Positions 1 to 63,679 of a stretch of DNA of 63,679 nt are shown here, in pieces; positions within the stretch are counted from its first letter, which is position 1; the number at the start of each line of letters is the position of its first letter. The notes beneath the pieces were generated by a model that saw only the letters and a program-made list of their open reading frames with translations, did not search any database and had not been told where the DNA came from. Source of the stretch: Actinobacteria bacterium 69-20. GTDB lineage: Bacteria; Actinomycetota; Actinomycetes; Mycobacteriales; Nakamurellaceae. The translations under genes were made by a program, and so were the position numbers. Where the stretch lies: the NCBI GenBank assembly GCA_001897425.1, contig MKSW01000023.1, positions 1 through 63,679 of the forward strand, written 5' to 3'.

Positions 1-60
1 ATCGGCTACGACGTCACTCTCACACCCCACCAGGAACGCCAACTACCCGAAGCAAGCTAA
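1..60 (+). CDS. C-terminal end of a gene entering from the left (possible transposase)
   Basis: Only the last 19 codons and a TAA stop are in the window. The frame opens at the window edge and reads IGYDVTLTPHQERQ and onward. The tail resembles the ends of some IS110/IS116-type transposases, but that is a weak memory-based match. It converges on, and overlaps by about 4 bp, the end of the truncated relaxase on the other strand. An insertion that cut the relaxase is therefore the simplest reading. Product not identified with confidence. Confidence 0.35.
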   Translation: MGYDVTLTPHQERQLPEAS

Positions 61-881
61 CCGAATCTGCGTATCAGGTGGTCGGCGAACACGGCCTCGT
101 GCAGCTCGGACAAGGCGACCACGGCGGCGTGCATCGGCCGCCCATCCAGCGACCGCCACTTGCCGTCCAGGACGGTCTGCACCTTGTTGCTGATGACCAC
201 GTGCGTGTGCAGGTGCGGATCACCCGCACGGGAGTCGTAGTGGTCGTAGGCGGTGGCGATCAACCCCATCACGTCCACTTGTGCGACTGCGCCGTCGCGG
301 CCGGTTGCGCCCGTGCGGGTGGCCGCAACCTCGCGCTCCATGAACGCAACCACCTCCGCAACCGCCGCATGATGCGCTTGCGCGATCAACGCCTGCGTGC
401 CAGCGTCGGCAACCGCCCAGAGCACGGAGGCCGACTTGGGGATCGAGAAGGTGAAGTCGAACCCCGCCACCGCCCGCCGCGTCCCCCGCGCGGACTCCTC
501 GGCCTCGATCGCCGCCACCGCCCGACCACGAGCGACCGGACCAAGATCGGCGTCGAGGTCGGCCACCCGGTCATTGATCCGGTCCGTGACGGACTTGTAT
601 TCGGGATAGGCCCGGCCCAACGGCTCCCCGGTGATCGGGTCGCGGCCCATCCCCACAAGAAGTTGAAGCTGGGCCTCCGAAACCTGGGCACCCACCCCGA
701 TCTGACCGGCACCAAGACCAGACAGCCCGCTGCCCAGCCACCGGCCCGGCGGAGTTCCCTCGGCGTTGTAATACCTCGTCAACGGCGTGCTCAGTGACCG
801 GTCACCGTCACCCGCGGCGACCGTGCGCAGCAGGTACTTGTAGCCATCGCCCGCAGACATCACCCGTATCGAGACCGTCAC
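57..881 (-). pseudogene. MobF-type (TrwC/TraI) relaxase, truncated after the HUH motif
   Basis: The 274-residue product is the N-terminal part of a conjugative relaxase, the enzyme that nicks the transfer origin and pilots the strand. It has tyrosine-rich segments (YKY near 14-16, RYY near 36-38) and the metal-binding HLHTH motif near 223-227 followed by VVISNK. Family members run to about 1000 residues or more with a helicase region; here a TAG stop comes about 50 residues after the HUH motif. GTG at 881 is chosen as start because a strong GGGAGGAGG ribosome site precedes it. The gene is divergent from the methyltransferase. The cut coincides with the end of another gene on the plus strand, so an insertion probably separated the rest of the gene, which would lie left of the window. 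Confidence 0.8.
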
Positions 882-1075
882 CCGCCCCGCCTCCTCCCGC
901 TCGCCGGGGAGGTGAGCGACAGCCCGCCGGAGGCGGCTGGACCTCGATCTGCAAGAGGCGTGGTAGCTCAAACGAGGGCTGAACAGAGGGAGCCCGGCAG
1001 CCGGTTCGCCGTGCCCATTCCAGACGTGCCCGGTCGTCACGGCCGAAGCGTCGCGGCTGCGGGCAGATGAGGCTC

Positions 1076-1091
1076 GTGCACCTGGCAGGTG
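1076..1091 (+). promoter_or_regulatory. ICE repeated motif, copy 1 (before methyltransferase)
   Basis: GTGCACCTGGCAGGTG, 65 nt before the methyltransferase start. Unlike the other copies it contains its own short inverted repeat, CACCT-GGC-AGGTG. Confidence 0.55.
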
Positions 1092-1155
1092 ACCAGCCCG
1101 GCCAGGAATCTCAACGAGAACTCCGGCCGGGGATCACCGATCCGCCGGAGCCCTC

Positions 1156-2265
1156 ATGCCCGATCCGACCGACGCGAGCACCGGCCGTCGCCTCCGGGTC
1201 GGGTCGCTGTTCTCGGGCTACGGCGGACTCGATCTGGCCGTCGAGGAAGTATTCGACGCTCGCACAATCTGGTTCTCTGAGATCAACGAGCCCGTCGCCC
1301 GCGTCTTCGCCCATCACTGGCCCGTCGCCCCCAACCTCGGTGACATCACCGGCATCGACTGGAACACCGTCGAGCCAGTGGACATCCTCTGCGGCGGCTT
1401 CCCCTGCCAGGACGTCTCCACTGTGGGCAAGCGAGCCGGCCTCGCACCCGGCACCCGATCCGGGCTCTGGTCCTACATGGTGACCGCAATCGAGACGCTG
1501 CAACCCGAGTACGTGGTGATCGAGAACGTTCGCGGACTGCTGTCCGCACCCGCCCGGCGCACTACCTCGGAAAGAGATGACGATGAGCGACGCAACCCCG
1601 ATCCCGCGACCCCCGGCGGTGCAACCCTTCGCAACCTGGAACCCGACCCGTGGGGTCTGGGAGACCAGCCAGCCCGACCTCTACGGGCACTTGGCGCCGT
1701 ACTCGGAGACCTGGCCGACCTCCGGTACAACGCGAGATGGATCGGCCTACCCGCTTCCGCCATCGGTGCGCCGCATCAGCGATTCCGCATCTTCATCCTC
1801 GCCCACCACGCTGTTCCGAACCCCGCTCGCATCCGACGCGGCGCGGGGCGGCGAAACACTGGACCAGGTGAAGGCCCGGCGCGGCACGATCGCGCTGAGT
1901 CATCAAGTGATCGACCTCGTGACGCGACGCGCGCGCACGTCGCCGGAAGCGACGCTCGCACTGATCGAGGAGTTCTTCGACGCTGGGGACGCTACGCCCT
2001 CGCCATCGTCAGATGGGAACACATCACCGGACGACCCGCCCCGGCTCCCGCGATCTTGAATGACGCCGCCGGACCACGCCCTGCGCCGGTCTTCGTGGAA
2101 TGGCTCATGGGCCTGCCCGCCGGATGGCTCACCGATCCGATTCTTGGGCTCACTCAGACCCAGCAGCTCACGGCGCTTGGCAACGGAGTTGTGCCAGCCC
2201 AGGCAACGTCCGCACTCACGAACCTGGTCGGAACAGATGCCCTCCGAGTGAGCCACACGCTCTGA
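1156..2265 (+). CDS. DNA (cytosine-5) methyltransferase
   Basis: A 369-residue C5-cytosine methyltransferase, most likely protecting the incoming element from host restriction. Visible motifs are the SAM-binding FSGYGG near 19-24, the catalytic GGFPCQDVS with Cys near 84, ENVRG near 123-127, a conserved ASAIGAPHQRFRIFILA block near 197-213 and ALGNGVVPAQ near 346-355. This is close to full family length. ATG at 1156 starts just before the first motif. The gene points away from the truncated relaxase and follows a copy of the element's repeated motif. Unusually, codons for about residues 141-301 also carry a second protein-like frame, shifted by +1, on the same strand (1577-2059). No restriction enzyme is seen nearby, so this looks like an orphan methylase. 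Confidence 0.9.
   Translation: MPDPTDASTGRRLRVGSLFSGYGGLDLAVEEVFDARTIWFSEINEPVARVFAHHWPVAPNLGDITGIDWNTVEPVDILCGGFPCQDVSTVGKRAGLAPGTRSGLWSYMVTAIETLQPEYVVIENVRGLLSAPARRTTSERDDDERRNPDPATPGGATLRNLEPDPWGLGDQPARPLRALGAVLGDLADLRYNARWIGLPASAIGAPHQRFRIFILAHHAVPNPARIRRGAGRRNTGPGEGPARHDRAESSSDRPRDATRAHVAGSDARTDRGVLRRWGRYALAIVRWEHITGRPAPAPAILNDAAGPRPAPVFVEWLMGLPAGWLTDPILGLTQTQQLTALGNGVVPAQATSALTNLVGTDALRVSHTL
1577..2059 (+). CDS. Overlapping +1-frame ORF inside the methyltransferase gene
   Basis: A 160-codon open frame lies wholly inside the methyltransferase gene. It starts at ATG 1577, preceded by GGAAAGAG. The translation does not look like random high-GC shadow. It has blocks such as SETWPTSGTTRDGSAYPLPP and LFRTPLASDAARGG, of the kind seen in or next to phage and mobile-element cytosine methyltransferases, where P-T-P-x-A-x-D type repeats are common. 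The methyltransferase frame across the same DNA still carries its own conserved block, so both frames may be under selection. It could be a real overlapping gene, or an old C-terminal methylase region now read in another frame. Function unknown. Confidence 0.4.
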   Translation: MTMSDATPIPRPPAVQPFATWNPTRGVWETSQPDLYGHLAPYSETWPTSGTTRDGSAYPLPPSVRRISDSASSSSPTTLFRTPLASDAARGGETLDQVKARRGTIALSHQVIDLVTRRARTSPEATLALIEEFFDAGDATPSPSSDGNTSPDDPPRLPRS

Positions 2266-2462
2266 GTCGCGACGGCGATATGCCCCGGCGCAAGGCTCTG
2301 GCCTCGCGAATGCGAGCAGCCTGCTCGCATTCGGCCCCAGCGAGAGGTTCGGCCGTCAGCCGATGCACGCCCACCGACATGAAACCCGTCACGGCTGGTG
2401 TCGAACCCCTCCTTACGAGGCCTCGGAGCCAGGCCCTGCTTGACTCCTCTCAATCCGTGTGT

Positions 2463-2490
2463 AACCCTATAGGGGTTAGGCATGGGGTTA
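2463..2490 (+). promoter_or_regulatory. Likely operator before the RHH/Clp-N gene
   Basis: The near-palindrome AACCCTATAGGGGTT (2463-2477) is followed by a second GGGGTTA (2484-2490), giving two direct repeats 12 bp apart just before the ribosome site GAGAGGA (2492-2498). A TTGACT box lies at 2440-2445. The layout fits autoregulation by the ribbon-helix-helix N-terminus encoded next to it; that link is inference. Confidence 0.5.
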
Positions 2491-2504
2491 TAGAGAGGAT
2501 CGAG

Positions 2505-3254
2505 ATGCCAAAGATCAACGTCTACCTTCCCGACGCACTCGCGTCGGCAGTCAAAGACGCCAACGTGCCAGTGTCCGCGGTGTGCCAGGCGGCGCTCGCC
2601 GAGGCGGTGGAGCGCATCGGACGAACCCGGAAGGGCATCACGGCGCTGCGAGACCCGGCGACTCCCGCCGCCATCCTCGGACGGATCGGGGAGGGTGTCC
2701 GCAAGCGGATGACCCCGCGACTCCTCGCCGCGCTCAGAGTCGCGGGCTTGGATGCAGAGGGTCAGGCCGGCGCCGCAGTGTCGTCGCTCGACCTCCTACG
2801 CGGCCTGCTCGACGATGGTGAGAACTTCGCGGTGCGTCTGCTGACTTCTCAGGGCGTTGACGTCGATGCGCTTGCGGAGGCGGCCGGAGCAAGCCGGACG
2901 GACGAACCTGGTGCTCCCGACGTCGAGTCCTCTGACGCCTTCCTTGGGCGGCTCACGATGCCTGGACGGCTCGCGTGCGCTGCCGCACTGGAAACAGTCG
3001 CCGAGCTCGGTCACAACTATGTCGGGTGCGAACACCTCCTCGTCGGACTTGTCGCGAGCGAAGGGCAGGCCCACGACATCTTGGCCGAATACGGCGTCCA
3101 AGCGGCGGCACTGCGTCAAGGCATTAGTGCTGCTGCCGCGGGAGTCATGCTGGAGCGAAGCCGATCAGCCGACCGGAGTGACGCCACGATTGCCGATCTC
3201 ACTCGCCGACTTGAAGCCATCGAGCGCCGACTTGCCGGAGCGTCTGGCGAATGA
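2505..3254 (+). CDS. Ribbon-helix-helix-like N-terminus joined to a Clp-N-type domain
   Basis: The 249-residue protein begins MPKINVYLPDALASAVK, a short strand plus two helices typical of ribbon-helix-helix DNA-binding proteins. After a variable middle part, residues about 145-215 (GRLACAAALETVAELGHNYVGCEHLLVGLV onward) look like the N-terminal repeat of Clp ATPases that binds substrates or adaptors. There is no ATPase module. Start ATG 2505 has ribosome site GAGAGGA and follows a palindromic operator-like repeat. The combination suggests a regulator whose stability or activity is tied to Clp proteolysis, but this is inference. Position among the antirestriction and control genes of the ICE agrees with a regulatory job. 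Confidence 0.65.
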   Translation: MPKINVYLPDALASAVKDANVPVSAVCQAALAEAVERIGRTRKGITALRDPATPAAILGRIGEGVRKRMTPRLLAALRVAGLDAEGQAGAAVSSLDLLRGLLDDGENFAVRLLTSQGVDVDALAEAAGASRTDEPGAPDVESSDAFLGRLTMPGRLACAAALETVAELGHNYVGCEHLLVGLVASEGQAHDILAEYGVQAAALRQGISAAAAGVMLERSRSADRSDATIADLTRRLEAIERRLAGASGE

Positions 3255-3359
3255 TCTTCGTGGTCTTCGGACTTGGACTGCCGTCTACGGGCCTCTTGCT
3301 GTGGTGCGTCCCTGCTTGCGCGGACCGTGCAGTCACGGGTCAGCGGCCCTGACAAGACA

Positions 3360-3399
3360 GCGGCACCAGGATGTCGTCCACAGATTCTCCTGGTGCCGC
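3360..3399 (+). promoter_or_regulatory. 11-bp inverted repeat enclosing the AraC-type start codon
   Basis: GCGGCACCAGG (3360-3370) pairs perfectly with CCTGGTGCCGC (3389-3399). The 18-nt loop holds the ATG at 3371. In RNA this would fold the translation start into a hairpin; it may also end transcription from the gene before. Confidence 0.5.
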
Positions 3400-4309
3400 T
3401 GTTCCGGAGCCGTTTGCTCCGATCGTCGTCCGTACCCGTACGTTCCATCGTCCGGTCGGTCCCGTGGCTTACGACTGTGTGAAGGTCATTGTCGTCCGGG
3501 ATGGTTCAGCGGTTCTGTTCAGTGAGTTCGGCGAAAAGCCCGTCACGGTTGGTGATGTGGTCACGCTCGGCGCGAACACGCTGTGCGGGAGCGAGCCCGA
3601 GGGCCATGTCACCGCGACGACGGTCTATCTCGACACGGACTATGTGGTCGATCAGGTGTTCTGGCAGCACGTCGACCTGGTTCGGGATCGTCTTGATGCG
3701 CAGGACTTCGCGGAAACCTTGTACGCCGAGCCGGCGCAGATTCTTCACTTGGGCGAGGACCGGGCCGGACTGCTGATGCCCTGGCTGGACGAACTGGTGC
3801 ATCTGAGCCTCGACGGGGGTTTCACCGAGCACTTCTATCGGATGCAGGCGCTCTGGTTCTCCACCGCTCACGTGATCGCTCCATATGTCGCTACCTCGTC
3901 GGTGCGGGTGTCTGCGACGCAGCGTGTGACCACTCGGCCGTCGTCGCCGCGGCTTCGCCGGTTCGCCCCGTTGCGTGAGGAGGCGCGCACGCTCGCCGGC
4001 CTCTTGCGCGATGGGCCGGAGCGCCGGTGGACAGTGGACGCGCTCGCGGAGGCGGTGCACCTCTCACCGTCGCAGGTTGGCCGAGTGTTCGTGGAGGCGT
4101 ACGGCAAGTCACCGATCGCGTATCTGACGATGCTGCGTACTGAGCGGATGGCCCGTCTTCTGCGCACCACTGACACGCCGATCGCGGTGATCGCTCGTGA
4201 GGTGGGTTGGGGCGATCCTGATTTCGCCGCCCGGCAGTTCCGCCGCAGCGTCGGGCTGACGCCGAGCCGTTATCGAGCGATAAGCCAGAGCAGTCAAACC
4301 GTCGACTGA
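3371..4309 (+). CDS. AraC-family transcriptional regulator
   Basis: A 312-residue regulator. The first about 190 residues form a cupin-like sensing domain (TRTFHRPVGPVAYDCVKVIVV, then LGANTLCGSEPEG). Residues about 205-305 are the two helix-turn-helix units of the AraC family, with WTVDALAEAVHLSPSQVGRVF and PIAVIAREVGWGDPDFAARQFRR, ending in the usual GLTPSRYR. ATG 3371 is the first good start and lies within an inverted repeat that may control its translation. It sits between the RHH/Clp-N protein and ArdC. The effector and targets cannot be read from the sequence; control of element genes is possible. Confidence 0.85.
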   Translation: MSSTDSPGAAVPEPFAPIVVRTRTFHRPVGPVAYDCVKVIVVRDGSAVLFSEFGEKPVTVGDVVTLGANTLCGSEPEGHVTATTVYLDTDYVVDQVFWQHVDLVRDRLDAQDFAETLYAEPAQILHLGEDRAGLLMPWLDELVHLSLDGGFTEHFYRMQALWFSTAHVIAPYVATSSVRVSATQRVTTRPSSPRLRRFAPLREEARTLAGLLRDGPERRWTVDALAEAVHLSPSQVGRVFVEAYGKSPIAYLTMLRTERMARLLRTTDTPIAVIAREVGWGDPDFAARQFRRSVGLTPSRYRAISQSSQTVD

Positions 4310-4476
4310 TCCGGGTGATTCCCGCATCCTTGCCCGCGATATCCGCAGGATCGCCGCCGCTCGCCCGACTCCGGGCTGTTGGGCTGGTAGTCCGGTAGAG
4401 ACACGTCGGGTTCATCGGGGAGCCTGACGGTCGCAGCTCTCAGTCCGTCGTCCGTCTCGTCCCACCGATCCTCCCG

Positions 4477-4492
4477 GCGCACCTCATGGTCG
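4477..4492 (+). promoter_or_regulatory. ICE repeated motif, weak copy (before ardC)
   Basis: GCGCACCTCATGGTCG, 48 nt before the ArdC start. It shares GCGCACCT and the following G-G with copies at 9815 and 12526, but departs from the consensus after CACCT. Confidence 0.3.
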
Positions 4493-4540
4493 CAAGGGCC
4501 ACCGGCAGATGCCGTTGGCCCCGCCGGGAGGAGGTCAGCG

Positions 4541-5635
4541 ATGGCGACGGACGAGGAGACGCGAGCGGCGCGGGACGCGAAGCTCGACGCCCTGCACGAT
4601 CGCCTGACCGGCGCGGTCGACCAGCTCGTCTCCGGGGAGGACTGGCGCCGCGCGCTGGAGTTCGCCGCCCGCTTCCGGTCACGCTCGTTCGGGAACACGC
4701 TGCTGATCTGGTCACAACACATCGAGGCGTTCGAGCAGGGACGCACGGCAGCGCCGGAGCCGACGTACGTCGCCGGGTACAAACAGTGGCAGACGCTGGG
4801 CCGTCAGGTCTCCAAGGGCCAGCCGGGTTACATGATCTTCGCGCCGGTCACCGGCCGGTTCGCCACCTCCACGCCGCAGGACACCGGCTCGTGGCGTCGG
4901 CTGGGCCAGTTTGAGAAGCCGAAGCCGGGCGAGGTTGTCCGCTCGCGGATGGTCGGCGCGAAGCCGGCTTATGTGTGGGACGTGTCGCAGACCAGTGGCG
5001 ATCCGATCCCCGAGCGCCCGCAGGTGGCGCCACTTGCCGGCCAGGCACCCGACGGGTTGTGGGACGGGCTCGTCGCCTTGATAGAAGCCGAGGGGTTCAC
5101 CGTCGAGCGTGTCCCGGACGCGGACGCGATCAGGGGCGCGGACGGCCTGACCGCCTACCAGGCTCGGACGGTCTCGGTGCGCGACGACCTCACCCCGGCG
5201 GAGCAGGCAGCGACGCTGGTGCACGAGCTCGCTCACGTGAAGATGCACGGACCCGACAACGAGGAGGCCTCCCGGCACCGCGGCATCCGTGAGGTCGAGG
5301 CCGAGTCAGTGGCCATGATGATCGCCGCCGCGCACGGCATGGAAGCACTCGCGCCATCCGCGCTGTACGTCTCGGGCTGGGCATCCTCAGTCAAAGGCAA
5401 GAGCCCGGTCGAGGTGGTGCAGGAGACGGGTGAGCGCGTCCGCAAGATCGCCGGCAGCATCCTCGACGCCCTACCCACAGTGCAGATCGGCTCCGGCGAC
5501 CCGCCGGGTCTGACCCGCGACCGCCCCGGCCCCGCGCGGCCAGACAGAACACCGACGACAGCACCCGAGGTGACCGAACCACGACGGGAACTCGCGTCGG
5601 CGGTGCCGGCGGTGTCGACGGCGAGAGGGTTGTGA
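4541..5635 (+). CDS. ardC: ArdC-like antirestriction protein with zinc metallopeptidase domain
   Basis: A 364-residue protein of the ArdC type, which binds single-stranded DNA and helps plasmids and ICEs escape restriction when they enter a new host. Residues about 10-105 form the N-terminal DNA-binding region (FRSRSFGNTLLIWSQ, then GYKQWQTLGRQV). Residues about 170-290 hold an ImmA/IrrE-like metallopeptidase with LVHELAHVKMH near 227-236 and a downstream EVEAES glutamate near 251-256. The C-terminal about 50 residues are low-complexity. The stop overlaps the next start (TGATG), so it is translated together with the primase-like gene. Together with the orphan methylase it forms a host-defence-evasion module. 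Confidence 0.8.
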   Translation: MATDEETRAARDAKLDALHDRLTGAVDQLVSGEDWRRALEFAARFRSRSFGNTLLIWSQHIEAFEQGRTAAPEPTYVAGYKQWQTLGRQVSKGQPGYMIFAPVTGRFATSTPQDTGSWRRLGQFEKPKPGEVVRSRMVGAKPAYVWDVSQTSGDPIPERPQVAPLAGQAPDGLWDGLVALIEAEGFTVERVPDADAIRGADGLTAYQARTVSVRDDLTPAEQAATLVHELAHVKMHGPDNEEASRHRGIREVEAESVAMMIAAAHGMEALAPSALYVSGWASSVKGKSPVEVVQETGERVRKIAGSILDALPTVQIGSGDPPGLTRDRPGPARPDRTPTTAPEVTEPRRELASAVPAVSTARGL

Positions 5636-6555
5636 TGGACCCGGCACGCCTGTTCGCGCAGGTGGCGGGCCGGCCGCTGCGGGAGGCGGCCGGGATACTC
5701 GCTGCCGCCGGTGTGCCGGTGTTCCCCTGCGTGACGGGTGAGAAGCGGCCAGTGAGCGAGCATGGCTTCCACGACGCCACCACCGACCCGGAACGGGTGG
5801 CGGCGTGGTGGCGGCGGTGGCCGGTCGCGAACATCGGCGTGCCGACCGGGCACGCCTCCGGGTGGGAAGTGGTCGACATCGACCGCAAGAGCGCCGGGTC
5901 GGGGTTCGCAGCGTTCGGCCGTGCCCGGCGCGTGGGGCTGGTGCCCGGGTGGGTGGCGTTGGTGCGCACACCCTCGGGCGGGATGCACGCCTACTTCCCG
6001 GCAGACCCCTATCGGGAGCAAGCCTCGTGGCAGGCAGCCCGCGCGCACGTGGACTTCCGGGGAGCCGGCGGCTACGTCGTCGTGCCGCCCTCAGTGATTG
6101 CGGTGACCGGCGGTGCGTGCGTCGGTTATGAGCTGATCGGCGGTGAGCAATCGCATCCGGCCGCGGTAGACGCGAAGGCGTTGCGGGACTTTCTCGATCC
6201 GCGCCCCGAGCCCACTCAGTCATCCGCTCGACGCCCCGGCATGGACAGGGCGGAGGATGCCGAGCGGCTGGCGGGCTGGGTCGCTGGCCTCGGCGAGGGC
6301 GAACGGAACCGGGGCCTGTTCTGGGCGGCGTGCCGGTTGGCGGAGAACGGCATCCGTGCCTCGGATGCGTTGGACGTGCTGGCGGCTGCCGCGGGTCGGG
6401 CCGGGCTGGGCGAGCGGGAGATCACCGCCACCGTCCGGTCGGCGTACCGCACCGTGCACCCGACACACCAGCACTCCCGCACCGAGTTGCCGCTCACCGG
6501 GGAGAGCCCGGTTGAGCGGAACGGCTGTCAGTCTCGGGTCGCGCGGGGGTTGTGA
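5635..6555 (+). CDS. Bifunctional DNA primase/polymerase (prim-pol) N-terminal domain protein
   Basis: A 306-residue protein. Residues about 10-195 match the prim-pol domain found in replication proteins of plasmids and ICEs: AGVPVFPC, GFHDATTDPERVAAWW, then GWEVVDIDRKSAGSG with the acidic metal ligands, and TPSGGMHAYFP. The C-terminal about 100 residues are helical (ERNRGLFWAACRLAENG). This resembles the small helical domain that follows prim-pol in related proteins. ATG 5635 overlaps the ArdC stop; GTG 5632 is also possible. Likely role is priming or replicating the transferred strand. No separate helicase is seen nearby. Confidence 0.8.
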   Translation: MDPARLFAQVAGRPLREAAGILAAAGVPVFPCVTGEKRPVSEHGFHDATTDPERVAAWWRRWPVANIGVPTGHASGWEVVDIDRKSAGSGFAAFGRARRVGLVPGWVALVRTPSGGMHAYFPADPYREQASWQAARAHVDFRGAGGYVVVPPSVIAVTGGACVGYELIGGEQSHPAAVDAKALRDFLDPRPEPTQSSARRPGMDRAEDAERLAGWVAGLGEGERNRGLFWAACRLAENGIRASDALDVLAAAAGRAGLGEREITATVRSAYRTVHPTHQHSRTELPLTGESPVERNGCQSRVARGL

Positions 6556-7313
6556 TGCCGGGCGGGACTGGTCGGCGGTGGGCGGTGGTAACCGCGGTCG
6601 CGGGGACGGTGTTCATCGCGGCGGGCGCGTTCTGGCTCAGCTTCACCTCCCTGGCCGATCTGGCCCGCCGCTCGGGCATCGACACCGGCGAGGCGTGGGC
6701 CTGGCCGTTGATCGTGGACGGGATCATCGTGGTCGCCACGGTCGCAGTCGTCGCGCTGGGCGGGACACGGGCGGCCTGGTATCCGTGGGCGCTGCTGATC
6801 GGCGGCGCGCTGGTCTCGGTGACCGCCAACGCACTGCACGCTGTGGTCGCGGCGGACGCGACCGTGCCCGGCGGGCTGGCCGCCTGTGTGGCCGCGGTGC
6901 CGCCGATCGTGCTGCTGGCGATCACGCACCTGACCGTCGTACTGACCCGGACCTCGACCGTCGAGAGTCCCGGCCCCGAGCCGGCGGACCTGCCGGTCAC
7001 CGCGACGGCGAACGTCGTCCCGACTGCTGGTGGGGTGGCCGGACACGTGCTGTCCGAACCCGAGCTGTCCGGACCCGAGTGGGACGAGCCGGTGGCCGGT
7101 GTCGCCTCGGTGCTGGACCGTCGCGGGCGTGCGGTGGAGCTGCGTGGGCTGGGGTGGTCGAACAAGAAGATCGCCCGCGAGGTCGAGGTGCACCCCAGCA
7201 CGGTCGGGCGGTGGTTCGCCGACGCGCATCTATCTGATGCCACCGAACTATCCAGTGGGCCGGGACTGTCGAGCGTCCCGGAGTTGTCGAGCGCAGAGGA
7301 GACCACGCCATGA
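6555..7313 (+). CDS. DUF2637 spread-like membrane protein with C-terminal helix-turn-helix
   Basis: A 252-residue protein. The first about 130 residues have four predicted membrane helices (VVTAVAGTVFIAAGAFWLSF, WPLIVDGIIVVATVAVVALG, YPWALLIGGALVSVTANALH, ACVAAVPPIVLLAITHLTVV) in the pattern of DUF2637, common in actinomycete conjugative elements and linked with intramycelial spread. After a proline-rich linker, residues about 185-225 (VELRGLGWSNKKIAREVEVHPSTVGRWF) look like a resolvase/GcrA-type helix-turn-helix. The start overlaps the primase-like stop in the same GTGATG arrangement seen at the gene before. The next gene starts within its last codons. Confidence 0.75.
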   Translation: MPGGTGRRWAVVTAVAGTVFIAAGAFWLSFTSLADLARRSGIDTGEAWAWPLIVDGIIVVATVAVVALGGTRAAWYPWALLIGGALVSVTANALHAVVAADATVPGGLAACVAAVPPIVLLAITHLTVVLTRTSTVESPGPEPADLPVTATANVVPTAGGVAGHVLSEPELSGPEWDEPVAGVASVLDRRGRAVELRGLGWSNKKIAREVEVHPSTVGRWFADAHLSDATELSSGPGLSSVPELSSAEETTP

Positions 7314-7720
7314 ACCATGCCGAGACCACCGAACACGACCAGCACGGCCAGCACGGTCTGCACCGGATTACCGACGAGTCGACCGTGAGCCGGCCGTCGA
7401 CCCAGCGGATCGAGAACGGCGAGACGCCGGAAGCGGTGCAGGAGGCCGCGTTCGCCCACGAGAAGGCGAAGGCGGCGTTGGCGAAGGCGCGAGGCCGGGG
7501 CGTGGAGTGGGTGCGCCCGACCGATCTGATCGCGCGGCAGTCCTCGCGGCTGGCGCATCGCGGGATCGACTTGCACGCCGAGTTGGCGCGTCGCGCTCGC
7601 ACCGTGACGGGGGTCGAACGGCTGTCGCAGCGAGTGCGGCGTCTGCCGCCCGTGTCCGCGTTCGGGCGGCACGGCGCCAACCAGTCGGGTCCGGTGCGAT
7701 CCGGGGTCGGGATGCGGTAA
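7310..7720 (+). CDS. Conserved ICE hypothetical protein
   Basis: A 136-residue basic, helical protein with no recognised domain. It overlaps the previous gene by 4 bp (ATGA), so it belongs to the same operon. The middle part (EAAFAHEKAKAALAKARGRGVEWVRPTDLIARQSSRLAHRGIDLHAELARRA) is arginine- and alanine-rich. Similar small proteins sit between spread-like and ParB-like genes in related actinobacterial elements. A role in transfer is likely only by position. Confidence 0.6.
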   Translation: MNHAETTEHDQHGQHGLHRITDESTVSRPSTQRIENGETPEAVQEAAFAHEKAKAALAKARGRGVEWVRPTDLIARQSSRLAHRGIDLHAELARRARTVTGVERLSQRVRRLPPVSAFGRHGANQSGPVRSGVGMR

Positions 7721-7780
7721 GGGGCGGTGATGGTCGATGGGTCGGCCGGGCATCGGGTGCAACGGCGCGAGGGACGCCGG

Positions 7781-7796
7781 GTGCACCTGCCTGCCA
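7781..7796 (+). promoter_or_regulatory. ICE repeated motif, copy 2
   Basis: GTGCACCTGCCTGCCA, ending 15 nt before ATG 7812. GCACCT (7783-7788) can pair with AGGTGC (7799-7804), the ribosome site of the gene, to form a hairpin hiding it. Confidence 0.65.
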
Positions 7797-7811
7797 GGAG
7801 GTGCCCACACC

Positions 7812-8759
7812 ATGACCGACAACAACCCGCCAACCCACGACTTCCGCTCGCCCCGGACAGCGGCCGGGGCGGAGGACTACCAGACCGGCGAGGGACTGCG
7901 GTCGCTGTTGCGCAGGCTACGTCGTCAGGGGCCGGGTGCGTGGGAGCACGATCCGGTCGCGGCGGAGCTGATGGAGTTCGCGGCCCAGAAGTATGCGGAG
8001 CTGGCGCGCAAACACGGCTTGGACCCGTGGGAGGCCGCGTCGGCGGCGTTCGACGTGATGCGCACCAAGGCCGCGCGGAACGCGGACGATCCGTGGGCGG
8101 TCATCACCCACGCGGTGCGGATCACCTGCATCGCCGAGGAACGCGCCCAAGGGCTGCTCTGCTCGGTGCATCAGGCCCGCCGCCCGCACATCTTCGCGTT
8201 CCACGACCCGGAGCGGTTCAGCGACCGGGACAACCCGCTCGCCGACTACCACCCAGCTCTGCAGGTCGCGGGCCTCGACCTCACTGACCTCATCGACCTT
8301 GACCTCATCGACGGCCCTGCTGAGGACGCCGAGAACCCCGGGGACATGGAGGATGACGCGGCCGAGGACGAGGCCGAGGAGGCCCGGATGGTCGCGGCAG
8401 CGATGGTCGAGGATGCCGCACGGTTCCTGATCCGTCGCGGATGGCCGCCGGACACGGCACGAGTCGGGGTCGAGCGTGTGTGCACGGCGTTGACGAAGGC
8501 CGGTAGTCGGCAGGGTGCGTTCGAGTCACTACGCCGCGACCGGCACGCTCGTGCCCTGCTTGATGTCCCCGGCCGGTCGTGGTCGGTGCTGCTGCGGACC
8601 CTGCTCGGGAACCCGCACCCTGCTTACGCCACAACCAACCTGGGCCGGGGTGTGCTGCTGCGGCTCTCGATCGGCGAGACCTTGCCGATGCTGCTGCGCG
8701 ACGACGATCTGACGCTCGCGGTGTCCCTGGCCGCTCCGCCACGGAGGGGTCGGCCATGA
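7812..8759 (+). CDS. Conserved ICE hypothetical protein, sigma-factor-like helices
   Basis: A 315-residue acidic protein. It starts at ATG 7812 after the strong ribosome site AGGAGGTG, not at the upstream in-frame GTG. The segment near 60-105 (DPWEAASAAFDVMRTKAARNADDPWAVITHAVRITCIAEE) is reminiscent of helices in sigma-factor region 2, but no full sigma domain is present. A run of Asp/Glu lies near 155-195. Its stop overlaps the start of the parB-like gene (ATGA), so the two are translated together. Function unknown; association with the ParB-like partner suggests maintenance or control. Confidence 0.65.
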   Translation: MTDNNPPTHDFRSPRTAAGAEDYQTGEGLRSLLRRLRRQGPGAWEHDPVAAELMEFAAQKYAELARKHGLDPWEAASAAFDVMRTKAARNADDPWAVITHAVRITCIAEERAQGLLCSVHQARRPHIFAFHDPERFSDRDNPLADYHPALQVAGLDLTDLIDLDLIDGPAEDAENPGDMEDDAAEDEAEEARMVAAAMVEDAARFLIRRGWPPDTARVGVERVCTALTKAGSRQGAFESLRRDRHARALLDVPGRSWSVLLRTLLGNPHPAYATTNLGRGVLLRLSIGETLPMLLRDDDLTLAVSLAAPPRRGRP

Positions 8760-9787
8760 GCACCCTGGCCGGGCACATCGAACTGGAACGGGCCGTGGAC
8801 TCGATCATCGTCGGACGGCGGCACCGCACCGACCTGGGCGACCTCGACGCCCTGACCACCTCTATCGAGCGTGAGGGCTTGCTACAGCCGGTTACGGTCA
8901 CCCCGGATGGGGTGCTGGTGTGCGGGCGGCGACGGCTCGCCGCGATCAAGCGACTCGGCTGGCGCACCGTCAACGTGTGGGTCCGCTCCGGGATATCGGA
9001 CCGGCTCGGGCAGCTCATGGCCGAACAAGACGACAACATGCTCCACAAGCCACTGACCCAACTCGAAGCCGCCGGCCTGTACCGGGAATTGAAGATGGTG
9101 ATGGCCGAGGACGCGGCCCGCCGCGACGCCGCCACCCGGTTCAGCGCCGAGAATCAGCCCGGAGCTGACGGGGGTGCCAATTTGGCACCCCCGTCCCTCG
9201 GGCCGCTGGGCAAGTCACGCGAGCAAGCCGCCCGCATGGTCACCGGCCGCTCCTCCTACACCACGCTGGAAAAGATTGGCTTCCTCCAACAGGTCGCCGA
9301 CGACCCGACGCAACCCGAGCAGGTCCGCCAGTACGTGACTGCCGAGCTGGAACGGATCGACGCCGGTGCACCCGTCCACCCAATTTACGAATCGGCCCGC
9401 GACACGATCCGGGCCGTCAACCCCGAGTGCGATGCCGACCTGGATGCCCTTGCCCAGCAAGCCCTCGCTCACGCCAAGGACGCCGCCACCACCAAGCGCC
9501 GCACCCGCCAACGGACCACGCGCACCGCTGAGGACGGCGGCGTGATCGTGCGATACCCGGTGCGAGCATTCGTCGTGACCTGGGGCGAACTGGCCGAGTG
9601 GTGGCTGCACTACGACATCGACGAACTCGCCACCGCCCTCACCGCTGAGCAGGTCGAGTCGTTCCTGCACACCGCGCAGGGCACCAGCACCTTCGCCGAC
9701 CACCTCTGTGCCGCCCGCGCCGCCACCGGGACTGACGCGGGCTCTGTGGAGGTGGCGTCGGCGCGAGGCCACCTGCGCGCCCTCTAA
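8756..9787 (+). CDS. ParB-like nuclease/partition protein
   Basis: A 343-residue protein. Residues about 8-95 are a ParB/Srx-type domain (VDSIIVGRRHRTDLGDLDALTTSIEREGLLQPVTVTPDGVLVCGRRRLAAIKRLGW). The GRRRLAA segment is the GxRR motif that in ParB proteins binds CTP. Residues about 145-185 resemble the helix-turn-helix that recognises a centromere site (REQAARMVTGRSSYTTLEKIGFLQQVADDP). The linker between these parts is encoded by a perfect 29-bp palindrome (9167-9195). ATG 8756 has ribosome site GGAGG. No ParA partner is visible in the window. Likely roles are element stability or gene control. Confidence 0.75.
   Translation: MSTLAGHIELERAVDSIIVGRRHRTDLGDLDALTTSIEREGLLQPVTVTPDGVLVCGRRRLAAIKRLGWRTVNVWVRSGISDRLGQLMAEQDDNMLHKPLTQLEAAGLYRELKMVMAEDAARRDAATRFSAENQPGADGGANLAPPSLGPLGKSREQAARMVTGRSSYTTLEKIGFLQQVADDPTQPEQVRQYVTAELERIDAGAPVHPIYESARDTIRAVNPECDADLDALAQQALAHAKDAATTKRRTRQRTTRTAEDGGVIVRYPVRAFVVTWGELAEWWLHYDIDELATALTAEQVESFLHTAQGTSTFADHLCAARAATGTDAGSVEVASARGHLRAL
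9167..9195. repeat. Perfect 29-bp palindrome inside the parB-like gene
   Basis: GACGGGGGTGCCAA (9167-9180) and TTGGCACCCCCGTC (9182-9195) are exact reverse complements around a single central T. It encodes the linker NLAPP between the two domains of the ParB-like protein. It could be the protein's own binding site. Confidence 0.8.
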
Positions 9788-9814
9788 CACCCAAACTCCC
9801 CGGTGGTCGTGCTG

Positions 9815-9830
9815 CGCACCTACCGGGCAT
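9815..9830 (+). promoter_or_regulatory. ICE repeated motif, copy 3
   Basis: GCGCACCTACCGGGCA runs directly into the start codon ATG 9829. There is no normal ribosome site here, so the motif itself occupies the translation start region. Confidence 0.5.
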
Positions 9831-10518
9831 GAGAACTCCCCGCATTCCCGCGCCCGCCACACGAGGCCGACTCGTCGCCCTCATCATCGCCGGCGTTCTG
9901 GCGTTGGCGACCATCGGTGTCGGTGTCTACGGCCTGGTCCGCGGCCCTGGCCACGCGGCGAGTACGCCGGGTGCCGGGTCACCGGCCGACGGCACCGGGA
10001 CCGGACCCGGCCCGGCGAATCCGTCCAGCACGGTGGGTCCGGCGACCCTGCCGCAAACCGACGACCCGATCGCGTACGCGAAGGCGGTCGCGTCGGCGTT
10101 GTTCGATTGGGACACCACCTCCGGCTACACCCCCTCGGACTACGAGGCCCCGGTGCTCGCGGACGCCGACCCGTCCGGGGAGGAGACCTCCGGGCTGATC
10201 GGGGATGTCGCCAGCTACGAACCCACCACCGAGCAGTGGACCCAGCTCGCCACGATGGACGTGGCCCAGCACCTGACGATCAGCAGCGCCGCCGTCCCCT
10301 CGACCTGGCCCGAAGCACTGGCCCAGGCGCACGGACAACTCCGGCCGGGCACGACCGCGGTCACGATCACCGGCACCCGGCACCGCACCGGCATCTGGTA
10401 CGGCGACAAAGCCGCCACGAGCGAGCCGGTGTCGTTCACCGTATTCGAGGCGTGCACCCCCGCGTGGCCCCGCTGTCACACGCTGCGGCTGTCCGAACTC
10501 AACAACCCGCTCAAGTGA
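9829..10518 (+). CDS. Membrane-anchored conjugation protein (VirB8/TcpC-like candidate)
   Basis: A 229-residue protein with one N-terminal membrane helix (VALIIAGVLALATIGVGVYGLV near 16-37), a Gly/Pro/Thr-rich linker and a C-terminal extracytoplasmic domain of about 160 residues. That topology and the place just before the cell-wall hydrolase fit a VirB8/TcpC-type pore protein, but I see no diagnostic motif. The C-terminal domain has two cysteines close together (EACTPAWPRC). The start is fixed by a motif copy ending in its ATG. The next gene starts 21 bp after the stop. Confidence 0.6.
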   Translation: MRTPRIPAPATRGRLVALIIAGVLALATIGVGVYGLVRGPGHAASTPGAGSPADGTGTGPGPANPSSTVGPATLPQTDDPIAYAKAVASALFDWDTTSGYTPSDYEAPVLADADPSGEETSGLIGDVASYEPTTEQWTQLATMDVAQHLTISSAAVPSTWPEALAQAHGQLRPGTTAVTITGTRHRTGIWYGDKAATSEPVSFTVFEACTPAWPRCHTLRLSELNNPLK

Positions 10519-10539
10519 CCCTGGGGCGGGTGAATAGCG

Positions 10540-11718
10540 ATGTGGCGCAAAGCCCTGATAGTCCTGGCGGCGCTGGTATTCCTGCTCCCCGGCGTCGGCC
10601 TGCTCGCGCTCGCGGCCCTGTTCGACCCCGCCATCGCCCAAGCCGCCACCTGCACCACCACTGACAGCAGCGGCGGGAGCAGTGGTGCTGGCAGTGGGTT
10701 GTCGGAGCTGTCGCTGTCCGTCTCGGGCACGATCCCGCAAAGCCTGACCGCGACCACCGCGGACGGGCAGACGATCACGCTGAATCACACCCAGCTCGAA
10801 CGCGCCGCGGCGATCCTGGCGACCGGCAACGCCGAGGACATCGACGCCAACGGCCAAGTCATCGCGCTCATGGCCGCCCTCACCGAGTCCAGCCTGCGCG
10901 TGCTGTCCAACGTGACCGCCTACCCGGACTCGGCCGGCTATCCGCACGATGGCGACGGCTCCGACCACGACAGCCTCGGCCTGTTCCAGATGCGGCCCCA
11001 GGCCGGCTGGGGCAGCGTGGCGAACCTGATGGACCCGATCTGGTCCTCCCGCGCCTTCTACGGCGGCCCCGACGGTCCCAACCACGGCAGCCCCGCCGGG
11101 CTGCTCGACATCCCCAACTGGCAACACCTCTCCCTCGGCGCAGCAGCCCAAGCCGTCGAGGTCTCCGAGTACCCCGACCGGTACGCCAACTACCAGCCCG
11201 TCGCGGAGAAGATCGCCTCCACCCTCACCGGCGTCACCCTCACCGGAGGTGGCGGGCAATGCCTCACCGGCGGCACCGGCAGCAACCCGCCGGGGAACCT
11301 CCCGCCAGGCTTCGCCGGCGCGTTCATCGCCGCGGCGGAGAAGGAGATCGGCCTGCCCTACGTGTGGGGCGGCGGAACCTACACCGGTCCCTCCGGCATC
11401 GGGAGCGATGGCCGTGGGCCGGGGTTCGATTGCAGCGGCCTGGTCATGTACGCGGCCTATCAAGCCTCGGGCGGAAAACTGCGACTGCCGCACTACACCG
11501 GCGACCAAATCCACGACGGCACCCCGGTCGCCTGGAACGACAAGCAACCCGGCGACATCATCTTCTATACGTATCCGGGCCAGTCGGTGCCACATCACGT
11601 CGTGATCTACCTCGGCGGCAACCGCATCGTGCAAGCACCCCAGACCGGCGAGAACGTCCGCTACGGCACCCTGTCCGAGTTCGGTGACGAGATCACCACC
11701 GTTCGCCGCCTCAGTTGA
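10540..11718 (+). CDS. Bifunctional cell-wall hydrolase: transglycosylase-like plus NlpC/P60
   Basis: A 392-residue exported enzyme that would open peptidoglycan for the mating pore (VirB1-like role). An N-terminal signal or anchor helix (ALIVLAALVFLLPGVGLLAL) is followed by a lysozyme/transglycosylase-like part near 85-225 (ALMAALTESSLR, then DSLGLFQMRPQAGWG). Residues about 262-392 are an NlpC/P60 endopeptidase with the catalytic Cys in DCSGL near 298 and His in PHHVVIYLGG near 352-353. It follows the VirB8-like gene by 21 bp. A CGGCCG-5-CGGCCG hairpin lies at 11725-11741, just after the stop. Confidence 0.9.
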   Translation: MWRKALIVLAALVFLLPGVGLLALAALFDPAIAQAATCTTTDSSGGSSGAGSGLSELSLSVSGTIPQSLTATTADGQTITLNHTQLERAAAILATGNAEDIDANGQVIALMAALTESSLRVLSNVTAYPDSAGYPHDGDGSDHDSLGLFQMRPQAGWGSVANLMDPIWSSRAFYGGPDGPNHGSPAGLLDIPNWQHLSLGAAAQAVEVSEYPDRYANYQPVAEKIASTLTGVTLTGGGGQCLTGGTGSNPPGNLPPGFAGAFIAAAEKEIGLPYVWGGGTYTGPSGIGSDGRGPGFDCSGLVMYAAYQASGGKLRLPHYTGDQIHDGTPVAWNDKQPGDIIFYTYPGQSVPHHVVIYLGGNRIVQAPQTGENVRYGTLSEFGDEITTVRRLS

Positions 11719-11793
11719 GGTAGCCGGCCGCGGATCGGCCGCACGCACAGACGTCCGAGGGCGCCGATCTGGTGGGGCTGACAGACTCATCCG

Positions 11794-12375
11794 GTGGGTT
11801 GGCTGTGGCAGGCGATCGTGTTGTTCGCCGTGACCAATGTTGATGACATCGTGGTGCTGAGCTTGTTCTTCGGGCGGGCCGGGCGTGCCGCCGGCTCGAC
11901 GCGCCGCATCGTCGCCGGCCAGTACCTCGGATTCGGTCTGATCCTGGCCGTCTCGATCGCCGGAGCGTTCGGCGCCGGTCAGCTCCCCGATCACGCCGCC
12001 GCCTACCTGGGACTGATCCCGATCGCGCTGGGGCTGTACGCGGCATACGGCACCTGGAGGCATCACCGCGGGGACACCCCGAACCCGGCCCCGCGCGGCT
12101 CGGTGTGGTCGGTCGCAGGGGTGACGCTCGCCAACGGCGGAGACAACATCGGCGTCTACATCCCCGCACTGGCTGCCTTCTCCACCCCGAAGCTGGGCGC
12201 GGTTGCCGCCGTGTTCCTCGTCCTGGTCGCGGTCTGGTGCCTGGCCGGCTACCTGCTCACCTCCCACCGATGGGCGACTGCAGCGATGCAGCGCTGGGGA
12301 CACATCATCCACCCGTTCGCGCTGATCACGATCGGGATGATCGTCCTGATCTCTGGCGGAGCTTTCGGTCTGTGA
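11794..12375 (+). CDS. CadD-like cadmium resistance transporter
   Basis: A 193-residue membrane protein with about six helices. It matches the CadD branch of the LysE superfamily: an early TNVDDIVVLSLFFGR segment and a later TLANGGDNIGVYIP segment, each with the paired acidic residues typical of the family. CadD proteins are associated with cadmium resistance; the substrate here is inferred. GTG 11794 is the best start. It sits between the cell-wall hydrolase and the pilin-like genes. It lacks the repeated motif found before its neighbours, so it looks like cargo dropped into the transfer operon. Confidence 0.8.
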   Translation: MGWLWQAIVLFAVTNVDDIVVLSLFFGRAGRAAGSTRRIVAGQYLGFGLILAVSIAGAFGAGQLPDHAAAYLGLIPIALGLYAAYGTWRHHRGDTPNPAPRGSVWSVAGVTLANGGDNIGVYIPALAAFSTPKLGAVAAVFLVLVAVWCLAGYLLTSHRWATAAMQRWGHIIHPFALITIGMIVLISGGAFGL

Positions 12376-12525
12376 CCCCGGCCCCCTGGAGCCCGTCGCT
12401 ATCGGACCGGCATGCGTTGGACCGAGGTTCACCCCTCCCGCTCTACGAGCCAGGGTCGAGTCCGCGAAATCACCACCGCTTGCACCTCGGGTGACACGGC
12501 GCCCCCGCGCGGGTGGCGGGGTTCG

Positions 12526-12541
12526 GCGCACCTGAGGGTCG
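12526..12541 (+). promoter_or_regulatory. ICE repeated motif, copy 4
   Basis: GCGCACCTGAGGGTCG touches the GTG start at 12541. GAGGG within the motif also serves as the ribosome site. Confidence 0.45.
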
Positions 12542-12855
12542 TGATCACCTCGACTGCACTTCACTCGCTGACTACCGCTTTCGTCACTGCGGATGTGTAC
12601 CCGAACCTCAACGGTGTCGGCGGCGCCGGCCAGCTCAAGACCGTGATCGGCGCACTGATGACGATCGTGCTCATCGTCGCCGTGCTGATGATGATCGTGT
12701 GCGCCGCGACCTGGGCCGTGGCGTCCTCGCACGGCAGCTACAGCGCGGCCATCAAAGCCCGCACCGGTCTGTTGGTCGCGGTCGGTGCCGCCGCCCTGGA
12801 CGGGGCCGCGATCGCCTGGCTGAACTTCCTGCTCGGCATCGGCCCGACTCTCTAA
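12541..12855 (+). CDS. Small VirB2/TrbC-like membrane protein (DUF6112 type), copy A
   Basis: A 104-residue protein with two membrane helices (TVIGALMTIVLIVAVLMMIVCAATW near 36-60; ARTGLLVAVGAAALDGAAIAWLNFLL near 74-99). It precedes a close relative with the same DVYPN/DVNINPN...G-I/L-K-T-V/I-G pattern (13014-13358). The order pilin, pilin, VirB6, VirB4 fits a role as pilus or pore subunit. GTG 12541 is chosen because GAGGG and the motif copy directly precede it and because the relative starts at a comparable point. Confidence 0.65.
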   Translation: MITSTALHSLTTAFVTADVYPNLNGVGGAGQLKTVIGALMTIVLIVAVLMMIVCAATWAVASSHGSYSAAIKARTGLLVAVGAAALDGAAIAWLNFLLGIGPTL

Positions 12856-12924
12856 CCCGGCCCTGACACGGCTCTGACTCGACTGCCCCGGGGCGCCTCA
12901 CCTGGCGCAGCTCGGGCATCGCTG

Positions 12925-12940
12925 GTGCACCTGCCAGACG
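12925..12940 (+). promoter_or_regulatory. ICE repeated motif, copy 5
   Basis: GTGCACCTGCCAGACG, 73 nt before ATG 13014. GTGCACCT can pair with AGGAGCGC (13001-13008) at the ribosome site, with one wobble and one mismatch. Confidence 0.6.
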
Positions 12941-13013
12941 AATCCCGCCATCACCGTCCGCTCATTGGCGGCGCGGGTGTGTGGGTCCGTCCACTCTGCG
13001 AGGAGCGCCACCG

Positions 13014-13358
13014 ATGATTTCTGTCCTTTCTTCCGTCACGACCGGCCTGACCGGTGTCGTGGGCCGCGCCACGTCTGGGGTCCTGGCCGATGTCAACATC
13101 AACCCCAACGACAACGGCCTGCCTGGCATCGCCGCGCTGCGCACGATCGTCGGCGCGGTGATGACCGTGGGCCTGATCCTGTCGGTGCTGGCGCTGATCG
13201 TGGCCGCGGTGGTGTGGGCCTTCGGGAGCCATTCGGCGAACCCGCACCTGGCCACGCGCGGCAAGACCGGGGTGATGATCGCCTGCGGCGCTGCGGTCAT
13301 CACCGGCGCGGCGGTGGCGTTCGTCAACTTCTTCTGGCACGTCGGCCAGGGCATCTGA
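13014..13358 (+). CDS. Small VirB2/TrbC-like membrane protein (DUF6112 type), copy B
   Basis: A 114-residue protein with two membrane helices (TIVGAVMTVGLILSVLALIVAAVVWAF near 44-70; TGVMIACGAAVITGAAVAFVNFFW near 85-108). Its sequence and layout match the gene at 12541, pointing to tandem duplication. ATG 13014 is preferred over GTG 12981 because of the ribosome site GAGGAG at 13000-13005. Likely a pilin-like subunit of the type IV secretion pore. VirB6/TrbL follows after 15 bp. Confidence 0.75.
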   Translation: MISVLSSVTTGLTGVVGRATSGVLADVNINPNDNGLPGIAALRTIVGAVMTVGLILSVLALIVAAVVWAFGSHSANPHLATRGKTGVMIACGAAVITGAAVAFVNFFWHVGQGI

Positions 13359-13373
13359 GCGGGGCTGCTCGCG

Positions 13374-14873
13374 ATGGGTGTCTGCGATGTCCCCGTTATC
13401 TCCACTGTCTGCCACGTTGCCGGCAAGGCCGCCGGAACGATCATCTCCGCGCCGTTCGACTGGATCGCCCAGGGCGTCGGCAACGCCGCGGAGTGGATGT
13501 TCAAAGGCGTCTGGCAAATCTTCGATTCGACCACGTTGGTCGATGTCACCAGCTCCAACTACGTGAAGGTCTACGACGTTCTGTTCGGCGTCGCGATCTT
13601 CTTGATGTTGCTGTTCTTCCTGCTCCAACTCATCACCGGCCTGATACGTCGCGATCCCGGCGCGCTGCATAGAGCCGGGATCGGGCTGGCGAAATCGGTG
13701 CTCGGCTCGTTCGTCGTCATCACCCTGACCGGGCTGGCGTTGACGATCGTGGACGAGCTGTGCGTCGGGATCATCCAGGCCACCGGCACCACCCTGGACG
13801 AGATGGGCGGCAAGATCGCCGCCTTGGCCGCCGGCCTGGTGGGGATCACGCTGTCCGCGCCGGGCGCGGGCGCGGTCATCATCATCTTCCTCGGCTGCCT
13901 GGCCATCACCGGCGCCGCCGTCGTGTGGTTCAGCTTGTTGATCCGCAAGGCGCTGCTGCTCGTGGCGATCGTCCTGGCGCCTATTGCCTTGTCGGGGCAG
14001 TCGTGGGACCACGCCCGCGGCTGGTTCTCCAAGTGGGCCTCGTTCGTGGTCGCGTTGATCGTCTCCAAGTTCGTCGTGGTCGTGATCTTCCTGGTCGCGA
14101 TCAACCAGATGAACGCCCCGCTGAATCTGGACCTGTCCTCGATCTCCAACCCGGTCGCCGGGATCGTGCTCATGTTCGTGGCGGCGTTCGCGCCCTACAT
14201 GGCCTACCGATTCATCAGCTTCGTCGGCTTCGACCTCTACCACGCCATGAGCGCGGAGTCCGAGGCCAAGGGCGCGATGAACCGGCCCATCCCGGTCCCC
14301 GTGACGCCCAGCCTGTCCGGCGCCCGCAAGGTTCTCGGCGGCGGCTCCGACAGCAGCGGCGGCGGTGCGGGAGACGGCACCGGTGGTGGTGGTGCGCCGA
14401 AGCCTGGTGGAAGTCCCCTTGGCGGGGGCGGGGAGACCGGAGCTGGCACCGGTGCAGGCGCGGGTACGAGTGCTGCGTCCGGGGCCGGGGCTGGGGAGGC
14501 GGCCGGTGCCGCGGGCGGCCCGGTCGGGCTGGCCGCGGTCGCGGGCGCCCAAGCCATTACCGCCGCGGCGAAAGCAGGCCCGGCGACCGGGCACGCCGTC
14601 GCGGACACTGCGGTGGCCCACGCCGATGCCGGACAACAGGCCTCCGGCCAGGGCTCGCAGGGCTCATCGGGAACCGCGGGCGGTGGGCCGGGCGGGTCGA
14701 GTCGGCCGGGGTCGGTCCCGATCCCGCCCTCGTCCCCGACACCCGCCGCACCGGCACCAAGTGAGCAGCCGGCCCCGCCGCCCGCACCGGCGACGCCGCC
14801 TGCGACGCCGCCCGTTTCGCCGCCCGTTTCGCCGTCGCAGCCTGGGCGGTCCTCGTCTGAGGGAGACCTCTGA
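13374..14873 (+). CDS. VirB6/TrbL-like inner-membrane pore protein
   Basis: A 499-residue polytopic protein. Residues about 60-290 carry at least six membrane helices, including VLFGVAIFLMLLFFLLQLITGLI, GAGAVIIIFLGCLAITGAAVVWF and LIVSKFVVVVIFLVAI. The LLIRKALLLVAIVLAPIALSG segment is typical of TrbL/VirB6. The last about 190 residues are Gly-, Ala-, then Pro-rich and low in complexity, with a 15-bp tandem repeat near 14810-14835. It forms the central inner-membrane channel of the secretion system. The stop overlaps the next start (TGATG). The C-terminal tail is longer than in most family members. Confidence 0.85.
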   Translation: MGVCDVPVISTVCHVAGKAAGTIISAPFDWIAQGVGNAAEWMFKGVWQIFDSTTLVDVTSSNYVKVYDVLFGVAIFLMLLFFLLQLITGLIRRDPGALHRAGIGLAKSVLGSFVVITLTGLALTIVDELCVGIIQATGTTLDEMGGKIAALAAGLVGITLSAPGAGAVIIIFLGCLAITGAAVVWFSLLIRKALLLVAIVLAPIALSGQSWDHARGWFSKWASFVVALIVSKFVVVVIFLVAINQMNAPLNLDLSSISNPVAGIVLMFVAAFAPYMAYRFISFVGFDLYHAMSAESEAKGAMNRPIPVPVTPSLSGARKVLGGGSDSSGGGAGDGTGGGGAPKPGGSPLGGGGETGAGTGAGAGTSAASGAGAGEAAGAAGGPVGLAAVAGAQAITAAAKAGPATGHAVADTAVAHADAGQQASGQGSQGSSGTAGGGPGGSSRPGSVPIPPSSPTPAAPAPSEQPAPPPAPATPPATPPVSPPVSPSQPGRSSSEGDL

Positions 14874-16327
14874 TGGCCGGCGAGAACCCTGACCGGGGGC
14901 TGGCGCCGGTCAAGTTCTCCCGGCTGACCCGCCGCGGGCTGTTGCTGGGATTGTCGCTGTCGCAGGTGATCGTGCTCGGCCTCGGTGCCGCCGCCCTGGT
15001 CGGCGCGCTCTACACGGCCGGCGGCAAAGGCCTACTGCTGGCCGGGCCGGTGTGCGGCTTCTGCGCTCTGCTGGTCTGGGTCCCGATCGGCGGACGCAAG
15101 GCAATCGAGTGGGTACCCCTCGCGGGCCATTGGGCGCTCCGGTTCTTCTTGGGGCAGACGGTGTATCGGTGGCGGGTCACCAAGCCCCGCCCGGCCGGCA
15201 CCCTCGCGCTACCGGGTGATGCGGCGGCGCTGCGGCAGTACCTCGACCCGGACACCGGGGCGGTCATGGTCCACGACCCCCACCACAACACCTTGACCGC
15301 GCTGGTCGAGGTGACGCATCCGAGCTTCATCCTCTTGGACCCCGACGAGCAGCAACGCCGCGTCACCTCCTGGGGGCGAGTGCTGGCCACCGTGTGCCGC
15401 TCCGGGCGTATCGCCAGTCTGCAAATGCTCGAACGCACGGTGCCCGACTCCGGCACCGGGCTGGAACAGTGGTGGGCCGCCCACGGCACCGATGACGGCT
15501 CCCGGGTCGCCACGACCTACCGCGAGCTGATCGAGCGGGCCGGGCCGACCGCCGAACGCCACGTCACCACCCTGTCGTTGTCGTTGGACATGAAGGCCGC
15601 CGCGCGGGCGATCCGCTCGGCCGGGCACGGGATGCGTGGCACGGCCGCCGTGCTGCGGGCGGAGATGCGCACCCTGACCAGCGCCCTGCGCGCGGCGGAC
15701 CTGACGCCGAGCGACTGGTACACCCCGGGCCAGCTCGCGGTCATGCTGCGCGCGGCCTACGACCCCGCCATCGCGGCGACGTTGGAGCGCAGCGAGTTGG
15801 GCCGCGACCTGGCCACCGCCGGCCCGGTCGCGGTCGAGGAGACCTGGGACCGGCTGCGGTCGGACTCCGCGTTCCACGCGGTGCTGTGGGTCAGTGAATG
15901 GCCGCGCTCGCAGGTGTATCCGGGCTTCCTCGCTCCGATTCTGCTGTCGTCTGGGATGCGGCGGGCGTTCACGCTGCTCTACGACCCGGTACGCGCCGAC
16001 CAAGCCGCCCGCGACATCAGGCGAAAGAAGACCGGCTACCTCTCCGACGCCGCCCAACGCGCCAAGGTCGGGCAGATCGAGGACGCCGAGCAAACCGCGG
16101 AGTACCGCGACGTGCTCCAACAAGAAGCCGACCTCATCGCCGGCCACGGCGTGCTGCACTACGCTGGCCTGATCGCCGTCTCCGCACCCACCATCGACGA
16201 GTTGGAGGCCGCGGTCTCCGCGATCGAGCAAGCGGCCATCCAAGCCTCCTGCGAAACCCGAAGGTTGGTCGGGCAACAGGCCCAAGCCTTCACCGCCGCA
16301 GCACTCCCACTCGGACGCGGCCTCTAA
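14873..16327 (+). CDS. SCO6880-family conjugation-associated membrane protein
   Basis: A 484-residue protein with two N-terminal membrane helices (LLGLSLSQVIVLGLGAAALVGALY; GLLLAGPVCGFCALLVWVPIG), then a large cytoplasmic part. This part begins with a basic motif (FFLGQTVYRWRVTKPRPAGTLALPG). The architecture matches the SCO6880 family that always precedes VirB4-like ATPases in actinobacterial elements. It combines PrgI-like anchors with the N-terminal, non-ATPase half of VirB4, so the following gene may supply the matching ATPase half. It overlaps the VirB6 stop by one base. Confidence 0.8.
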   Translation: MAGENPDRGLAPVKFSRLTRRGLLLGLSLSQVIVLGLGAAALVGALYTAGGKGLLLAGPVCGFCALLVWVPIGGRKAIEWVPLAGHWALRFFLGQTVYRWRVTKPRPAGTLALPGDAAALRQYLDPDTGAVMVHDPHHNTLTALVEVTHPSFILLDPDEQQRRVTSWGRVLATVCRSGRIASLQMLERTVPDSGTGLEQWWAAHGTDDGSRVATTYRELIERAGPTAERHVTTLSLSLDMKAAARAIRSAGHGMRGTAAVLRAEMRTLTSALRAADLTPSDWYTPGQLAVMLRAAYDPAIAATLERSELGRDLATAGPVAVEETWDRLRSDSAFHAVLWVSEWPRSQVYPGFLAPILLSSGMRRAFTLLYDPVRADQAARDIRRKKTGYLSDAAQRAKVGQIEDAEQTAEYRDVLQQEADLIAGHGVLHYAGLIAVSAPTIDELEAAVSAIEQAAIQASCETRRLVGQQAQAFTAAALPLGRGL

Positions 16328-16357
16328 CCAGCACACCGGCAGCGGTTGGCAGCGGTC

Positions 16358-16373
16358 GTGCACCTGCCCGGCA
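16358..16373 (+). promoter_or_regulatory. ICE repeated motif, copy 6
   Basis: GTGCACCTGCCCGGCA, the copy closest to the consensus, 47 nt before ATG 16421. GCACCT (16360-16365) is complementary to AGGTGC (16406-16411) in the ribosome site of virB4. Confidence 0.7.
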
Positions 16374-16420
16374 GATCACCACTCCGCCACGGAGTCTGTC
16401 GAGGAAGGTGCCGGCCGCTG

Positions 16421-17944
16421 ATGAGTGCTCGCTCCGACAACACCCCTGCGAACAACGCCGACAAGAAGCTGTATTCGACCGTGCTGGTCGGCCGGGCCGG
16501 ACAGCATCGCCGTGACCGGCGCGCAGCGCGGCGGGCCGCCGCCCGCGCCTACGCCGCGAACGCCGCGCAGCGCAAGGCAGCCGCCCGCGCTGAGGCCGAC
16601 GCCGAACGCGCCGAACGCGCGGCGACCACGTATCTGCCGCGCAGCGGTGAGCCCGGTCCGGCCGGGTTGCGGACCTGGCGGCGGTTCAGGCTGCCGGCCC
16701 ACCAGGACACCAGCGCCGCGTTGGCCGGCGCGTATCCGTTCCTGGCCGAAGGCGGGCTGGGGTCGAACGGGGTGCTGATCGGCCAGGACCTCTACTCCGG
16801 CGGATCGTTTGTGTACGACCCGTGGGAGTTGTACGCCCAAGGGCTCATCACGGCCCCCAACCTGGTCGTGGCCGGCATCGTCGGCGCCGGGAAGTCCTCG
16901 CTGGTCAAGTCGCTCTACACCCGCTCGATCCCGTTCGGCCGCAAGGTCTACGTCGTCGGTGACCCGAAAGGCGAGCACTCCCCGGTCGCCGAACATGTCG
17001 GCGGCAGGGCGATCGTGCTCGGCCACGGCCTGCGCAACCGGCTCAACCCTTTGGATGAGGGGCACCGGCCGGCCGGGGTCTCAGATGCGGAATGGGTTGC
17101 CCAGGTCGCGGCGCGGCGCCGCGACCTGATCGGCGCGCTGACCGAGACCGTGTTGGACCGGCCCCTGACACCGTTGGAGCACACCGCGATCGACATCGCC
17201 CTGGCGGGCACGGTGCGCGGCAACGACGTGCCGATCCTGCCGATGGTGGTCGACCGCATCCTGACCCCCGATCCGGCCGACGACCCCGACGGGCGCCTGG
17301 CCGAGGACGGCCGCATGGTCGGCCACGCCCTACGCCGCCTGGTCGCCGGCGACCTGCAAGGCCTGTTCGACGGACCCTCCACCGTCGCCTTCGACCCCAC
17401 CCTGCCGATGGTCAGCCTCGACCTGTCGAGGGTCGCGGAGAACTCCACCCTGGTCTCGGTGCTGATGACCTGCTCCTCGGCGTGGATGGAAGCCGCGCTG
17501 ACCGACCCACACGGCGGGCAGCGGTGGGTGATCTACGACGAAGCCTGGCGCTTGATGGCCTACCCCTCCTTGTTGCGGCGGATGGACGCGCAATGGCGGC
17601 TCTCGCGGCATTACGGGATCGCGAACTGCCTGGTGTTTCACAAGTTGAGCGATCTGGACAACGTGGGCGATCAAGGCTCCGCGATGCGTGCCCTGGCCTC
17701 CTCCTTGTTGGCGAATGCGGAGACGCGGATCATCTACCGGCAAGAGCCGGATCAGTTGGGCAGCACCGCCGACGCGCTCGGGTTGACCGGCACCGAGCAG
17801 AAACTCATCCCCAGTCTCGGCACCGGGCAAGGCCTGTGGCGGATCAAAGACCGCTCCTTCATCGTGCAACACCAGCTCCACCCCGACGAGCTGGCCGTCT
17901 TCGACACCACCGGCCGCATGACCGGCACCACGCAGGGGGCGTGA
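16421..17944 (+). CDS. virB4: VirB4/TraC-type conjugation ATPase
   Basis: A 507-residue ATPase that powers pilus assembly and transfer. It has an arginine/alanine-rich N-terminus, then Walker A GIVGAGKSS near 152-160, a VVGDPKGEHSP motif near 185, and Walker B QRWVIYDEAWRL near 363-374. RQEPDQLG and a final LHPDELAVFD are also usual in the family. It is shorter than classic VirB4 (about 800 residues) because the N-terminal half is likely supplied by the SCO6880-type protein before it. ATG 16421 follows GAGGAAGGTG; an in-frame earlier start at 16346 would run through the repeated motif and is rejected. Confidence 0.9.
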   Translation: MSARSDNTPANNADKKLYSTVLVGRAGQHRRDRRAARRAAARAYAANAAQRKAAARAEADAERAERAATTYLPRSGEPGPAGLRTWRRFRLPAHQDTSAALAGAYPFLAEGGLGSNGVLIGQDLYSGGSFVYDPWELYAQGLITAPNLVVAGIVGAGKSSLVKSLYTRSIPFGRKVYVVGDPKGEHSPVAEHVGGRAIVLGHGLRNRLNPLDEGHRPAGVSDAEWVAQVAARRRDLIGALTETVLDRPLTPLEHTAIDIALAGTVRGNDVPILPMVVDRILTPDPADDPDGRLAEDGRMVGHALRRLVAGDLQGLFDGPSTVAFDPTLPMVSLDLSRVAENSTLVSVLMTCSSAWMEAALTDPHGGQRWVIYDEAWRLMAYPSLLRRMDAQWRLSRHYGIANCLVFHKLSDLDNVGDQGSAMRALASSLLANAETRIIYRQEPDQLGSTADALGLTGTEQKLIPSLGTGQGLWRIKDRSFIVQHQLHPDELAVFDTTGRMTGTTQGA

Positions 17945-18513
17945 TGCGGCCCCGATCCCGCGCCGACCGGACCGCCGCCCATGACACCACCAGCGCCACC
18001 GACACCACCAGCGGTCACGAGGCGGTGCAGGTGCCGGTAGTGCTGCCGCACCTGGTGTTCGTCGTACACCAGGACGAGACCGTGACCGTCACCATCGACG
18101 GCACACCGTTCGAGCCCGAGCCGTTCGCGCCGCCGTGGCAGCGCGGCTCCTTCGCCGGCATCATCGACACCCTGACCGACCAACGGCGCACCCCGATCCG
18201 GGTCGAGGTCCGCGAGGTCGACGGGACGGTCTTCACCGACATCATCACCCCGGCCCGGCACCGCGCCACACCCCCTGACCCCACGCCGTCGGCCGGGTCG
18301 GAGCCGGCGCTGCGGCTGGTCGCCCTGCACGGGGACGGCTACGTGGCCGGGGAAGACGTGGCCGTCGCGGTCATCGTCGCCCACAGCGAAGCCAGCCCGG
18401 ACGGGACCGCCCGCGGCCTGCTCACCCCCGGCGAACTCGCCCACGCCCCGACCGGGGAGGTCGCCCTGATCGGCCGCATTTCCCAGACGGTCACCATCGG
18501 CCACCCCGAATAG
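17944..18513 (+). CDS. ICE hypothetical protein
   Basis: A 189-residue protein whose ATG shares a base with the VirB4 stop (TGATG), so it is in the same operon. The N-terminus is Thr/Ser/Asp-rich. The middle reads HLVFVVHQDETVTVTIDGTPFEPEPFAPPWQRGSFAGIIDTLTDQRRTPIRVEVREVDGTVFTDII, a beta-rich domain with no name I can give. The C-terminal half again alternates strands (ALRLVALHGDGYVAGEDVAVAVIVAHSE). Probably cytoplasmic because no signal or membrane helix is visible. Function unknown. Confidence 0.65.
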   Translation: MRPRSRADRTAAHDTTSATDTTSGHEAVQVPVVLPHLVFVVHQDETVTVTIDGTPFEPEPFAPPWQRGSFAGIIDTLTDQRRTPIRVEVREVDGTVFTDIITPARHRATPPDPTPSAGSEPALRLVALHGDGYVAGEDVAVAVIVAHSEASPDGTARGLLTPGELAHAPTGEVALIGRISQTVTIGHPE

Positions 18514-18574
18514 CCCGGCCCGAACCAGCGGCCCGAATGACCGGCACCGGGTGGGGCGGACCGATGGGTGGTGG

Positions 18575-18590
18575 GTGCACCTGACTGGCG
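18575..18590 (+). promoter_or_regulatory. ICE repeated motif, copy 7
   Basis: GTGCACCTGACTGGCG, 39 nt before ATG 18630. GCACCT (18577-18582) is exactly complementary to AGGTGC (18618-18623), which contains the ribosome site. Confidence 0.65.
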
Positions 18591-18629
18591 ACCATCTATC
18601 GCTGCCGTCCCGGAACGAGGTGCCCGGCC

Positions 18630-19112
18630 ATGCCGACCTTCCACGACCCGACCCACGACGCCGCCGAAGCGTCCGAGGCGCTGCGGGGTCTGGCGCACGC
18701 CACCCGCACCCTCGATGATCCTGCCGACACCTACGCGGTGATCGGCAGCCTGCTCGCCGGGACACGATCGCTGCGTCAGGTCATCGACCAGCTCGCCACC
18801 GCCCACCTGAACCACCTGCGGCTGGCCCACGACGATGCCGGCGACCACACCGCCGGCATCGTCGCCGCCGACTCGGCCGCGGACGAGCTGCACCGGGCCG
18901 GCACCCTCCTGGACGCCGTAGTGGCACGGCTGGATGCCGCGTTCCAACACACCGGGCGGATCGCCTGGTATCCCGACCCCGCACCCGAACACAACGCGCC
19001 GTCGCCGGCCCGACCACCTCAGTCGCGCTCGGGCCGGGACGGTTTCGGTGATCCGTTCACCCCCAGTGGTTCCCGTGCCGACCGCGGCCAGGGGCGCCCA
19101 CTGTCGATGTGA
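18630..19112 (+). CDS. ICE hypothetical helical protein
   Basis: A 160-residue soluble protein, mainly alpha-helical over its first 115 residues (EASEALRGLAHATRTLDDPADTYAVIGSLLAGTRSLRQVIDQLATAHLNHLRLAHDD), with a Pro/Arg/Ser-rich tail. No recognised domain. The helical pattern of regularly spaced leucines suggests a small coiled-coil or bundle. It has its own motif copy and ribosome site GAGGTG, so it may be expressed separately from VirB4. Confidence 0.65.
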   Translation: MPTFHDPTHDAAEASEALRGLAHATRTLDDPADTYAVIGSLLAGTRSLRQVIDQLATAHLNHLRLAHDDAGDHTAGIVAADSAADELHRAGTLLDAVVARLDAAFQHTGRIAWYPDPAPEHNAPSPARPPQSRSGRDGFGDPFTPSGSRADRGQGRPLSM

Positions 19113-19159
19113 CCCACTGAGATCGCTGAGAGCAACTGCCGGCCCGTGGGTGCCCGGTC

Positions 19160-19175
19160 GAGCACCTGTCCGGCA
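19160..19175 (+). promoter_or_regulatory. ICE repeated motif, copy 8
   Basis: GAGCACCTGTCCGGCA, running into ATG 19175 without a separate ribosome site, as at 9829. Confidence 0.5.
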
Positions 19176-20116
19176 TGGACAACGACAACCACGCGGAACC
19201 CGCCACACCCACGCCCGCGCCAACGACGGCGACGACGGCGCGGATGGTCGGGCCGTTGACCGTGACACTCTGGCCCGACGAGTCGTTGGGCGAGCACCAG
19301 CGGTACGCCTACCGCATCACCGAGGGTGCCACCGGGCAGACTGTCGAGGGCCGGGACCTGTTCACCGGTGCCGGTCAGCCGGTCGACCCGGACCGCGCGC
19401 TGCGGGACCTGGCCGGCTACCTGTCCGCCGCGGGCGAGTCCCGCCAGTACGCCCTCGACCACCCCGGCGATACCGCGGAGCACGAGGGCCTGTTCCCGGA
19501 CTGGCTGGTCGAGGCCGCGCGTCTCAACCTTGACGCCCTCGCCCTGCTCGCCGAAGACCCGTCAACCGAACCGGACCGGCCAGCCGAGCTGACGGCATCC
19601 GATGAGCCGGGGCCGGCGCCCCGGCGGTGGATCAGCGTGGTGTTCCTGCAAGGCGCCGAGGCCGACGAGGCGCTGGACCTGATCGACCGGGCCGGCACCG
19701 ACGCCGCGATCGAGTACCTGGCCGGCTACGACTTCGGCGACGAGACCGTCGATGCCGCGTTGGAGAACGGCTATGTCTACGACACGGTGCCCAACGGGAC
19801 GATGGATCGGGTCGCGACCCGCGATGTCTACACCCTGACCTACAACCACTCCGTCGGTCACGTCGGACTCGTGCGCGAGTACGACGCACTGCCGGACCCG
19901 GCGCTGCTCGGCATCGACACCCCCATACCCGCCCAGCCACCACAGCCGGCGTCAGCAGCACCGGCAACACAGCCGGCACCGATGTCCGAGACGCCGACTC
20001 CGCACACCCCGGGCACTCCGAGCGCCGCGTTGGCGGATGGTGGGCGGGACTGGTTCGCCCCGCCGCCCGGCTCCGCGGGCACCAGCCAGGCTCCGGGTCG
20101 CGGACCGTCCCTGTGA
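19175..20116 (+). CDS. ICE hypothetical protein before the coupling protein
   Basis: A 313-residue acidic protein in two parts. Residues about 25-130 resemble a small alpha/beta domain (MVGPLTVTLWPDESLGEHQRYAYRITEGATGQTVEGRDL). Residues about 150-240 carry WISVVFLQGAEADEALDLIDRAGTDAAIEYLAGYDFGDET. The last 60 residues are proline-rich. The stop overlaps the start of the coupling protein gene (GTGA). Translation-coupled position suggests it works with the coupling protein, perhaps as an accessory or substrate-selecting factor; no named family recognised. Confidence 0.65.
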   Translation: MDNDNHAEPATPTPAPTTATTARMVGPLTVTLWPDESLGEHQRYAYRITEGATGQTVEGRDLFTGAGQPVDPDRALRDLAGYLSAAGESRQYALDHPGDTAEHEGLFPDWLVEAARLNLDALALLAEDPSTEPDRPAELTASDEPGPAPRRWISVVFLQGAEADEALDLIDRAGTDAAIEYLAGYDFGDETVDAALENGYVYDTVPNGTMDRVATRDVYTLTYNHSVGHVGLVREYDALPDPALLGIDTPIPAQPPQPASAAPATQPAPMSETPTPHTPGTPSAALADGGRDWFAPPPGSAGTSQAPGRGPSL

Positions 20117-21891
20117 GCCAGCCGCCGCCACGGGGGCCGCGCGGAGACGAGCTGACCAACCTGGCCCTCGGCGCCCTGGCCGCCGGGGTGGTCCTCGCTG
20201 CTGTGCTGCGCGGCGCCGGGTCCGTCGCGGCGTGGATCACCGGCCTGCGGCAGCCTGCCGGCGGGATCGCGACCGGGCTCGGCGTCCTGACCCATCCCGG
20301 CCAACCGGCGATCCCGCTCGACGCGCCCGGGCTGAACCCGGTCGCGTACTGGACTGCCGCCGCCGTGCTCATCCTGACCGGCACGGCGGTGGTGTGGTGG
20401 GTGTGGCGGCTGGTCCGCGACCACGGCCGGCAGACCAGCACCGACCCCTACCGGATCGCCGGGGTCGCCACCCGCGGCGAGGTCGCCAAGACGGCCTCCG
20501 AACACGCGCTGCTCCACCGGGCAGCCCATCTACGCCCATCGCTGGACAAGCCACACGCTGCCGATGTCGGGTACCGGCTCGGGGTCTCGCGCGGCAAGAC
20601 CGTGTGGGCCTCGGTGGAAGACTCCATCCTGCTCATCGGCCCGCCGCGTTCCGGCAAGGGGCTGCACGTGGTCATCCCCATGATCCTGGACGCGCCCGGC
20701 GCCGTGGTCACCACCAGCACGCGGCCGGACAACCTCACCGCGACCCTGCGTGCCCGGCAGAAGGCCGGGCCGGTCGCGGTGTTCGACCCCCAGCATTTGG
20801 CCGAGGGCGTTCCGACCGGGCTGCGGTGGTCACCGATCCGCGGATGCGACGATCCGCTGACCGCGATGATCCGCGCGACCGGCCTCGCCGCCGCGACCGG
20901 CCTGTCCTCCGGTGGCGTGGACTCGGGAGGGTTTTGGGAGGGCAAGACTCGCACCGCGCTGCAAGCACTCCTGCACGCCGCCGCGCTGGACAACCGGCCG
21001 CCCGCCGAGCTGTTCCGCTGGACCCTCGATCCCTCCGCGGCCTCCGATGCGGTCGCGATCCTGACCAACCACCCCGCCGCGGCGACCGGCTGGGCCGACT
21101 CCCTCGCGTCGATGATCGACTCCGACCCACGCACCCGCGACTCGATCTGGCAAGGCGTCTCCCTGGCCCTCGGCGCGCTAGCCGACCCCCGCGTCCTGGA
21201 CGCCGTATCCCCACAACCGGGTGAGGACTTCGACCCCGAACAGTTCCTCACCGAACACGGGACGCTCTACCTCTTGGCGACCGGAGCCGGCGCCGGGGCC
21301 TCCGCGGCGCTGGTCGCCGCGTTCGTGGAAGACCTCATCGAGGCCGCCCGCCGGCTCGCCGCACGCTCGCCCGGTGCGCGGCTGGACCCGCCGCTGCTGC
21401 TGGCCCTCGATGAGATCGCCAACCTCGCGCCCCTGCCCTCGTTGCCGACGCTGATGGCCGAAGGCGGCGGCACCGGCCTGACCTGTGTCCCGGTCTTGCA
21501 GTCCCTGGCCCAAGCCCGAGAGAAATGGTCCGACAACGCCGCCGGCGCGATCTGGGACGCCAGCATCGTCAAGATCATCCTCGGCGGCGCGTCCAACTCC
21601 CGTGACCTTCAAGACCTAACCACCCTCATCGGGGAACGCGACGAATACACCGACTCCACCACCATCGGGGACTACGGGTCACGCTCCGCGCAACGCTCGA
21701 CCCGGCGGGTGCCGATCCTGCCCCCCGACCGGATCAGAACCCTTCCGTTCGGCACCGCACTCACCCTGCTACGCGCCGCGCCACCCATCGTCACCAACCT
21801 GCGGCCCTGGACCGCGCGAGACGACGCCGGCCAGTTGAAGACCGACCGCGCACACATCGAGGCGCTGCTGCGCCGCACAGCGGACTCCTGA
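20113..21891 (+). CDS. Type IV coupling protein (VirD4/TraD-like)
   Basis: A 592-residue DNA-pumping ATPase that links relaxase-bound DNA to the secretion pore. Two N-terminal membrane helices (LALGALAAGVVLAAVLRGAG near 17-36; WTAAAVLILTGTAVVWWVWRL near 80-100) precede Walker A LLIGPPRSGKGLHVVIP near 173-189. A TTSTRPD segment, Walker B LLLALDEIANLAPLPSLP near 431-448 and the following GGGTGLTCVPVLQSLAQ (sensor-like) complete the VirD4/TraG core. GTG 20113 is chosen because it overlaps the previous stop; the longer open frame upstream is out of context. This and VirB4 mark the element as T4SS-type rather than FtsK-type conjugation. Confidence 0.9.
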   Translation: MSQPPPRGPRGDELTNLALGALAAGVVLAAVLRGAGSVAAWITGLRQPAGGIATGLGVLTHPGQPAIPLDAPGLNPVAYWTAAAVLILTGTAVVWWVWRLVRDHGRQTSTDPYRIAGVATRGEVAKTASEHALLHRAAHLRPSLDKPHAADVGYRLGVSRGKTVWASVEDSILLIGPPRSGKGLHVVIPMILDAPGAVVTTSTRPDNLTATLRARQKAGPVAVFDPQHLAEGVPTGLRWSPIRGCDDPLTAMIRATGLAAATGLSSGGVDSGGFWEGKTRTALQALLHAAALDNRPPAELFRWTLDPSAASDAVAILTNHPAAATGWADSLASMIDSDPRTRDSIWQGVSLALGALADPRVLDAVSPQPGEDFDPEQFLTEHGTLYLLATGAGAGASAALVAAFVEDLIEAARRLAARSPGARLDPPLLLALDEIANLAPLPSLPTLMAEGGGTGLTCVPVLQSLAQAREKWSDNAAGAIWDASIVKIILGGASNSRDLQDLTTLIGERDEYTDSTTIGDYGSRSAQRSTRRVPILPPDRIRTLPFGTALTLLRAAPPIVTNLRPWTARDDAGQLKTDRAHIEALLRRTADS

Positions 21892-21925
21892 GCCCGGCTG
21901 CGAGGGCTCCGGCGGGGTGCCTTGG

Positions 21926-21941
21926 GTGCACCTGCCTGCCA
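21926..21941 (+). promoter_or_regulatory. ICE repeated motif, copy 9
   Basis: GTGCACCTGCCTGCCA, 60 nt before ATG 22002. GTGCACCT can pair with AGGAGCAC (21990-21997) in the ribosome site with a single mismatch. Confidence 0.65.
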
Positions 21942-22001
21942 CAAGCGCGGCCGAGTCGGTGAACCGCTGGGCCGCAGGACAACACGGACAGGAGCACGAC
22001 G

Positions 22002-22463
22002 ATGACGATCGACACCCAGGCGGCCATCTCCGGGTTCATCGCGACCGAGCCCCGCCTCACCTACACCGAGGACGGGGTGCCGCGGTTCTACGCCCGGATC
22101 GGGATCGAGCATTCGCGGTTGGAACAGGACGGGTCGTTCACCCAGCTCGAACCGACCTTCCACGACATGACCATGTTCCGCCGGGCGGCCGAGGAGTCGG
22201 TCGGCCGGTTCCACAAGGGCGACAAGTTCGTGGCCGCCGGCCGCGTCCACGAGTACGCCTACAACAAGGACGGCCAGACCATCCAGACCGAGGAGTTCAT
22301 CGCCAGCCGGATCGGTCACGACACCGCCCGCACCCGCTACCAAGTCGATCGCACACCACGCCAGCAGACGATGGCTCGCCAGGCGCCCGCGCGTGATGCA
22401 ACGGCGCTCCAGCCCTCGGAGCGGTCGATGACCGCCCAGCCCGCTTCCGCCCTCGGCATGTGA
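22002..22463 (+). CDS. ssb: Single-stranded DNA-binding protein, element-borne
   Basis: A 153-residue OB-fold protein of the SSB family: AAISGFIATEPRLTYTEDGVPRFYARIGIEH, then FHDMTMFRRAAEESVGRFHKGDKFVAAGRVHEYAY. The FxxGDxxxxxGR pattern is typical of SSB. The C-terminus is a short flexible tail lacking the acidic DDDIPF-type end of housekeeping SSB. It would coat the strand arriving during conjugation. Start ATG 22002 follows ACAGGAGCACGACG. Confidence 0.85.
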   Translation: MTIDTQAAISGFIATEPRLTYTEDGVPRFYARIGIEHSRLEQDGSFTQLEPTFHDMTMFRRAAEESVGRFHKGDKFVAAGRVHEYAYNKDGQTIQTEEFIASRIGHDTARTRYQVDRTPRQQTMARQAPARDATALQPSERSMTAQPASALGM

Positions 22464-22477
22464 GGGGGCTGGCTGTG

Positions 22478-23062
22478 ATGAGTGACTACGTTCCCGAGCC
22501 GGACCCGCACGACCTCACCGACGACGACATCGACACCGACTACGACAGTGACTACGACGATCCGCTGATCGCCGAGCCTCCCCACCCGATCAACTGGAAC
22601 CTGCTGACCGCCGACGAGGCCGAGACCGAATGGCTCGAACTCAACCGCTGGGTCGACTGGCTCCGACACACCTACGGTCTGCCCGCCTCGGTGATCCCGC
22701 CGGCCTGGCACAAGCACCCCGAACTGGTCTGGGAGCTGTCCGCGCTGCACCTGCACTGGCTGTGCGCCTACGACCCCCAGCAGAACGGCTCCGCGCCATT
22801 GGGCTGGCACCGTGACTTCGCCGACGCCCGCCAGCGGCTGCGTGATTGGGTCGCCGCCTGCGGCACCCGACTCGACCGGGACCGACCCACCCGGCAAACC
22901 ACCTGGCCCGGCGAGGAACCCGCCGCACCGGTCGAGGACACCCCGATTCTCGACCGCGACGCCGAGTTCGTGGACTTCCTCATGGCCGACGTCGACCGGC
23001 GCCGCGAAGCAGAGGAAGCCTTCTACGCCAACCTGCACCCGAACACCGGAGAAGTCTCATGA
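22478..23062 (+). CDS. DUF4913-like ICE protein
   Basis: A 194-residue acidic protein. Residues about 40-145 match the DUF4913 pattern with several conserved tryptophans (WLELNRWVDWLRHTYGL, then PPAWHKHPELVWELSALHLHWL). A C-terminal part rich in acidic and basic residues follows. ATG 22478 lies 14 bp after ssb; GTG 22460 is less likely. The stop overlaps the start of the excisionase gene (ATGA). Common neighbour of excisionase and integrase genes in actinobacterial elements; function unknown. Confidence 0.65.
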   Translation: MSDYVPEPDPHDLTDDDIDTDYDSDYDDPLIAEPPHPINWNLLTADEAETEWLELNRWVDWLRHTYGLPASVIPPAWHKHPELVWELSALHLHWLCAYDPQQNGSAPLGWHRDFADARQRLRDWVAACGTRLDRDRPTRQTTWPGEEPAAPVEDTPILDRDAEFVDFLMADVDRRREAEEAFYANLHPNTGEVS

Positions 23063-23274
23063 GCAGTGAGACCGTGGTGGAGCCGGTGTCGCCGCTGCTG
23101 GACAGCCGGGAAGTGGCGGCGTACTTGAAGGTGTCGGAGTCCACGCTGTCGCGGTGGCGTTCGGCCGGGACCGGGCCGCCGTTCCTGCGGCTGGGTGGGA
23201 TCGCCCGGTACCGGCTCGATGCGGTCGACCGGTGGCTGACCGGGCTGGAACACGACCATGCCTCGCAGGGCTGA
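23059..23274 (+). CDS. xis: Excisionase (AlpA/Xis-like helix-turn-helix)
   Basis: A 71-residue protein with a winged helix-turn-helix of the MerR/AlpA type: LLDSREVAAYLKVSESTLSRWRSAGTGPPFLRLGGIARYRLDAVDRWL. It would bend the attachment site DNA and steer the integrase towards excision. Its start overlaps the preceding stop and its end overlaps the integrase start by 17 bp, tying expression of both to the same transcript. Confidence 0.85.
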   Translation: MSSETVVEPVSPLLDSREVAAYLKVSESTLSRWRSAGTGPPFLRLGGIARYRLDAVDRWLTGLEHDHASQG

Positions 23275-24493
23275 GCCGCTGCCGAAGGCTGAGCCCAAAC
23301 CGATCCCGCCGATCGGGGTGAAGGTCTCCACCGACATGGAGCGCCGCTCCTACGGCCTGCGCGCTCGCGCCCGGTGGACCGACCCGACCAGCAAGCGGCG
23401 GATCATCCGGTCCGAGATCGTGGCCGACGAGGCCGCGGCGCACGCCTTCTTCGACCAGTTGCGGCAGTCCTCGGTCAAGGGCATGGACGTGTCGATGACG
23501 CTAACCGAGTTCGTCACCTTGATCGGGGACAGGTGGGCGCGCGGCCTGGACCCGACCTCCACCGGGGAGGTCTACGAGTACGGGTTGAAGCTGCGGGTGC
23601 TGCCCGCGCTCGGGCACCTGCCCGTCACCCAGATCACCGCCGGCATGATCGACCGCACCATCGACGAGTGGGAGAAGCGCCACAGCGCCTCCACGATCAA
23701 GAACAGCATCTCCCCGCTGGTGCGCGTGCTCGATGAGGCGGTGCGCGATGGGCTGCTGACGGTCAACCCCGCCAAGAACCGGGCCAAGCGGAGCCTGCAC
23801 CGCAACGCCTTCCGCGCCCAGCCCGCCGAGGACGCCTCGCCGCGGGCGCACGCGATCCCGGACCTGGCGACGTTGACCAAGCTCGCCGACGCCTGCGGGA
23901 AAGTGCACCAGTCCTACTCCGACTTCGTGATGCTCGCCGCCCTCCTCGCCGCGCGCTCCTCGGAGGTGTCCGGGCTACAGGTCGGGGACGTGCGGTTCGC
24001 CAAGAACCTCGTGGTCATCAGCCGGCAGACCTTCCCCGGCAAGGGCGGGCTGGTCACCAAGGCGACCAAGAACCGCAAGGAACGCCGGGTGCCGATCCTC
24101 GACGCGCTGCGGCCGGTGCTGGAACGCCTCACCGAAGGCAAGGAGCCGGGCGACCGGCTGCTGGTCGGCCCGCGCGGCGGGGCGCTGACCACCGCGACCG
24201 TCCGCGACGCAACCAAGTGGGACCAGCTCGTCATCGACCTCGGCCTGCCCGACCTGACCCGGCACGGGCTCCGGCACACCGGGGCGACCTGGATGGCCGA
24301 CGCCGGGGTGCCCCTGCACGTGCTCCAAGACATCCTCGGCCACGCCTCCATCGAGACCACCCGCGGCTACCTGCACCCCGACGACCGGCACCTGGCCTCG
24401 GCCGCCGAACAAGCCAACGCCTTTCTCAGCAGATCATCTCGCCCGGCCAGCAGGTCCAGAGGCAGCCAGCGCCGCCAGGAACGCGGACTATGA
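23258..24493 (+). CDS. int: Tyrosine-family site-specific integrase
   Basis: A 411-residue phage-type integrase. An N-terminal AP2/arm-binding domain (YGLRARARWTDPTSKRRIIRSEI near 32-54) is followed by a core-binding domain near 77-170 and the catalytic domain. Active-site residues are visible: Arg in AARSSEVSGL near 233, RHGLRH near 335-340, His in LGHAS near 362, and the nucleophile Tyr in TTRGYLHP near 371. It ends about 220 bp from a tRNA-Pro gene, the expected attachment site. The tail after residue 385 is Ser/Arg-rich. Confidence 0.95.
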   Translation: MPRRAEPLPKAEPKPIPPIGVKVSTDMERRSYGLRARARWTDPTSKRRIIRSEIVADEAAAHAFFDQLRQSSVKGMDVSMTLTEFVTLIGDRWARGLDPTSTGEVYEYGLKLRVLPALGHLPVTQITAGMIDRTIDEWEKRHSASTIKNSISPLVRVLDEAVRDGLLTVNPAKNRAKRSLHRNAFRAQPAEDASPRAHAIPDLATLTKLADACGKVHQSYSDFVMLAALLAARSSEVSGLQVGDVRFAKNLVVISRQTFPGKGGLVTKATKNRKERRVPILDALRPVLERLTEGKEPGDRLLVGPRGGALTTATVRDATKWDQLVIDLGLPDLTRHGLRHTGATWMADAGVPLHVLQDILGHASIETTRGYLHPDDRHLASAAEQANAFLSRSSRPASRSRGSQRRQERGL

Positions 24494-24675
24494 CCTGCCG
24501 ACGCGAGCCACTGAACCGGCCCGGACCCGCTCTGTACCCGGTTCTGGTCCCCTTCTGGTCCCCTTATCCACAGGAAGCAGCCAAACGTGCCGGCTCATCG
24601 TCCGCAGTCGGGGCGTCGAGAGGAGCCGGGGGGACCAGAGGGCGACCACACGAAAACACCCCCGAACATGACGAT

Positions 24676-24706
24676 GCCCTGGTGAGAAACCCACTCTCAC
24701 CAGGGC
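24676..24706. terminator. Strong hairpin between integrase and tRNA-Pro
   Basis: GCCCTGGTGAGA (24676-24687) pairs perfectly with TCTCACCAGGGC (24695-24706), a 12-bp stem with a 7-nt loop. Placed to end both integrase (plus strand) and tRNA (minus strand) transcripts. Confidence 0.75.
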
Positions 24707-24714
24707 AAATGCGT

Positions 24715-24787
24715 CGGGCTGACAGGATTTGAACCTGCGACCCCGTGACCCCCAGTCACGTGCGCTACCAAACTGCGCCACAGCCCG
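24715..24787 (-). tRNA. tRNA-Pro(GGG), complete
   Basis: A 73-nt cloverleaf with perfect acceptor stem (CGGGCTG/CAGCCCG), D stem GCGC/GCGC, anticodon arm CGTGA-CTGGGGG-TCACG giving anticodon GGG, and T arm with TTCAAAT loop. CCA is not encoded. It is the attachment gene next to the integrase, and the copy nearest the element. Confidence 0.95.
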
Positions 24788-24869
24788 CTATTCAGTTTTC
24801 GGGCCTGCCAGGAGGTCTAACCCACTTAACCCCCAGTCAAGTGCGCTACCAAACTGCGCCACAGCCCGC
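24748..24869. repeat. 41-bp repeat of the tRNA-Pro 5' half, likely attachment-site duplication
   Basis: 24748-24788 and 24829-24869 are identical except one base (C/A in the anticodon stem). Both cover the 5' half of tRNA-Pro through the anticodon loop. This is the expected size and place of a tyrosine-integrase core site, but the matching left end of the ICE is outside the window. Confidence 0.6.
24799..24868 (-). pseudogene. tRNA-Pro remnant with normal 5' half and altered 3' half
   Basis: The 5' half matches tRNA-Pro and keeps the GGG anticodon loop and a pairable anticodon stem (CTTGA/TTAAG with one wobble). The T arm and acceptor 3' strand are replaced by unrelated sequence (TTAGACCTCCTGGCAGG). 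It probably marks where integration cut the original gene. A TAAGCT box at 24897-24902 on the minus strand could be the original tRNA promoter. Confidence 0.6.
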
Positions 24870-25109
24870 GACTGGCACCATCCCGGTGCCGCGGCTAGCT
24901 TACCGTGCCGTGCGCGGGGTAGGCGACGCCCGCCCGAGCCGTGGAAATAGTCACGAACTGTCAGGAATATTTCCCTCGGTGGGCCGTAACGGGCAGGATG
25001 AGGGGAGGGGCACGCGCGGTCAGCAGCGCCCAGGCAATAGGCCCAGGCAATAGCGACGGCCGCCGACCCGCCCCCGCCCACGTTCCATCGACACAGCAGG
25101 AGGACAACC

Positions 25110-25547
25110 ATGGCGCAGCGCACGGCACAGACCCGGTGGAGCGGAGGCTTACAGGACGGCAAGGGCGTCACGACGCTGGTGAGCTCCGGCCTCGGCAGCT
25201 ACGACGTCTCGTTCCCGACCCGCACCGCGGAGACCGCGAACGGCGCGACCTCACCGGAGGAGCTGCTCGCCGCGGCGCATTCCGCGTGCTATTCGATGCA
25301 GCTCTCAGCCTTCCTCGCCGAGGCCGGCGGCACGGTGGAGAACATCACCACCGATGCCGAGGTCGGCGTCGGGGCGGACCCGGCCGGCGGGTTCAAGCTC
25401 ACCGGCATCACGCTCACGGTGCGCGCGACGGTCCCGGGCCTGTCCGCCGAGCAGTTCGCGGAGGCCGCCGAGAAGGCCAAGACGGCCTGCCCGGTCTCCA
25501 AGGCGCTGACCGGGGTGACGATCACACTGGACGCCGCCCTCGCGTAG
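25110..25547 (+). CDS. OsmC/Ohr-family peroxiredoxin
   Basis: A 145-residue thiol peroxidase that reduces organic peroxides. It has the first active-site region AAHSACYSMQLSAFL with Cys near 57 and the second, KAKTACPVSKALTGV, with Cys near 127. Length and both cysteines are normal for the OsmC family. ATG 25110 follows AGGAGGACAACC. It is the first intact chromosomal gene to the right of the ICE and stands alone. Confidence 0.9.
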   Translation: MAQRTAQTRWSGGLQDGKGVTTLVSSGLGSYDVSFPTRTAETANGATSPEELLAAAHSACYSMQLSAFLAEAGGTVENITTDAEVGVGADPAGGFKLTGITLTVRATVPGLSAEQFAEAAEKAKTACPVSKALTGVTITLDAALA

Positions 25548-25580
25548 CGACCGGGCCCGCTTCGGGCCGAGAGTTTCGAG

Positions 25581-25596
25581 TATGACGATGTTCGCG
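25581..25596 (+). repeat. Dispersed chromosomal motif, copy a
   Basis: TATGACGATGTTCGCG, exact reverse complement of the consensus CGCGAACATCGTCATA. It lies between the OsmC gene and the phospholipid synthase gene. Confidence 0.55.
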
Positions 25597-25714
25597 TCGA
25601 ACGCGTCACACCCGTTCGGGACGGCCTTTGTATGCTTGCCGCTGCCGGCCGCAGGGCGCCGATCGGACAAGACAGGATTCCGATCGGACGAGACCGGCAG
25701 AGAGGCTGGGCGAG

Positions 25715-26341
25715 GTGACGGGATCAGCGCCGGGTGCGATGCGGGTGTGGACCGTGCCGAACCTGCTGTCCTTCCTGCGCCTGGCCGGCGTGCCGCTCTT
25801 CCTCTACCTACTGCTCGGCCTGCACGAGGACGGTTGGGCGCTCACGGTTCTCGCGCTCTCGGCGATCACCGACTGGGCGGACGGGAAGGTCGCCCGGCTG
25901 CTGAACCAGTACTCCAGGCTCGGCGAGATGCTCGACCCCGCGGCGGACCGGCTGTACATCCTGGCCACGCTGGTGGGTTTCGTGTTGCGTGGTTTCCTGC
26001 CGTGGTGGGTGGCCGTGATCATCGTCGGTCGGGATCTGATCCTCACCGTGTTCATCCCGCTCATCCGCCGGCACGGCTACCCGCCGCTGCCCGTCCTCTA
26101 CCTCGGCAAGGCCGCCACATTCGGGCTGCTGTACGCGTTGCCGATCCTGCTGTTGGCCCGCGCGGCCCCGCCCATCGCCCCGGTCGCCGAACCCGTCGGC
26201 TACGCCTTCCTGATCTGGGGGATCGGCCTGTACCTGTGGGTCGGCGTGCTGTACGTCAAGCAGCACCTCTGGATCCTGGCGCGAACACCGGTGGTCCCGG
26301 CGCAGGCGCGGCCGACGGCGCGGTCCGTGGCCGGCGCCTGA
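25715..26341 (+). CDS. pgsA2: CDP-alcohol phosphatidyltransferase, PgsA2-like
   Basis: A membrane enzyme of 208 residues that joins CDP-diacylglycerol to an alcohol such as glycerol-3-phosphate. The signature DWADGKVARLLNQYSRLGEMLDPAADR near 46-72 carries all catalytic aspartates (D-x2-D-G-x2-A-R-x8-G-x3-D-x3-D). About six membrane helices follow, with SIX-like helix LYILATLVGFVLRGFL next. GTG 25715 or ATG 25739 are both possible starts; the codons before 25715 do not resemble the family. The same gene precedes gcvH in M. tuberculosis (Rv1822), which supports the PgsA2 label. It converges with galU 20 bp away. Confidence 0.85.
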   Translation: MTGSAPGAMRVWTVPNLLSFLRLAGVPLFLYLLLGLHEDGWALTVLALSAITDWADGKVARLLNQYSRLGEMLDPAADRLYILATLVGFVLRGFLPWWVAVIIVGRDLILTVFIPLIRRHGYPPLPVLYLGKAATFGLLYALPILLLARAAPPIAPVAEPVGYAFLIWGIGLYLWVGVLYVKQHLWILARTPVVPAQARPTARSVAGA

Positions 26342-26361
26342 TCACCCCGCCGGGGCGTAGC

Positions 26362-27336
26362 TCACAGCGAGCCTTGGCCGTCCTCGTCGGCGCGCGACGC
26401 GACGAAATCGGTGAGCCAGGCCAGCAGCGGCCGGGCGAGGTCCTCCCGTTCGCAGGCCAGTGTCACGACGGTCTTCAGATAATCGAGCCGGTCGCCGGTG
26501 TCGTATCGGCGCCCGCGGAAGATCACCCCGAGCACGCCACCGCCTTCGGCGGGGTCGAGGCCCGCGAGCGTCGCCAACGCGTCGGTGAGCTGGATCTCGC
26601 CGCCGCGGCCGGGGGCCGTGTGCTCCAACACGTCGAACACGCGGGGGTGGAGCACGTAGCGCCCGATGACGGCCAGGTTCGACGGTGCCTCTTCCACGGT
26701 GGGCTTCTCGACGAGCCCTGTGACCGCCACGGCGTTGCAACTGGAACCGCGGCTCTCGGAGGCCGCTGCCGCCGCCAGCGGCGCCGGACCGACGGCCGCG
26801 CAGCCGTAGAGCGGGATCTGCTTCGGCGGCACCTCCATCAGCGCGATCACCGATTGCCCGGTCGCCTCAAAGACGCTGATCATGGTGCTGAGCAACGGGT
26901 CTCGCGGGTCGATCAGGTCGTCGCCGAGCAGCACCGCGAACGGCGACCTGCCCACGTGCGCCCGCGCACAGGAGACCGCATGCCCCAGCCCGCGCGGATC
27001 GCCCTGCCGCACGAAGTGTAGATGCGCCAGGCTCGTGGCGTGCTGCACCAGCTGCAGACGATCGGCGTCGCCCTTGCGCGCGAGCATCGATTCCAGCTCG
27101 TAGTTGCGGTCGAAATGGTCCTCCAGCGGTCGCTTGTTGCGTCCCGTCACCACGAGCACGTTCGCGAGTCCCGCAGCGACGGCCTCCTCGACCACGTACT
27201 GGATGGCCGGCTTGTCGACGACGGGCAGCATCTCCTTCGGCGTGGCCTTGGTCGCGGGCAGGAAGCGGGTGCCGAGCCCGGCCGCCGGGATCACCGCATG
27301 CATCACCCGCCGCTGCCCGGGGCGCTCCTCTGCCAT
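26362..27336 (-). CDS. galU: UTP-glucose-1-phosphate uridylyltransferase
   Basis: A 324-residue nucleotidyltransferase that makes UDP-glucose. The N-terminal AVIPAAGLGTRFLPATKATPKEMLPVVDKPAIQYVVEEAV is the classic GalU signature with the nucleotide-binding GLGTR and catalytic Lys. VTGRNKRPLEDHFDRNYELE, VLLGDDLI and VEKP follow as expected, and RGRRYDTGDRLDYLK lies near the end. ATG 27336 is chosen because GGAAGGAGG precedes it. A 10-residue stretch of alanine and serine in the middle is unusual. It is transcribed against pgsA2 and away from gcvH. Confidence 0.92.
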   Translation of the reverse strand: MAEERPGQRRVMHAVIPAAGLGTRFLPATKATPKEMLPVVDKPAIQYVVEEAVAAGLANVLVVTGRNKRPLEDHFDRNYELESMLARKGDADRLQLVQHATSLAHLHFVRQGDPRGLGHAVSCARAHVGRSPFAVLLGDDLIDPRDPLLSTMISVFEATGQSVIALMEVPPKQIPLYGCAAVGPAPLAAAAASESRGSSCNAVAVTGLVEKPTVEEAPSNLAVIGRYVLHPRVFDVLEHTAPGRGGEIQLTDALATLAGLDPAEGGGVLGVIFRGRRYDTGDRLDYLKTVVTLACEREDLARPLLAWLTDFVASRADEDGQGSL

Positions 27337-27421
27337 GGCGACGGGCCTCCTTCCGGCTCCGCTCACCGCTTCGAGCCTATGAGGCAGCGTACGAGGGGCA
27401 GCGTGCTGCCGCACGAGATGC

Positions 27422-27437
27422 GGCGAACATCGTAATA
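27422..27437 (+). repeat. Dispersed chromosomal motif, copy b
   Basis: GGCGAACATCGTAATA, 14 of 16 matches to CGCGAACATCGTCATA, 85 bp before galU. Confidence 0.45.
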
Positions 27438-27583
27438 CTCGCAACCACCCCCGCTATGACGGCTGTGGATCACGGCGAGCCGCATCGGAACGGCCTGCCG
27501 CGATCCCCGGAACTTTCCGGTGGATCGGTCTCGCGCCGCCGCTCGGCGTGCGACATGATGGTCACCGAACCGGACCGTTCGGG

Positions 27584-27599
27584 TATGACGATTTCCGCG
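27584..27599 (+). repeat. Dispersed chromosomal motif, copy c
   Basis: TATGACGATTTCCGCG, 14 of 16 matches to the reverse complement of the consensus, 68 bp before gcvH. Confidence 0.4.
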
Positions 27600-27667
27600 G
27601 CATCACCAGGACCGCCCCGCCGGACCCGTTCGCACCCGGCACCCGACCGAAAGGCCCGTGAACGATC

Positions 27668-28051
27668 GTGATCCCCAACAACCTGCGATACACCTCGGAC
27701 CATGAGTGGGTCCACGTCACCGAGTCCGGGTCGGTGCGGGTCGGCATTACCGACTACGCGCAGAACTCGTTGGGCGACATCGTGTTCGTCCAGATGCCCG
27801 ATCCCGGGACGGATGTGACCGGCGGTGAGCCGGTCGGCGAGGTCGAGTCGACGAAGTCGGTGTCGGACGTGTTGGCGCCGGTGGACGGCACGGTGACCCT
27901 ACGCAACGACCAGCTCGACGATGCGCCGGAGCTCGTGAACACCGACCCGTACGGTGACGGCTGGCTCTACGAGATGGAACCGACCGACCCATCGGCCGTA
28001 TCCGACCTGCTCGACGCGGACGCGTACGCCGAGGTGATCGGCGAGGGCTGA
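27668..28051 (+). CDS. gcvH: Glycine cleavage system H protein
   Basis: A 127-residue lipoyl carrier that shuttles the aminomethyl group between the P, T and L proteins. The lipoylated Lys is in EVESTKSVSDV near 63. YTSDHEWV and GITDYAQNSLGDIVFVQMP are the usual N-terminal blocks. It starts at GTG 27668. It heads a block in the same order as M. tuberculosis Rv1826-Rv1830. The P-protein gene is about 6 kb downstream, and no gcvT is in the window. A 10-bp hairpin follows the stop. Confidence 0.95.
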   Translation: MIPNNLRYTSDHEWVHVTESGSVRVGITDYAQNSLGDIVFVQMPDPGTDVTGGEPVGEVESTKSVSDVLAPVDGTVTLRNDQLDDAPELVNTDPYGDGWLYEMEPTDPSAVSDLLDADAYAEVIGEG

Positions 28052-28063
28052 ACCGTCCGCCTA

Positions 28064-28090
28064 GCACCGGGTCGGTGGGTGACCCGGTGC
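28064..28090 (+). terminator. Hairpin after gcvH
   Basis: GCACCGGGTC (28064-28073) pairs with GACCCGGTGC (28081-28090), a perfect 10-bp stem with a 7-nt loop. No U-tract follows, as is usual in high-GC actinobacteria. Confidence 0.65.
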
Positions 28091-28218
28091 GGACCGGCAC
28101 ACGAGCACGGCACGCCGAGTGGCGCGCGGCCGGGCACGGTACGGTCGAGACAGCAAACCCCGGCACGCGGCAGAACACTCCGGCGGCGGATTCGGCGCCC
28201 GGCACATGAAGGAGCGAT

Positions 28219-28665
28219 GTGGTGAACCAGGACGAGCCCCGTTTGTCGCCCGACGTCACCTCCGTCTTCGAGTCGGGGCTGATCGGGGCCGAACCACCGG
28301 CGGACACGGCGGAGGAGCCGCTCGCGGCGTTGGAGGCCCTGCCCGAGGACGCGGCGCTGCTGGTGGTCAAGCGCGGTCCCAACGCCGGCTCGCGATACGA
28401 GCTGCGTGGCGACGTGGTCACGGCGGGCCGCCATCCGGACAGCGACATCTTCCTCGACGATGTGTCGGTCTCCCGCCGGCACGCCGAGTTCCGGCGCAGC
28501 GGGGGCGGTTTCGAGGTGGTCGACGTCGGCTCGCTGAACGGCACCTACGTCAACCGCGAGCCGATCGAGTCGTCCGCGCTGGCCGGCGGCGATGAGATAC
28601 AGATCGGAAAATTCCGCTTGGTGTACCTCGTGGGTCCGGCGGCCGCGGCCTCGTCCGACTCATGA
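28219..28665 (+). CDS. garA: FHA-domain regulator GarA
   Basis: A 148-residue protein that in mycobacteria switches glutamate and 2-oxoglutarate metabolism under control of Ser/Thr kinases. The FHA domain spans about 60-140 with GRHPDSDIFLDDVSVSRRHAEF and the DVGSLNGTYVN motif. The N-terminal phosphosite region reads SPDVTSVFE; M. tuberculosis GarA has two adjacent threonines (ETTSVFR), here only one is present. Starts GTG 28219 and GTG 28222 are equivalent, with GGAG before them. The stop overlaps the next ORF (ATGA), giving a garA-ftsR operon. Confidence 0.9.
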   Translation: MVNQDEPRLSPDVTSVFESGLIGAEPPADTAEEPLAALEALPEDAALLVVKRGPNAGSRYELRGDVVTAGRHPDSDIFLDDVSVSRRHAEFRRSGGGFEVVDVGSLNGTYVNREPIESSALAGGDEIQIGKFRLVYLVGPAAAASSDS

Positions 28666-29384
28666 CCGCTGCGGGCGCGTCTGCCAAGCCGCTCCCGTCG
28701 GGCCTGAGCATCGGCGCGGTGCTGACCCGCCTTCGCGCGGAGTTCCCCGATCTTTCCATCTCCAAGATCCGCTTCTTGGAAGCCGAGGAGTTGGTGACGC
28801 CCGAGCGCACGCCGTCCGGGTACCGGCAGTTTTCGCCCGCGGATGTCGAGCGGCTGCGGTTCATCCTGACCGCGCAGCGTGATCATTACCTCCCGCTCAA
28901 GGTGATCCGGGAGCAACTCGACGCGATCGACCGCGGTCTGGAGCCGGCGACACCGTCGGCACGTCTGCCGCGTTCGCTGGTGGTCGCGGATGCGGGGCCG
29001 CCGCCCGCCCGCGAGATCCGGATGACGCGCGAGGAACTGCGGCGCGAGGCCGACCTGACCGAGGACGAATTGGCGCAGGCCGAATCGTTCGGGCTCGTCG
29101 AACAATCGACTCACGGCTTCTACGGGGTCGATGCGGTGCTCGCCGCGCGGACCCTGGCCGAACTGCTCGCGCTCGGCCTGGAACCTCGTCATCTCCGCTC
29201 GATGCGGACCACGGCGGATCGGGAGGCGGCGATGGTCGCCCAACTGGTCGCCGCCACCGCCCGGAAACGCGACCCGGACGCGCGCCAGCGTGCCAGCGCG
29301 GACGCCGCCGCCCACGCCGCGACGCTGATGCGGTTGCACGCGCTGCTGGTGAAGTCCGCACTGACGCGCGAAATCGGCGCGTAA
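28662..29384 (+). CDS. ftsR: MerR-family regulator FtsR
   Basis: A 240-residue regulator like M. tuberculosis Rv1828 and corynebacterial FtsR, which activates ftsZ. The N-terminal winged helix reads LSIGAVLTRLRAEFPDLSISKIRFLEAEELVTPERTPSGYRQFSPADVERLRFIL. The C-terminal half (TREELRREADLTEDELAQAESFGLVE) is typical of this subgroup and lacks metal-sensing cysteines. It is translated from a start overlapping garA. Confidence 0.9.
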   Translation: MTAAGASAKPLPSGLSIGAVLTRLRAEFPDLSISKIRFLEAEELVTPERTPSGYRQFSPADVERLRFILTAQRDHYLPLKVIREQLDAIDRGLEPATPSARLPRSLVVADAGPPPAREIRMTREELRREADLTEDELAQAESFGLVEQSTHGFYGVDAVLAARTLAELLALGLEPRHLRSMRTTADREAAMVAQLVAATARKRDPDARQRASADAAAHAATLMRLHALLVKSALTREIGA

Positions 29385-29484
29385 CCCTGCGCCGGGCCCG
29401 GTGCGGGCGCTTCCGGATTCTTGCTCCGGCGGGCCTCGTCGCCGCCCGTGTAGCGTGTGCGGCAGGAGTAGAAAGGCTGGTCGC

Positions 29485-30021
29485 ATGATCGAGATGCGGA
29501 TCGTCGGCGTCCGGGTCGAGATGCCACACCAGCAGCCGATTCTCGTTCTCCGGGAGCTTGCCGGACCGCGCAGCCTGCCGATCATGATCGGCTCCGGCGA
29601 GGCGACCGCGATCGCCATGCACCTGCAGGGAATGGTGCCGCCGCGGCCCATGACGCACGACCTGTTCAAGGACTCGCTGAGCGCCCTCGGTCGCACCCTC
29701 ACCCAGGTGCGGGTGGTCGACTTCCGGGACGGCACGTTCTACGGCGAGCTCGTGTTCGACGCCGATGTCACCGTCTCCGCGCGGCCGTCCGACGCGATCG
29801 CGCTGGCGGTGCGCTGCGGGGTTCCGGTGTATGTGGCGGACGCCGTTCTCGACGAGGCGGGGATCGTGATCCCGGAGTCGGTCGGTGACGAGTCCGCCGA
29901 ATCCGGCGACGCGGATGAGCCGGCGACGCCGATCACCGATCCCGAGGGCGAGATGGAACGGTTCCGGGAATTCCTCGACAACGTGTCGCCGGAGGATTTC
30001 GGTCCGGAGGAGCAGCAGTAG
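29485..30021 (+). CDS. Bifunctional nuclease family protein (DUF151)
   Basis: A 178-residue protein of the DUF151 family, equivalent to Rv1829. Conserved blocks are LPIMIGSGEATAIAMHLQG and RPMTHDLFKDSLSALG. SARPSDAIALAVRCGVPVYVADAVLDEAG follows. Plant and bacterial relatives act as RNase/DNase; activity here is not shown. ATG 29485 has AGAAAGG before it; the 84-nt longer frame upstream starts inside the intergenic region. A long imperfect hairpin follows the gene and probably ends the garA-ftsR operon. Confidence 0.85.
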   Translation: MIEMRIVGVRVEMPHQQPILVLRELAGPRSLPIMIGSGEATAIAMHLQGMVPPRPMTHDLFKDSLSALGRTLTQVRVVDFRDGTFYGELVFDADVTVSARPSDAIALAVRCGVPVYVADAVLDEAGIVIPESVGDESAESGDADEPATPITDPEGEMERFREFLDNVSPEDFGPEEQQ

Positions 30022-30025
30022 GGCG

Positions 30026-30087
30026 GCTGCCGGGGCGGCTGTGGCGGCCGCGACCGGGTCGCGATGACGCGCCACAGGGCCGGCAGC
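30026..30087 (+). terminator. Two-segment hairpin after the garA-ftsR-DUF151 operon
   Basis: GCTGCCGG (30026-30033) pairs with CCGGCAGC (30080-30087), and inside it CTGTGGCG (30039-30046) pairs with CGCCACAG (30070-30077). Likely terminator; no U-run follows. Confidence 0.6.
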
Positions 30088-30131
30088 AGCCTTCACCCTA
30101 AAGTTGACGTTGAGACACGCCGATGCGAACG

Positions 30132-30160
30132 TTGACCCGGCATGACGGTCGGCCTACCGT
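30132..30160 (+). promoter_or_regulatory. Candidate promoter of the second MerR gene
   Basis: TTGACC (30132-30137), a 17-nt spacer and TACCGT (30155-30160). A second TTGACG lies at 30108. Transcription would start near 30167, giving a leader of about 105 nt. Confidence 0.5.
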
Positions 30161-30271
30161 CGGATGCAACAAAGTCACGTCCATGTGATTCACCGCCCGG
30201 AGCGATCGTGCCCCGGCCGGCGCGCGCCACGTGCGGCACGGGACGATGCGCGATCCGACCGGAGGCGGCAG

Positions 30272-30814
30272 ATGGGCGAGCAGCAGCAGAGTGCACTCTT
30301 CCCGCACGCGGCGATCCCGGACGAACACGCCGGATACCGCGGGCCGACGGCATGTGCCGCGGCCGGAATCACCTACCGGCAGCTGGACTACTGGGCGCGG
30401 ACGGGTCTCGTCGAGCCGACGGTCCGCGGCGCGAAGGGATCCGGTAGCCAGCGGCTGTACTCATTCACCGACATCCTTGTGCTCAAGGTGGTCAAACGGC
30501 TGCTGGACACCGGTGTGTCGCTGCACAACATCCGGGTCGCGATCGACCACCTGCGCTCGCGCGGCACCGAGGACCTCGCGGGTGTGACGCTGTTCTCGGA
30601 CGGGGCGTCCGTGTACGAGTGCACCTCGCCGGAGGAGATCGTGGACCTGCTCCAGGGCGGGCAGGGAGTGTTCGGGATCGCGGTCGGCGGGGCGATGAAA
30701 GAGGTCACCGGCACGCTCGCCCAGTTCCCGGCCGAACGGGTCGAGGGCGATCGCATCGTTGAGTTCACCACGGACGAACTGGCCGCGCGCAGACGGGCCC
30801 GGACCGCCGGGTGA
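30272..30814 (+). CDS. MerR-family regulator, Rv1830-like
   Basis: A 180-residue regulator with an N-terminal winged helix (YRGPTACAAAGITYRQLDYWARTGLVEPTVRGAKGSGSQRLYSFTDILVLKVVKRLLDTGVSLHNIRVAIDHL). The C-terminal part (LFSDGASVYECTSPEEIVDLLQGGQGVFGIAVGGAMKEVTGTL) is shared with M. tuberculosis Rv1830, a close relative in the same place. ATG 30272 follows GGAGGCGGCAG; the upstream in-frame ATG 30164 has no ribosome site. It has its own promoter and is followed closely by the MFS gene. Confidence 0.88.
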   Translation: MGEQQQSALFPHAAIPDEHAGYRGPTACAAAGITYRQLDYWARTGLVEPTVRGAKGSGSQRLYSFTDILVLKVVKRLLDTGVSLHNIRVAIDHLRSRGTEDLAGVTLFSDGASVYECTSPEEIVDLLQGGQGVFGIAVGGAMKEVTGTLAQFPAERVEGDRIVEFTTDELAARRRARTAG

Positions 30815-30829
30815 CAGCAGCTATTACGC

Positions 30830-30842
30830 TAAGCTAACGAAG
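30830..30842 (+). promoter_or_regulatory. Leaderless promoter of the MFS gene
   Basis: The TAAGCT box (30830-30835) ends 6 nt before the GTG start at 30842, so the transcript probably begins at or near the start codon. An overlapping TACGCT lies at 30825. Confidence 0.5.
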
Positions 30843-32155
30843 TGCCTGCTGTGCCCCGCCTCGCTTCCGGCGAGTCGGGTGCGGCAGCACATGTGTCGAC
30901 GTTCGCCGCGCTTCGCCAGCGCAACTACCGGCTGTACTTCTCCGGAGCGGTGATCTCGAACATCGGCACCTGGATGCAGCGCATCGCCCAGGACTGGTTG
31001 GTGCTGGAGCTGACGAACTCGCCGTTCGCCGTCGGCATCACCATGGCGCTGCAGTTCCTGCCGCTCATGTTGCTCGGTCTCTACGGCGGCGTGGTCGCCG
31101 ACCGCTACCCGAAGCGGAGGCTGCTGATCACCACGCAGTCCGCGATGGGGCTGCTCGCCGCCGCGCTCGCCGCGTTCACACTGACCGGCACGGTGACGGT
31201 CTGGCATGTGTACGGGATCGCGTTCTTGCTCGGGCTGGTGACCGTGGTGGACAACCCGGCGCGGCAGATCTTCGTGAACGAGATGGTGCCGGCGAGCCTG
31301 GTCCGCAACGCGGTGTCGCTGAACTCCGGGAGCTTCCAGATCGCCCGGCTGGTCGGTCCGGCGGTGGCCGGCGTGCTGATCGCCGCGGTCGGGTCCGGGT
31401 GGGCGTTTGCGCTCAACGCGGCCAGCTTCGGGGCGACGATCGGCGCGCTCGCGCTGATGAATCCCGCTCTGCTGCAAAAGGTTCCGCGGGCGGCGCGGCA
31501 GCCGGGCCAGATCCGGGAGGGGCTGCGGTACGTGCGCGCCCGGCCGCATCTGTTGTGGCTCATCGTCCTGGTGTTCTTCATCGGCACGTTCGGATTCAAC
31601 TTCGCGATCATCCTGTCCGCGTACGCGAAGATCACGTTCCACTCGGGGGCCGAGCTCTACGGCTGGTTGAACACCGCGCTGGCTATCGGTTCATTGTCCG
31701 GCGCGCTGCTGGCCGCCAGGCGCACCACGGTGCGCCTCGGTTTCCTGTTCGCGGTGTCCGGAGCGTTCTCCGTGTCGATGATCGTGCTGGCGTTCATCGG
31801 CTGGATTCCGCTGTTCATGGTGGTGCTGGTGCCCTGCGGGTTGCTCGCGATCGGCTTCAACGCCATGGCCAACGCGACGGTGCAACTGTCGACCGACGCC
31901 GCGGTTCGCGGACGGGTGATGAGCCTGTTCATGCTGGTGCTGGCCGGCGGCACGCCGATCGGTGGGCCGTTGATCGGCGGAGTGGCCGACCTGTGGGGCG
32001 CGCCGGTGGCGCTGATCGTGTCCGGCGTGATCTGCCTGGTGGCGACCGCGGTCTGCGCCTGGTTGGCCGCGCGGCAGGCCGGCATCCGGGTGCACCTCGA
32101 CCTGCACCGCGGGGCCGATCGGCGGTTGATACTGGTCCATCGCGAGGAGGCGTGA
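30842..32155 (+). CDS. MFS exporter, EntS/DHA3-like
   Basis: A 437-residue membrane transporter with 12 predicted helices. It begins with the DHA3-type FAALRQRNYRLYFSGAVISNIGTWMQRIAQDWLVLELT. GGVVADRYPKRRLL between helices 2 and 3 is the MFS motif. NPARQIFVNEMVP and GRVMSLFMLVLAGGTPIGGPLIGG are found in EntS-like enterobactin and macrolide exporters. The substrate cannot be read from the sequence. Start GTG 30842 is 6 nt after a TAnnnT box, suggesting a leaderless message. Confidence 0.85.
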   Translation: MPAVPRLASGESGAAAHVSTFAALRQRNYRLYFSGAVISNIGTWMQRIAQDWLVLELTNSPFAVGITMALQFLPLMLLGLYGGVVADRYPKRRLLITTQSAMGLLAAALAAFTLTGTVTVWHVYGIAFLLGLVTVVDNPARQIFVNEMVPASLVRNAVSLNSGSFQIARLVGPAVAGVLIAAVGSGWAFALNAASFGATIGALALMNPALLQKVPRAARQPGQIREGLRYVRARPHLLWLIVLVFFIGTFGFNFAIILSAYAKITFHSGAELYGWLNTALAIGSLSGALLAARRTTVRLGFLFAVSGAFSVSMIVLAFIGWIPLFMVVLVPCGLLAIGFNAMANATVQLSTDAAVRGRVMSLFMLVLAGGTPIGGPLIGGVADLWGAPVALIVSGVICLVATAVCAWLAARQAGIRVHLDLHRGADRRLILVHREEA

Positions 32156-32194
32156 TCACGGTACGAGTCGAAGCCGGAGCCGGGCGCGGCGCGT

Positions 32195-32208
32195 TAGGGT
32201 GAGCGCCA
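32195..32208 (+). promoter_or_regulatory. Leaderless promoter of the Eis-like gene
   Basis: The TAGGGT box (32195-32200) is followed by 7 nt and ATG 32208. This spacing is typical of a leaderless transcript and picks ATG 32208 over GTG 32199. Confidence 0.5.
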
Positions 32209-33650
32209 TGTCTCCACCACCAGCGTCCGAGTATGACGAGGAAGACGATGTTCCGGGCGATGCCCCATCGCCTCGCCCTGGCCCGCCACCGCACCTGGCC
32301 GAACTCACGCTGACGACGCTCACCGCCGACCGGTTCGAGGAGTTCCACCGTGCCGCAGAGCGCGGCTTCCAGGAGGAGGCGCCGCCGGAATTTCTCGAGG
32401 CGGAGCGAGCGGCGACGGAGCCGGAGCGGTTCTTCGGCTTCACCGTCGACGGCCGGTGGGTCTCCACCTTCGGCTCGGTGCGACGGATGCTCACCGTGCC
32501 TGGGGGCGCGGCGGTGCCGATGTCCGGGGTGACGGCGGTGACGGTGCACAGCGCCTACCGGCGCCGGGGCCTGCTGCGCCGCGCCATGGCGCGCGAGTTC
32601 GAACTCGCACGGACCCGCGGCGAGACCATCGCGGCGCTGTACGCCTCGGAGTCCGGGATCTACGGCCGGTTCGGCTACGGGGTGGCCACCGCCAAGTACC
32701 TGCTCTCCGGCCGCACCGACGCGCTGGCGCTGCGCCCCGACGTCGCCGCGCGGCTGGACGCCGCCGGGGGCTCGGTCGACGAGGTGCCCGGAGGCGAGTT
32801 CGTCGGTCTCGTCGCGAACCTGCACGAAAGGCTGCGCGCCCGCCGGCCCGGCTCGCTGGACCGCCCGCGCGCCTGGTGGGCGGTGCGGCTCAGCGACCCG
32901 CCGGCCTGGCGGAACGGGGCCACCGCGCTGCGCTACGTCATCTGCTACGACGCGACCGGGCGCATCGACGGATTCGCGACCTACCGGGTGAAGGGCGGCG
33001 AAGACGACGCCGGGAACCCGGCCGGACAGGTGCTGATCGGCGAGGTCGAGGCGGTCTCGCCGACCGGGTACGCACGGCTATGGCGGTATCTGGCGGACCT
33101 CGATCTGGTCCGGACATTCAGGGCGCAGCGCGCGGCGTTGGACGAACCGCTGCTCTCGATGGTGGCCGATCCGCGGGCGATCGTGACGCGGCGGGAGGAC
33201 GGGCTGTATGTCCGTCTGCTGGACGTCGCGGCGGCCCTCGCGATTCGGCGCTACGCGGCGCCGATCGACATCGTGATCGAGGTGCGCGACGAGGTGCTGC
33301 CTGAGCAGGCGGGGCGCTATCGGGTACGGGCCGAGCCGGTCGCTCCGCACACCGGAGGGTCCGGCACCGGGAGTTTCGGCGCCGGGCGTTCCGGCGCCGC
33401 TGATGCCGAGAACGCCGATGCGCAGGGCGATCTTGTGACAAGCGGTCTCGCGGCGGACGTCGCGCGCGTCGACGCAGCGCCGAATCTGACGCTGTCCGTG
33501 CGGGAACTCGGTGCCGCCTACCTGGGCGGGACCTCGCTCGGTGCCCTGCATGCCGCCGGCCTGATCGACGAGCATTGTCCCGGGGCGGTGGCGCGGGCGT
33601 CCGCGGCGTTCGGATGGCCGATCGCACCGTTCTGTGCCGACATGTTCTGA
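32208..33650 (+). CDS. eis: Eis-like GNAT N-acetyltransferase
   Basis: A 480-residue protein of the Eis family: an N-terminal GNAT domain (GVTAVTVHSAYRRRGLLRRAMAREF, the acetyl-CoA binding loop), a second degenerate GNAT domain and a C-terminal SCP2-like domain. YASESGIYGRFGYGVAT is an Eis landmark. The chain ends in Phe (PFCADMF); in Eis the C-terminal carboxylate acts as the general base. A Gly/Ser/Ala-rich insert (GGSGTGSFGAGRSGAADA) lies in the C-terminal half. Eis enzymes acetylate aminoglycosides and protein lysines; the substrate here is unknown. It lies downstream of the MFS gene. Confidence 0.85.
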   Translation: MSPPPASEYDEEDDVPGDAPSPRPGPPPHLAELTLTTLTADRFEEFHRAAERGFQEEAPPEFLEAERAATEPERFFGFTVDGRWVSTFGSVRRMLTVPGGAAVPMSGVTAVTVHSAYRRRGLLRRAMAREFELARTRGETIAALYASESGIYGRFGYGVATAKYLLSGRTDALALRPDVAARLDAAGGSVDEVPGGEFVGLVANLHERLRARRPGSLDRPRAWWAVRLSDPPAWRNGATALRYVICYDATGRIDGFATYRVKGGEDDAGNPAGQVLIGEVEAVSPTGYARLWRYLADLDLVRTFRAQRAALDEPLLSMVADPRAIVTRREDGLYVRLLDVAAALAIRRYAAPIDIVIEVRDEVLPEQAGRYRVRAEPVAPHTGGSGTGSFGAGRSGAADAENADAQGDLVTSGLAADVARVDAAPNLTLSVRELGAAYLGGTSLGALHAAGLIDEHCPGAVARASAAFGWPIAPFCADMF

Positions 33651-33723
33651 CGGGGCGGCGTGCGCATGCGCGCGTGGTTGCGGGGGAGTGCGGGCTGGTA
33701 GCGTGAGCACGTCGTCGATCCCT

Positions 33724-34030
33724 TGCGGGAGAGGCTCCGGGGTGTTGCAGCGCTCACCGGCCGATGCCGGAGGGTGGGGTTGCGGCGCCTCGGGGACGCC
33801 GAAGGAGCAAGTGCCTCCCCGCCAAACTCTCAGGCCGAAAAACCGCGAGGGGAAGACACCTCTGGAAAGCGCCGTCGGGTAGGGCGCCGCTCCGTGGGCC
33901 GGGTGCCCGCGGGACGGGCCGGGCCCGCAGGCCGCCGACGGGGCAAGCGCGGGAACGGGTCATCGGGTGCTCACGGCATCGACGCCCGCAACCGCGCGAA
34001 GCTCTCAGGTACCCATGACAGAGGGGGAGG
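33724..34030 (+). ncRNA. Tandem glycine riboswitch
   Basis: Two glycine aptamers in series before gcvP. Aptamer 1 (about 33724-33870) has the hallmark GCGGGAGAG, GCCGAAGGAGCAAG and AACTCTCAGG elements. Aptamer 2 (about 33880-34030) has GCCGACGGGGCAAG, AGCTCTCAGGT and GACAGAGGGGGAG. Such switches turn on glycine cleavage when glycine is abundant. The region is 65-390 nt before the gcvP start. Confidence 0.92.
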
Positions 34031-34059
34031 GCGCACTGCCGCAACTACGGGGCGGTGCG
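34030..34059 (+). promoter_or_regulatory. Candidate expression platform of the glycine riboswitch
   Basis: GCGCACTGCC (34030-34039) pairs with GGCGGTGCGC (34050-34059), 10 bp with one wobble. It begins in the last bases of aptamer 2, so aptamer folding could compete with this terminator-like hairpin. Confidence 0.5.
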
Positions 34060-34074
34060 CGCGAACCTCGTCAT
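34059..34074 (+). repeat. Dispersed chromosomal motif, copy d
   Basis: CGCGAACCTCGTCATA, 15 of 16 matches to the consensus, 38 nt before gcvP and just after the riboswitch hairpin. Confidence 0.5.
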
Positions 34075-34112
34075 ACCTGTTTCTCGGCACGATCCGGCGG
34101 AGGCCCCCTTCC

Positions 34113-37109
34113 ATGACGACATCTCTCGAACAGACCACGGTGGGCGACAACGAGTTCGCCGCACGGCATATCGGCTCCGGCGCGGCCGACCAGGGCCGCA
34201 TCCTCGACGCGCTGGGGCTGCCCAGCCTGGACGCGCTCGCCGATGCCGCCGTGCCCCCCGCGATCCGCACCGCTCGGCCGCTGGAACTGTCCGGCCTCCC
34301 AGCGCCGCTGACGGAGACGCAGGCGCTGGAGCGGCTGCGTGAGCTCGCGGCGAAGAACGCGCCGATGGTGTCCATGATCGGCATGGGCTATCACGACACG
34401 ATCACCCCCGGCGTGATCAAGCGGAACATCCTGGAGAGCCCGGCGTGGTACACCGCCTACACGCCGTACCAGCCGGAGATCAGCCAGGGCCGGCTGGAGG
34501 CGCTGCTCAACTTCCAGACCGCCGTCGCGGACTTGACCGGCCTGGACATCGCGAACGCGTCCATGCTCGACGAGGCGACCGCGGCCGCCGAGGCGATGAC
34601 ATTGGCGCGCAGGGCTTCTCGCTCCAAGTCGAACCGGTTCGTGGTCGACGCCGACACGCTGCCGCAGACCCTCGCGGTGATCGAGACCCGGGCCGATGCG
34701 CTCGGCATCGACGTCGTGGTCTGCGACCTGTCCGGTCGGCGCGACGCGGACGGCAGCGAGGCTCCATCGAATGACGGGTCGAGTCACCGGCCGAACTCCG
34801 GCGTGCTGCCCACCGACGACTTCTTCGGGCTGCTGGTGAGCTACCCCGCAGCCTCCGGCGCGGTGCGCGACTACTCCGCCCTGGTCGACGCCGCACACCA
34901 GCGCGAGGCCAAAGTCGTTGCCGCGACAGATCTGCTGGCGCTCACGCTGATCCGCCCGCCGGGGGAGTTCGGTGTGGACATCGCGGTCGGCTCCACGCAG
35001 CGCTTCGGCGTGCCGATGGGCTACGGCGGCCCGCACGCCGGCTTCATGGCCGTGCACGCCGGGCTGCAGCGTCAGCTGCCCGGCCGGCTGGTCGGCGTCT
35101 CGCACGACTCGGCCGGCCGCCCGGCCTACCGGCTCGCCCTGCAGACCCGCGAACAACACATCCGCCGGGAGAAGGCCACGTCGAACATCTGCACCGCGCA
35201 GGTGCTGCTGGCGGTGATGGCGTCGATGTACGCCGTCTACCACGGGCCGGCGGGGCTCAGGGCGATCGCGGAGCGGGTGCACGGACATGCCGTCGACCTC
35301 GCCGCGGGGTTGCGCGCCGCGGGCGTCACGGTGGTGCACGACACCTTCTTCGACACGGTGCGCGCGCACGTGCCCGGCCGGGCCGCCGCCGTGGTCGCCG
35401 CCGCACGGGAGCTCGGCATCAACATCTGGCGCGACGGAGATGACGGCGTTCAGGTATCCGTCTCCGAGACCACGACGGCGCAGCAGGTGGCCGATGTCGT
35501 CGCTGCCTTCGGTGGGAGTGCCGGGGCGCCGGGCTCCTTTGGGGGTGATCCCCGCGCGGCCGATTCCGTCGCGAAGGCGTCCTTCGACGGCCAGGAGCGG
35601 ACGTCGTCATACCTGACGCACCCCGTCTTCAACACGCACCACAGCGAGACCGCGATGCTGCGGTACATCCGGCGGCTGTCGGATATGGACCTGGCGCTGG
35701 ACCGGTCGATGATCCCGCTCGGGTCGTGCACGATGAAGCTCAATGCGACGGCCGAGATGGAAGCCGTGACCTGGCCGGAGTTCGCGTCCCTGCACCCGTT
35801 CGCTCCCCGCGAGGACGCCGCCGGGATCATCGAACTGATCGACGAGCTGGAGCGGTGGCTCGCCGAGATCACCGGCTACGCCAAGGTTTCCGTGCAGCCG
35901 AACGCCGGGTCGCAGGGGGAGTTCGCTGGGCTGCTGGCGATCCGGGCGTACCACCGCAGCCGCGGCGAGGCACATCGCGACGTGTGCCTGATCCCCGCGT
36001 CGGCGCACGGCACGAACGCGGCCTCGGCCGTCATGGCCGGGATGAAGGTGGTCGTCGTGGGAACGGTCGCGGACGGGCCACGCGCAGGCAACATCGACAT
36101 GGACGATCTGCGGGCCAAGGTCGCGGCGCACTCCGACAGCCTCGCGGCGATCATGGTCACCTACCCGTCCACGCACGGGGTGTACGAGGAGACCATCACC
36201 GAGCTCGCGCAGCTGGTGCACGCGGCGGGCGGGCAGGTGTACGTCGACGGGGCGAACCTGAACGCCCTAGTGGGGCTCGCGCGGCCCGGGGAGTTCGGCG
36301 GCGACGTCTCACATCTCAACTTGCACAAGACGTTCTGCATCCCGCACGGCGGCGGCGGACCGGGGGTGGGCCCGATCGCGGTCCGGGAGCACCTGGCTCC
36401 GTTCCTACCCGGGCATCCGCTGGCCGATCTGGGGCGACTACCCGTGGCGGACGGCGGGGTCGGGGCGGTCGCGGCGGCACCGTACGGGTCCGCGTCGATC
36501 CTGCCGATCTCCTGGGCGTACATCGCGATGATGGGCGCCTCCGGGCTGCGGGAGGCGACGCTTACCGCGGTGGCTGCCGCGAACTATGTCGCCCGGCGGC
36601 TCGACGCGTTCTACCCGGTGCTGTATACCGGGGCCGGCGGCTTGGTCGCGCACGAGTGCATCCTCGATCTGCGCGGGATCACGCACGATACCGGCGTGAC
36701 CGTCGATGACGTGGCAAAACGCTTGGCGGACTACGGGTTCCACGCGCCGACCATGTCTTTCCCGGTGGCGGGCACGCTGATGGTGGAGCCGACCGAGAGC
36801 GAGGACCTGGCGGAGCTGGACCGGTTCTGCGACGCGATGATCGCGATCCGCGGCGAGATCGATCGGGTGGCGGCGGGCGAGTGGCCCGCGGACGATAATC
36901 CGCTGGTGAACTCGCCGCACACCGCGGCTTCACTGGCTGGCGAATGGTCGCACCCGTATTCGCGGGGCGAGGCGGTGTTCCCGGAGTTCCCGGGCGGGCG
37001 GGTCGATCCGGCGCACAAGTACTTCCCGCCGGTGGGACGCATCGACGGGGCGTGGGGGGACCGGAACCTCACGTGCGCCTGCCCGCCGATCGAGGCGTTC
37101 GCCGGCTGA
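34113..37109 (+). CDS. gcvP: Glycine dehydrogenase (decarboxylating), P protein
   Basis: A 998-residue homodimeric-type P protein that decarboxylates glycine using pyridoxal phosphate and passes the methylamine to GcvH. The N-terminal half begins FAARHIGSG and has [18 protein letters not shown]; the C-terminal half has [19 protein letters not shown] and HGTNAASA. The cofactor Lys is in [18 protein letters not shown] near 739. Full length for the family, with a small Ser/Asp-rich insert near residue 210-230. ATG 34113 is the first start after the riboswitch; the open frame extending back to 33723 runs through the riboswitch and is rejected. It ends in M. tuberculosis-like order with gcvH-garA-ftsR upstream. 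Confidence 0.95.
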
Positions 37110-37228
37110 CCGGCTTCTGCCGCGACGGCGTGGGCGGGGTGGGGGCGCACGGAAGGCGCCCCGGCCCGGAACGGCGTCATAAGCGTCATAGGCGGTGACG
37201 GCGACTTAAGGACCTGCGCAGCCGAGAT

Positions 37229-39136
37229 TTACGCACCCAAGGTGAGCAGATCGGTGATCTTCTGCGCCAGGTTCGCCATGTCCGGCGCGGGAATGTACTC
37301 GCCGCCACCCGCGGCCGCGATATCCGTGTAGGCGGCGACCGGGACCGCCGTCCCCAGGCCGATCACGTCCAGGCGGACCTTGCTCTTGACCGCGCCGACC
37401 GAGTCGAGCACCATCCGGCGGAGGGTTCCCGGGGTCTGGTCCGCGCCGCTGGTGATCAGGATCACGCGGTTCTGTCGACCGGTGATTCCGGCCTTGGCGG
37501 TCTTCGGTAGGGCCTCCATCAGCGCCCCGTACGCCCAGCGATCGCCGTCCGGTTTCAGGCTTGCGATGGCGTCGGTAAGTGCCTTCGATCGCAGCTCTGT
37601 GACCGGCGTGGTCGAACCAGGAATGGTCGTGGTGATCTTCTCGTTGATCGGCCCGGTCGGGACGATGTCGGGGAACCCGCTCGGTGGATACACAGAGCCG
37701 TCGGAATAGAGCCAGAGGCCTATCCGGTTGGTGATCGGCCCGTCGACGATCTTCGGCAGCGCCTTCTTCACCCATTCCATCAGCGTCGATCCGCCGTCGG
37801 TCGCGCTCATTCCGGACGAGGTGTCGACGATCAGGGTGAGGACCGGCCCGGTATCCGACGGACTCGGCGTGCTGGGCGTGGTCGTGGTGACGGGTGCCGT
37901 CGTGGTCGTCGTCGGGGCGGTAGTGCTCGGCGTCGTGGGCGGTGTCGTGGTGGTCGACGTGGCCGGGGGAGTCTTGCTCGTCGTGACAGGGGGCGCGATC
38001 TCGCCGAGGGCCACGGCGAGCGCCTGGTCGATCGTCGGCCCGCCCGCCGGGACCATGGTGACCGGCGCCTGGATATTGACGGCGGCGAGCGGATGATCCG
38101 GATGGGCGGACACCGTGCGCCAGCCGCGGTTCGCGAGGATCTGCTGGCCCGGCACGCTGGAGAGGAACGCCTGGAAGTCACTGCCGGCTGCCGTGACGGT
38201 TCGGTCCGTCCATGACGCCGAGATCGGTGCGGCGATGAGTGCGTCTCCCACGGTCGAGCCGGCCGGATGAACGGCGGTCAAGGTATGGCCGTTCGCGTCG
38301 CTGTCGAAGTGGGCCAGATCGGCCTCGACCACGGGAACGGCCGTGACGACATTCCCGGCATCGGCATTCGCACCGGATGGTGCGGCGAGCTCGGTCAGTG
38401 CCTCGGTGGTCGTTGTGGCTTTCCCCCCATGGCCCTGGGCGATGGCTTTGAGGACGCTGGCACGCGCGGCGATGGTCGCGGCATCGGCGGGCTTGGTGGA
38501 ATCCGTGCCGGCGAGGACGGATTGCAGCGCGTAGCTACTCGCCGGCGACGTAGTGACGGGAGGCAGTGCCAGGATCAGATGCCGACCGGAGGGAAGCGCG
38601 GTGGTTCCGGTGGGTCCGGACGCCGTAGCGAGTTCCGGCCATGCCAGCGATGTCATCGCCGCAGCGTCCGAATCGCGCATGGCCAGGACGACGGGCGACC
38701 ACGCGAGCGGATCGGTGGAGTGCCCGGCCGCAAGATCGGGGCGGACCGCATCGAGAGCCGCCAGCGATGCGACACTGTCCGGCACCCACAATCCCGGCGG
38801 AGGCTCGGCTTTCGTCGGCCAACCATGGGTGAGCCGGGCGAGTGCCGTGTCGTCGGCGAGCGCCGTGACCCGAGCCGTCACGCATGCGGAACGGACGACC
38901 GGTTTCGTCGCGTTGTACGCGGTGGCCGCTTGGGTGAGCGCCGGCGCCGAGGACGGGCCTGCCACCACGGACAGCGACACATCGGTATGGCACACACCCT
39001 GATCGGCGGAATCGGCGCGATGCATGACCACGATGTAGCCGACGACCGCGATCACCACGACGAGTAGAGCGACCCCCGCGCCGATCAACCATCCAGCGAG
39101 ACCTCGGCCTCGCTTGTCGTCCGCGTGGCGGCCCAT
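37229..39136 (-). CDS. Membrane-anchored substrate-binding-like and VWA-domain protein
   Basis: A 635-residue exported protein with an N-terminal membrane helix (AGWLIGAGVALLVVVIAVVGYIVVM near 14-38). Residues about 50-360 resemble the type 2 periplasmic-binding fold (PGLWVPDSVASLAALD, SPVVLAMRD, ILALPPVTTS). A Thr/Pro-rich linker of about 50 residues follows, then a von Willebrand A domain with a MIDAS-like DTSSGMS near 425. ATG 39136 has GGAGCGGAGGG before it; the ORF upstream of it is not used. Such proteins are known only as a family in actinobacteria. It is convergent to gcvP and divergent from pspA. Confidence 0.75.
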   Translation of the reverse strand: MGRHADDKRGRGLAGWLIGAGVALLVVVIAVVGYIVVMHRADSADQGVCHTDVSLSVVAGPSSAPALTQAATAYNATKPVVRSACVTARVTALADDTALARLTHGWPTKAEPPPGLWVPDSVASLAALDAVRPDLAAGHSTDPLAWSPVVLAMRDSDAAAMTSLAWPELATASGPTGTTALPSGRHLILALPPVTTSPASSYALQSVLAGTDSTKPADAATIAARASVLKAIAQGHGGKATTTTEALTELAAPSGANADAGNVVTAVPVVEADLAHFDSDANGHTLTAVHPAGSTVGDALIAAPISASWTDRTVTAAGSDFQAFLSSVPGQQILANRGWRTVSAHPDHPLAAVNIQAPVTMVPAGGPTIDQALAVALGEIAPPVTTSKTPPATSTTTTPPTTPSTTAPTTTTTAPVTTTTPSTPSPSDTGPVLTLIVDTSSGMSATDGGSTLMEWVKKALPKIVDGPITNRIGLWLYSDGSVYPPSGFPDIVPTGPINEKITTTIPGSTTPVTELRSKALTDAIASLKPDGDRWAYGALMEALPKTAKAGITGRQNRVILITSGADQTPGTLRRMVLDSVGAVKSKVRLDVIGLGTAVPVAAYTDIAAAGGGEYIPAPDMANLAQKITDLLTLGA

Positions 39137-39391
39137 CGACCCTCCGCTCCGTGCCCGTGCCAGGCAGCGACCCACACTGTAACCGGCCGAGGTGAAAGGG
39201 GCGGCGACCGGCGGTAGGGGTTACTCCAGGGGCGTAACGACTGCGGCATTCGAGGACACGGGCAGCGGCGGGTCGACTACCGTATGCGGTGACGGGTGTG
39301 CTGATCGTGCGGCAGCCGCCCCCGTCACCTGCACCGACTCGAGCACCGTGATCCGACACCGGCGGGACCAACCTGGAAGGACCATCGCGAC

Positions 39392-40249
39392 ATGGCAAAC
39401 CCCTTTGTCAAGGCCTGGAAGTACCTGATGGCGCTGTTCTCGTCGAAGGTCGACGAGTATGCCGACCCGAAGGTGCAGATCCAGCAGGCGATCGAGGATG
39501 CACAACGCCAGCACGCCGCGTTGTCGCAGCAGGCGGCCGCCGTCATCGGCAACCAGCGGCAGCTGGAGATGAAGCTGAACCGGCAGATGGGCGAGGTCGA
39601 GCGCCTGCAGTCGTCGGCCAAGCAGGCGTTGGTCCTGGCGGATCAGGCGACGAAGCAGGGCGATGCGGACAAGGCCGCGAAATACGAGCAGACCGCGCAG
39701 CTCTTCGCCACCCAGCTGGTGTCGGCGGAACAGCAGATGGAAGACCTGAAGTCCATGCACGACCAGGCACTGCAGGCTGCCGAACAGGCGAAGAAGGCGG
39801 TGGAGCAGAACGCCGTCGTGCTGCAACAGAAGCTCGCAGAACGCACGAAGCTTTTGTCGCAACTGGACCAGGCGAAGATGCAGGAGCAGATCTCCGCGTC
39901 GCTCAGTTCCATGTCACAGTTGAATGCGCCCGGGACGACGCCCAGCCTGGAAGAGGTTCGGGAGAAGATCGAGAAGCGGTACGCGAACGCCTTGGGCGCC
40001 ACGGAATTGAGCAAGAACTCCGTCGAGGGCCGGATGCTGGAGGTCGAGATGTCGACCATCGACATGGCCGGCGCGGCGCGGTTGGACCAGCTTCGCGCGC
40101 AGATGCATCCGGAGCTCGCGGGATCGTCGACGCCGGAGATCCAGAACGCACCGGCGTCTGTGTCCGGAGATGCCGTGGTCGGGGAGGCCGCGGCCGGAGA
40201 CGCGGCGACCGCTGAGCCGGCGGCGGCCCAGCCCGAACAACAAAGCTGA
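39392..40249 (+). CDS. pspA: Phage shock protein A homologue
   Basis: A 285-residue PspA/IM30 protein, a membrane-binding scaffold that limits envelope damage. It has an N-terminal amphipathic start ([38 protein letters not shown]) and a long coiled coil over residues 25-190. The final 50 residues are Ala/Glu-rich. It corresponds to M. tuberculosis Rv2744c and is directly followed by a pspM-like gene, which fits the PspA-PspM pair. Confidence 0.92.
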
Positions 40250-40253
40250 GCCG

Positions 40254-41102
40254 ATGGGCGGCGCGGCGCAGCCCGGCGGCCCGAGGACTCATGCCGAGGT
40301 CCTGCGGGCCGCGGCGGTGCGCAGTCTGGATGTGGTGACGGCGGTCAAGGACACGGCCGCCGAAGCGCTACGGACGCGTCGGGATCCGGCGCTTGTCGCC
40401 GAGCGGCGCCGGGTGGCGGCGCGTCGGCGATTCGCCGCATGGTCGCTGATCGGCATCATCCTGACGGCGGTGTGCGTGGCGGGCCTGATGGACGTGACTC
40501 GCGGCGCGGCAGGCGTGGCGGAGATCGGCGGGCTCGTCCTGGCTGCGGGATTGTGGGTGTACTCCGTCGTCGGCATCGCCACGGCCGCGCGCGATCTGCG
40601 CGCTCGCACGATCGTCGTCCGCGATCTCCCGCCGCCGCAGCCGGCCCGGCGCGCGGTAGTCGGGTCTATCCGGCCGGTCATGGCCAGGCTGGACGCATAC
40701 TCGGACGCGCTGCGCAGTGGCATCGGAACGGTCGGACTCGGTCCGGATGCGAGCGACTACGCCGCGCTGCGGGCGATCCGCGACGAAACCCTGGCGGCCG
40801 CTGATGCGGCGGAGATCCGGTTACGCCGGCAGGCGTCCGAGCTCAGCGCCATGGTGCGCGCGGCCGAGCCGTCGGCCGACGCCCATCTGGTATCGGCCTG
40901 TGCGACGTTGCGACGCGAGATCGATGCCGGTGTCGACGAATACGGGCGGCTCGTGGTCGCCGCATCGAGTGCGACCGCGGCATCACGACAGGTCGCGATG
41001 GCCGCCGGTGCGGGCGACGAGGTTCAACGTGCGACGGAACGGCTCGCCGCGCTGGCCGCCGGGATGCGCGAATTGCTCAAGGCGGATTCCGCGACCGGCT
41101 GA
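40254..41102 (+). CDS. pspM: PspM-like envelope stress membrane protein
   Basis: A 282-residue protein with two membrane helices (FAAWSLIGIILTAVCVAGLMDV near 61-82; GGLVLAAGLWVYSVVGIATAAR near 90-111) and a C-terminal helical part. It occupies the place of Rv2743c (PspM), the membrane partner of PspA in mycobacteria. It starts 4 bp after pspA, so the two form one operon. The N-terminal HAEVLRAAAVRSLDVVTAVKDTAAEALRTRRDP is also seen in the family. Sequence similarity is moderate, so the name rests partly on position. Confidence 0.72.
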   Translation: MGGAAQPGGPRTHAEVLRAAAVRSLDVVTAVKDTAAEALRTRRDPALVAERRRVAARRRFAAWSLIGIILTAVCVAGLMDVTRGAAGVAEIGGLVLAAGLWVYSVVGIATAARDLRARTIVVRDLPPPQPARRAVVGSIRPVMARLDAYSDALRSGIGTVGLGPDASDYAALRAIRDETLAAADAAEIRLRRQASELSAMVRAAEPSADAHLVSACATLRREIDAGVDEYGRLVVAASSATAASRQVAMAAGAGDEVQRATERLAALAAGMRELLKADSATG

Positions 41103-41137
41103 GATCACGGCCGGATTACCGCCGCATCACCGTCGAA

Positions 41138-41248
41138 TCACCGTCGCCGGCGCCATTGCCAGATCAGCACCACGAGTGCCGACACCAGGCCGGCGGCTAT
41201 GACGAACTGGCCGAGCGGGCTCGACAGTCCGGTCGGGTCGGAGGTCAC
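41138..41248 (-). CDS. Possible 36-residue membrane peptide
   Basis: A short frame from GTG 41248 reads PLGQFVIAAGLVSALVVLIW, one clear membrane helix, and ends WQWRRRR. No ribosome site is seen. Small single-helix proteins occur near the recA/DUF3046 region in relatives, but the call is weak. Confidence 0.3.
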   Translation of the reverse strand: MTSDPTGLSSPLGQFVIAAGLVSALVVLIWQWRRRR

Positions 41249-41312
41249 GCTGACAGTCTGCCGCGTCTTGTGGCATGTCTCGTGCTGCGTCTCTCGCTGT
41301 GCGATGCGCCGG

Positions 41313-41326
41313 TAGCATCGGACGGG
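41313..41326 (+). promoter_or_regulatory. Leaderless promoter of the DUF3046 gene
   Basis: The TAGCAT box (41313-41318) is followed by 7 nt and then GTG 41326. Confidence 0.5.
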
Positions 41327-41550
41327 TGCGATTGACGGAGTTCCGGCAGCTGATGCAGGTGCATTTCGGCCCGCTTCGCGCACCGTCTGTCGCACATGAC
41401 CACGTGTTCTCGGCGCTCGGCGGCCGAAGCGTGGACGAGGCACTCGGGGCCGGTGTCGACCCGAAACGGGTGTGGGCCGAAGTGTGCGCGGCATTCGACG
41501 TCCCGGAGACCCTGCGGTACGGGCTCCCGGACGAGCCGCGCGACGCCTGA
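41326..41550 (+). CDS. DUF3046 protein (Rv2738c-like)
   Basis: A 74-residue protein matching DUF3046: RLTEFRQLMQVHFGPLRAPSVAHDHVFSALGGRSVDEALGAGVDPKRVWAEVCAAFDVP. In M. tuberculosis the same protein is encoded beside recA. The real start is GTG 41326, because the longer frame (ATG 41275) runs through the promoter box. Function unknown; placement just before recA is conserved. The recA promoter follows. Confidence 0.85.
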   Translation: MRLTEFRQLMQVHFGPLRAPSVAHDHVFSALGGRSVDEALGAGVDPKRVWAEVCAAFDVPETLRYGLPDEPRDA

Positions 41551-41598
41551 GCCAGCCGCGGCGGCATATGACGACACGCCCGCGCGGCGTCAATCCTC

Positions 41599-41615
41599 TC
41601 GAACGGATGTACGCT
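41599..41615 (+). promoter_or_regulatory. SOS box and promoter of recA
   Basis: TCGAACGGATGTACGC (41599-41614) matches 10 of 12 conserved bases of the actinobacterial LexA box TCGAAC-N4-GTTCGA and overlaps the TACGCT box (41610-41615). LexA bound here would block RNA polymerase. The leader to recA is about 220 nt. Confidence 0.7.
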
Positions 41616-41845
41616 TAGAGTTGTCCACAGCGACGATGTTGTCCACATTTCGGCTCGTGTCGGGGCGGGATGTCGGTGCCCGGGGTTACCGTCGGCATCG
41701 GCTCGGCCAGCGGTATTCGCCGCTGAGGGCAGCACATCGACTGTGACGTACAGCAAGACGTACATCACGCAGACATCGACAGATAACACGCAACGGACAT
41801 CGATGACGGACGTCAGCGACGAACAGGAAGACAGGGTGGAACCGC

Positions 41846-42895
41846 ATGGCCGCTGAAGATCGCGAGAAGGCGCTCGGTATCGCTCTCGCGCAGATCGAGA
41901 AGCAGTTCGGCAAGGGGTCGGTGATGCGACTCGGTGACGAGGGACGCGCTCCGGTCGCGGTCATCCCGACGGGATCGATCGCACTCGATGTGGCGCTCGG
42001 CATCGGGGGTCTCCCGCGTGGCCGCGTCATCGAGATCTACGGCCCCGAATCGTCGGGGAAGACGACCGTCACGCTGCACGCGGTCGCGAACGTCCAGGCC
42101 GCCGGAGGCATCGCGGCCTTCATCGACGCGGAGCACGCCCTCGACCCCGAGTACGCGAAGGCTCTCGGCGTCGACACCGACGCGTTGCTCGTCTCCCAGC
42201 CGGATACCGGTGAACAGGCGCTGGAGATCGCCGACATGTTGATCCGTTCGGGCGCCATCGACCTCGTCGTGATCGACTCCGTCGCCGCGCTGGTCCCGCG
42301 TGCGGAGATCGAGGGCGAGATGGGGGACAGCCACGTCGGCCTGCAGGCCCGGTTGATGTCCCAGGCGTTGCGGAAGATCACCGGTGCGCTGTCCACCACG
42401 AACACCACGATGATCTTCATCAACCAGCTGCGGGAGAAGATCGGCGTGTTCTTCGGCTCCCCGGAGACGACCACCGGTGGAAAGGCCCTCAAGTTCTACG
42501 CTTCCGTGCGGCTCGACATCCGGCGCATCGAGTCGCTCAAGGAGGGCAGCGACGTGATCGGCAACCGGACCCGTGTGAAGGTCGTGAAGAACAAGGTCGC
42601 GCCGCCGTTCAAGCAGGCTGAGTTCGACATCCTCTACGGCCACGGCATCTCTCGTGAAGGCTCCCTGATCGACGTCGGTGTCGAGCAGGGGATCGTGCGG
42701 AAGTCCGGCGCCTGGTACACGTATGAGGGCGAGCAACTCGGCCAGGGCAAGGAGAACGCGCGGACGTTCCTGAAGGAAAATCCCGACGTGGCCGATGAGA
42801 TCGACCGCCGGATCAAGGAGAAGCTCGGGATCGGCGTGAGCGTCGACGGCGGCGTTGACGCAGACGAGATCGCGCCGGCGCCCGTGGATTTCTGA
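41846..42895 (+). CDS. recA: Recombinase A
   Basis: A 349-residue RecA without an intein (M. tuberculosis RecA has one). Walker A GPESSGKT near 66-73, Walker [22 protein letters not shown] and the [24 protein letters not shown]-binding region are all present. It drives homologous recombination and LexA self-cleavage. A LexA box lies upstream. recX follows after 25 bp. Confidence 0.98.
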
Positions 42896-42920
42896 CGCGA
42901 CTGCGGACGGGTGATGCTCG

Positions 42921-43469
42921 GTGCCGAGCGAACGTGATGTGGACCCACCGGGAGACCCGGACGTCCTCGCGAAGAACATCTGTTTGCGGATGCTCGCCGT
43001 GCAGGCGCGGTCACGCGCGGAACTTGCCGCGAAGCTGCAGCAGCGGGGTATCCCTGTTGATTCGGCCGAGCGTGTGCTCGATCGGCTCGACGCGGCCGGT
43101 CTGGTCGACGACGCGGCGTTCGCGGAGTCGTTCGTCACGATCAAGCATCGCGATCGTGGGCTGGGCCGTGCCGCACTGCGTGCCGAGCTGAAACGCAAGG
43201 GCATTGACCGCTCGGTTGCCGAACGAGCCGTCGAGGGGATCGACGACGAAGCCGAGCGCCGTCGAGCCGCGGAACTCGTTGCCAAGAAGCTCGACTCGGC
43301 GATGTTCGCCGGTCCCGCGGCCGCGCGGCGAAGACTGCTCGGCATGCTGGCTCGGCGCGGCTATTCGGCGGCCGTCTCGGCGCATGTCATCGGTGAGGCG
43401 CTCCGCGGTTACGTCGATCCGGAAGACCTGACCGTCGACGATCCGGGCATCGTCGGCGACGACGTGTGA
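42921..43469 (+). CDS. recX: Regulatory protein RecX
   Basis: A 182-residue helical protein that limits RecA filament growth. Three-helix repeats are visible: ICLRMLAVQARSRAELAAKLQQRGI, VLDRLDAAGLVDDAAFAESF and ALRAELKRKGIDRSVAERAVEG. The final repeat reads RLLGMLARRGYSAAVSAHVI. It starts at GTG 42921 close behind recA, as in related bacteria. The next gene is 360 bp away and has its own promoter. Confidence 0.92.
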   Translation: MPSERDVDPPGDPDVLAKNICLRMLAVQARSRAELAAKLQQRGIPVDSAERVLDRLDAAGLVDDAAFAESFVTIKHRDRGLGRAALRAELKRKGIDRSVAERAVEGIDDEAERRRAAELVAKKLDSAMFAGPAAARRRLLGMLARRGYSAAVSAHVIGEALRGYVDPEDLTVDDPGIVGDDV

Positions 43470-43834
43470 CGGCGGGCGGTAGCGCACCGCCTCGGTGCGG
43501 CAAGCGGCGCCCAACGCCTGGCAGGCAACCATGCGTCGGGCTTGCTCCGGACTGCGGGGAACGCACCGTCACGGAGGGTCGGCTTGACCGTCGGTAGGAG
43601 GCGTCCTTACCCTCAAGGTCACAGGAGTGTTACGAAACGCGCCAGGGCCCCTGGGGCGACTGATAGCGATAACGCGGCATCGCCCGATTTCGGGAACGAC
43701 GTTCGCGCCCGGCGAGCCGGGCCGGACGCGATGCTCCGTACCCGGCGGGCACTGACACAACCGCGCTAGGTGATGCTCCGGTGGGCCAGGGCCGTCGCGC
43801 GGTGCGCGGTCGCCTGATGTTGAGGGAGGCGGCG
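43470..43834. other. Intergenic region before the RNase Y gene
   Basis: 365 bp without a gene. A good promoter is visible: TTGACC (43584-43589), 18-nt spacer, TACCCT (43608-43613), giving a leader of about 215 nt. The rest shows no clear structure. Confidence 0.5.
43584..43613 (+). promoter_or_regulatory. Promoter of the RNase Y gene
   Basis: TTGACC (43584-43589) and TACCCT (43608-43613) are separated by 18 nt. Confidence 0.5.
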
Positions 43835-45715
43835 ATGGACGCAATTACGGTGATTCTCGCCGTCGCCGTGCTTGCCATGGCCGCTCTGCTCATAGCCGTG
43901 CTCCTGCGTGGCCGTGCGGGCGGGGCCAGCGCAGTCGACGAACAGGCGCTCCGGCAGATGCTCGCCGAAACACTTGCCGGCGAGATGGCGTCACGCGGCG
44001 AGGGACGCGACGCGGACCTTCACGTCGGACCGAAGGGCGGCGACGCGCAGTCGCACGAGGCGGCCGCGAGCCAGCCCGAATCAGCCGTTCAGCTTCCGGA
44101 GCGACGGCACGCCGCCGCGGAGCCTCGAGCCGACTCGGGCGAGTCCGCGGCCCGGCCTGCCGAAGGCGTCGACGCCGCGGGTATGGATGACGCGCGGCTG
44201 CAACAGCTTCGCGACGCGGCTCGCGCAGAGGTGGAAGACATCAGGCGGCGCGCGCGCGCGGACGCGGAGGCGCAGCGCGCCGAAATCGCCCAGGAGCGGG
44301 CCGCCATCGCCGACGCAGCCGCCGCCGTTGCGGACGACCAGAATGCGCTGGCCGCGGATCGCGATCGCCTTCGCGTCGACCGAGCCGACCTTGCCCGCCA
44401 ACGCGCCGACCTCGCCGACCGGGAGGGTGCGCTGCAGGAGCGGACAGCCGCCGTTGATCGGCGCCAGGTCGATCTGGACGCGGCCCGGAGCGATCTGGAG
44501 ACGATCCGTATCGATCTGGAAGCGTCCCGTGTAGAGCTCGCGCATGCGCGTGAGGCACACGCCGCGGAGCGCCAGGCGGAGCTCGCACGTATCTCGTCGT
44601 TGACCGTCGAGGAGGCCCGCGCGGAGCTGCTGACGGGCCAGGAAGACGCGGTGCGCCGCGACGCCGCGCTCATGATCCGGCGGATCGAAAGCGAGGCGCA
44701 GACCACCGCGAAGCAACGTGCCCGCGCGATCGTGGCGGACGCTATCCAACGGGTTGCGAGCGACCAGACCTCGCAATCGGTGGTCACCGTCCTGCAGTTG
44801 CCCTCGGACGATCTCAAGGGCCGGATCATCGGTCGCGAAGGGCGCAACATCCGCGCTTTCGAGACGGTGACCGGGGTCAATGTGATCATCGATGACACGC
44901 CGGAAGCCGTGCTGCTGTCGTGTTTCGATCCGGTGCGCCGTGAGGTGGGGCGCGTCACGCTCCAGGCGCTGATCGACGACGGTCGGATCCACCCGCATCG
45001 CATCGAAGAGGCCTACGACCGGGCGTACGACGAGGTCGAATCACTGTGCCAGCGGGCGGCGGAAGATGCCCTGCTCGCGGTCGGCATCAGCGATATCCAC
45101 CCCGAATTGGTCACCTTGATCGGGCGGCTGAAATATCGCACGTCCTACGGGCAGAACGTGCTGGGGCACCTGATCGAGACCTCGCACATTGCGCGGCTGA
45201 TGGCCGCGGAGCTGGGCATTGACCCGACGGTCGTCGCGCGCGGCGCCTTCCTGCACGACATCGGCAAGGCACTCACGCACGAAGCGCAGGGCTCGCATGC
45301 GATCGTCGGCGCCGACATCGCGCGTCGCTACGGTGAGTCTGCCGACGTGGTGCACTGCATCGAGGCTCACCATGACGAGGTGCCCCCCACCACCGTCGAG
45401 GCGGTGCTCACCCAGGCCGCGGACGCGTGTTCGGGCGGCCGGCCCGGTGCCCGGCGCGAATCGCTGGAGTCGTACGTGCAGCGGCTGGAGCACATCGAGG
45501 CCATCGCCAGCGCCAAGAAGGGCGTCGAGAAGGTGTTCGCCATGCAGGCCGGGCGCGAACTGCGGGTGATGGTCAAACCGGACGTGGTCGACGACCTCGA
45601 GGCACACGTCATGGCCCGGGAGGTCGCGAAGCAGATCGAGGAGGAGCTCACCTATCCGGGGCAGGTGCGGGTCACCGTGATCCGCGAGTCTAGGGCCACC
45701 GAGATCGCCCGCTGA
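43835..45715 (+). CDS. rny: Ribonuclease Y
   Basis: A 626-residue membrane-tethered endoribonuclease that starts mRNA decay. One N-terminal helix (AITVILAVAVLAMAALLIAVLLRG) is followed by a long Ala/Arg/Glu-rich coiled coil to about residue 280. A KH domain (LPSDDLKGRIIGREGRNIRAFETVTGVNVIIDDTPEAVLLS) and an HD phosphohydrolase domain (HIARLMAAELGIDPTVVARGAFLHDIGKALTHE) complete the family order. ATG 43835 follows GGGAGG. Its presence between recX and miaB differs from M. tuberculosis, which lacks Rny. The N-terminal coiled coil is longer than in Bacillus (about 520 residues). Confidence 0.93.
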   Translation: MDAITVILAVAVLAMAALLIAVLLRGRAGGASAVDEQALRQMLAETLAGEMASRGEGRDADLHVGPKGGDAQSHEAAASQPESAVQLPERRHAAAEPRADSGESAARPAEGVDAAGMDDARLQQLRDAARAEVEDIRRRARADAEAQRAEIAQERAAIADAAAAVADDQNALAADRDRLRVDRADLARQRADLADREGALQERTAAVDRRQVDLDAARSDLETIRIDLEASRVELAHAREAHAAERQAELARISSLTVEEARAELLTGQEDAVRRDAALMIRRIESEAQTTAKQRARAIVADAIQRVASDQTSQSVVTVLQLPSDDLKGRIIGREGRNIRAFETVTGVNVIIDDTPEAVLLSCFDPVRREVGRVTLQALIDDGRIHPHRIEEAYDRAYDEVESLCQRAAEDALLAVGISDIHPELVTLIGRLKYRTSYGQNVLGHLIETSHIARLMAAELGIDPTVVARGAFLHDIGKALTHEAQGSHAIVGADIARRYGESADVVHCIEAHHDEVPPTTVEAVLTQAADACSGGRPGARRESLESYVQRLEHIEAIASAKKGVEKVFAMQAGRELRVMVKPDVVDDLEAHVMAREVAKQIEEELTYPGQVRVTVIRESRATEIAR

Positions 45716-45761
45716 GCCTTTCGCGTCCGGACTGCGCGCGGCCGCCGCCGGCGGCGAGCAG

Positions 45762-45773
45762 CGTCATAGGCGG
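45762..45773 (+). repeat. Partial dispersed motif CGTCATAGGCGG
   Basis: Same 12-mer as at 37184-37195 and 51990-52001, between rny and miaB. It shares the CGTCATA end of the chromosomal motif. Confidence 0.35.
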
Positions 45774-45863
45774 CGACGGTGCCCGAGCCGATCCGAGTGA
45801 TGTCGGGCGGCACAGACCGCCGTCGAGGAGCGTGAGCGGCACGGCGCGCGGGTGCGGCGCCGG

Positions 45864-45878
45864 TATCCTTGGCGCCTG
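45864..45878 (+). promoter_or_regulatory. Leaderless promoter of miaB
   Basis: The TATCCT box (45864-45869) lies 8 nt before GTG 45878. This supports GTG 45878 over the in-frame TTG 45869. Confidence 0.5.
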
Positions 45879-47410
45879 TGAGCACCACCGAGATCACGCC
45901 GACCGACAGCGCCGCGCGCAGCTACCACATCACCACCTACGGCTGCCAGATGAACGTGCACGATTCCGAGCGCCTGGCGGGCCTCTTGGAGGCGGCCGGG
46001 TATGTGCCGGCGGGGGCGCGGGAGGGCGCGGACGTGGTGGTCTTCAACACCTGCGCGGTGCGGGAGAACGCGGACAACCGGCTCTACGGCACGCTCGGTC
46101 ACCTCGCTCCCATCAAGGCGGCGCGCCCCGGTATGCAGATCGCCGTCGGCGGATGTCTCGCGCAGAAGGACGGCGCGTACGTGGTCGAACGGGCGCCGTG
46201 GGTCGACGTCGTGTTCGGCACGCACAATTCCGGCTCGCTGCCCGTGCTGCTCGAGCGGGCTCGTCACAACGACGAGGCGCAGGTCGAGATCCTCGACGCG
46301 CTCGAGGTTTTCCCGTCGTCGTTGCCGGCCAAGAGGGACGCGGCCTACTCGGCCTGGGTCTCCATCTCTGTCGGGTGCAACAACACCTGCACGTTCTGCA
46401 TCGTGCCGTCGTTGCGCGGGCGCGAGGCCGATCGCCGGCCGGGGGACATTCTCGCCGAGATCGCGATGCTGGTCTCCGACGGGGTGTCGGAGGTGACGCT
46501 GCTCGGCCAGAACGTCAACGCCTACGGTGTGCAATTCGGGGATCGGCAGGCGTTCGCCAAGCTGTTGCGCGCCTGCGGAACGATCGACGGCCTGGAGCGG
46601 GTCCGCTTCACATCACCGCATCCGCGGGAGTTCACCGATGACGTGATCGCCGCGATGGCCGAGACGCCGAATGTGTGCCACCAACTGCACATGCCGCTGC
46701 AATCGGGATCGGACCGGATCTTGAAGGCCATGCGCCGGTCCTACCGCTCGGAGCGGTACCTGCAGATCCTCGCCGACGTGCGCGCCGCGATGCCGGACGC
46801 GGCCATCACGACCGACATCATTGTCGGATTCCCGGGTGAGACCGAGGAGGACTTCCAGGCGACCCTCGACGTGGTTCGCCGGGCGCAGTTCGCCAGCGCC
46901 TACACGTTCCAGTACTCGCCCCGGCCCGGCACGCCCGCCGCGGCCATGGCGGAGCAGGTGCCGGCAGACGTGGTCGGCGACCGATATGCGCGGCTCGTCG
47001 CGGTGGTCGACGAATGTGCGCTGGCCGGCAATCGTGCGCAGGTCGGATCCGTGGTCGAGGTGCTGGTGTCGGCGGGTGAGGGGCGCAAGGACGGCGATAC
47101 GCATCGTATGAGCGGCCGCGCGCGCGACGGCCGGCTCGTCCACTTCACCCCGACCGGGGCCGCCGTGGACGGCACGATTCGGCCCGGCGACTACGTGATG
47201 ACGACCGTGACGTACGGAGCGCCGCACTATCTGATCGCCGACGGGGACGTGGCCATGCACCGGCGGACACGTGCCGGCGACCGATCGGAGCGCGGGTTCG
47301 TGCTGCGGACGCCGGGTGTCGGATCGGCGCTGCCGAGTTACGGAACGCCGAAGCCGGCGAGAGCGGTGGCGGCGGAACCGGTGGCGGCGATGACGGCGGA
47401 TCATCGGTAG
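45878..47410 (+). CDS. miaB: tRNA-2-methylthio-N6-dimethylallyladenosine synthase
   Basis: A 510-residue radical-SAM methylthiotransferase that modifies A37 in tRNAs after MiaA. The N-terminal UPF0004 part has cysteines in [26 protein letters not shown] and VGGCLAQKD for one iron-sulfur cluster. The radical-SAM part has [17 protein letters not shown] (C-x3-C-x2-C). A TRAM domain lies near 375-440 ([17 protein letters not shown]). The C-terminal about 50 residues are a basic extension. miaA follows 2.7 kb downstream, as in M. tuberculosis. Confidence 0.95.
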
Positions 47411-47491
47411 CGCGGCGCGGCCACATCGGCACCGTAACTTGGCGCCGTGACATCGGCGCGCGCCGGGAGGTCCGCGCGCGACCGTGCGACG

Positions 47492-48988
47492 CTAGCCGTC
47501 GACGGCGCTTTGCGCCGTTCGCAACCACTGCTCCCAGGTCTCGGCCTGCTTCTCCGCCTCCGCCGCCTTGCGCGCATCACCGGCGGCTCGGGCCTTGTCG
47601 GCCTGGTCCCGGAACTGCCGCACCCGCGCACGGAACTGCTCCACGCGCGCCGTCGCCTCGGGGTCGGTGCGCCGCCACGCGGCATCCGATGCGGCCCGAA
47701 CCTTGTCCTCCACCCGCCGGAGCCGGGCGTCGAGGTCGTGGATCCGTTCGCGCGGCACCTTTCCGGCGAACTCCCAGCGGTCCTGGATCGACCGCAGCCT
47801 GCGCTTGGCCTCGTCGAGATCCGCGGATGGGTCGATCTGTTCCGCCTCCGCGAGCAGCTTCTCCTTGGTCGTGGCGTTCGCCTCGAACTCGGCGTCGCGT
47901 TCCGCGAAGACCTCGTTACGGCGCGCGAAGAAGGCCTCCTGCGCCGCGCGGAACCGCTGCCAGAGTTGGTCTTCCACGTCGCGCGGAGCCCTTCCGACGG
48001 CCTTCCACTCGGTCATGAGATCGCGGTAGGCCGCCGCTGTCTCCCGCCAGTCGCGCGACGTCGACAGCGATTCGGCCTGCTTGATCAGCTTCTCTTTGAC
48101 ATCGCGCGCGGCCAGCCGCTGCTTGTCCAGGTCCGCGAAATGTGAACCGCGGGCGCGCGTGAACGTGTCGCGAGCACGGGAGAACCGCTTCCACAGCGCG
48201 TCATCCGTCTTCCGGTCGATGCCGCGGATGGTGCGCCATTCATCGACGATGGCCTTCAACCGGTCGCCGGAGGTCTTCCACTGCGTGGAGGATGCGAGGT
48301 TCTCGGCCTCCACGCACAGCGCTTCCTTGGCCGCGATCGCCTCGGCACGTGCCTGGGCACGAGCGACGGACGCCCGTTCGATGGCCGCGTCCGCCTCGGC
48401 GATCACAGCGTCGAGCCGCGTCGCGGCGCCGTCCAGGTCGCCGACCGCTGCCAGAGTGGGGATGGAGTCCTTGAGTGCCGCGGCCTGGGTGCGGGTGGCT
48501 TTCGCGTCGCCCGCCCCGCTGGCCAGGCGCGCTTCGAGGAGCGCGATCTCGGTGGAGAAATCGTCGAACCGGCGCCCGAAATGGGCCAGCCCCGCGGCCG
48601 CATCGCCCGCCTGCCATTCGCCGACGGCCCGTTCGCCGGCAGCGGTGCGCACGTACACCACGCCGGCCTCGTCGATGCGTCCCCACGCGCCCGGGTCGAC
48701 GGGGATGACGACCGGCGCCACCACGGGCTCAGCCGCTGCGGCGGGCTCCACGGACGGCGCACCGGGGCGCGGGTCCGGGCGTCCGCTGGGAGAGCCCGGC
48801 TTCGCGACGGGGGCCGGGCCCGGGTGGGGCGCTGAAGCCGGGTGGGGTGTCGTGGCCGGATGGGGCGCCGAAGCCGAGTCGAGCGCTGCGGCCGGGCTGG
48901 ACGCCGCGGCCGGATTGTGCTCCGCGGCCGGGTTAGGTGGCGCGGATTCCGTGGGTGGAACCGACGGCGCCTCGGTCTCCTCAGGCAT
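47492..48988 (-). CDS. DUF349-repeat protein (Rv2731-like)
   Basis: A 498-residue protein. After a Pro/Ala-rich N-terminal of about 95 residues it has several DUF349 units, each about 70 residues with a conserved core: QWKTSGDRLKAIVDEWRTIRGIDRKTDDALWKRFSRARDTF, and RDWRETAAAYRDLMTEWKAVGRAPRDVEDQLWQRFRAAQEAF. The C-terminus is a long charged coiled coil. Cytoplasmic, likely structural or binding; reported relatives include mycobacterial Rv2731. It converges with miaB. No motif assigns an enzymatic job. Confidence 0.88.
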   Translation of the reverse strand: MPEETEAPSVPPTESAPPNPAAEHNPAAASSPAAALDSASAPHPATTPHPASAPHPGPAPVAKPGSPSGRPDPRPGAPSVEPAAAAEPVVAPVVIPVDPGAWGRIDEAGVVYVRTAAGERAVGEWQAGDAAAGLAHFGRRFDDFSTEIALLEARLASGAGDAKATRTQAAALKDSIPTLAAVGDLDGAATRLDAVIAEADAAIERASVARAQARAEAIAAKEALCVEAENLASSTQWKTSGDRLKAIVDEWRTIRGIDRKTDDALWKRFSRARDTFTRARGSHFADLDKQRLAARDVKEKLIKQAESLSTSRDWRETAAAYRDLMTEWKAVGRAPRDVEDQLWQRFRAAQEAFFARRNEVFAERDAEFEANATTKEKLLAEAEQIDPSADLDEAKRRLRSIQDRWEFAGKVPRERIHDLDARLRRVEDKVRAASDAAWRRTDPEATARVEQFRARVRQFRDQADKARAAGDARKAAEAEKQAETWEQWLRTAQSAVDG

Positions 48989-49112
48989 GGTCGCGGGCCC
49001 TTCCTGTTCGCAAGGGAGCCGGGTGGCTCCCGGGACGCGAGCGTCCCCGGTCTCATATGCGTCGCGCGTTTCTCGCTGACCTTTCGGTTGCTCCGCAGCC
49101 GCATCTGGTGTC

Positions 49113-49150
49113 TCTCGCGAGCCTCTCGCAAAGGTCTCGTGAGCGTCTCG
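49113..49150. repeat. 16-bp direct repeat in the DUF349/Rv2728c-like divergent region
   Basis: TCTCGCGAGCCTCTCG (49113-49128) and TCTCGTGAGCGTCTCG (49135-49150) match at 14 of 16 bases and are 22 bp apart, two helical turns. A possible operator between the divergent genes. Confidence 0.4.
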
Positions 49151-49247
49151 TTAGCGCAGCCTACTGTGTCTTCAGCCATCGATAGTGTGCCTGCTCACGC
49201 CGGCCGCTGCGACCGGCGGCCCCGACGTGGCGCCGGTGCAGGCTCGA

Positions 49248-49260
49248 TACGCTCGACGGG
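49248..49260 (+). promoter_or_regulatory. Leaderless promoter of the Rv2728c-like gene
   Basis: The TACGCT box (49248-49253) is 6 nt before GTG 49260. Confidence 0.45.
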
Positions 49261-50099
49261 TGATCGTTGCCGCTGCACTCTGCCCGCCTGCGCCACTGCT
49301 GGTGCCCGGGCTGGCCGTCGGCTTGGCGGTCGAGCTCGACGATCTTGTCGCGGCGTGCCGAAAAGCGGTCGGGCGCTTGGCCGGCGCGGACCGCATCGTC
49401 GTCGTCAGCGTGGGAATCGGCCGCGCTGCCGGCCGTCGTCTCGCGCCCGGGACCGTGGTGAGCGCCGCCCCCTTTTCCCGCAGCGACCATCCCGCGACGC
49501 CGACGGTCCGATTGCCGTACAGGCCAGCGTCGTCCGGTCCGTCCGGCGATGCGGGCAGGCCCGGCACGGCCGAATATGACGGATATGACGCCGTCCCGGC
49601 CGATGCGGGTTCCGACGGCCGCGGCACGTCAGCGGTGTCGCTGACGGCCGGCTCGATCGTCGCCGCCTACCTGCTCGATGCGGGCGCGGTGGATGCGCCG
49701 ACCTTCGCCTATCAACTGCCGCACGACGCCGACCCGGCCGACGCAACGCGCATGTTCGTCGACCTGGACCCTACGGTGCCGACCGGGTTCCTGGTGATGG
49801 CGAACGGCGCGGCCGCGCACAGCGAACACGCCCCCGGCGGCGACGACCCGCGCTCGCGCGGTTTCGACGCGGACCTGGTCACCGCTATGTCTTCGGGCGA
49901 TCCCGCACAGTTGGCCGACACCTGCCGCGTCCGCGCCGGGCTCGCGGCCGAGCTGCACGACGAGACGCTGCCCGCGCTCGCCGCGCTCGCCGAACTCGCC
50001 CGGGGGAGCGGCGCTGCGACGGCCGAGATGCTGCACTATTCGGCACCGCTGGGTATCGGCTATCTCGTCGCAACCTGGCAGTGGGCCGCGGTCGCGTGA
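49260..50099 (+). CDS. Class III extradiol dioxygenase-like protein (Rv2728c-like)
   Basis: A 279-residue protein with the fold of LigB-type class III extradiol dioxygenases: IVAAALCPPAPLLVPGLA at the N-terminus, RIVVVSVGIG, and MLHYSAPLGIGYLVATWQW near the end. The usual metal-binding histidines are not clearly kept, so the catalytic role is doubtful. Position between DUF349 and miaA matches M. tuberculosis Rv2728c. The stop overlaps the miaA start (GTGA). A Gly/Ser/Tyr-rich insert lies near residue 85-125. Confidence 0.8.
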   Translation: MIVAAALCPPAPLLVPGLAVGLAVELDDLVAACRKAVGRLAGADRIVVVSVGIGRAAGRRLAPGTVVSAAPFSRSDHPATPTVRLPYRPASSGPSGDAGRPGTAEYDGYDAVPADAGSDGRGTSAVSLTAGSIVAAYLLDAGAVDAPTFAYQLPHDADPADATRMFVDLDPTVPTGFLVMANGAAAHSEHAPGGDDPRSRGFDADLVTAMSSGDPAQLADTCRVRAGLAAELHDETLPALAALAELARGSGAATAEMLHYSAPLGIGYLVATWQWAAVA

Positions 50100-51040
50100 G
50101 CGGCGGGCAACGCACCCCACGCGGCCCGGATCGCCTGGTGGTGGTGACCGGTCCCACCGGCACCGGCAAGTCGGAACTGGCGCTCGCACTGGCTGAGCAA
50201 TGGGGCGGCGAGGTGATCAACGCCGATTCGATGCAGCTCTACCGCGGCATGAACATCGGCACGGCGAAACTCACCGTCGCCGAGCGCCGCGGCGTGCCGC
50301 ATCGGCTGCTCGACGTGCTCGACGTGACGGAGAAGGCGAGTGTCGCGGCCTACCAGCGGGACGCGCGCGCCGCGATCGAATCGGTGCTCGCAAGCGGCCG
50401 CACCCCGCTGCTAGTCGGCGGATCTGGCCTGTACATCCAGTCGGTGGTCGACGACATCGCTTTTCCGGCCACGGATCTCACCGTTCGGGCACGCCTGGAG
50501 GCCGAACTCACGGCCGACGGCCCCGAGGCGCTGTGGGAGCGGCTGCGCCGCACGGATCCGGCGGCCGCGAACGCGATCGAACCGCGCAACGGGCGGCGCG
50601 TGGTCCGGGCCCTGGAGGTAGTCGAGGTGACCGGCGAGCCGTTCACGGCGACGTTCCCCGCTCCCGGCCGGCCCCGTTACGACGCCGCGCTGATCTGCCT
50701 GGACCGGGACACCGCGGCGCTGGATGTCCGACTTGCCGAGCGGGTCGACGCCATGATGGCGGCGGGCTTCCTGGCCGAGGTCCGGGCCCTGGACGCCGCC
50801 GGGCTGCGGCGGGGGTTCACCGCCTGGCGGGCGCTCGGCTACCGGCAACTGTTGGACGTCATCGACGGCACTGCGACGGTGCCGGAGGCGGTCGCCGCGA
50901 CCATTGCCGCCACCCGCCGGTTCGTGCGCCGACAGCGGTCCTGGTTCCGGCGCGATCCCCGGCTCGTGTGGCTGGATGCGGCCGACCCGCAGCTTGCCGC
51001 CACGGCCGCACGACTCGCCGCCGCCCATTCCGTAGGCTGA
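50096..51040 (+). CDS. miaA: tRNA dimethylallyltransferase
   Basis: A 314-residue enzyme that adds the dimethylallyl group to A37 of tRNAs, the step before MiaB. The P-loop GPTGTGKSELALALA near 18-32 is followed by INADSMQLYRGMNIGTAK and VGGSGLYIQSVVDD. RRVVRALEVVEVTGEPF and RQRSWFRRDPR are also conserved. GTG 50096 is chosen because it overlaps the previous stop; GTG 50081 is the alternative. dapF follows after 5 bp. Confidence 0.95.
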   Translation: MSGGQRTPRGPDRLVVVTGPTGTGKSELALALAEQWGGEVINADSMQLYRGMNIGTAKLTVAERRGVPHRLLDVLDVTEKASVAAYQRDARAAIESVLASGRTPLLVGGSGLYIQSVVDDIAFPATDLTVRARLEAELTADGPEALWERLRRTDPAAANAIEPRNGRRVVRALEVVEVTGEPFTATFPAPGRPRYDAALICLDRDTAALDVRLAERVDAMMAAGFLAEVRALDAAGLRRGFTAWRALGYRQLLDVIDGTATVPEAVAATIAATRRFVRRQRSWFRRDPRLVWLDAADPQLAATAARLAAAHSVG

Positions 51041-51046
51041 TCACCG
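51033..51046 (+). promoter_or_regulatory. Leaderless promoter of dapF
   Basis: The TAGGCT box (51033-51038) overlaps the end of miaA and lies 7 nt before GTG 51046. Confidence 0.5.
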
Positions 51047-51966
51047 TGAGCGAAACCGTAGAGAGGCTGCCGCGTCGCGACGGAGTCGCAGCAGCGCCGA
51101 GCGGAGCGTTGAGCGAACAATTGGGTACCGTGAGTTGGGGACCGCTGCAGTTCGTCAAGGGGCATGGCACCGAGAACGATTTCGTGCTGTTGCCGGACCC
51201 CGACGACAGCATCGAGCTCACCCCCGACCTGGTTCGCGGGCTGTGCGATCGGCACGCGGGTATCGGCGCGGACGGCGTCATCCGCGTTGTTCGGGTCGGG
51301 CCGACCGGATTCTTCATGGATTACCGGAACGCCGACGGGTCCACCGCCGAAATGTGCGGCAACGGCGCGCGCGTCTTCGCGCGCTACCTCGTCGATGCCG
51401 GGTGGGTGACACCGGGCCGCATCGAATTCGAGACCCGCGGCGGGCCGCGCTGGGCCGAACTCGGCGCGGTCGGAAACGTGGCCGTGGGCATGGGCGCCGT
51501 GCGGGTCGGCGATATCTCGTCCGCGCGGATCGCCGGTGACGACATTCGCGGGCTGGTAGTCGACGTCGGCAATCCGCACCTCGCCTGCCTGGTCGACGGC
51601 GATGTCGCCCGGTTCGACCTCACCGCGGCCCCGTCGATCGATGCGGGCGTGTTCCCCGACGGGGCGAACGTCGAGGTAGTCCAGGTGCTCGGCCCGGATC
51701 GGGTGCGGATGCGCGTCCACGAACGCGGAGTGGGGGAGACCCGCTCCTGCGGCACCGGCACGGTCGCCGCTGCCGCGGCGTATCTCGCCGCCGAGGGGCG
51801 TCACAAGGGGCGGGTAACGGTCGATGTCCCCGGTGGGACCGTGACGGTCGGAATCAGCGCGCACCCGCACGGACCGCAGGCGACCCTCGTCGGGCCGGCC
51901 GTGCTGGTCGCCGCCGGCACCGTCGACCCGGCGGGCCTCCGGATCGCTACGGCGGTGCTGACATAG
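51046..51966 (+). CDS. dapF: Diaminopimelate epimerase
   Basis: A 306-residue enzyme of lysine and peptidoglycan synthesis that interconverts LL- and meso-diaminopimelate. The two active-site cysteines are in NADGSTAEMCGNGARV near 104 and GVGETRSCGTGTVAAA near 230. The first about 30 residues (LPRRDGVAAAPSGALSE) are not family-typical and are encoded by a repeat unit also found in hflX (51073-51116). The conserved start is near QFVKGHGTENDFVLLPDP. The rest has normal length. Confidence 0.93.
   Translation: MSETVERLPRRDGVAAAPSGALSEQLGTVSWGPLQFVKGHGTENDFVLLPDPDDSIELTPDLVRGLCDRHAGIGADGVIRVVRVGPTGFFMDYRNADGSTAEMCGNGARVFARYLVDAGWVTPGRIEFETRGGPRWAELGAVGNVAVGMGAVRVGDISSARIAGDDIRGLVVDVGNPHLACLVDGDVARFDLTAAPSIDAGVFPDGANVEVVQVLGPDRVRMRVHERGVGETRSCGTGTVAAAAAYLAAEGRHKGRVTVDVPGGTVTVGISAHPHGPQATLVGPAVLVAAGTVDPAGLRIATAVLT
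51073..51116 (+). repeat. Coding insertion repeat, dapF copy
   Basis: Starts CGTCGCGACGGAGTCGCAG, shared exactly for 19 nt with 52377-52395 in hflX, and remains similar to the end. Both are in the same reading frame (RRDGVA, then P-x-G-A-x-S-E). Confidence 0.65.
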
Positions 51967-51980
51967 CCCGACGGCTCCGC

Positions 51981-51996
51981 CGCGAACATCGTCATA
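51981..51996 (+). repeat. Dispersed chromosomal motif, copy e
   Basis: CGCGAACATCGTCATA, exact consensus, 68 nt before hflX; the following bases GGCGG repeat those at 37191 and 45769. Confidence 0.55.
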
Positions 51997-52064
51997 GGCG
52001 GTTCTTGTCCGCGACCGGCGCTGGTACGGGTGCATTGCGGGAAAACATGGCACGCTGGTAGCCA

Positions 52065-53663
52065 ATGAACAACACACCAGAATCCACCGAGTACCGAACG
52101 CCGTCGACGCCCGCCGTGCGGACCGCGCCCACCGCATACGGCGCGCACAGCGTCGGCGACGAGCAACGCCGCTGGGACGCGGCGTCCACCACCGGCGAGC
52201 GGGACCTTGCGGACCGGGCCGCGCTGCGTCGCGTCGCTGGACTGTCCACGCAGCTCACCGACATCAGCGAGGTCGAGTACCGCGAGCTGCAGCTCGAGCG
52301 GGTGGTGCTGGTCGGCGTGTGGTCCGGGCGGAGCGGCGAGGCCAGCGCGGCGAGCGAGGTCGGAGGGAGGCGAGGCCGTCGCGACGGAGTCGCAGGCCCG
52401 CCGGGCGGAGCGCCGAGTGAGCGATCCAGCGCTGCGAGCGAGGCGGACGCGTCGATGGCGGAGCTCGCCGCGCTCGCGGAAACGGCCGGTTCGGTCGTCC
52501 TGGACGCGGTGATGCAGCGCCGACCGCAGCCCGACGCCGCGACCTACATCGGCTCCGGCAAGGTCGCCGAGCTCACCGAGATCGTGGCGGCCACCGGAGC
52601 GGACACCGTCATCTGCGATGGGGAGCTTTCCGCGGGGCAGCTGCGCAACCTGGAGGAGCGACTGCGGGTCAAGGTGGTCGACCGGACCGCGTTGATCCTG
52701 GACATCTTCGCCCAGCACGCGCGGTCCCGGGAGGGCAAGGCGCAGGTCGAGTTGGCGCAGTTGAACTATCTGCTGCCGAGGCTGCGCGGTTGGGGTGCGG
52801 CGCTGTCCCGGCAGCGCGGCGGCCGGGTGGCCGGCGGTGCGGGCATCGGGTCGCGCGGCCCGGGCGAGACGAAGCTGGAACTCGACCGGCGCCGTATCGG
52901 CCAGCGGATCTCGCAGTTGCGCGCCGATCTGGCCGGGATGCGCCGGGTGCGCGACACCAAACGCTCGGCACGCCGCCAGAACCGGGTGCCGGCCGTGGCG
53001 ATCGCCGGTTACACGAACGCCGGCAAGTCCTCCCTGCTCAACCGGCTCACCGGGGCGGGTGTGCTGGTGCAGGACGCGTTGTTCGCGACGCTGGATCCGA
53101 CGACCCGGCGCGCCAGGACAGCCGATGGGCGGATCTTCACGCTCACCGACACGGTCGGGTTCGTGCGGCATCTGCCGCACCAGCTGGTGGAGGCCTTCCG
53201 GTCGACGCTGGAAGAGGTCGCCGAATCCGACCTTATCGTGCACGTGGTGGACGGCTCCGACCCGCGGCCGCTCGATCAGGTCGCCGCGGTCCGCGAGGTG
53301 CTGATCGGCATCGATGCGGGGGAGGTGCCGGAGCTGATCGTGGTCAACAAGATCGACCGGGCGGACGCGACCTCTCTGACGAACCTGCGTTCGCTACTGC
53401 CCGGAGCGGTCTTCGTATCGGCCAAGACGGGCGAGGGGATCGCCGAGTTGGCCGAGGTCATCGCCGCGAGGTTGCCGAGGCCGGACGTCGCGGTCGACGT
53501 GCTGCTGCCGTTCACGGCGGGGGCGCTGGTCTCCCGTGTACACGCCGAAGGCACAGTGCTCGACGAGGACCACACGGCCGCGGGCACCTGGATCTCCGCA
53601 CGGGTACCCGCCGACCTGGCCGGAGCGCTCCGCGGTTACGAGCGGTCCATGAGTCGGGACTGA
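52065..53663 (+). CDS. hflX: Ribosome-splitting GTPase HflX
   Basis: A 532-residue GTPase that rescues stalled ribosomes. The N-terminal HflX domain (ISEVEYRELQLERVVLVGVW, then VLDAVMQRRPQPDAATYIGSGKVAEL) and the glycine-rich GIGSRGPGETKLELDRR precede the GTPase domain with G1 GYTNAGKSSLLN and G3 DTVGFVRHLP. G4 is NKID. An insertion of about 35 residues (near 92-128, RRGRRDGVAGPPGGAPSE) splits the N-terminal domain. It is encoded by a repeat shared with dapF. The gene follows dapF as in M. tuberculosis. Confidence 0.95.
   Translation: MNNTPESTEYRTPSTPAVRTAPTAYGAHSVGDEQRRWDAASTTGERDLADRAALRRVAGLSTQLTDISEVEYRELQLERVVLVGVWSGRSGEASAASEVGGRRGRRDGVAGPPGGAPSERSSAASEADASMAELAALAETAGSVVLDAVMQRRPQPDAATYIGSGKVAELTEIVAATGADTVICDGELSAGQLRNLEERLRVKVVDRTALILDIFAQHARSREGKAQVELAQLNYLLPRLRGWGAALSRQRGGRVAGGAGIGSRGPGETKLELDRRRIGQRISQLRADLAGMRRVRDTKRSARRQNRVPAVAIAGYTNAGKSSLLNRLTGAGVLVQDALFATLDPTTRRARTADGRIFTLTDTVGFVRHLPHQLVEAFRSTLEEVAESDLIVHVVDGSDPRPLDQVAAVREVLIGIDAGEVPELIVVNKIDRADATSLTNLRSLLPGAVFVSAKTGEGIAELAEVIAARLPRPDVAVDVLLPFTAGALVSRVHAEGTVLDEDHTAAGTWISARVPADLAGALRGYERSMSRD
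52377..52423 (+). repeat. Coding insertion repeat, hflX copy
   Basis: CGTCGCGACGGAGTCGCAG followed by GCCCGCCGGGCGGAGCG; the second copy is at 51073 in dapF. Confidence 0.65.
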
Positions 53664-53697
53664 CACGTCCGGCGGCGGCGAGGGATGAACTGCCGAG

Positions 53698-53713
53698 TAT
53701 GACGATGTTCGCG
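53698..53713 (+). repeat. Dispersed chromosomal motif, copy f
   Basis: TATGACGATGTTCGCG, exact reverse complement of the consensus, between hflX and tatA. Confidence 0.55.
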
Positions 53714-53879
53714 CACCGGTGGTGCGTCGGGCCGATTCGGGCCGGCGTGCACCGCAGGGCGGCGTCTTCGATCACAACCTCGCAACGGGGGCACCGGGAC
53801 ACATCATCCTTCGGTATGGTGGAACCGCATAGCGTTCCGATTCATCCGGCCGCGGGTCGTGATGAACGAGGAGGTAAAC

Positions 53880-54221
53880 ATGGGCAGCCTTTCCTGGTGG
53901 CACTGGCTGATCATCATCGCTGCGTTCATCCTGATCTTCGGCGCGAAGAAGCTCCCGGACGCCGCGCGCGGCGTCGGTCGGTCGCTGCGCATCCTGAAGT
54001 CCGAGGTTTCGGCCATGCACGAGGACAGCGAGAAGGCCGCGGCCGCCGAGACGAATGCGACGGCCGCCGTCGCAACGCCGCCGTCGCAGATCGCCGCCAC
54101 GCCGACCGCGCCGCCCATGCCGACCGCGGCAACTCAGCCGCAGGCTCCGGTGGCGCAACCGGCAGCCGCGCCCGTCATCAACGGCGTCCCGCTCACCGAG
54201 GACCAGACGAAGCCCTACTAA
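53880..54221 (+). CDS. tatA: Sec-independent protein translocase TatA
   Basis: A 113-residue single-helix membrane protein that forms the variable pore of the twin-arginine export system. The N-terminal helix [34 protein letters not shown] is the TatA signature with FG before the amphipathic helix. The C-terminal part is Pro/Ala/Thr-rich. ATG 53880 follows GAGGAGGTAAAC. TatB and TatC are not in the window. Confidence 0.9.
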
Positions 54222-54428
54222 GGCTCTTCCGCCGTTGCCGGCGCGCGTCGCCGTTGTCAGCGCCTGTGCGTGTTGTCGCGCTGCGAGGTCCCGCCCCGAG
54301 ATAGGCCCGGAGGGGCGTTAATGCCGTCTCGGGCGGTCTGGTACCCACTCGTCGCGCCAGGCGCACAGACTTGAGCGCCGCCCCTTTTCGTCATCCGCGT
54401 TGGATCTTTGCGAATGACGGCCACGATG

Positions 54429-55121
54429 TCAGATCTTCCGGATCACTGCCACGACCTTCCCGAGAATGCTCGCCTCGTCGCCGCGGATCGGTTCGAACGC
54501 GGGATTGTGCGGCAGTAGCCACTGGTGGCCGTCCCGGCGCTGCAGCGTCTTGACGGTCGCTTCGCCGTCGATCATCGCGGCGACGATCTCCCCGTTCTCC
54601 GCCGTGGGCTGTTGGCGGACGACCACCCAGTCGCCGTCCGTGATCGCTGCGCCCACCATCGATTCGCCGACCACGTGCAGCAGGAACGCCGACCCTTCGC
54701 CGACGATTTCCTTCGGCAGCGGATAGACCTCCTCGACCTCCTGCTCGGCGAGAATCGGCCCGCCGGCCGCGATCCGGCCCACCATCGGCACGTATGCCGG
54801 GGCGGGGTGATGGCGCCCAGCGGCATCGTCCGCGACATCCTCCGCGGGGCGGATATCCACGGCGCGTGGCCGGTTCGCGTCCTTGCGTAACAGGCCCTTG
54901 CGCTGCAACGCGTCGAGCTGATACGCGACGGATGACGGCGACTTCAGCCCGACACGCTCACCGATCTCCCGCACACTGGGCGGATAGCCGCGGGTGGCGA
55001 TCGATTCACGGATCACCTGCAGCACCTTGCGCTGCCGCATTGTCAGCGCGTTGCCCTCCGGGTCCACCTCCGGGAACGGGGCGGCGCTCACGGGTGAACC
55101 GGCCTGGTCCAGATCGGTCAT
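54429..55121 (-). CDS. lexA: LexA repressor, SOS response
   Basis: A 230-residue repressor. A winged helix lies near 25-85 ([51 protein letters not shown]). The self-cleavage Ala-Gly is in GRIAAGGPI, and the serine-lysine pair in GESMVG and ATVKTLQ. RecA-bound filaments trigger cleavage. It lies divergent from the LysM gene, with two LexA boxes between them, as in M. tuberculosis Rv2720/Rv2719c. Confidence 0.97.
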
Positions 55122-55255
55122 AGCGGTCTGCCTTTCTGTCTGTGCTCTGGTCTGTGGTTCTGGCTGTGCGTCGGAGTCTGTGCGTCCGGCCTGCCCGGCG
55201 CTCCGAACTCACGCCGTGCCGACGTCATTGTGTCATCGTTCAAACAACTGTACGA

Positions 55256-55271
55256 TCGAACACGCGTTCTA
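55256..55271 (-). promoter_or_regulatory. SOS (LexA) box 1
   Basis: TCGAACACGCGTTCTA, 11 of 12 conserved bases of TCGAAC-N4-GTTCGA, 135 bp before lexA: autoregulation. Confidence 0.75.
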
Positions 55272-55344
55272 TGATACTGCGACCTCCGACAGTGCCCCGA
55301 TCTGATTGTCGGACCCATCGAGTACAACTCGGTCAGCAGTTCGA

Positions 55345-55360
55345 TAGAACGCCCGTTCGG
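55345..55360 (+). promoter_or_regulatory. SOS (LexA) box 2
   Basis: TAGAACGCCCGTTCGG, a near-perfect AGAAC-N4-GTTCG box, 70 bp before the LysM gene. Confidence 0.65.
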
Positions 55361-55429
55361 TCGGAGCATACCCCGACCGGATGTCACGGCCCGCGCGGCG
55401 AGCCGAACGGAAGAAAGGGACGGTGTGCA

Positions 55430-55894
55430 ATGACGGTTGACATGCTTTACGAGGTCCGTGGCGCGCAACCGGCGCGTCCCATGGCGCGCGCGGGTGCACG
55501 CATCGGGTCGGTCGGTGCGCAAGCCGGCCCGCGGGGGAGGACGGCGGATCGGGTTCGGGTCGGTCGGATCGTCGGCATCGGCCAGGCGGGCGCGGTCCGG
55601 TGCCCCGCCGGCAGCTCGCGTGAAGGCTACCGCTTCGGTCGCTGGGAGCGGCTGGCGATGACGATCGTGGTCACCGCGGCCCTGATCATTGCGGCGATCG
55701 TGATCGCGAACCCGGCGGCGCGCCCGACCAGAGAGGTGACGGTCATGCCCGGCGACACGATGGCGTCGTTCATCCTTCGGGAGGTGCCGGGCATGGACAT
55801 CACGCGTGCGGCCGCGATGATCGAGGATCTCAACGGACTGGGCGATTCTTCCGTGCGCGCCGGCATGCGATTGATCGTTCCCGCCGCGCAGTAG
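55430..55894 (+). CDS. Membrane-anchored LysM protein, SOS-linked
   Basis: A 154-residue protein with an Arg/Gly-rich cytoplasmic start, one membrane helix near 77-98 (MTIVVTAALIIAAIVIANPA) and a C-terminal LysM domain (REVTVMPGDTMASFILREVPGMDITRAAAMIEDLNGLGDSSVRAGMRLIVP) that binds peptidoglycan. It is divergent from lexA with a LexA box of its own. In M. tuberculosis the gene in this place (Rv2719c) is DNA-damage-induced and slows cell division. A similar checkpoint role is likely by position. Confidence 0.85.
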   Translation: MTVDMLYEVRGAQPARPMARAGARIGSVGAQAGPRGRTADRVRVGRIVGIGQAGAVRCPAGSSREGYRFGRWERLAMTIVVTAALIIAAIVIANPAARPTREVTVMPGDTMASFILREVPGMDITRAAAMIEDLNGLGDSSVRAGMRLIVPAAQ

Positions 55895-55956
55895 CCGGGT
55901 GATCGCGACACGCCGCGGGAAACTTGCGCTGCCGTTCGTGGCGGTCTAGCTTTATC

Positions 55957-55985
55957 CCCTACATCTAGTAGTTACATAGCTGTAA
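55957..55985 (+). promoter_or_regulatory. NrdR boxes before nrdR
   Basis: CTACATCTAGTAG (55959-55971) and the palindrome TTACATAGCTGTAA (55972-55985) lie side by side. Both resemble the actinobacterial NrdR box. NrdR bound here would repress its own operon. The centre spacing, about 13 bp, is shorter than the usual 31 bp. Confidence 0.65.
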
Positions 55986-56112
55986 GTTGTCCACAGGTTG
56001 GGGTATACCGGAGGTGTGGTTATCCCCAGGACGAGACCGGTGATGCACCGGCTATGCACATATCGATCCACATGCGGGTCGGGTCCGGCGAGAACGAGAG
56101 GACGTGATGCCG

Positions 56113-56634
56113 ATGCGTTGCCCGTTCTGCCGGCATGAGGACTCCCGGGTGATCGATTCGCGGGAGACCGACGACGGCCGTGCCATCCGGCGGCGCCGAT
56201 CCTGTACCGCGTGCTCGCGCCGTTTCACGACGGTCGAGTCGGCGGTGCTCCTCGTCGTCAAGCGCAGTGGTGTGCTCGAGCCGTTCAACCGCGACAAGGT
56301 GATCGGCGGCGTGCGACGGGCCTGTCAGGGGCGGCCAGTCGATGAGGATGCGCTCGCCATTCTGGCTCAGCAGGTAGAGGACTCGTTGCGCGCGTCGGGC
56401 TGCGCGGAGATCCCGAGCCAGGAGGTCGGGCTCGCGATCCTGGGGCCGCTGCGCGACCTCGACGAGGTGGCGTTCCTCCGTTTCGCGTCCGTCTACCGGT
56501 CGTACACCAGCGCGGACGATTTCCTCAACGAGATCATCGCCCTGCGCACCGACCACGTGCGGCCGGCAACCGACCTCCCCGCGACCAGCGCAGCGGCGGG
56601 TCACCCGCCGAGACCGCCGGTGGGCGTCGGCTGA
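56113..56634 (+). CDS. nrdR: Transcriptional repressor NrdR
   Basis: A 173-residue repressor of ribonucleotide reductase genes. The N-terminal zinc ribbon reads [42 protein letters not shown] with four cysteines. The ATP-cone follows ([34 protein letters not shown]). ATG 56113 (MRCPFC) is chosen because family members begin exactly there; 56104 and 56107 are upstream in-frame starts. The C-terminal 25 residues after DHVRPAT are extra. nrdJ follows. Confidence 0.95.
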
Positions 56635-56779
56635 CCGCCCGCCGCCGGCCCCGCGGGGCCTGCGAACGGCGCCTCGCCGGCCCCGCCACATGGCCTGGGT
56701 ACACCGCACAGCGGACGAAACGACCAACAGCATCCTCGCAGCGCGAGTACAAATCACAATCCGGAAGGGATCCTTCACC

Positions 56780-59698
56780 ATGACCGAAACCGTTGGGTCA
56801 GACACCACGACTCCTCGCGGCAACACGCCCACCGACGGCGGATCGAACGCCAAAGGCGGCGTGCGGAAGGGCCTGCATCTGCAGCGCCTGTTCACGACCG
56901 ACGGTGTGCACCCCTACGACGAAGTCGTGTGGGAGCGGCGTGATGTGGTGATGACGAACTGGCGCGACGGCTCGATCAACTTCGAGCAGCGCGGCGTCGA
57001 GTTCCCCAACTTCTGGTCCGTCAATGCGACGAACATCGTCACCAGCAAGTACTTCCGTGGCGCGCTGGGCGCGCCGCAACGCGAATCGAGCCTCAGGCAG
57101 TTGATCGACCGTGTCGTTCAGAAGTACGTGTCGTCCGGCCGGGAGAACGGGTATTTCGCCACCGAGGCCGATGCACAGATCTTCTCCGACGAGTTGACGT
57201 GGATGGTCCTGCACCAGGTGTTCGCATTCAATTCGCCGGTCTGGTTCAACGTGGGAACCGCGTCACCCCAGCAGGTATCGGCGTGTTTCATCCTGTCCGT
57301 GGAAGACACGATGGACTCGATCCTGAACTGGTACCGCGAGGAGGGGCTGATCTTCAAGGGCGGCTCGGGTGCGGGCCTCAACCTGTCGCGCATCCGGTCC
57401 TCGAAGGAATTGCTGTCCTCCGGTGGCGCGGCCTCCGGCCCGGTCTCGTTCATGCGCGGCGCGGACGCGTCTGCCGGAACCATCAAGTCCGGCGGTGCCA
57501 CGCGCCGCGCCGCGAAGATGGTGGTTCTCGACGTCGATCATCCGGATATCGAAGAGTTCATCGAGACCAAGGCGAAGGAGGAGCACAAGATCCGGGTGCT
57601 CCGCGACGCGGGTTTCGACATGGACCTCGGTGGTGAGGACATCGTCTCGGTGCAGTACCAGAACGCGAACAACTCGGTCCGCGTATCGGACGAGTTCATG
57701 CGCGCGGTGGAATCCGGCGGCACCTTCGGGCTGCGTGCTCGGAAGACCGGCGAAGTGATCGAGACGGTCGATGCGCGTGATCTTTTCGGCAAGATGACCC
57801 AGGCCGCGTGGGAGTGCGCGGATCCCGGGATCCAGTACGACGACACGATCAACGATTGGCACACCTGCCCCGAATCCGGCCGGATCACGGCATCGAACCC
57901 GTGCAGCGAGTACCTGCACCTCGACAATTCGTCATGCAATCTGGCGTCGCTGAACCTGATGAAGTTCCTCGCCGCCGACGGCACCTTCGAGGCCGAGAAG
58001 TTCGCTCGCGCGGTCGAGTTCGTGATCACCGCCATGGACATCTCCATCTGCTTCGCAGATTTCCCGACCGAGCCCATCGGCGACACCACCCGCAAGTTCC
58101 GGCAACTGGGCATCGGATACGCGAACCTGGGTGCGTTGCTGATGGCCACGGCGCATGCCTACGACTCCGAGGGCGGCCGCACGCTTGCGGCGGCGATCAC
58201 GTCGCTCATGCAGGCGACGGCGTACCGGCGTTCCGCCGAGCTGGCCGCGGTCGTCGGCCCGTATGAGGGCTACGCCCGGAACGCGGAGGCGCACAAGCGG
58301 GTGATCCGCAAGCACGCGGCCGCCAACGACGCCGTCCGGCCGATCGGCAGCGAGGCGGACATCCTCCGGATGGCGTCGAAGGTGTGGGCGGAGACCATCG
58401 CGCTCGGCGAGAAGAACGGCTACCGCAACGCGCAGGCGAGCGTGCTCGCGCCGACGGGAACCATCGGCCTCATGATGGATTGCGACACCACCGGTGTCGA
58501 GCCGGACCTCGCGCTCGTCAAGTTCAAGAAGCTCGTCGGCGGCGGGTCGATGCAGATCGTCAACCAGACGGTGCCGCGGGCGCTCAAGGCGCTCGGTTAC
58601 CAGGATGAGCAGGTCGAGGCGATCACCGAGTTCATCGGCGAGCACGGACATGTTGTCGGCGCACCGGGGCTCCGCCCGGAGCATTACGAGGTCTTCGACT
58701 GCGCGATGGGCGAGCGGTCGATCGCGCCGATGGGGCACGTTCGGATGATGGCCGCGATCCAGCCGTTCATCTCCGGAGCCATCTCGAAGACGGTCAACAT
58801 GCCCGAGTCGGCAACCGTCGACGATGTCGCCGAGATCTACATGCAGGGCTGGAAGATGGGCCTGAAGGCGCTGGCCATCTACCGCGACAACTGCAAGGTC
58901 GGCCAGCCGCTGTCGGCGAAGAAGAAGGAGGAGGACAAGGCGGTCACCGCTTCGGTGGAGCCGGGGCGTCCGGTGCGGCGTCGGCTGCCGAAAAAGCGCC
59001 CCTCGCAGACGGTCTCGTTCACCGTCGGTGGCGCCGAAGGCTACCTGACCACGGGTTCCTACCCGGATGACGGCCTGGGAGAGGTCTTCATCAAGCTCGG
59101 CAAGCAGGGATCGACACTCGCCGGCGTGATGGATGCCTTCTCGATCGCCGTGTCGGTCGGGCTGCAGTACGGCATTCCGTTGGAAAGCTACGTCTCGAAG
59201 TTCACCAACCTGCGGTTCGAGCCGGCCGGTATGACGGACGACCCCGACATCCGGATCGCGACCTCCGTGATGGACTACCTGTTCCGTCGGATCGCGCTGG
59301 ACTACCTGCCGGTCGATAGGCGTGCCGAGCTCGGGATCTTCTCGGCCGCCGAGCGCACCGCGCAACTCGCCGGCCAGGGTTCGGACGGTGCTGCCGGGGC
59401 GGACGACTCCGACGGCGTCGACACCGCCGACAGCGCCGACGATGTGGCCGAGCGACTGGAGGAGATGCGCACGTCGGTCGACGCCACGCCGCAGCCCATC
59501 GTGGCCGCGGAGCGCGCGGCGAACGAGCGGGGTGCCCGATCCGCGACCGGCGGCGCCGGGTCCTCCACCGAACTCCTCGAGCTCGTCACCGGCAAGTCCG
59601 CCGACGCCCCGCTCTGCATGACCTGCGGCACCAAGATGCGCCCCTCCGGCGCCTGCTACGTCTGCGAAGGCTGCGGCTCCACCTCCGGCTGCAGCTAA
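56780..59698 (+). CDS. nrdJ: Vitamin B12-dependent ribonucleotide reductase (class II)
   Basis: A 972-residue adenosylcobalamin-dependent reductase that makes deoxynucleotides. Catalytic motifs are visible: ACFILSVEDTMDSILNWYREEGLIFKGGSGAG, NPCSEYLHLDNSSCNLASLN with the N-x-C-x-E core, and APTGTIGLMMDCDTTGVEPDL. The C-terminus carries a redox/zinc module (CMTCGTKMRPSGACYVCEGCGS) that regenerates the active site. A Ser/Asp-rich linker precedes it. ATG 56780 follows GGAAGGGA. It makes deoxynucleotides with or without oxygen, so the lineage may tolerate oxygen shifts. Confidence 0.95.
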   Translation: MTETVGSDTTTPRGNTPTDGGSNAKGGVRKGLHLQRLFTTDGVHPYDEVVWERRDVVMTNWRDGSINFEQRGVEFPNFWSVNATNIVTSKYFRGALGAPQRESSLRQLIDRVVQKYVSSGRENGYFATEADAQIFSDELTWMVLHQVFAFNSPVWFNVGTASPQQVSACFILSVEDTMDSILNWYREEGLIFKGGSGAGLNLSRIRSSKELLSSGGAASGPVSFMRGADASAGTIKSGGATRRAAKMVVLDVDHPDIEEFIETKAKEEHKIRVLRDAGFDMDLGGEDIVSVQYQNANNSVRVSDEFMRAVESGGTFGLRARKTGEVIETVDARDLFGKMTQAAWECADPGIQYDDTINDWHTCPESGRITASNPCSEYLHLDNSSCNLASLNLMKFLAADGTFEAEKFARAVEFVITAMDISICFADFPTEPIGDTTRKFRQLGIGYANLGALLMATAHAYDSEGGRTLAAAITSLMQATAYRRSAELAAVVGPYEGYARNAEAHKRVIRKHAAANDAVRPIGSEADILRMASKVWAETIALGEKNGYRNAQASVLAPTGTIGLMMDCDTTGVEPDLALVKFKKLVGGGSMQIVNQTVPRALKALGYQDEQVEAITEFIGEHGHVVGAPGLRPEHYEVFDCAMGERSIAPMGHVRMMAAIQPFISGAISKTVNMPESATVDDVAEIYMQGWKMGLKALAIYRDNCKVGQPLSAKKKEEDKAVTASVEPGRPVRRRLPKKRPSQTVSFTVGGAEGYLTTGSYPDDGLGEVFIKLGKQGSTLAGVMDAFSIAVSVGLQYGIPLESYVSKFTNLRFEPAGMTDDPDIRIATSVMDYLFRRIALDYLPVDRRAELGIFSAAERTAQLAGQGSDGAAGADDSDGVDTADSADDVAERLEEMRTSVDATPQPIVAAERAANERGARSATGGAGSSTELLELVTGKSADAPLCMTCGTKMRPSGACYVCEGCGSTSGCS

Positions 59699-59705
59699 TG
59701 TGAAC

Positions 59706-59793
59706 GGCCATTTAATGTCCCGCTCACTCGGCCACTAATGTCCGGCGTTTGGCCACTAATGTCCGCGTTTCGGCCAACCGGACATTAGTGGCC
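59706..59793. repeat. GGCCACTAATGTCC repeats with inverted copy
   Basis: Direct copies at 59730-59743 and 59751-59764, a variant GGCCATTTAATGTCC at 59706-59720 and an exact inverted copy GGACATTAGTGGCC at 59780-59793. The last two form a 14-bp stem with a 15-nt loop, which may end nrdJ transcription. The whole set may be an insertion-element end or operator cluster. Confidence 0.65.
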
Positions 59794-60070
59794 GGTCCGG
59801 GCGGTCGGTCGATGTCGCGCCCGCGTCGTCACGCTGTGTGATTTTGAGGCCAGGAGCGCCCGTCCTCGGAGCTGTCAGCGCAGCGCCGAATCGGTGTAGG
59901 CCCGCGTCCTGCGGGGCGCTCCCATCCCGGGTTGGGGTCCGGGCGGGGTATACGGGACGCCGCGACTGCCGTGCACCCGGCGCAGCCGCCCGACCTGCGC
60001 GTTCCCGAATGAGGTTCGTCCTCCGGTGAGCGTTACGGGTGGACGCAAGCGAGGAATCCAAATATGGGCG

Positions 60071-60099
60071 TTACCCACATGCCCACCAGCCGCTACACT
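60071..60099 (+). promoter_or_regulatory. Promoter and operator of the toxin-antitoxin pair
   Basis: TTACCC (60071-60076), 17-nt spacer, TACACT (60094-60099). The inverted repeat TGGGC (60065-60069) and GCCCA (60081-60085) overlaps the -35 side and would fit an antitoxin operator. Confidence 0.55.
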
Positions 60100-60130
60100 G
60101 AGATCCAGACGCCCCGAGGAGGACACCTCT

Positions 60131-60415
60131 ATGAACGCACCCGCCGGCTTCGAGCCGATCGCCGAGGTAGCCGCCGACGACCGAGCACGGATTGCCTTCG
60201 GCCGCGCCGGCGTGCACCACAACGACAGGTTCCTAGTCTCGACCCGTCCAAGCGGAGAAATCCTGCTGACACCACTGGCCAGCATCCCCAAACGGGAAAT
60301 GCTCGTGTGGGAAGACCAGGCCCTACGCGAATCGCTGCTGCGCGGCTTGGCCGACGCCTCCCAGGGACGTATCAGCCGCAGGGACGGCCTGCTTGACAAC
60401 GACGCCGACCAGTGA
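60131..60415 (+). CDS. Antitoxin of a RelE/ParE-type pair
   Basis: A 94-residue protein with the strand-rich pattern AAVAADDRARIAFGRAGVHHNDRFLVSTRPSGEILLTPLASIPKRE, typical of small AbrB/VapB-like antitoxins, followed by two helices. ATG 60131 has GAGGAGG before it. The stop overlaps the toxin start (GTGA), so both are translated together. A promoter with a palindrome lies in front. Confidence 0.7.
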   Translation: MNAPAGFEPIAEVAADDRARIAFGRAGVHHNDRFLVSTRPSGEILLTPLASIPKREMLVWEDQALRESLLRGLADASQGRISRRDGLLDNDADQ

Positions 60416-60717
60416 GCGCACCGCCGTTCGAGCTGCTCTACACCGATGAGGCTCTACGGGTACTGGACGACCTGGCCAAACCCAGCTACGCCATCAAGCT
60501 CACGAAGGTCAAGAAGACGCTTCGATTGCTCCGCGACGTTGGCCCCAGCCATCCGGGGCTCAGCTCTCACAAGTACCAGTCCCTCACAGGGCCAGCCGGC
60601 GAGGAGGTCTGGGAGTCCTACGTCGAGAACAGGACGCCGGGCGCGTGGCGCTTGTGGTGGATGTACGGCCCTACCCCAGATGCCCTCACCATCCTCACAA
60701 TCGGGCCGCATCCGTAG
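60412..60717 (+). CDS. RelE/ParE-superfamily toxin
   Basis: A 101-residue protein: LLYTDEALRVLDDLAKPSYAIKLTKVKKTLRLLRDVGPSHPGLSSHKYQSLTGPAGEEVWESYVENRTPGAWRLWWMYGP. The fold and the EVWESYVENRTPGAWRLWW segment belong to RelE-type mRNA-interferase-like toxins. It is immediately downstream of its antitoxin, at the edge of the mobile region. It is intact even though an insertion sequence begins within about 70 bp. Confidence 0.7.
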   Translation: MSAPPFELLYTDEALRVLDDLAKPSYAIKLTKVKKTLRLLRDVGPSHPGLSSHKYQSLTGPAGEEVWESYVENRTPGAWRLWWMYGPTPDALTILTIGPHP

Positions 60718-61212
60718 CAGCACCGGCAACCAACAGCCTCGCCGACTGGTGCCAGACGGTATCGACGTCGACTGATGTGGAACGGTTTTGTCAAGGTGCG
60801 TGGTGATGTTTCGTTTTGGGGTGTTCGGGGCGGCTTGCCCACCCCGAAGTAGTTGCCGCGGAGCAGATCTGGGGCCCCGGGGTCAAGACGGAGCGCCCGC
60901 AGCGCGGCGAGGACGAACGGTCTTGACGCCGGGGTGAGATCTGCTCGTGTGCGCGGGTGGGGAACGGTTGGGGTAGTGGCCACGCGCCGCGGCGTGTCTG
61001 TGCAGCTGTCCGCCAGACTGATGTACGCGGGTCGAAACCGCAGTTCTGCGATTCGCAGGTGGGTGCCCCTCACTGAGCACGCCCGCGGGCGCGGGCATAG
61101 TCGAAACGGGGATCGGTCCTGCTGCGGCGGTGCCGCGGCGCGTGGCTGTCTTGGACTCGGACACGGTCAGCTGGCCCGATCCGAGAGGTATTGCGGGGCA
61201 GAGGGTTTCATG
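60718..61212. other. Structured non-coding flank of the IS110-family element
   Basis: 495 bp downstream of the transposase. It contains nested complementary arms: GAGCAGATCT (60861-60870) with AGATCTGCTC (60937-60946), CCCCGG (60875-60880) with CCGGGG (60929-60934), and GTCAAGAC (60882-60889) with GTCTTGAC (60920-60927). The strong structure fits the guide (bridge/seek) RNA encoded by IS110/IS1111 elements; the exact ends are unknown. Confidence 0.5.
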
Positions 61213-62310
61213 TCATGCGGTCATCTCTGCCCACAGGAACCCGGCGAGTTCGCGGGCGATCGCGGTGACCACGACGTTGCGGCTGGTCTTGCGGGCATCG
61301 AGGTGGCGGAAGCGGGTGCACAGCCGCTGCTGCGCCCTCCAGGCGCGGGCGGTGACCGCCGGCGGCAGACCCTGCTGGCGTTCGCGGATCCCCACGCCCA
61401 GGCTCGGGTGGGATCTGTAGGCCCAGGCGGACTCGACGAGCTGGGTTCGCAGGTGCACGTTGCCGGCGTGGGTGATGTGCCCGCGGCGTACCCGCTCGCC
61501 GGACGAGTACTCGGAGGGCACCAGGCCGCAAAAGCCCATGAACGCGCCCGCGGACGGGAAGCGTCGCCAGTCGCACACCTCGGCGGCCAGCGTCAGCGCG
61601 CCGATCCGGGTCACGCCGCGATAGGCGGCAAGACGGGTCACCTGCCCGGCGAACGGGTCGGCGGTGCACCAGCCGACCACGTCGGCCTCGATCGCCGCCA
61701 CCGCCGCTTCCCGAGCGGCCAGCGTGGACCGGTAATGCTCGAACGTCACGCGGACGGCCGGGTCGTCGAAGCGCTGCCCGGCGATCCAGACGCGGTGTTT
61801 CGCGGTCCAGTTCTCCCCATCCCGCCACACCCGCCCGTGCCGCAGCAGGAACTTGCCCAGACGGTGCTTGGCGCGCGTGGCATCGATGATCATGTCTGCC
61901 CGGGCGCGGCACAGATCCCGCACGCCCTCCTCCGCGGGCGTGGGCACCCGGATCGCGGTCAACTCGCCGGCCCGCAACAGCCGGGCCAGTCGACAACAGT
62001 CACGCTTGTCGGTCTTGACCTTGTCCCCGGGCGAGGTCGGGATCAACGACGGCGCGATCACCTGGCAGCGCACGTGTAACGAATCCAGAAGCCGGGCCAA
62101 CTCGTAACCCGTCGGCCCGGCCTCGTAACACGAGCGCAGCCTTCCCGGATCGTCGAACCGCGCGATCAGCCGGCGCACCGCATCGTCGTCCGAACCGATC
62201 CGATCCGTGTGGGGCGTCTCCTCGCCCGGCCCCAAGATCCCCGCCGAAATCGTGTTCTTGTGAACATCCAACCCGAGATAGATCGCACCGCGATCCCCGA
62301 TACTGGTCAT
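61213..62310 (-). mobile_element. IS110-family transposase
   Basis: A 365-residue RuvC-like DEDD transposase guided by an element-encoded RNA. The acidic residues are in IYLGLDVHKNTISAGIL, CYEAGPTGYELARLLDSL and KTDKRDCCRLARLLRAGEL. The C-terminal part has CGLVPSEYSSGERVRRGHITHAGNVHLRTQLVESAW with the nucleophilic serine region. ATG 62310 follows GGAAGGGGG. The long non-coding side is downstream, as in the IS1111 group, and is strongly structured. Insertion is next to the toxin gene. Confidence 0.92.
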
Positions 62311-62487
62311 GACGGCCGGCCCCCTTCCGTATGTGGCACCTTCCGCCTTCAGCGTGACGACCCACGACAGATGCGGAACCGGCGCCGGCCGTTCCATGCT
62401 GACTGACCCCGCAGGCGGATCGTCTACAGAGCACCTTCGCCCTCACTAACCGTGGCGGTCGTCAGGATGCTGAGGCAGAATGCCGTG

Positions 62488-62877
62488 GTGAGCAACCAGG
62501 ATCGCGGACAGGCGGAGGTACCGGTTGCCAGCCTTGATGAGGCTGTCGCCGAACTCGTACGTGGTGGCGTTGTTGAGGGCTGGGTCGCGATTCGCGTGCA
62601 TTCGCTTCGCAACCTGTTTCTCCGCAAACTGACCGGCTGCTGGCTGTTGTTCACGTGGTCAGACGGGTCTGTCGAGATCGAGGAAGATTACCCACCGTTC
62701 CATCTCGTTCCCGAGCTGTTGTCCGGAACATTTAGGGACGAAGACCGCCACTGCGATTATGAGATTCGTTGGTCAGGTGGTCAGCACCGCCAAGAGCTGT
62801 GGGCGCGATACGGGATTCACGAATCGCCGGGCTACTACATGGTTGTCGCGGCCGAACAACAACGCAGACGACGATGA
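62488..62877 (+). CDS. Hypothetical protein
   Basis: A 129-residue acidic protein (from GTG 62488; earlier starts at 62452 and 62467 are possible). It contains LRNLFLRKLTGCWLLFTWSDGSVEIEEDYPPFHLVPELLSGTFRDEDRHCDYEIRWSGGQHRQELWARYG. The compact acidic pattern recalls immunity-like proteins, but no family is recognised. It is flanked by the IS110 element and a remnant gene. Confidence 0.5.
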   Translation: MSNQDRGQAEVPVASLDEAVAELVRGGVVEGWVAIRVHSLRNLFLRKLTGCWLLFTWSDGSVEIEEDYPPFHLVPELLSGTFRDEDRHCDYEIRWSGGQHRQELWARYGIHESPGYYMVVAAEQQRRRR

Positions 62878-62923
62878 CCGTCCCGGTGGACCATCTTCGT
62901 GCGGTGAGGCGAATGGCATTCTG

Positions 62924-63184
62924 GGCCTACGGGGGGCCGGCCGGGGCGCTGTCGGCGGGAAGCTGCGGTTCGAGGAGATCGACCCAACGGTGGCCGGCAC
63001 GGGCCTGTTCCCGGACGTTTCCGCAGACATAGCCGGTGGCATCGTGCAGGCCCACGGCGGTTTCGTCAAACACCCCGAGCCGGTTACCGCCACCGTGCAG
63101 CGACTGTGTGGGCGTCCGGCCCTACCATTCGCGCAGTGGGCACGCGACCACACCAACGACTTCAGAGCCGACACCACGCACTGA
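62924..63184 (+). pseudogene. Remnant of an NmrA-like NAD(P)-binding protein
   Basis: Only the last about 86 codons look protein-like: GKLRFEEIDPTVAG, then VTATVQRLCGRPALPFAQWARDHTNDFR. This is the typical C-terminal end of NmrA/SDR-type proteins. The Rossmann domain is missing, and the frame upstream runs into the neighbour gene. Likely cut by an earlier rearrangement. Confidence 0.55.
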
Positions 63185-63249
63185 GCGACCCCGCCAGCCG
63201 AACCCGAAAACAGCGCCCGCCACGTCGCAGTTGAGGATCGGCGGATCCC

Positions 63250-63679
63250 CTACCGGTCACCGGGGTGTGTGTCCCGCGGTCGGTTCAAGTAGGCGAGTGC
63301 ATCGGTGACGCCCCGTTCGGTGTCGGTCATGTCGACAACGTGACGAGGACCGTCTCGGTCTTCGTCCCAGCGCCGATACTCTTTGGCGATGACGTCTGCC
63401 CACGACGGCACAGTTTGGCCAGCAAGGTCAGGACGACGGTCCGTTGCCCGACGACGATGCTTGATCTCATCGGGGATGACCGTCTGCAGGATATGGAGAT
63501 CGCCTACCTTCGCAAGCTCATGCCAGCCGATTCGCGCCTCCGGTACCGGATTGACCGCGTCTACAACCACGGGTACTCCCAACGTCAGCGTTCCCGCGGC
63601 GATTTCGTGGGCGACGACGTAGCCGACGGGGCCAACCGGCGGGTGCGCAAGGCCGCACCGGATCACGGCGGTCTCAATC
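63250..63679 (-). CDS. AAA/kinase-like ATP-binding protein, 5' end outside the window
   Basis: The frame stays open to the right edge (IETAVIRCG, then VVAHEIAAGTLTLGVPVVVDAVNPVPEARIGWHELA). It shows the C-terminal two thirds of a small P-loop kinase-like protein: PVVVDAVNPV is the usual strand after the lid, and EIKHRRRATDR holds arginines that contact phosphates. The P-loop itself must lie beyond 63679. It ends with PSWADVIAKEYRRWDEDRDGPRHVVD. Internal GTG 63666 is not a real start, since the homologous part continues beyond it. Confidence 0.7.
   Translation of the reverse strand, partial: IETAVIRCGLAHPPVGPVGYVVAHEIAAGTLTLGVPVVVDAVNPVPEARIGWHELAKVGDLHILQTVIPDEIKHRRRATDRRPDLAGQTVPSWADVIAKEYRRWDEDRDGPRHVVDMTDTERGVTDALAYLNRPRDTHPGDR

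Follow-up and report, generated by a model that had tools for sequence, protein, structure and literature searches.

Background

To our knowledge, little is known of the control of T4SS-type ICEs in Actinobacteria, and the systems with which a control signal in such an element can be compared are of several kinds. Sigma54 promoters carry the pattern GG-N10-GC, the stoperators of mycobacteriophages lie in one orientation and in gaps, and SetCD is an FlhCD-like activator, not a sigma-like one. Leaderless mRNAs, moreover, are common in Actinobacteria.

Several late genes of bacteriophage T4 (gene e, soc, 49 and I-TevI) have their late promoter inside the 5' arm of the ribosome-site hairpin, such that run-through RNA is locked and late RNA is open, and the late promoters are read by gp55, a sigma factor encoded by the phage (PMC2988022, PMC3014915). 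Stoperators are described as asymmetric sites that recur along the element and bind a single regulator (PMC9283540), transfer of the SXT/R391 ICEs is controlled by one ICE-encoded activator system, the SetCD regulon (PMC4344509), leaderless mRNAs are documented in Mycobacterium tuberculosis (PMC3898074), and the regulation passages of a survey concern Frankia AICEs (PMC3218068).

The ICE considered here is taken as bases 1-24500 of the window, by which is meant the whole stretch of 63,679 nucleotides from Actinobacteria bacterium 69-20 that was analysed. Base 1 of the window is also the first base of the contig and falls within the ICE, next to a minus-strand relaxase of TrwC type, which leaves the element's left end out of view. 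The right end is taken to be marked by a tyrosine integrase (23258..24493, forward strand), which adjoins a tRNA-Pro (24713-24787, minus strand). Within the element, a gene at 2505-3254 combines a Clp N domain with a weak CcdA-like stretch and has no match in 80 related loci, and a transfer gene at 14873-16327 has a weak, sub-cut-off match to EccE of type VII secretion. The host part contains an IS110-type transposase (61213-62397).

The computed features of this ICE and its relatives are a conserved, oriented motif, a start-codon register at +15 and, in several gene families, complementary hairpin arms that show compensatory change. On balance we regard it as probable that the motif acts as a transfer-phase promoter combined with a hairpin lock on the Shine-Dalgarno (SD) sequence, with the product of a gene termed U7812 as its factor. 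The transcription units of the ICE's transfer phase would then have the motif as their dedicated promoter. Counted from the first G of GYGCACCT, RNA synthesis would begin 15 bases on, where a pyrimidine is followed by a purine; genes with their start codon at +15 would have leaderless mRNAs, and the others mRNAs with a short leader. Relative to the start, the blocks would be kGRg at -26 to -23, GYGCACCTG at -15 to -7 (ACCT at -11 to -8) and CTGnCRA at -5 to +2. The genes are co-oriented and closely spaced, for which reason RNA polymerase is expected to run through the motif sites from upstream as well. In such run-through RNA the motif would be the 5' arm of a hairpin of which, at many genes, the gene's own SD sequence is the 3' arm, and translation would be kept off. 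A transcript initiated at the motif would lack the 5' arm and so be translatable; in leaderless genes the motif would sit where the SD sequence would otherwise be. Host RNA polymerase carrying U7812, a putative, very divergent ICE-encoded sigma-like protein, would recognise the promoter, and since the U7812 gene itself has the motif, positive feedback would be expected.

The motif and its copies in the window

A sequence-only reading of this DNA had described a 16-bp motif with strong copies at 1076, 7781, 12925, 16358, 18575 and 21926 and weaker ones at 4477, 9815, 12526 and 19160, and had regarded it as one control signal for the whole transfer module. All six strong copies are exact occurrences of GTGCACCTG on the forward strand, and together with one reverse copy at 61450 they make up the seven in the window, against a mean of 0.65 and a maximum of 3 in shuffled sequence. 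With up to three mismatches allowed, GTGCACCTGCCYGGCA gives 16 matches where 2.5 are expected. The four weaker copies are also real, at 11.7 bits or more, the one placed at 9815 being wrong by a single base (its true start is 9814). The extent of the motif does require revision, since it spans 28 bp rather than 16 (consensus kGRg-N5-kgGYGCACCTGnCTGnCRA), and it is best read as a promoter and hairpin arm, not a plain operator.

For scoring, a profile was built from the base counts at 253 distinct sites in relatives, to which neither the window nor its nearest relative (L001) contributed. An iterated profile had selected these sites, and window sites were part of its training, such that the test on the window is only partly independent. 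All ten described sites score 11.7-24.3 bits. At 12 bits or more, the ICE has ten forward matches (nine of these sites and one at 6924) and no reverse match, and the remaining 39 kb of host DNA has none on either strand; below 12 bits lie 4477, at 11.7, and 18046, 56245 and 61453, at 10.1-11.5. The eleventh profile match, at 6924 (14.8 bits), is within the coding sequence of the DUF2637-HTH gene. Matches like it occur upstream of U7812 in two related loci (L113, L133) and in the DUF2637-HTH frame of a third (L009); these matches perhaps stem from conserved coding sequence. Between 9814 and 12526 there is no site of 9 bits or more, and hence none before the CadD-like gene, as the sequence-only reading held.

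The copies, all on the forward strand, fall into two forms. In three of them the predicted start point coincides with the first base of a start codon at +15: the copy with its core at 9814 (9803..9830, 17.8 bits), with predicted start point 9829, where the VirB8-like gene (9829-10518) has the A of its ATG; that at 12526 (12515..12542, 15.2 bits), with 12541 at the G of the GTG of the first DUF6112 pilin gene; and that at 19160 (19149..19176, 13.5 bits), with 19175 at the A of the ATG of the gene at 19175-20116. These would give leaderless mRNAs. The others stand further from their genes. The copy at 1076 (1065..1092, 17.9 bits, predicted start point 1091) precedes the C5 methylase gene (1156-2265); that at 4477 (4466..4493, predicted start point 4492), with the lowest score of the ten at 11.7 bits, precedes the ArdC gene (4541-5635); and that at 7781 (7770..7797, 23.4 bits) precedes U7812, the predicted mRNA from 7796 opening with AGGAGGUG. 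The copy at 12925 (12914..12941, 24.3 bits, predicted start point 12940) lies before the second DUF6112 pilin gene, whose start is taken as 13014, that at 16358 (16347..16374, 23.5 bits, predicted start point 16373) before virB4, with its start taken as 16421, that at 18575 (18564..18591, 22.9 bits, predicted start point 18590) before an unknown gene at 18630-19112, and that at 21926 (21915..21942, 20.8 bits, predicted start point 21941) before ssb (22002-22463).

Distribution in related elements

A VirB4 search of genome contigs gave at least 489 relatives, of which the best 80 loci (1.45 Mb) were retained. The motif is shared by these elements: GTGCACCTG occurs in them 73 times forward and 5 times reverse, and a forward site is present in 78 of the 80 loci at 11 bits and in 76 at 12 bits. 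At the latter threshold the trained profile finds 314 forward and 12 reverse matches in the 80 loci and the window ICE, with 12 and 23 in reversed-sequence controls, counts that are partly circular because the profile was trained on the same data. By a crude gene finder, 263 of the 314 sites are outside genes, in DNA that is 89% coding, and the median distance to the next start is 49 bases. In other words, the sites of the relatives are in one orientation and mostly between genes. Of the two outcomes by which the earlier reading would have been refuted, absence from relatives is excluded by these counts, and an equal rate in host DNA by the matches of a stricter pattern in the own genome, given below.

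Which genes are marked was judged from orthologs with enough upstream DNA, counting a site of at least 11 bits within 160 bases upstream. Such a site precedes U7812 itself in 32 of 37 orthologs, as it does in the window, and also VirB8 (36/44), the second pilin (43/58) and ssb (47/54). It is found before U18630 in 31 of 59, U17944 in 25 of 51, U7310 in 5 of 13 and U19175 in 2 of 10, and is uncommon before the first pilin (11/59), VirB4 (9/78), the ParB-like gene (4/44) and the EccE-like gene (1/69). No such site was found before TraG (0/63), VirB6 (0/56), NlpC (0/42), DUF4913 (0/48), DUF2637-HTH (0/19), PrimPol (0/4), CadD (0/1), Xis (0/18) or Int (0/18); for ArdC these loci offered 0 orthologs with upstream DNA. 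The earlier idea of a single control signal for the transfer module thus gains support from U7812, VirB8, the second pilin, ssb and two unknown families. Before virB4 and the first pilin sites are uncommon in orthologs, and the window's copies there are thus atypical.

When 20 regions were chosen by U7812 instead of VirB4 (at least one, L116, being the same place as a VirB4 locus, L080), 39 forward and 4 reverse matches were found, against a mean of 4.5 control matches. Five of the 20 have no match, and three more have one each (12.6-14.2 bits), possibly by chance. In six of these regions ArdC is preceded by sites; one TraG site and a few PrimPol sites also occur. To the eye, L115 and L126 appear to hold variant sites in which ACCT is kept and the preceding bases are changed (e.g. 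GAACACCTG), with leaderless ATGs at +14 or +15.

The proposed transcription start point

The register of start codons was examined with profile positions 14-17 blanked to avoid circularity, which gave 366 forward and 59 reverse matches, or 333 distinct sites. Among these, an ATG followed by at least 80 open codons occurs 21 times at +15, never at +14 or at +16 to +20, and one to three times at each of +9 to +13. With GTG included there are 27 starts at +15, namely 10 of VirB8, 7 of U17944 type, 3 of U19175 and 7 others, some apparently accidental. VirB8 and U17944 also have leader-bearing orthologs (27 and 13 sites, respectively); the leaderless form has therefore probably been gained or lost more than once. 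At 163 leader sites, chosen by the core and a G at -10, the base at +15 is a purine in 158 and that at +14 a pyrimidine in 143, a step which looks like an initiator. Of the 27 leaderless copies, 20 have G at -10, and 26 have it at one or both of -10 and -9, a share that base composition alone would put at about 55%.

From the start-codon register and the pyrimidine-purine step, we infer the transcription start point itself to be at +15, and the motif is likely to be a dedicated promoter with transcription from base 15 after the core's first G. A housekeeping promoter was considered and rejected, neither TANNNT nor TTGAC being found at a fixed offset in 219 sites.

Predicted pairing with the Shine-Dalgarno sequence

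On transcripts that enter from upstream, the motif pairs with the SD sequence of the gene it precedes; in the leader of L001 ssb, for example, GUGC(A)CCUGUC is matched by GACAGG(A)GCAC. Some pairing is expected anyway, CCU meeting AGG, and for this reason null models were used. The mean probability that the SD sequence is paired with the motif is 0.515 over 143 sites. It falls to 0.398 when leaders are exchanged among gene clusters and to 0.252 when the motif is shuffled, and 627 other genes give 0.186. Counted in a fixed register the pairing has almost no excess (4.2 vs 4.03), whereas in free-register duplex tests the excess is present. RNAalifold on the ssb leaders found nothing, their 3' arms being misaligned by MAFFT.

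Within gene clusters, formed by single linkage such that one mixes U7812, U18630 and U19175 genes, the motif and SD sequence of the same site pair better than mixed pairs for ssb (24 sequences, 0 of 5000 permutations), the second pilin (26, P 0.001), an unknown MSVS/VSGS gene (7, P 0.016) and VirB8 (18, P 0.033); own and mixed pairs are not clearly different for the mixed U18630 cluster (18, P 0.098) and U17944 (7, P 0.094). Compensatory change is accordingly seen in four of the six clusters. The permutation test is open to inflation by shared ancestry, an ancestry that the control segments upstream of the motif share, and these gave no effect in the same test.

In 174 sites, SD openness is 0.28 when the RNA begins at 0 and 0.45 when it begins at +15; in 622 other genes the matching cut takes it from 0.38 to 0.41. 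With RNA that begins 60 bases further upstream as the reference, the gain in openness is above 0.2 for 40% of sites and for 21% of other genes. In the window the effect is uneven. It is strong at 16358 (probability of SD pairing with the motif 0.96) and at 21926 (0.83; fold z -3.0, 0 of 200 shuffles), small at 12925 (0.82) and opposite at 18575 (0.52). At 7781, where the hairpin is GCACCU/AGGUGC (fold z -0.88), it depends on the length folded, and it is absent at 19160 and at 1076, where there is no lock hairpin and the pairing probability is 0.0. These complementarities suggest that a hairpin lock likely operates in vivo at many sites, not all.

A rival reading is that the motif works in RNA only, with no promoter involved: within the 5' region of long transcripts it would control translation, as an operator or a thermosensor, and be opened by a protein, a small RNA or heat. 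The SD hairpin and its compensatory change speak for this reading. We consider it unlikely. The leaderless copies, which lack a leader SD sequence to pair with, still retain the motif and its G at -10 or -9, which argues for a promoter rather than an RNA-only element. Moreover, the pyrimidine-purine step at +14/+15 and the G block are not among the paired bases of the consensus hairpin for pilin 2, and with Rfam covariance models at E up to 1 the sole match in window 1-30000 is a tRNA.

Candidate readers of the motif

If the motif is a promoter with a dedicated factor, the candidate we put forward is U7812 (7812..8759, forward strand), a protein of 315 amino acids. Its gene was absent from the earlier proposals, which named AraC, RHH/Clp-N and ParB-like proteins, and appears to be the better candidate. 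Sequence relatives of U7812 were not found in Pfam, NCBIfam, PHROGs or PDB sequences, 32 family members compared with Pfam at E up to 10 gave no Sigma70 family among the matches, and hhalign against sigma70 profiles (regions 2 and 4) gave a probability of 0.1. By structure comparison, the predicted fold of the N-terminal domain is like that of sigma region 2. As to a region 4 HTH, whole-chain comparisons have large rmsd and the best single-domain fit of the C-terminal domain is Nab2; Foldseek against viral models returned no E below 0.4, a phage sigma factor ranking fifth at E 1.1. That U7812 is a sigma-like reader of the motif has a little less than an even chance. Homologs are present in 44 of the 80 loci, and also in 27 of 29 genomes whose loci did not show U7812. 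One region (L134, genome G028) has a distant homolog (E 2e-8) and no match to other ICE genes, and two genomes (G410, G432) contain seven and five matches to U7812, including fragments, so that a single host may harbour several such elements.

A different reader would be required if the motif were an operator or stoperator, bound by the ParB-like, the DUF2637-HTH or an excisionase-like HTH protein, which would repress initiation or stop elongation at asymmetric sites in gaps. The many asymmetric gap sites in one orientation are what mycobacteriophage stoperators would lead one to expect, and the ParB-like gene (8756..9787, forward strand; scanned as 8579-9787, with ParB_N at the cut-off score), which overlaps U7812, is present in all 38 relatives with U7812 in view. 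AraC and RHH/Clp-N have no match among these 38, over a median of only 1.7 kb covered upstream, and DUF2637-HTH is seen in only 29. An operator does not, however, predict start codons at exactly +15 or conservation across the start step. In addition, a region in genome G237 (L123) has a U7812 homolog preceded by the motif and no ParB-like, VirB or pilin match in 14 kb, the homolog perhaps being a stand-alone factor or part of a different kind of element. We regard an operator as decidedly improbable.

A promoter read by a host sigma factor rather than an ICE factor seems very unlikely to us, even though host sigma factors are many (16 Sigma70_r2 matches in the own genome). The same motif occurs in elements of hosts from several orders of Actinobacteria, and a stricter pattern has only nine matches in the 4.48-Mb own genome, four of them in the 24.5-kb ICE and just five outside. 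Control by sigma54 was also tried; the spacing fits, but PF04552 (rpoN) was not found in the own genome (98% complete), whereas it was found in 4 of 14 control genomes. Genome-wide, the strict pattern is too noisy to separate carriers from non-carriers.

Finally, an artefact of chance or codon usage could be argued from the strict pattern, whose matches number 0-8 on each strand in all but one of the 40 genomes searched (the exception has 13 forward), in carriers and non-carriers alike. Such an artefact is already refuted by the counts of 10 forward against 0 reverse in the window with the relatives' profile and 73 against 5 for GTGCACCTG in the relatives.

Implications and comparison with known systems

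If the promoter and lock reading is true, one readable signal marks the transfer units of a large element family (78 of the best 80 loci of at least 489 VirB4 relatives), and the start points of these units are predictable to the base. U7812, unannotated in the libraries searched, would be named as a testable master factor, and a sigma-like family invisible to profile searches would be added. A broader view, which we offer tentatively and would place somewhat below even odds, is of a widespread actinobacterial ICE family having its own sequence-invisible sigma-like factor and a matching GC-rich promoter that mostly doubles as an anti-SD arm or sits on the start codon, a phage-like late programme in which promoter and factor co-change across clades. 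In the open-licence literature, judged mainly from titles and the openings of abstracts, no description of the motif or of U7812 was found, nor do the parts of PMC6868719 and PMC3218068 drawn on here describe either.

In proposing one ICE-encoded system over transfer, the reading based on U7812 resembles SetCD of SXT/R391, for whose regulon we know of no hairpin lock. With ECF sigma factors, U7812 would share the predicted region-2-like fold of its N-terminal domain and a gene under its own motif; unlike them, it has no profile similarity, and the upstream block of the motif is closer. The motif also has GG and GC 10 bp apart (profile positions -10/-9 and 2/3), about 12 bp before the proposed start point, as in sigma54 promoters, but differs from these in the extra conserved ACCTGnCTGnCR down to the start. 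Like stoperators, the sites are asymmetric, in one orientation and in gaps. Stoperators, in contrast, are repressor sites; neither SD pairing nor a constant spacing from start codons is known to us for them.

The T4 late promoter is TATAAATA, whereas the ICE motif is GC-rich, 28 bp long, placed before several transfer units and provided with a leaderless option; indeed, no such late box is found in it, the invariant core being GC-rich with no TANNNT at a fixed place. As in T4 late genes, however, the proposed promoter would form the 5' strand of a hairpin with the SD sequence, as computed pairing and covariation indicate at many sites, though not at all of them. If true, the T4 trick of hiding a ribosome site behind a late promoter would extend to conjugative elements, and it is the retention of the motif in leaderless copies together with the SD hairpin elsewhere that appears to match the T4 late-gene design.
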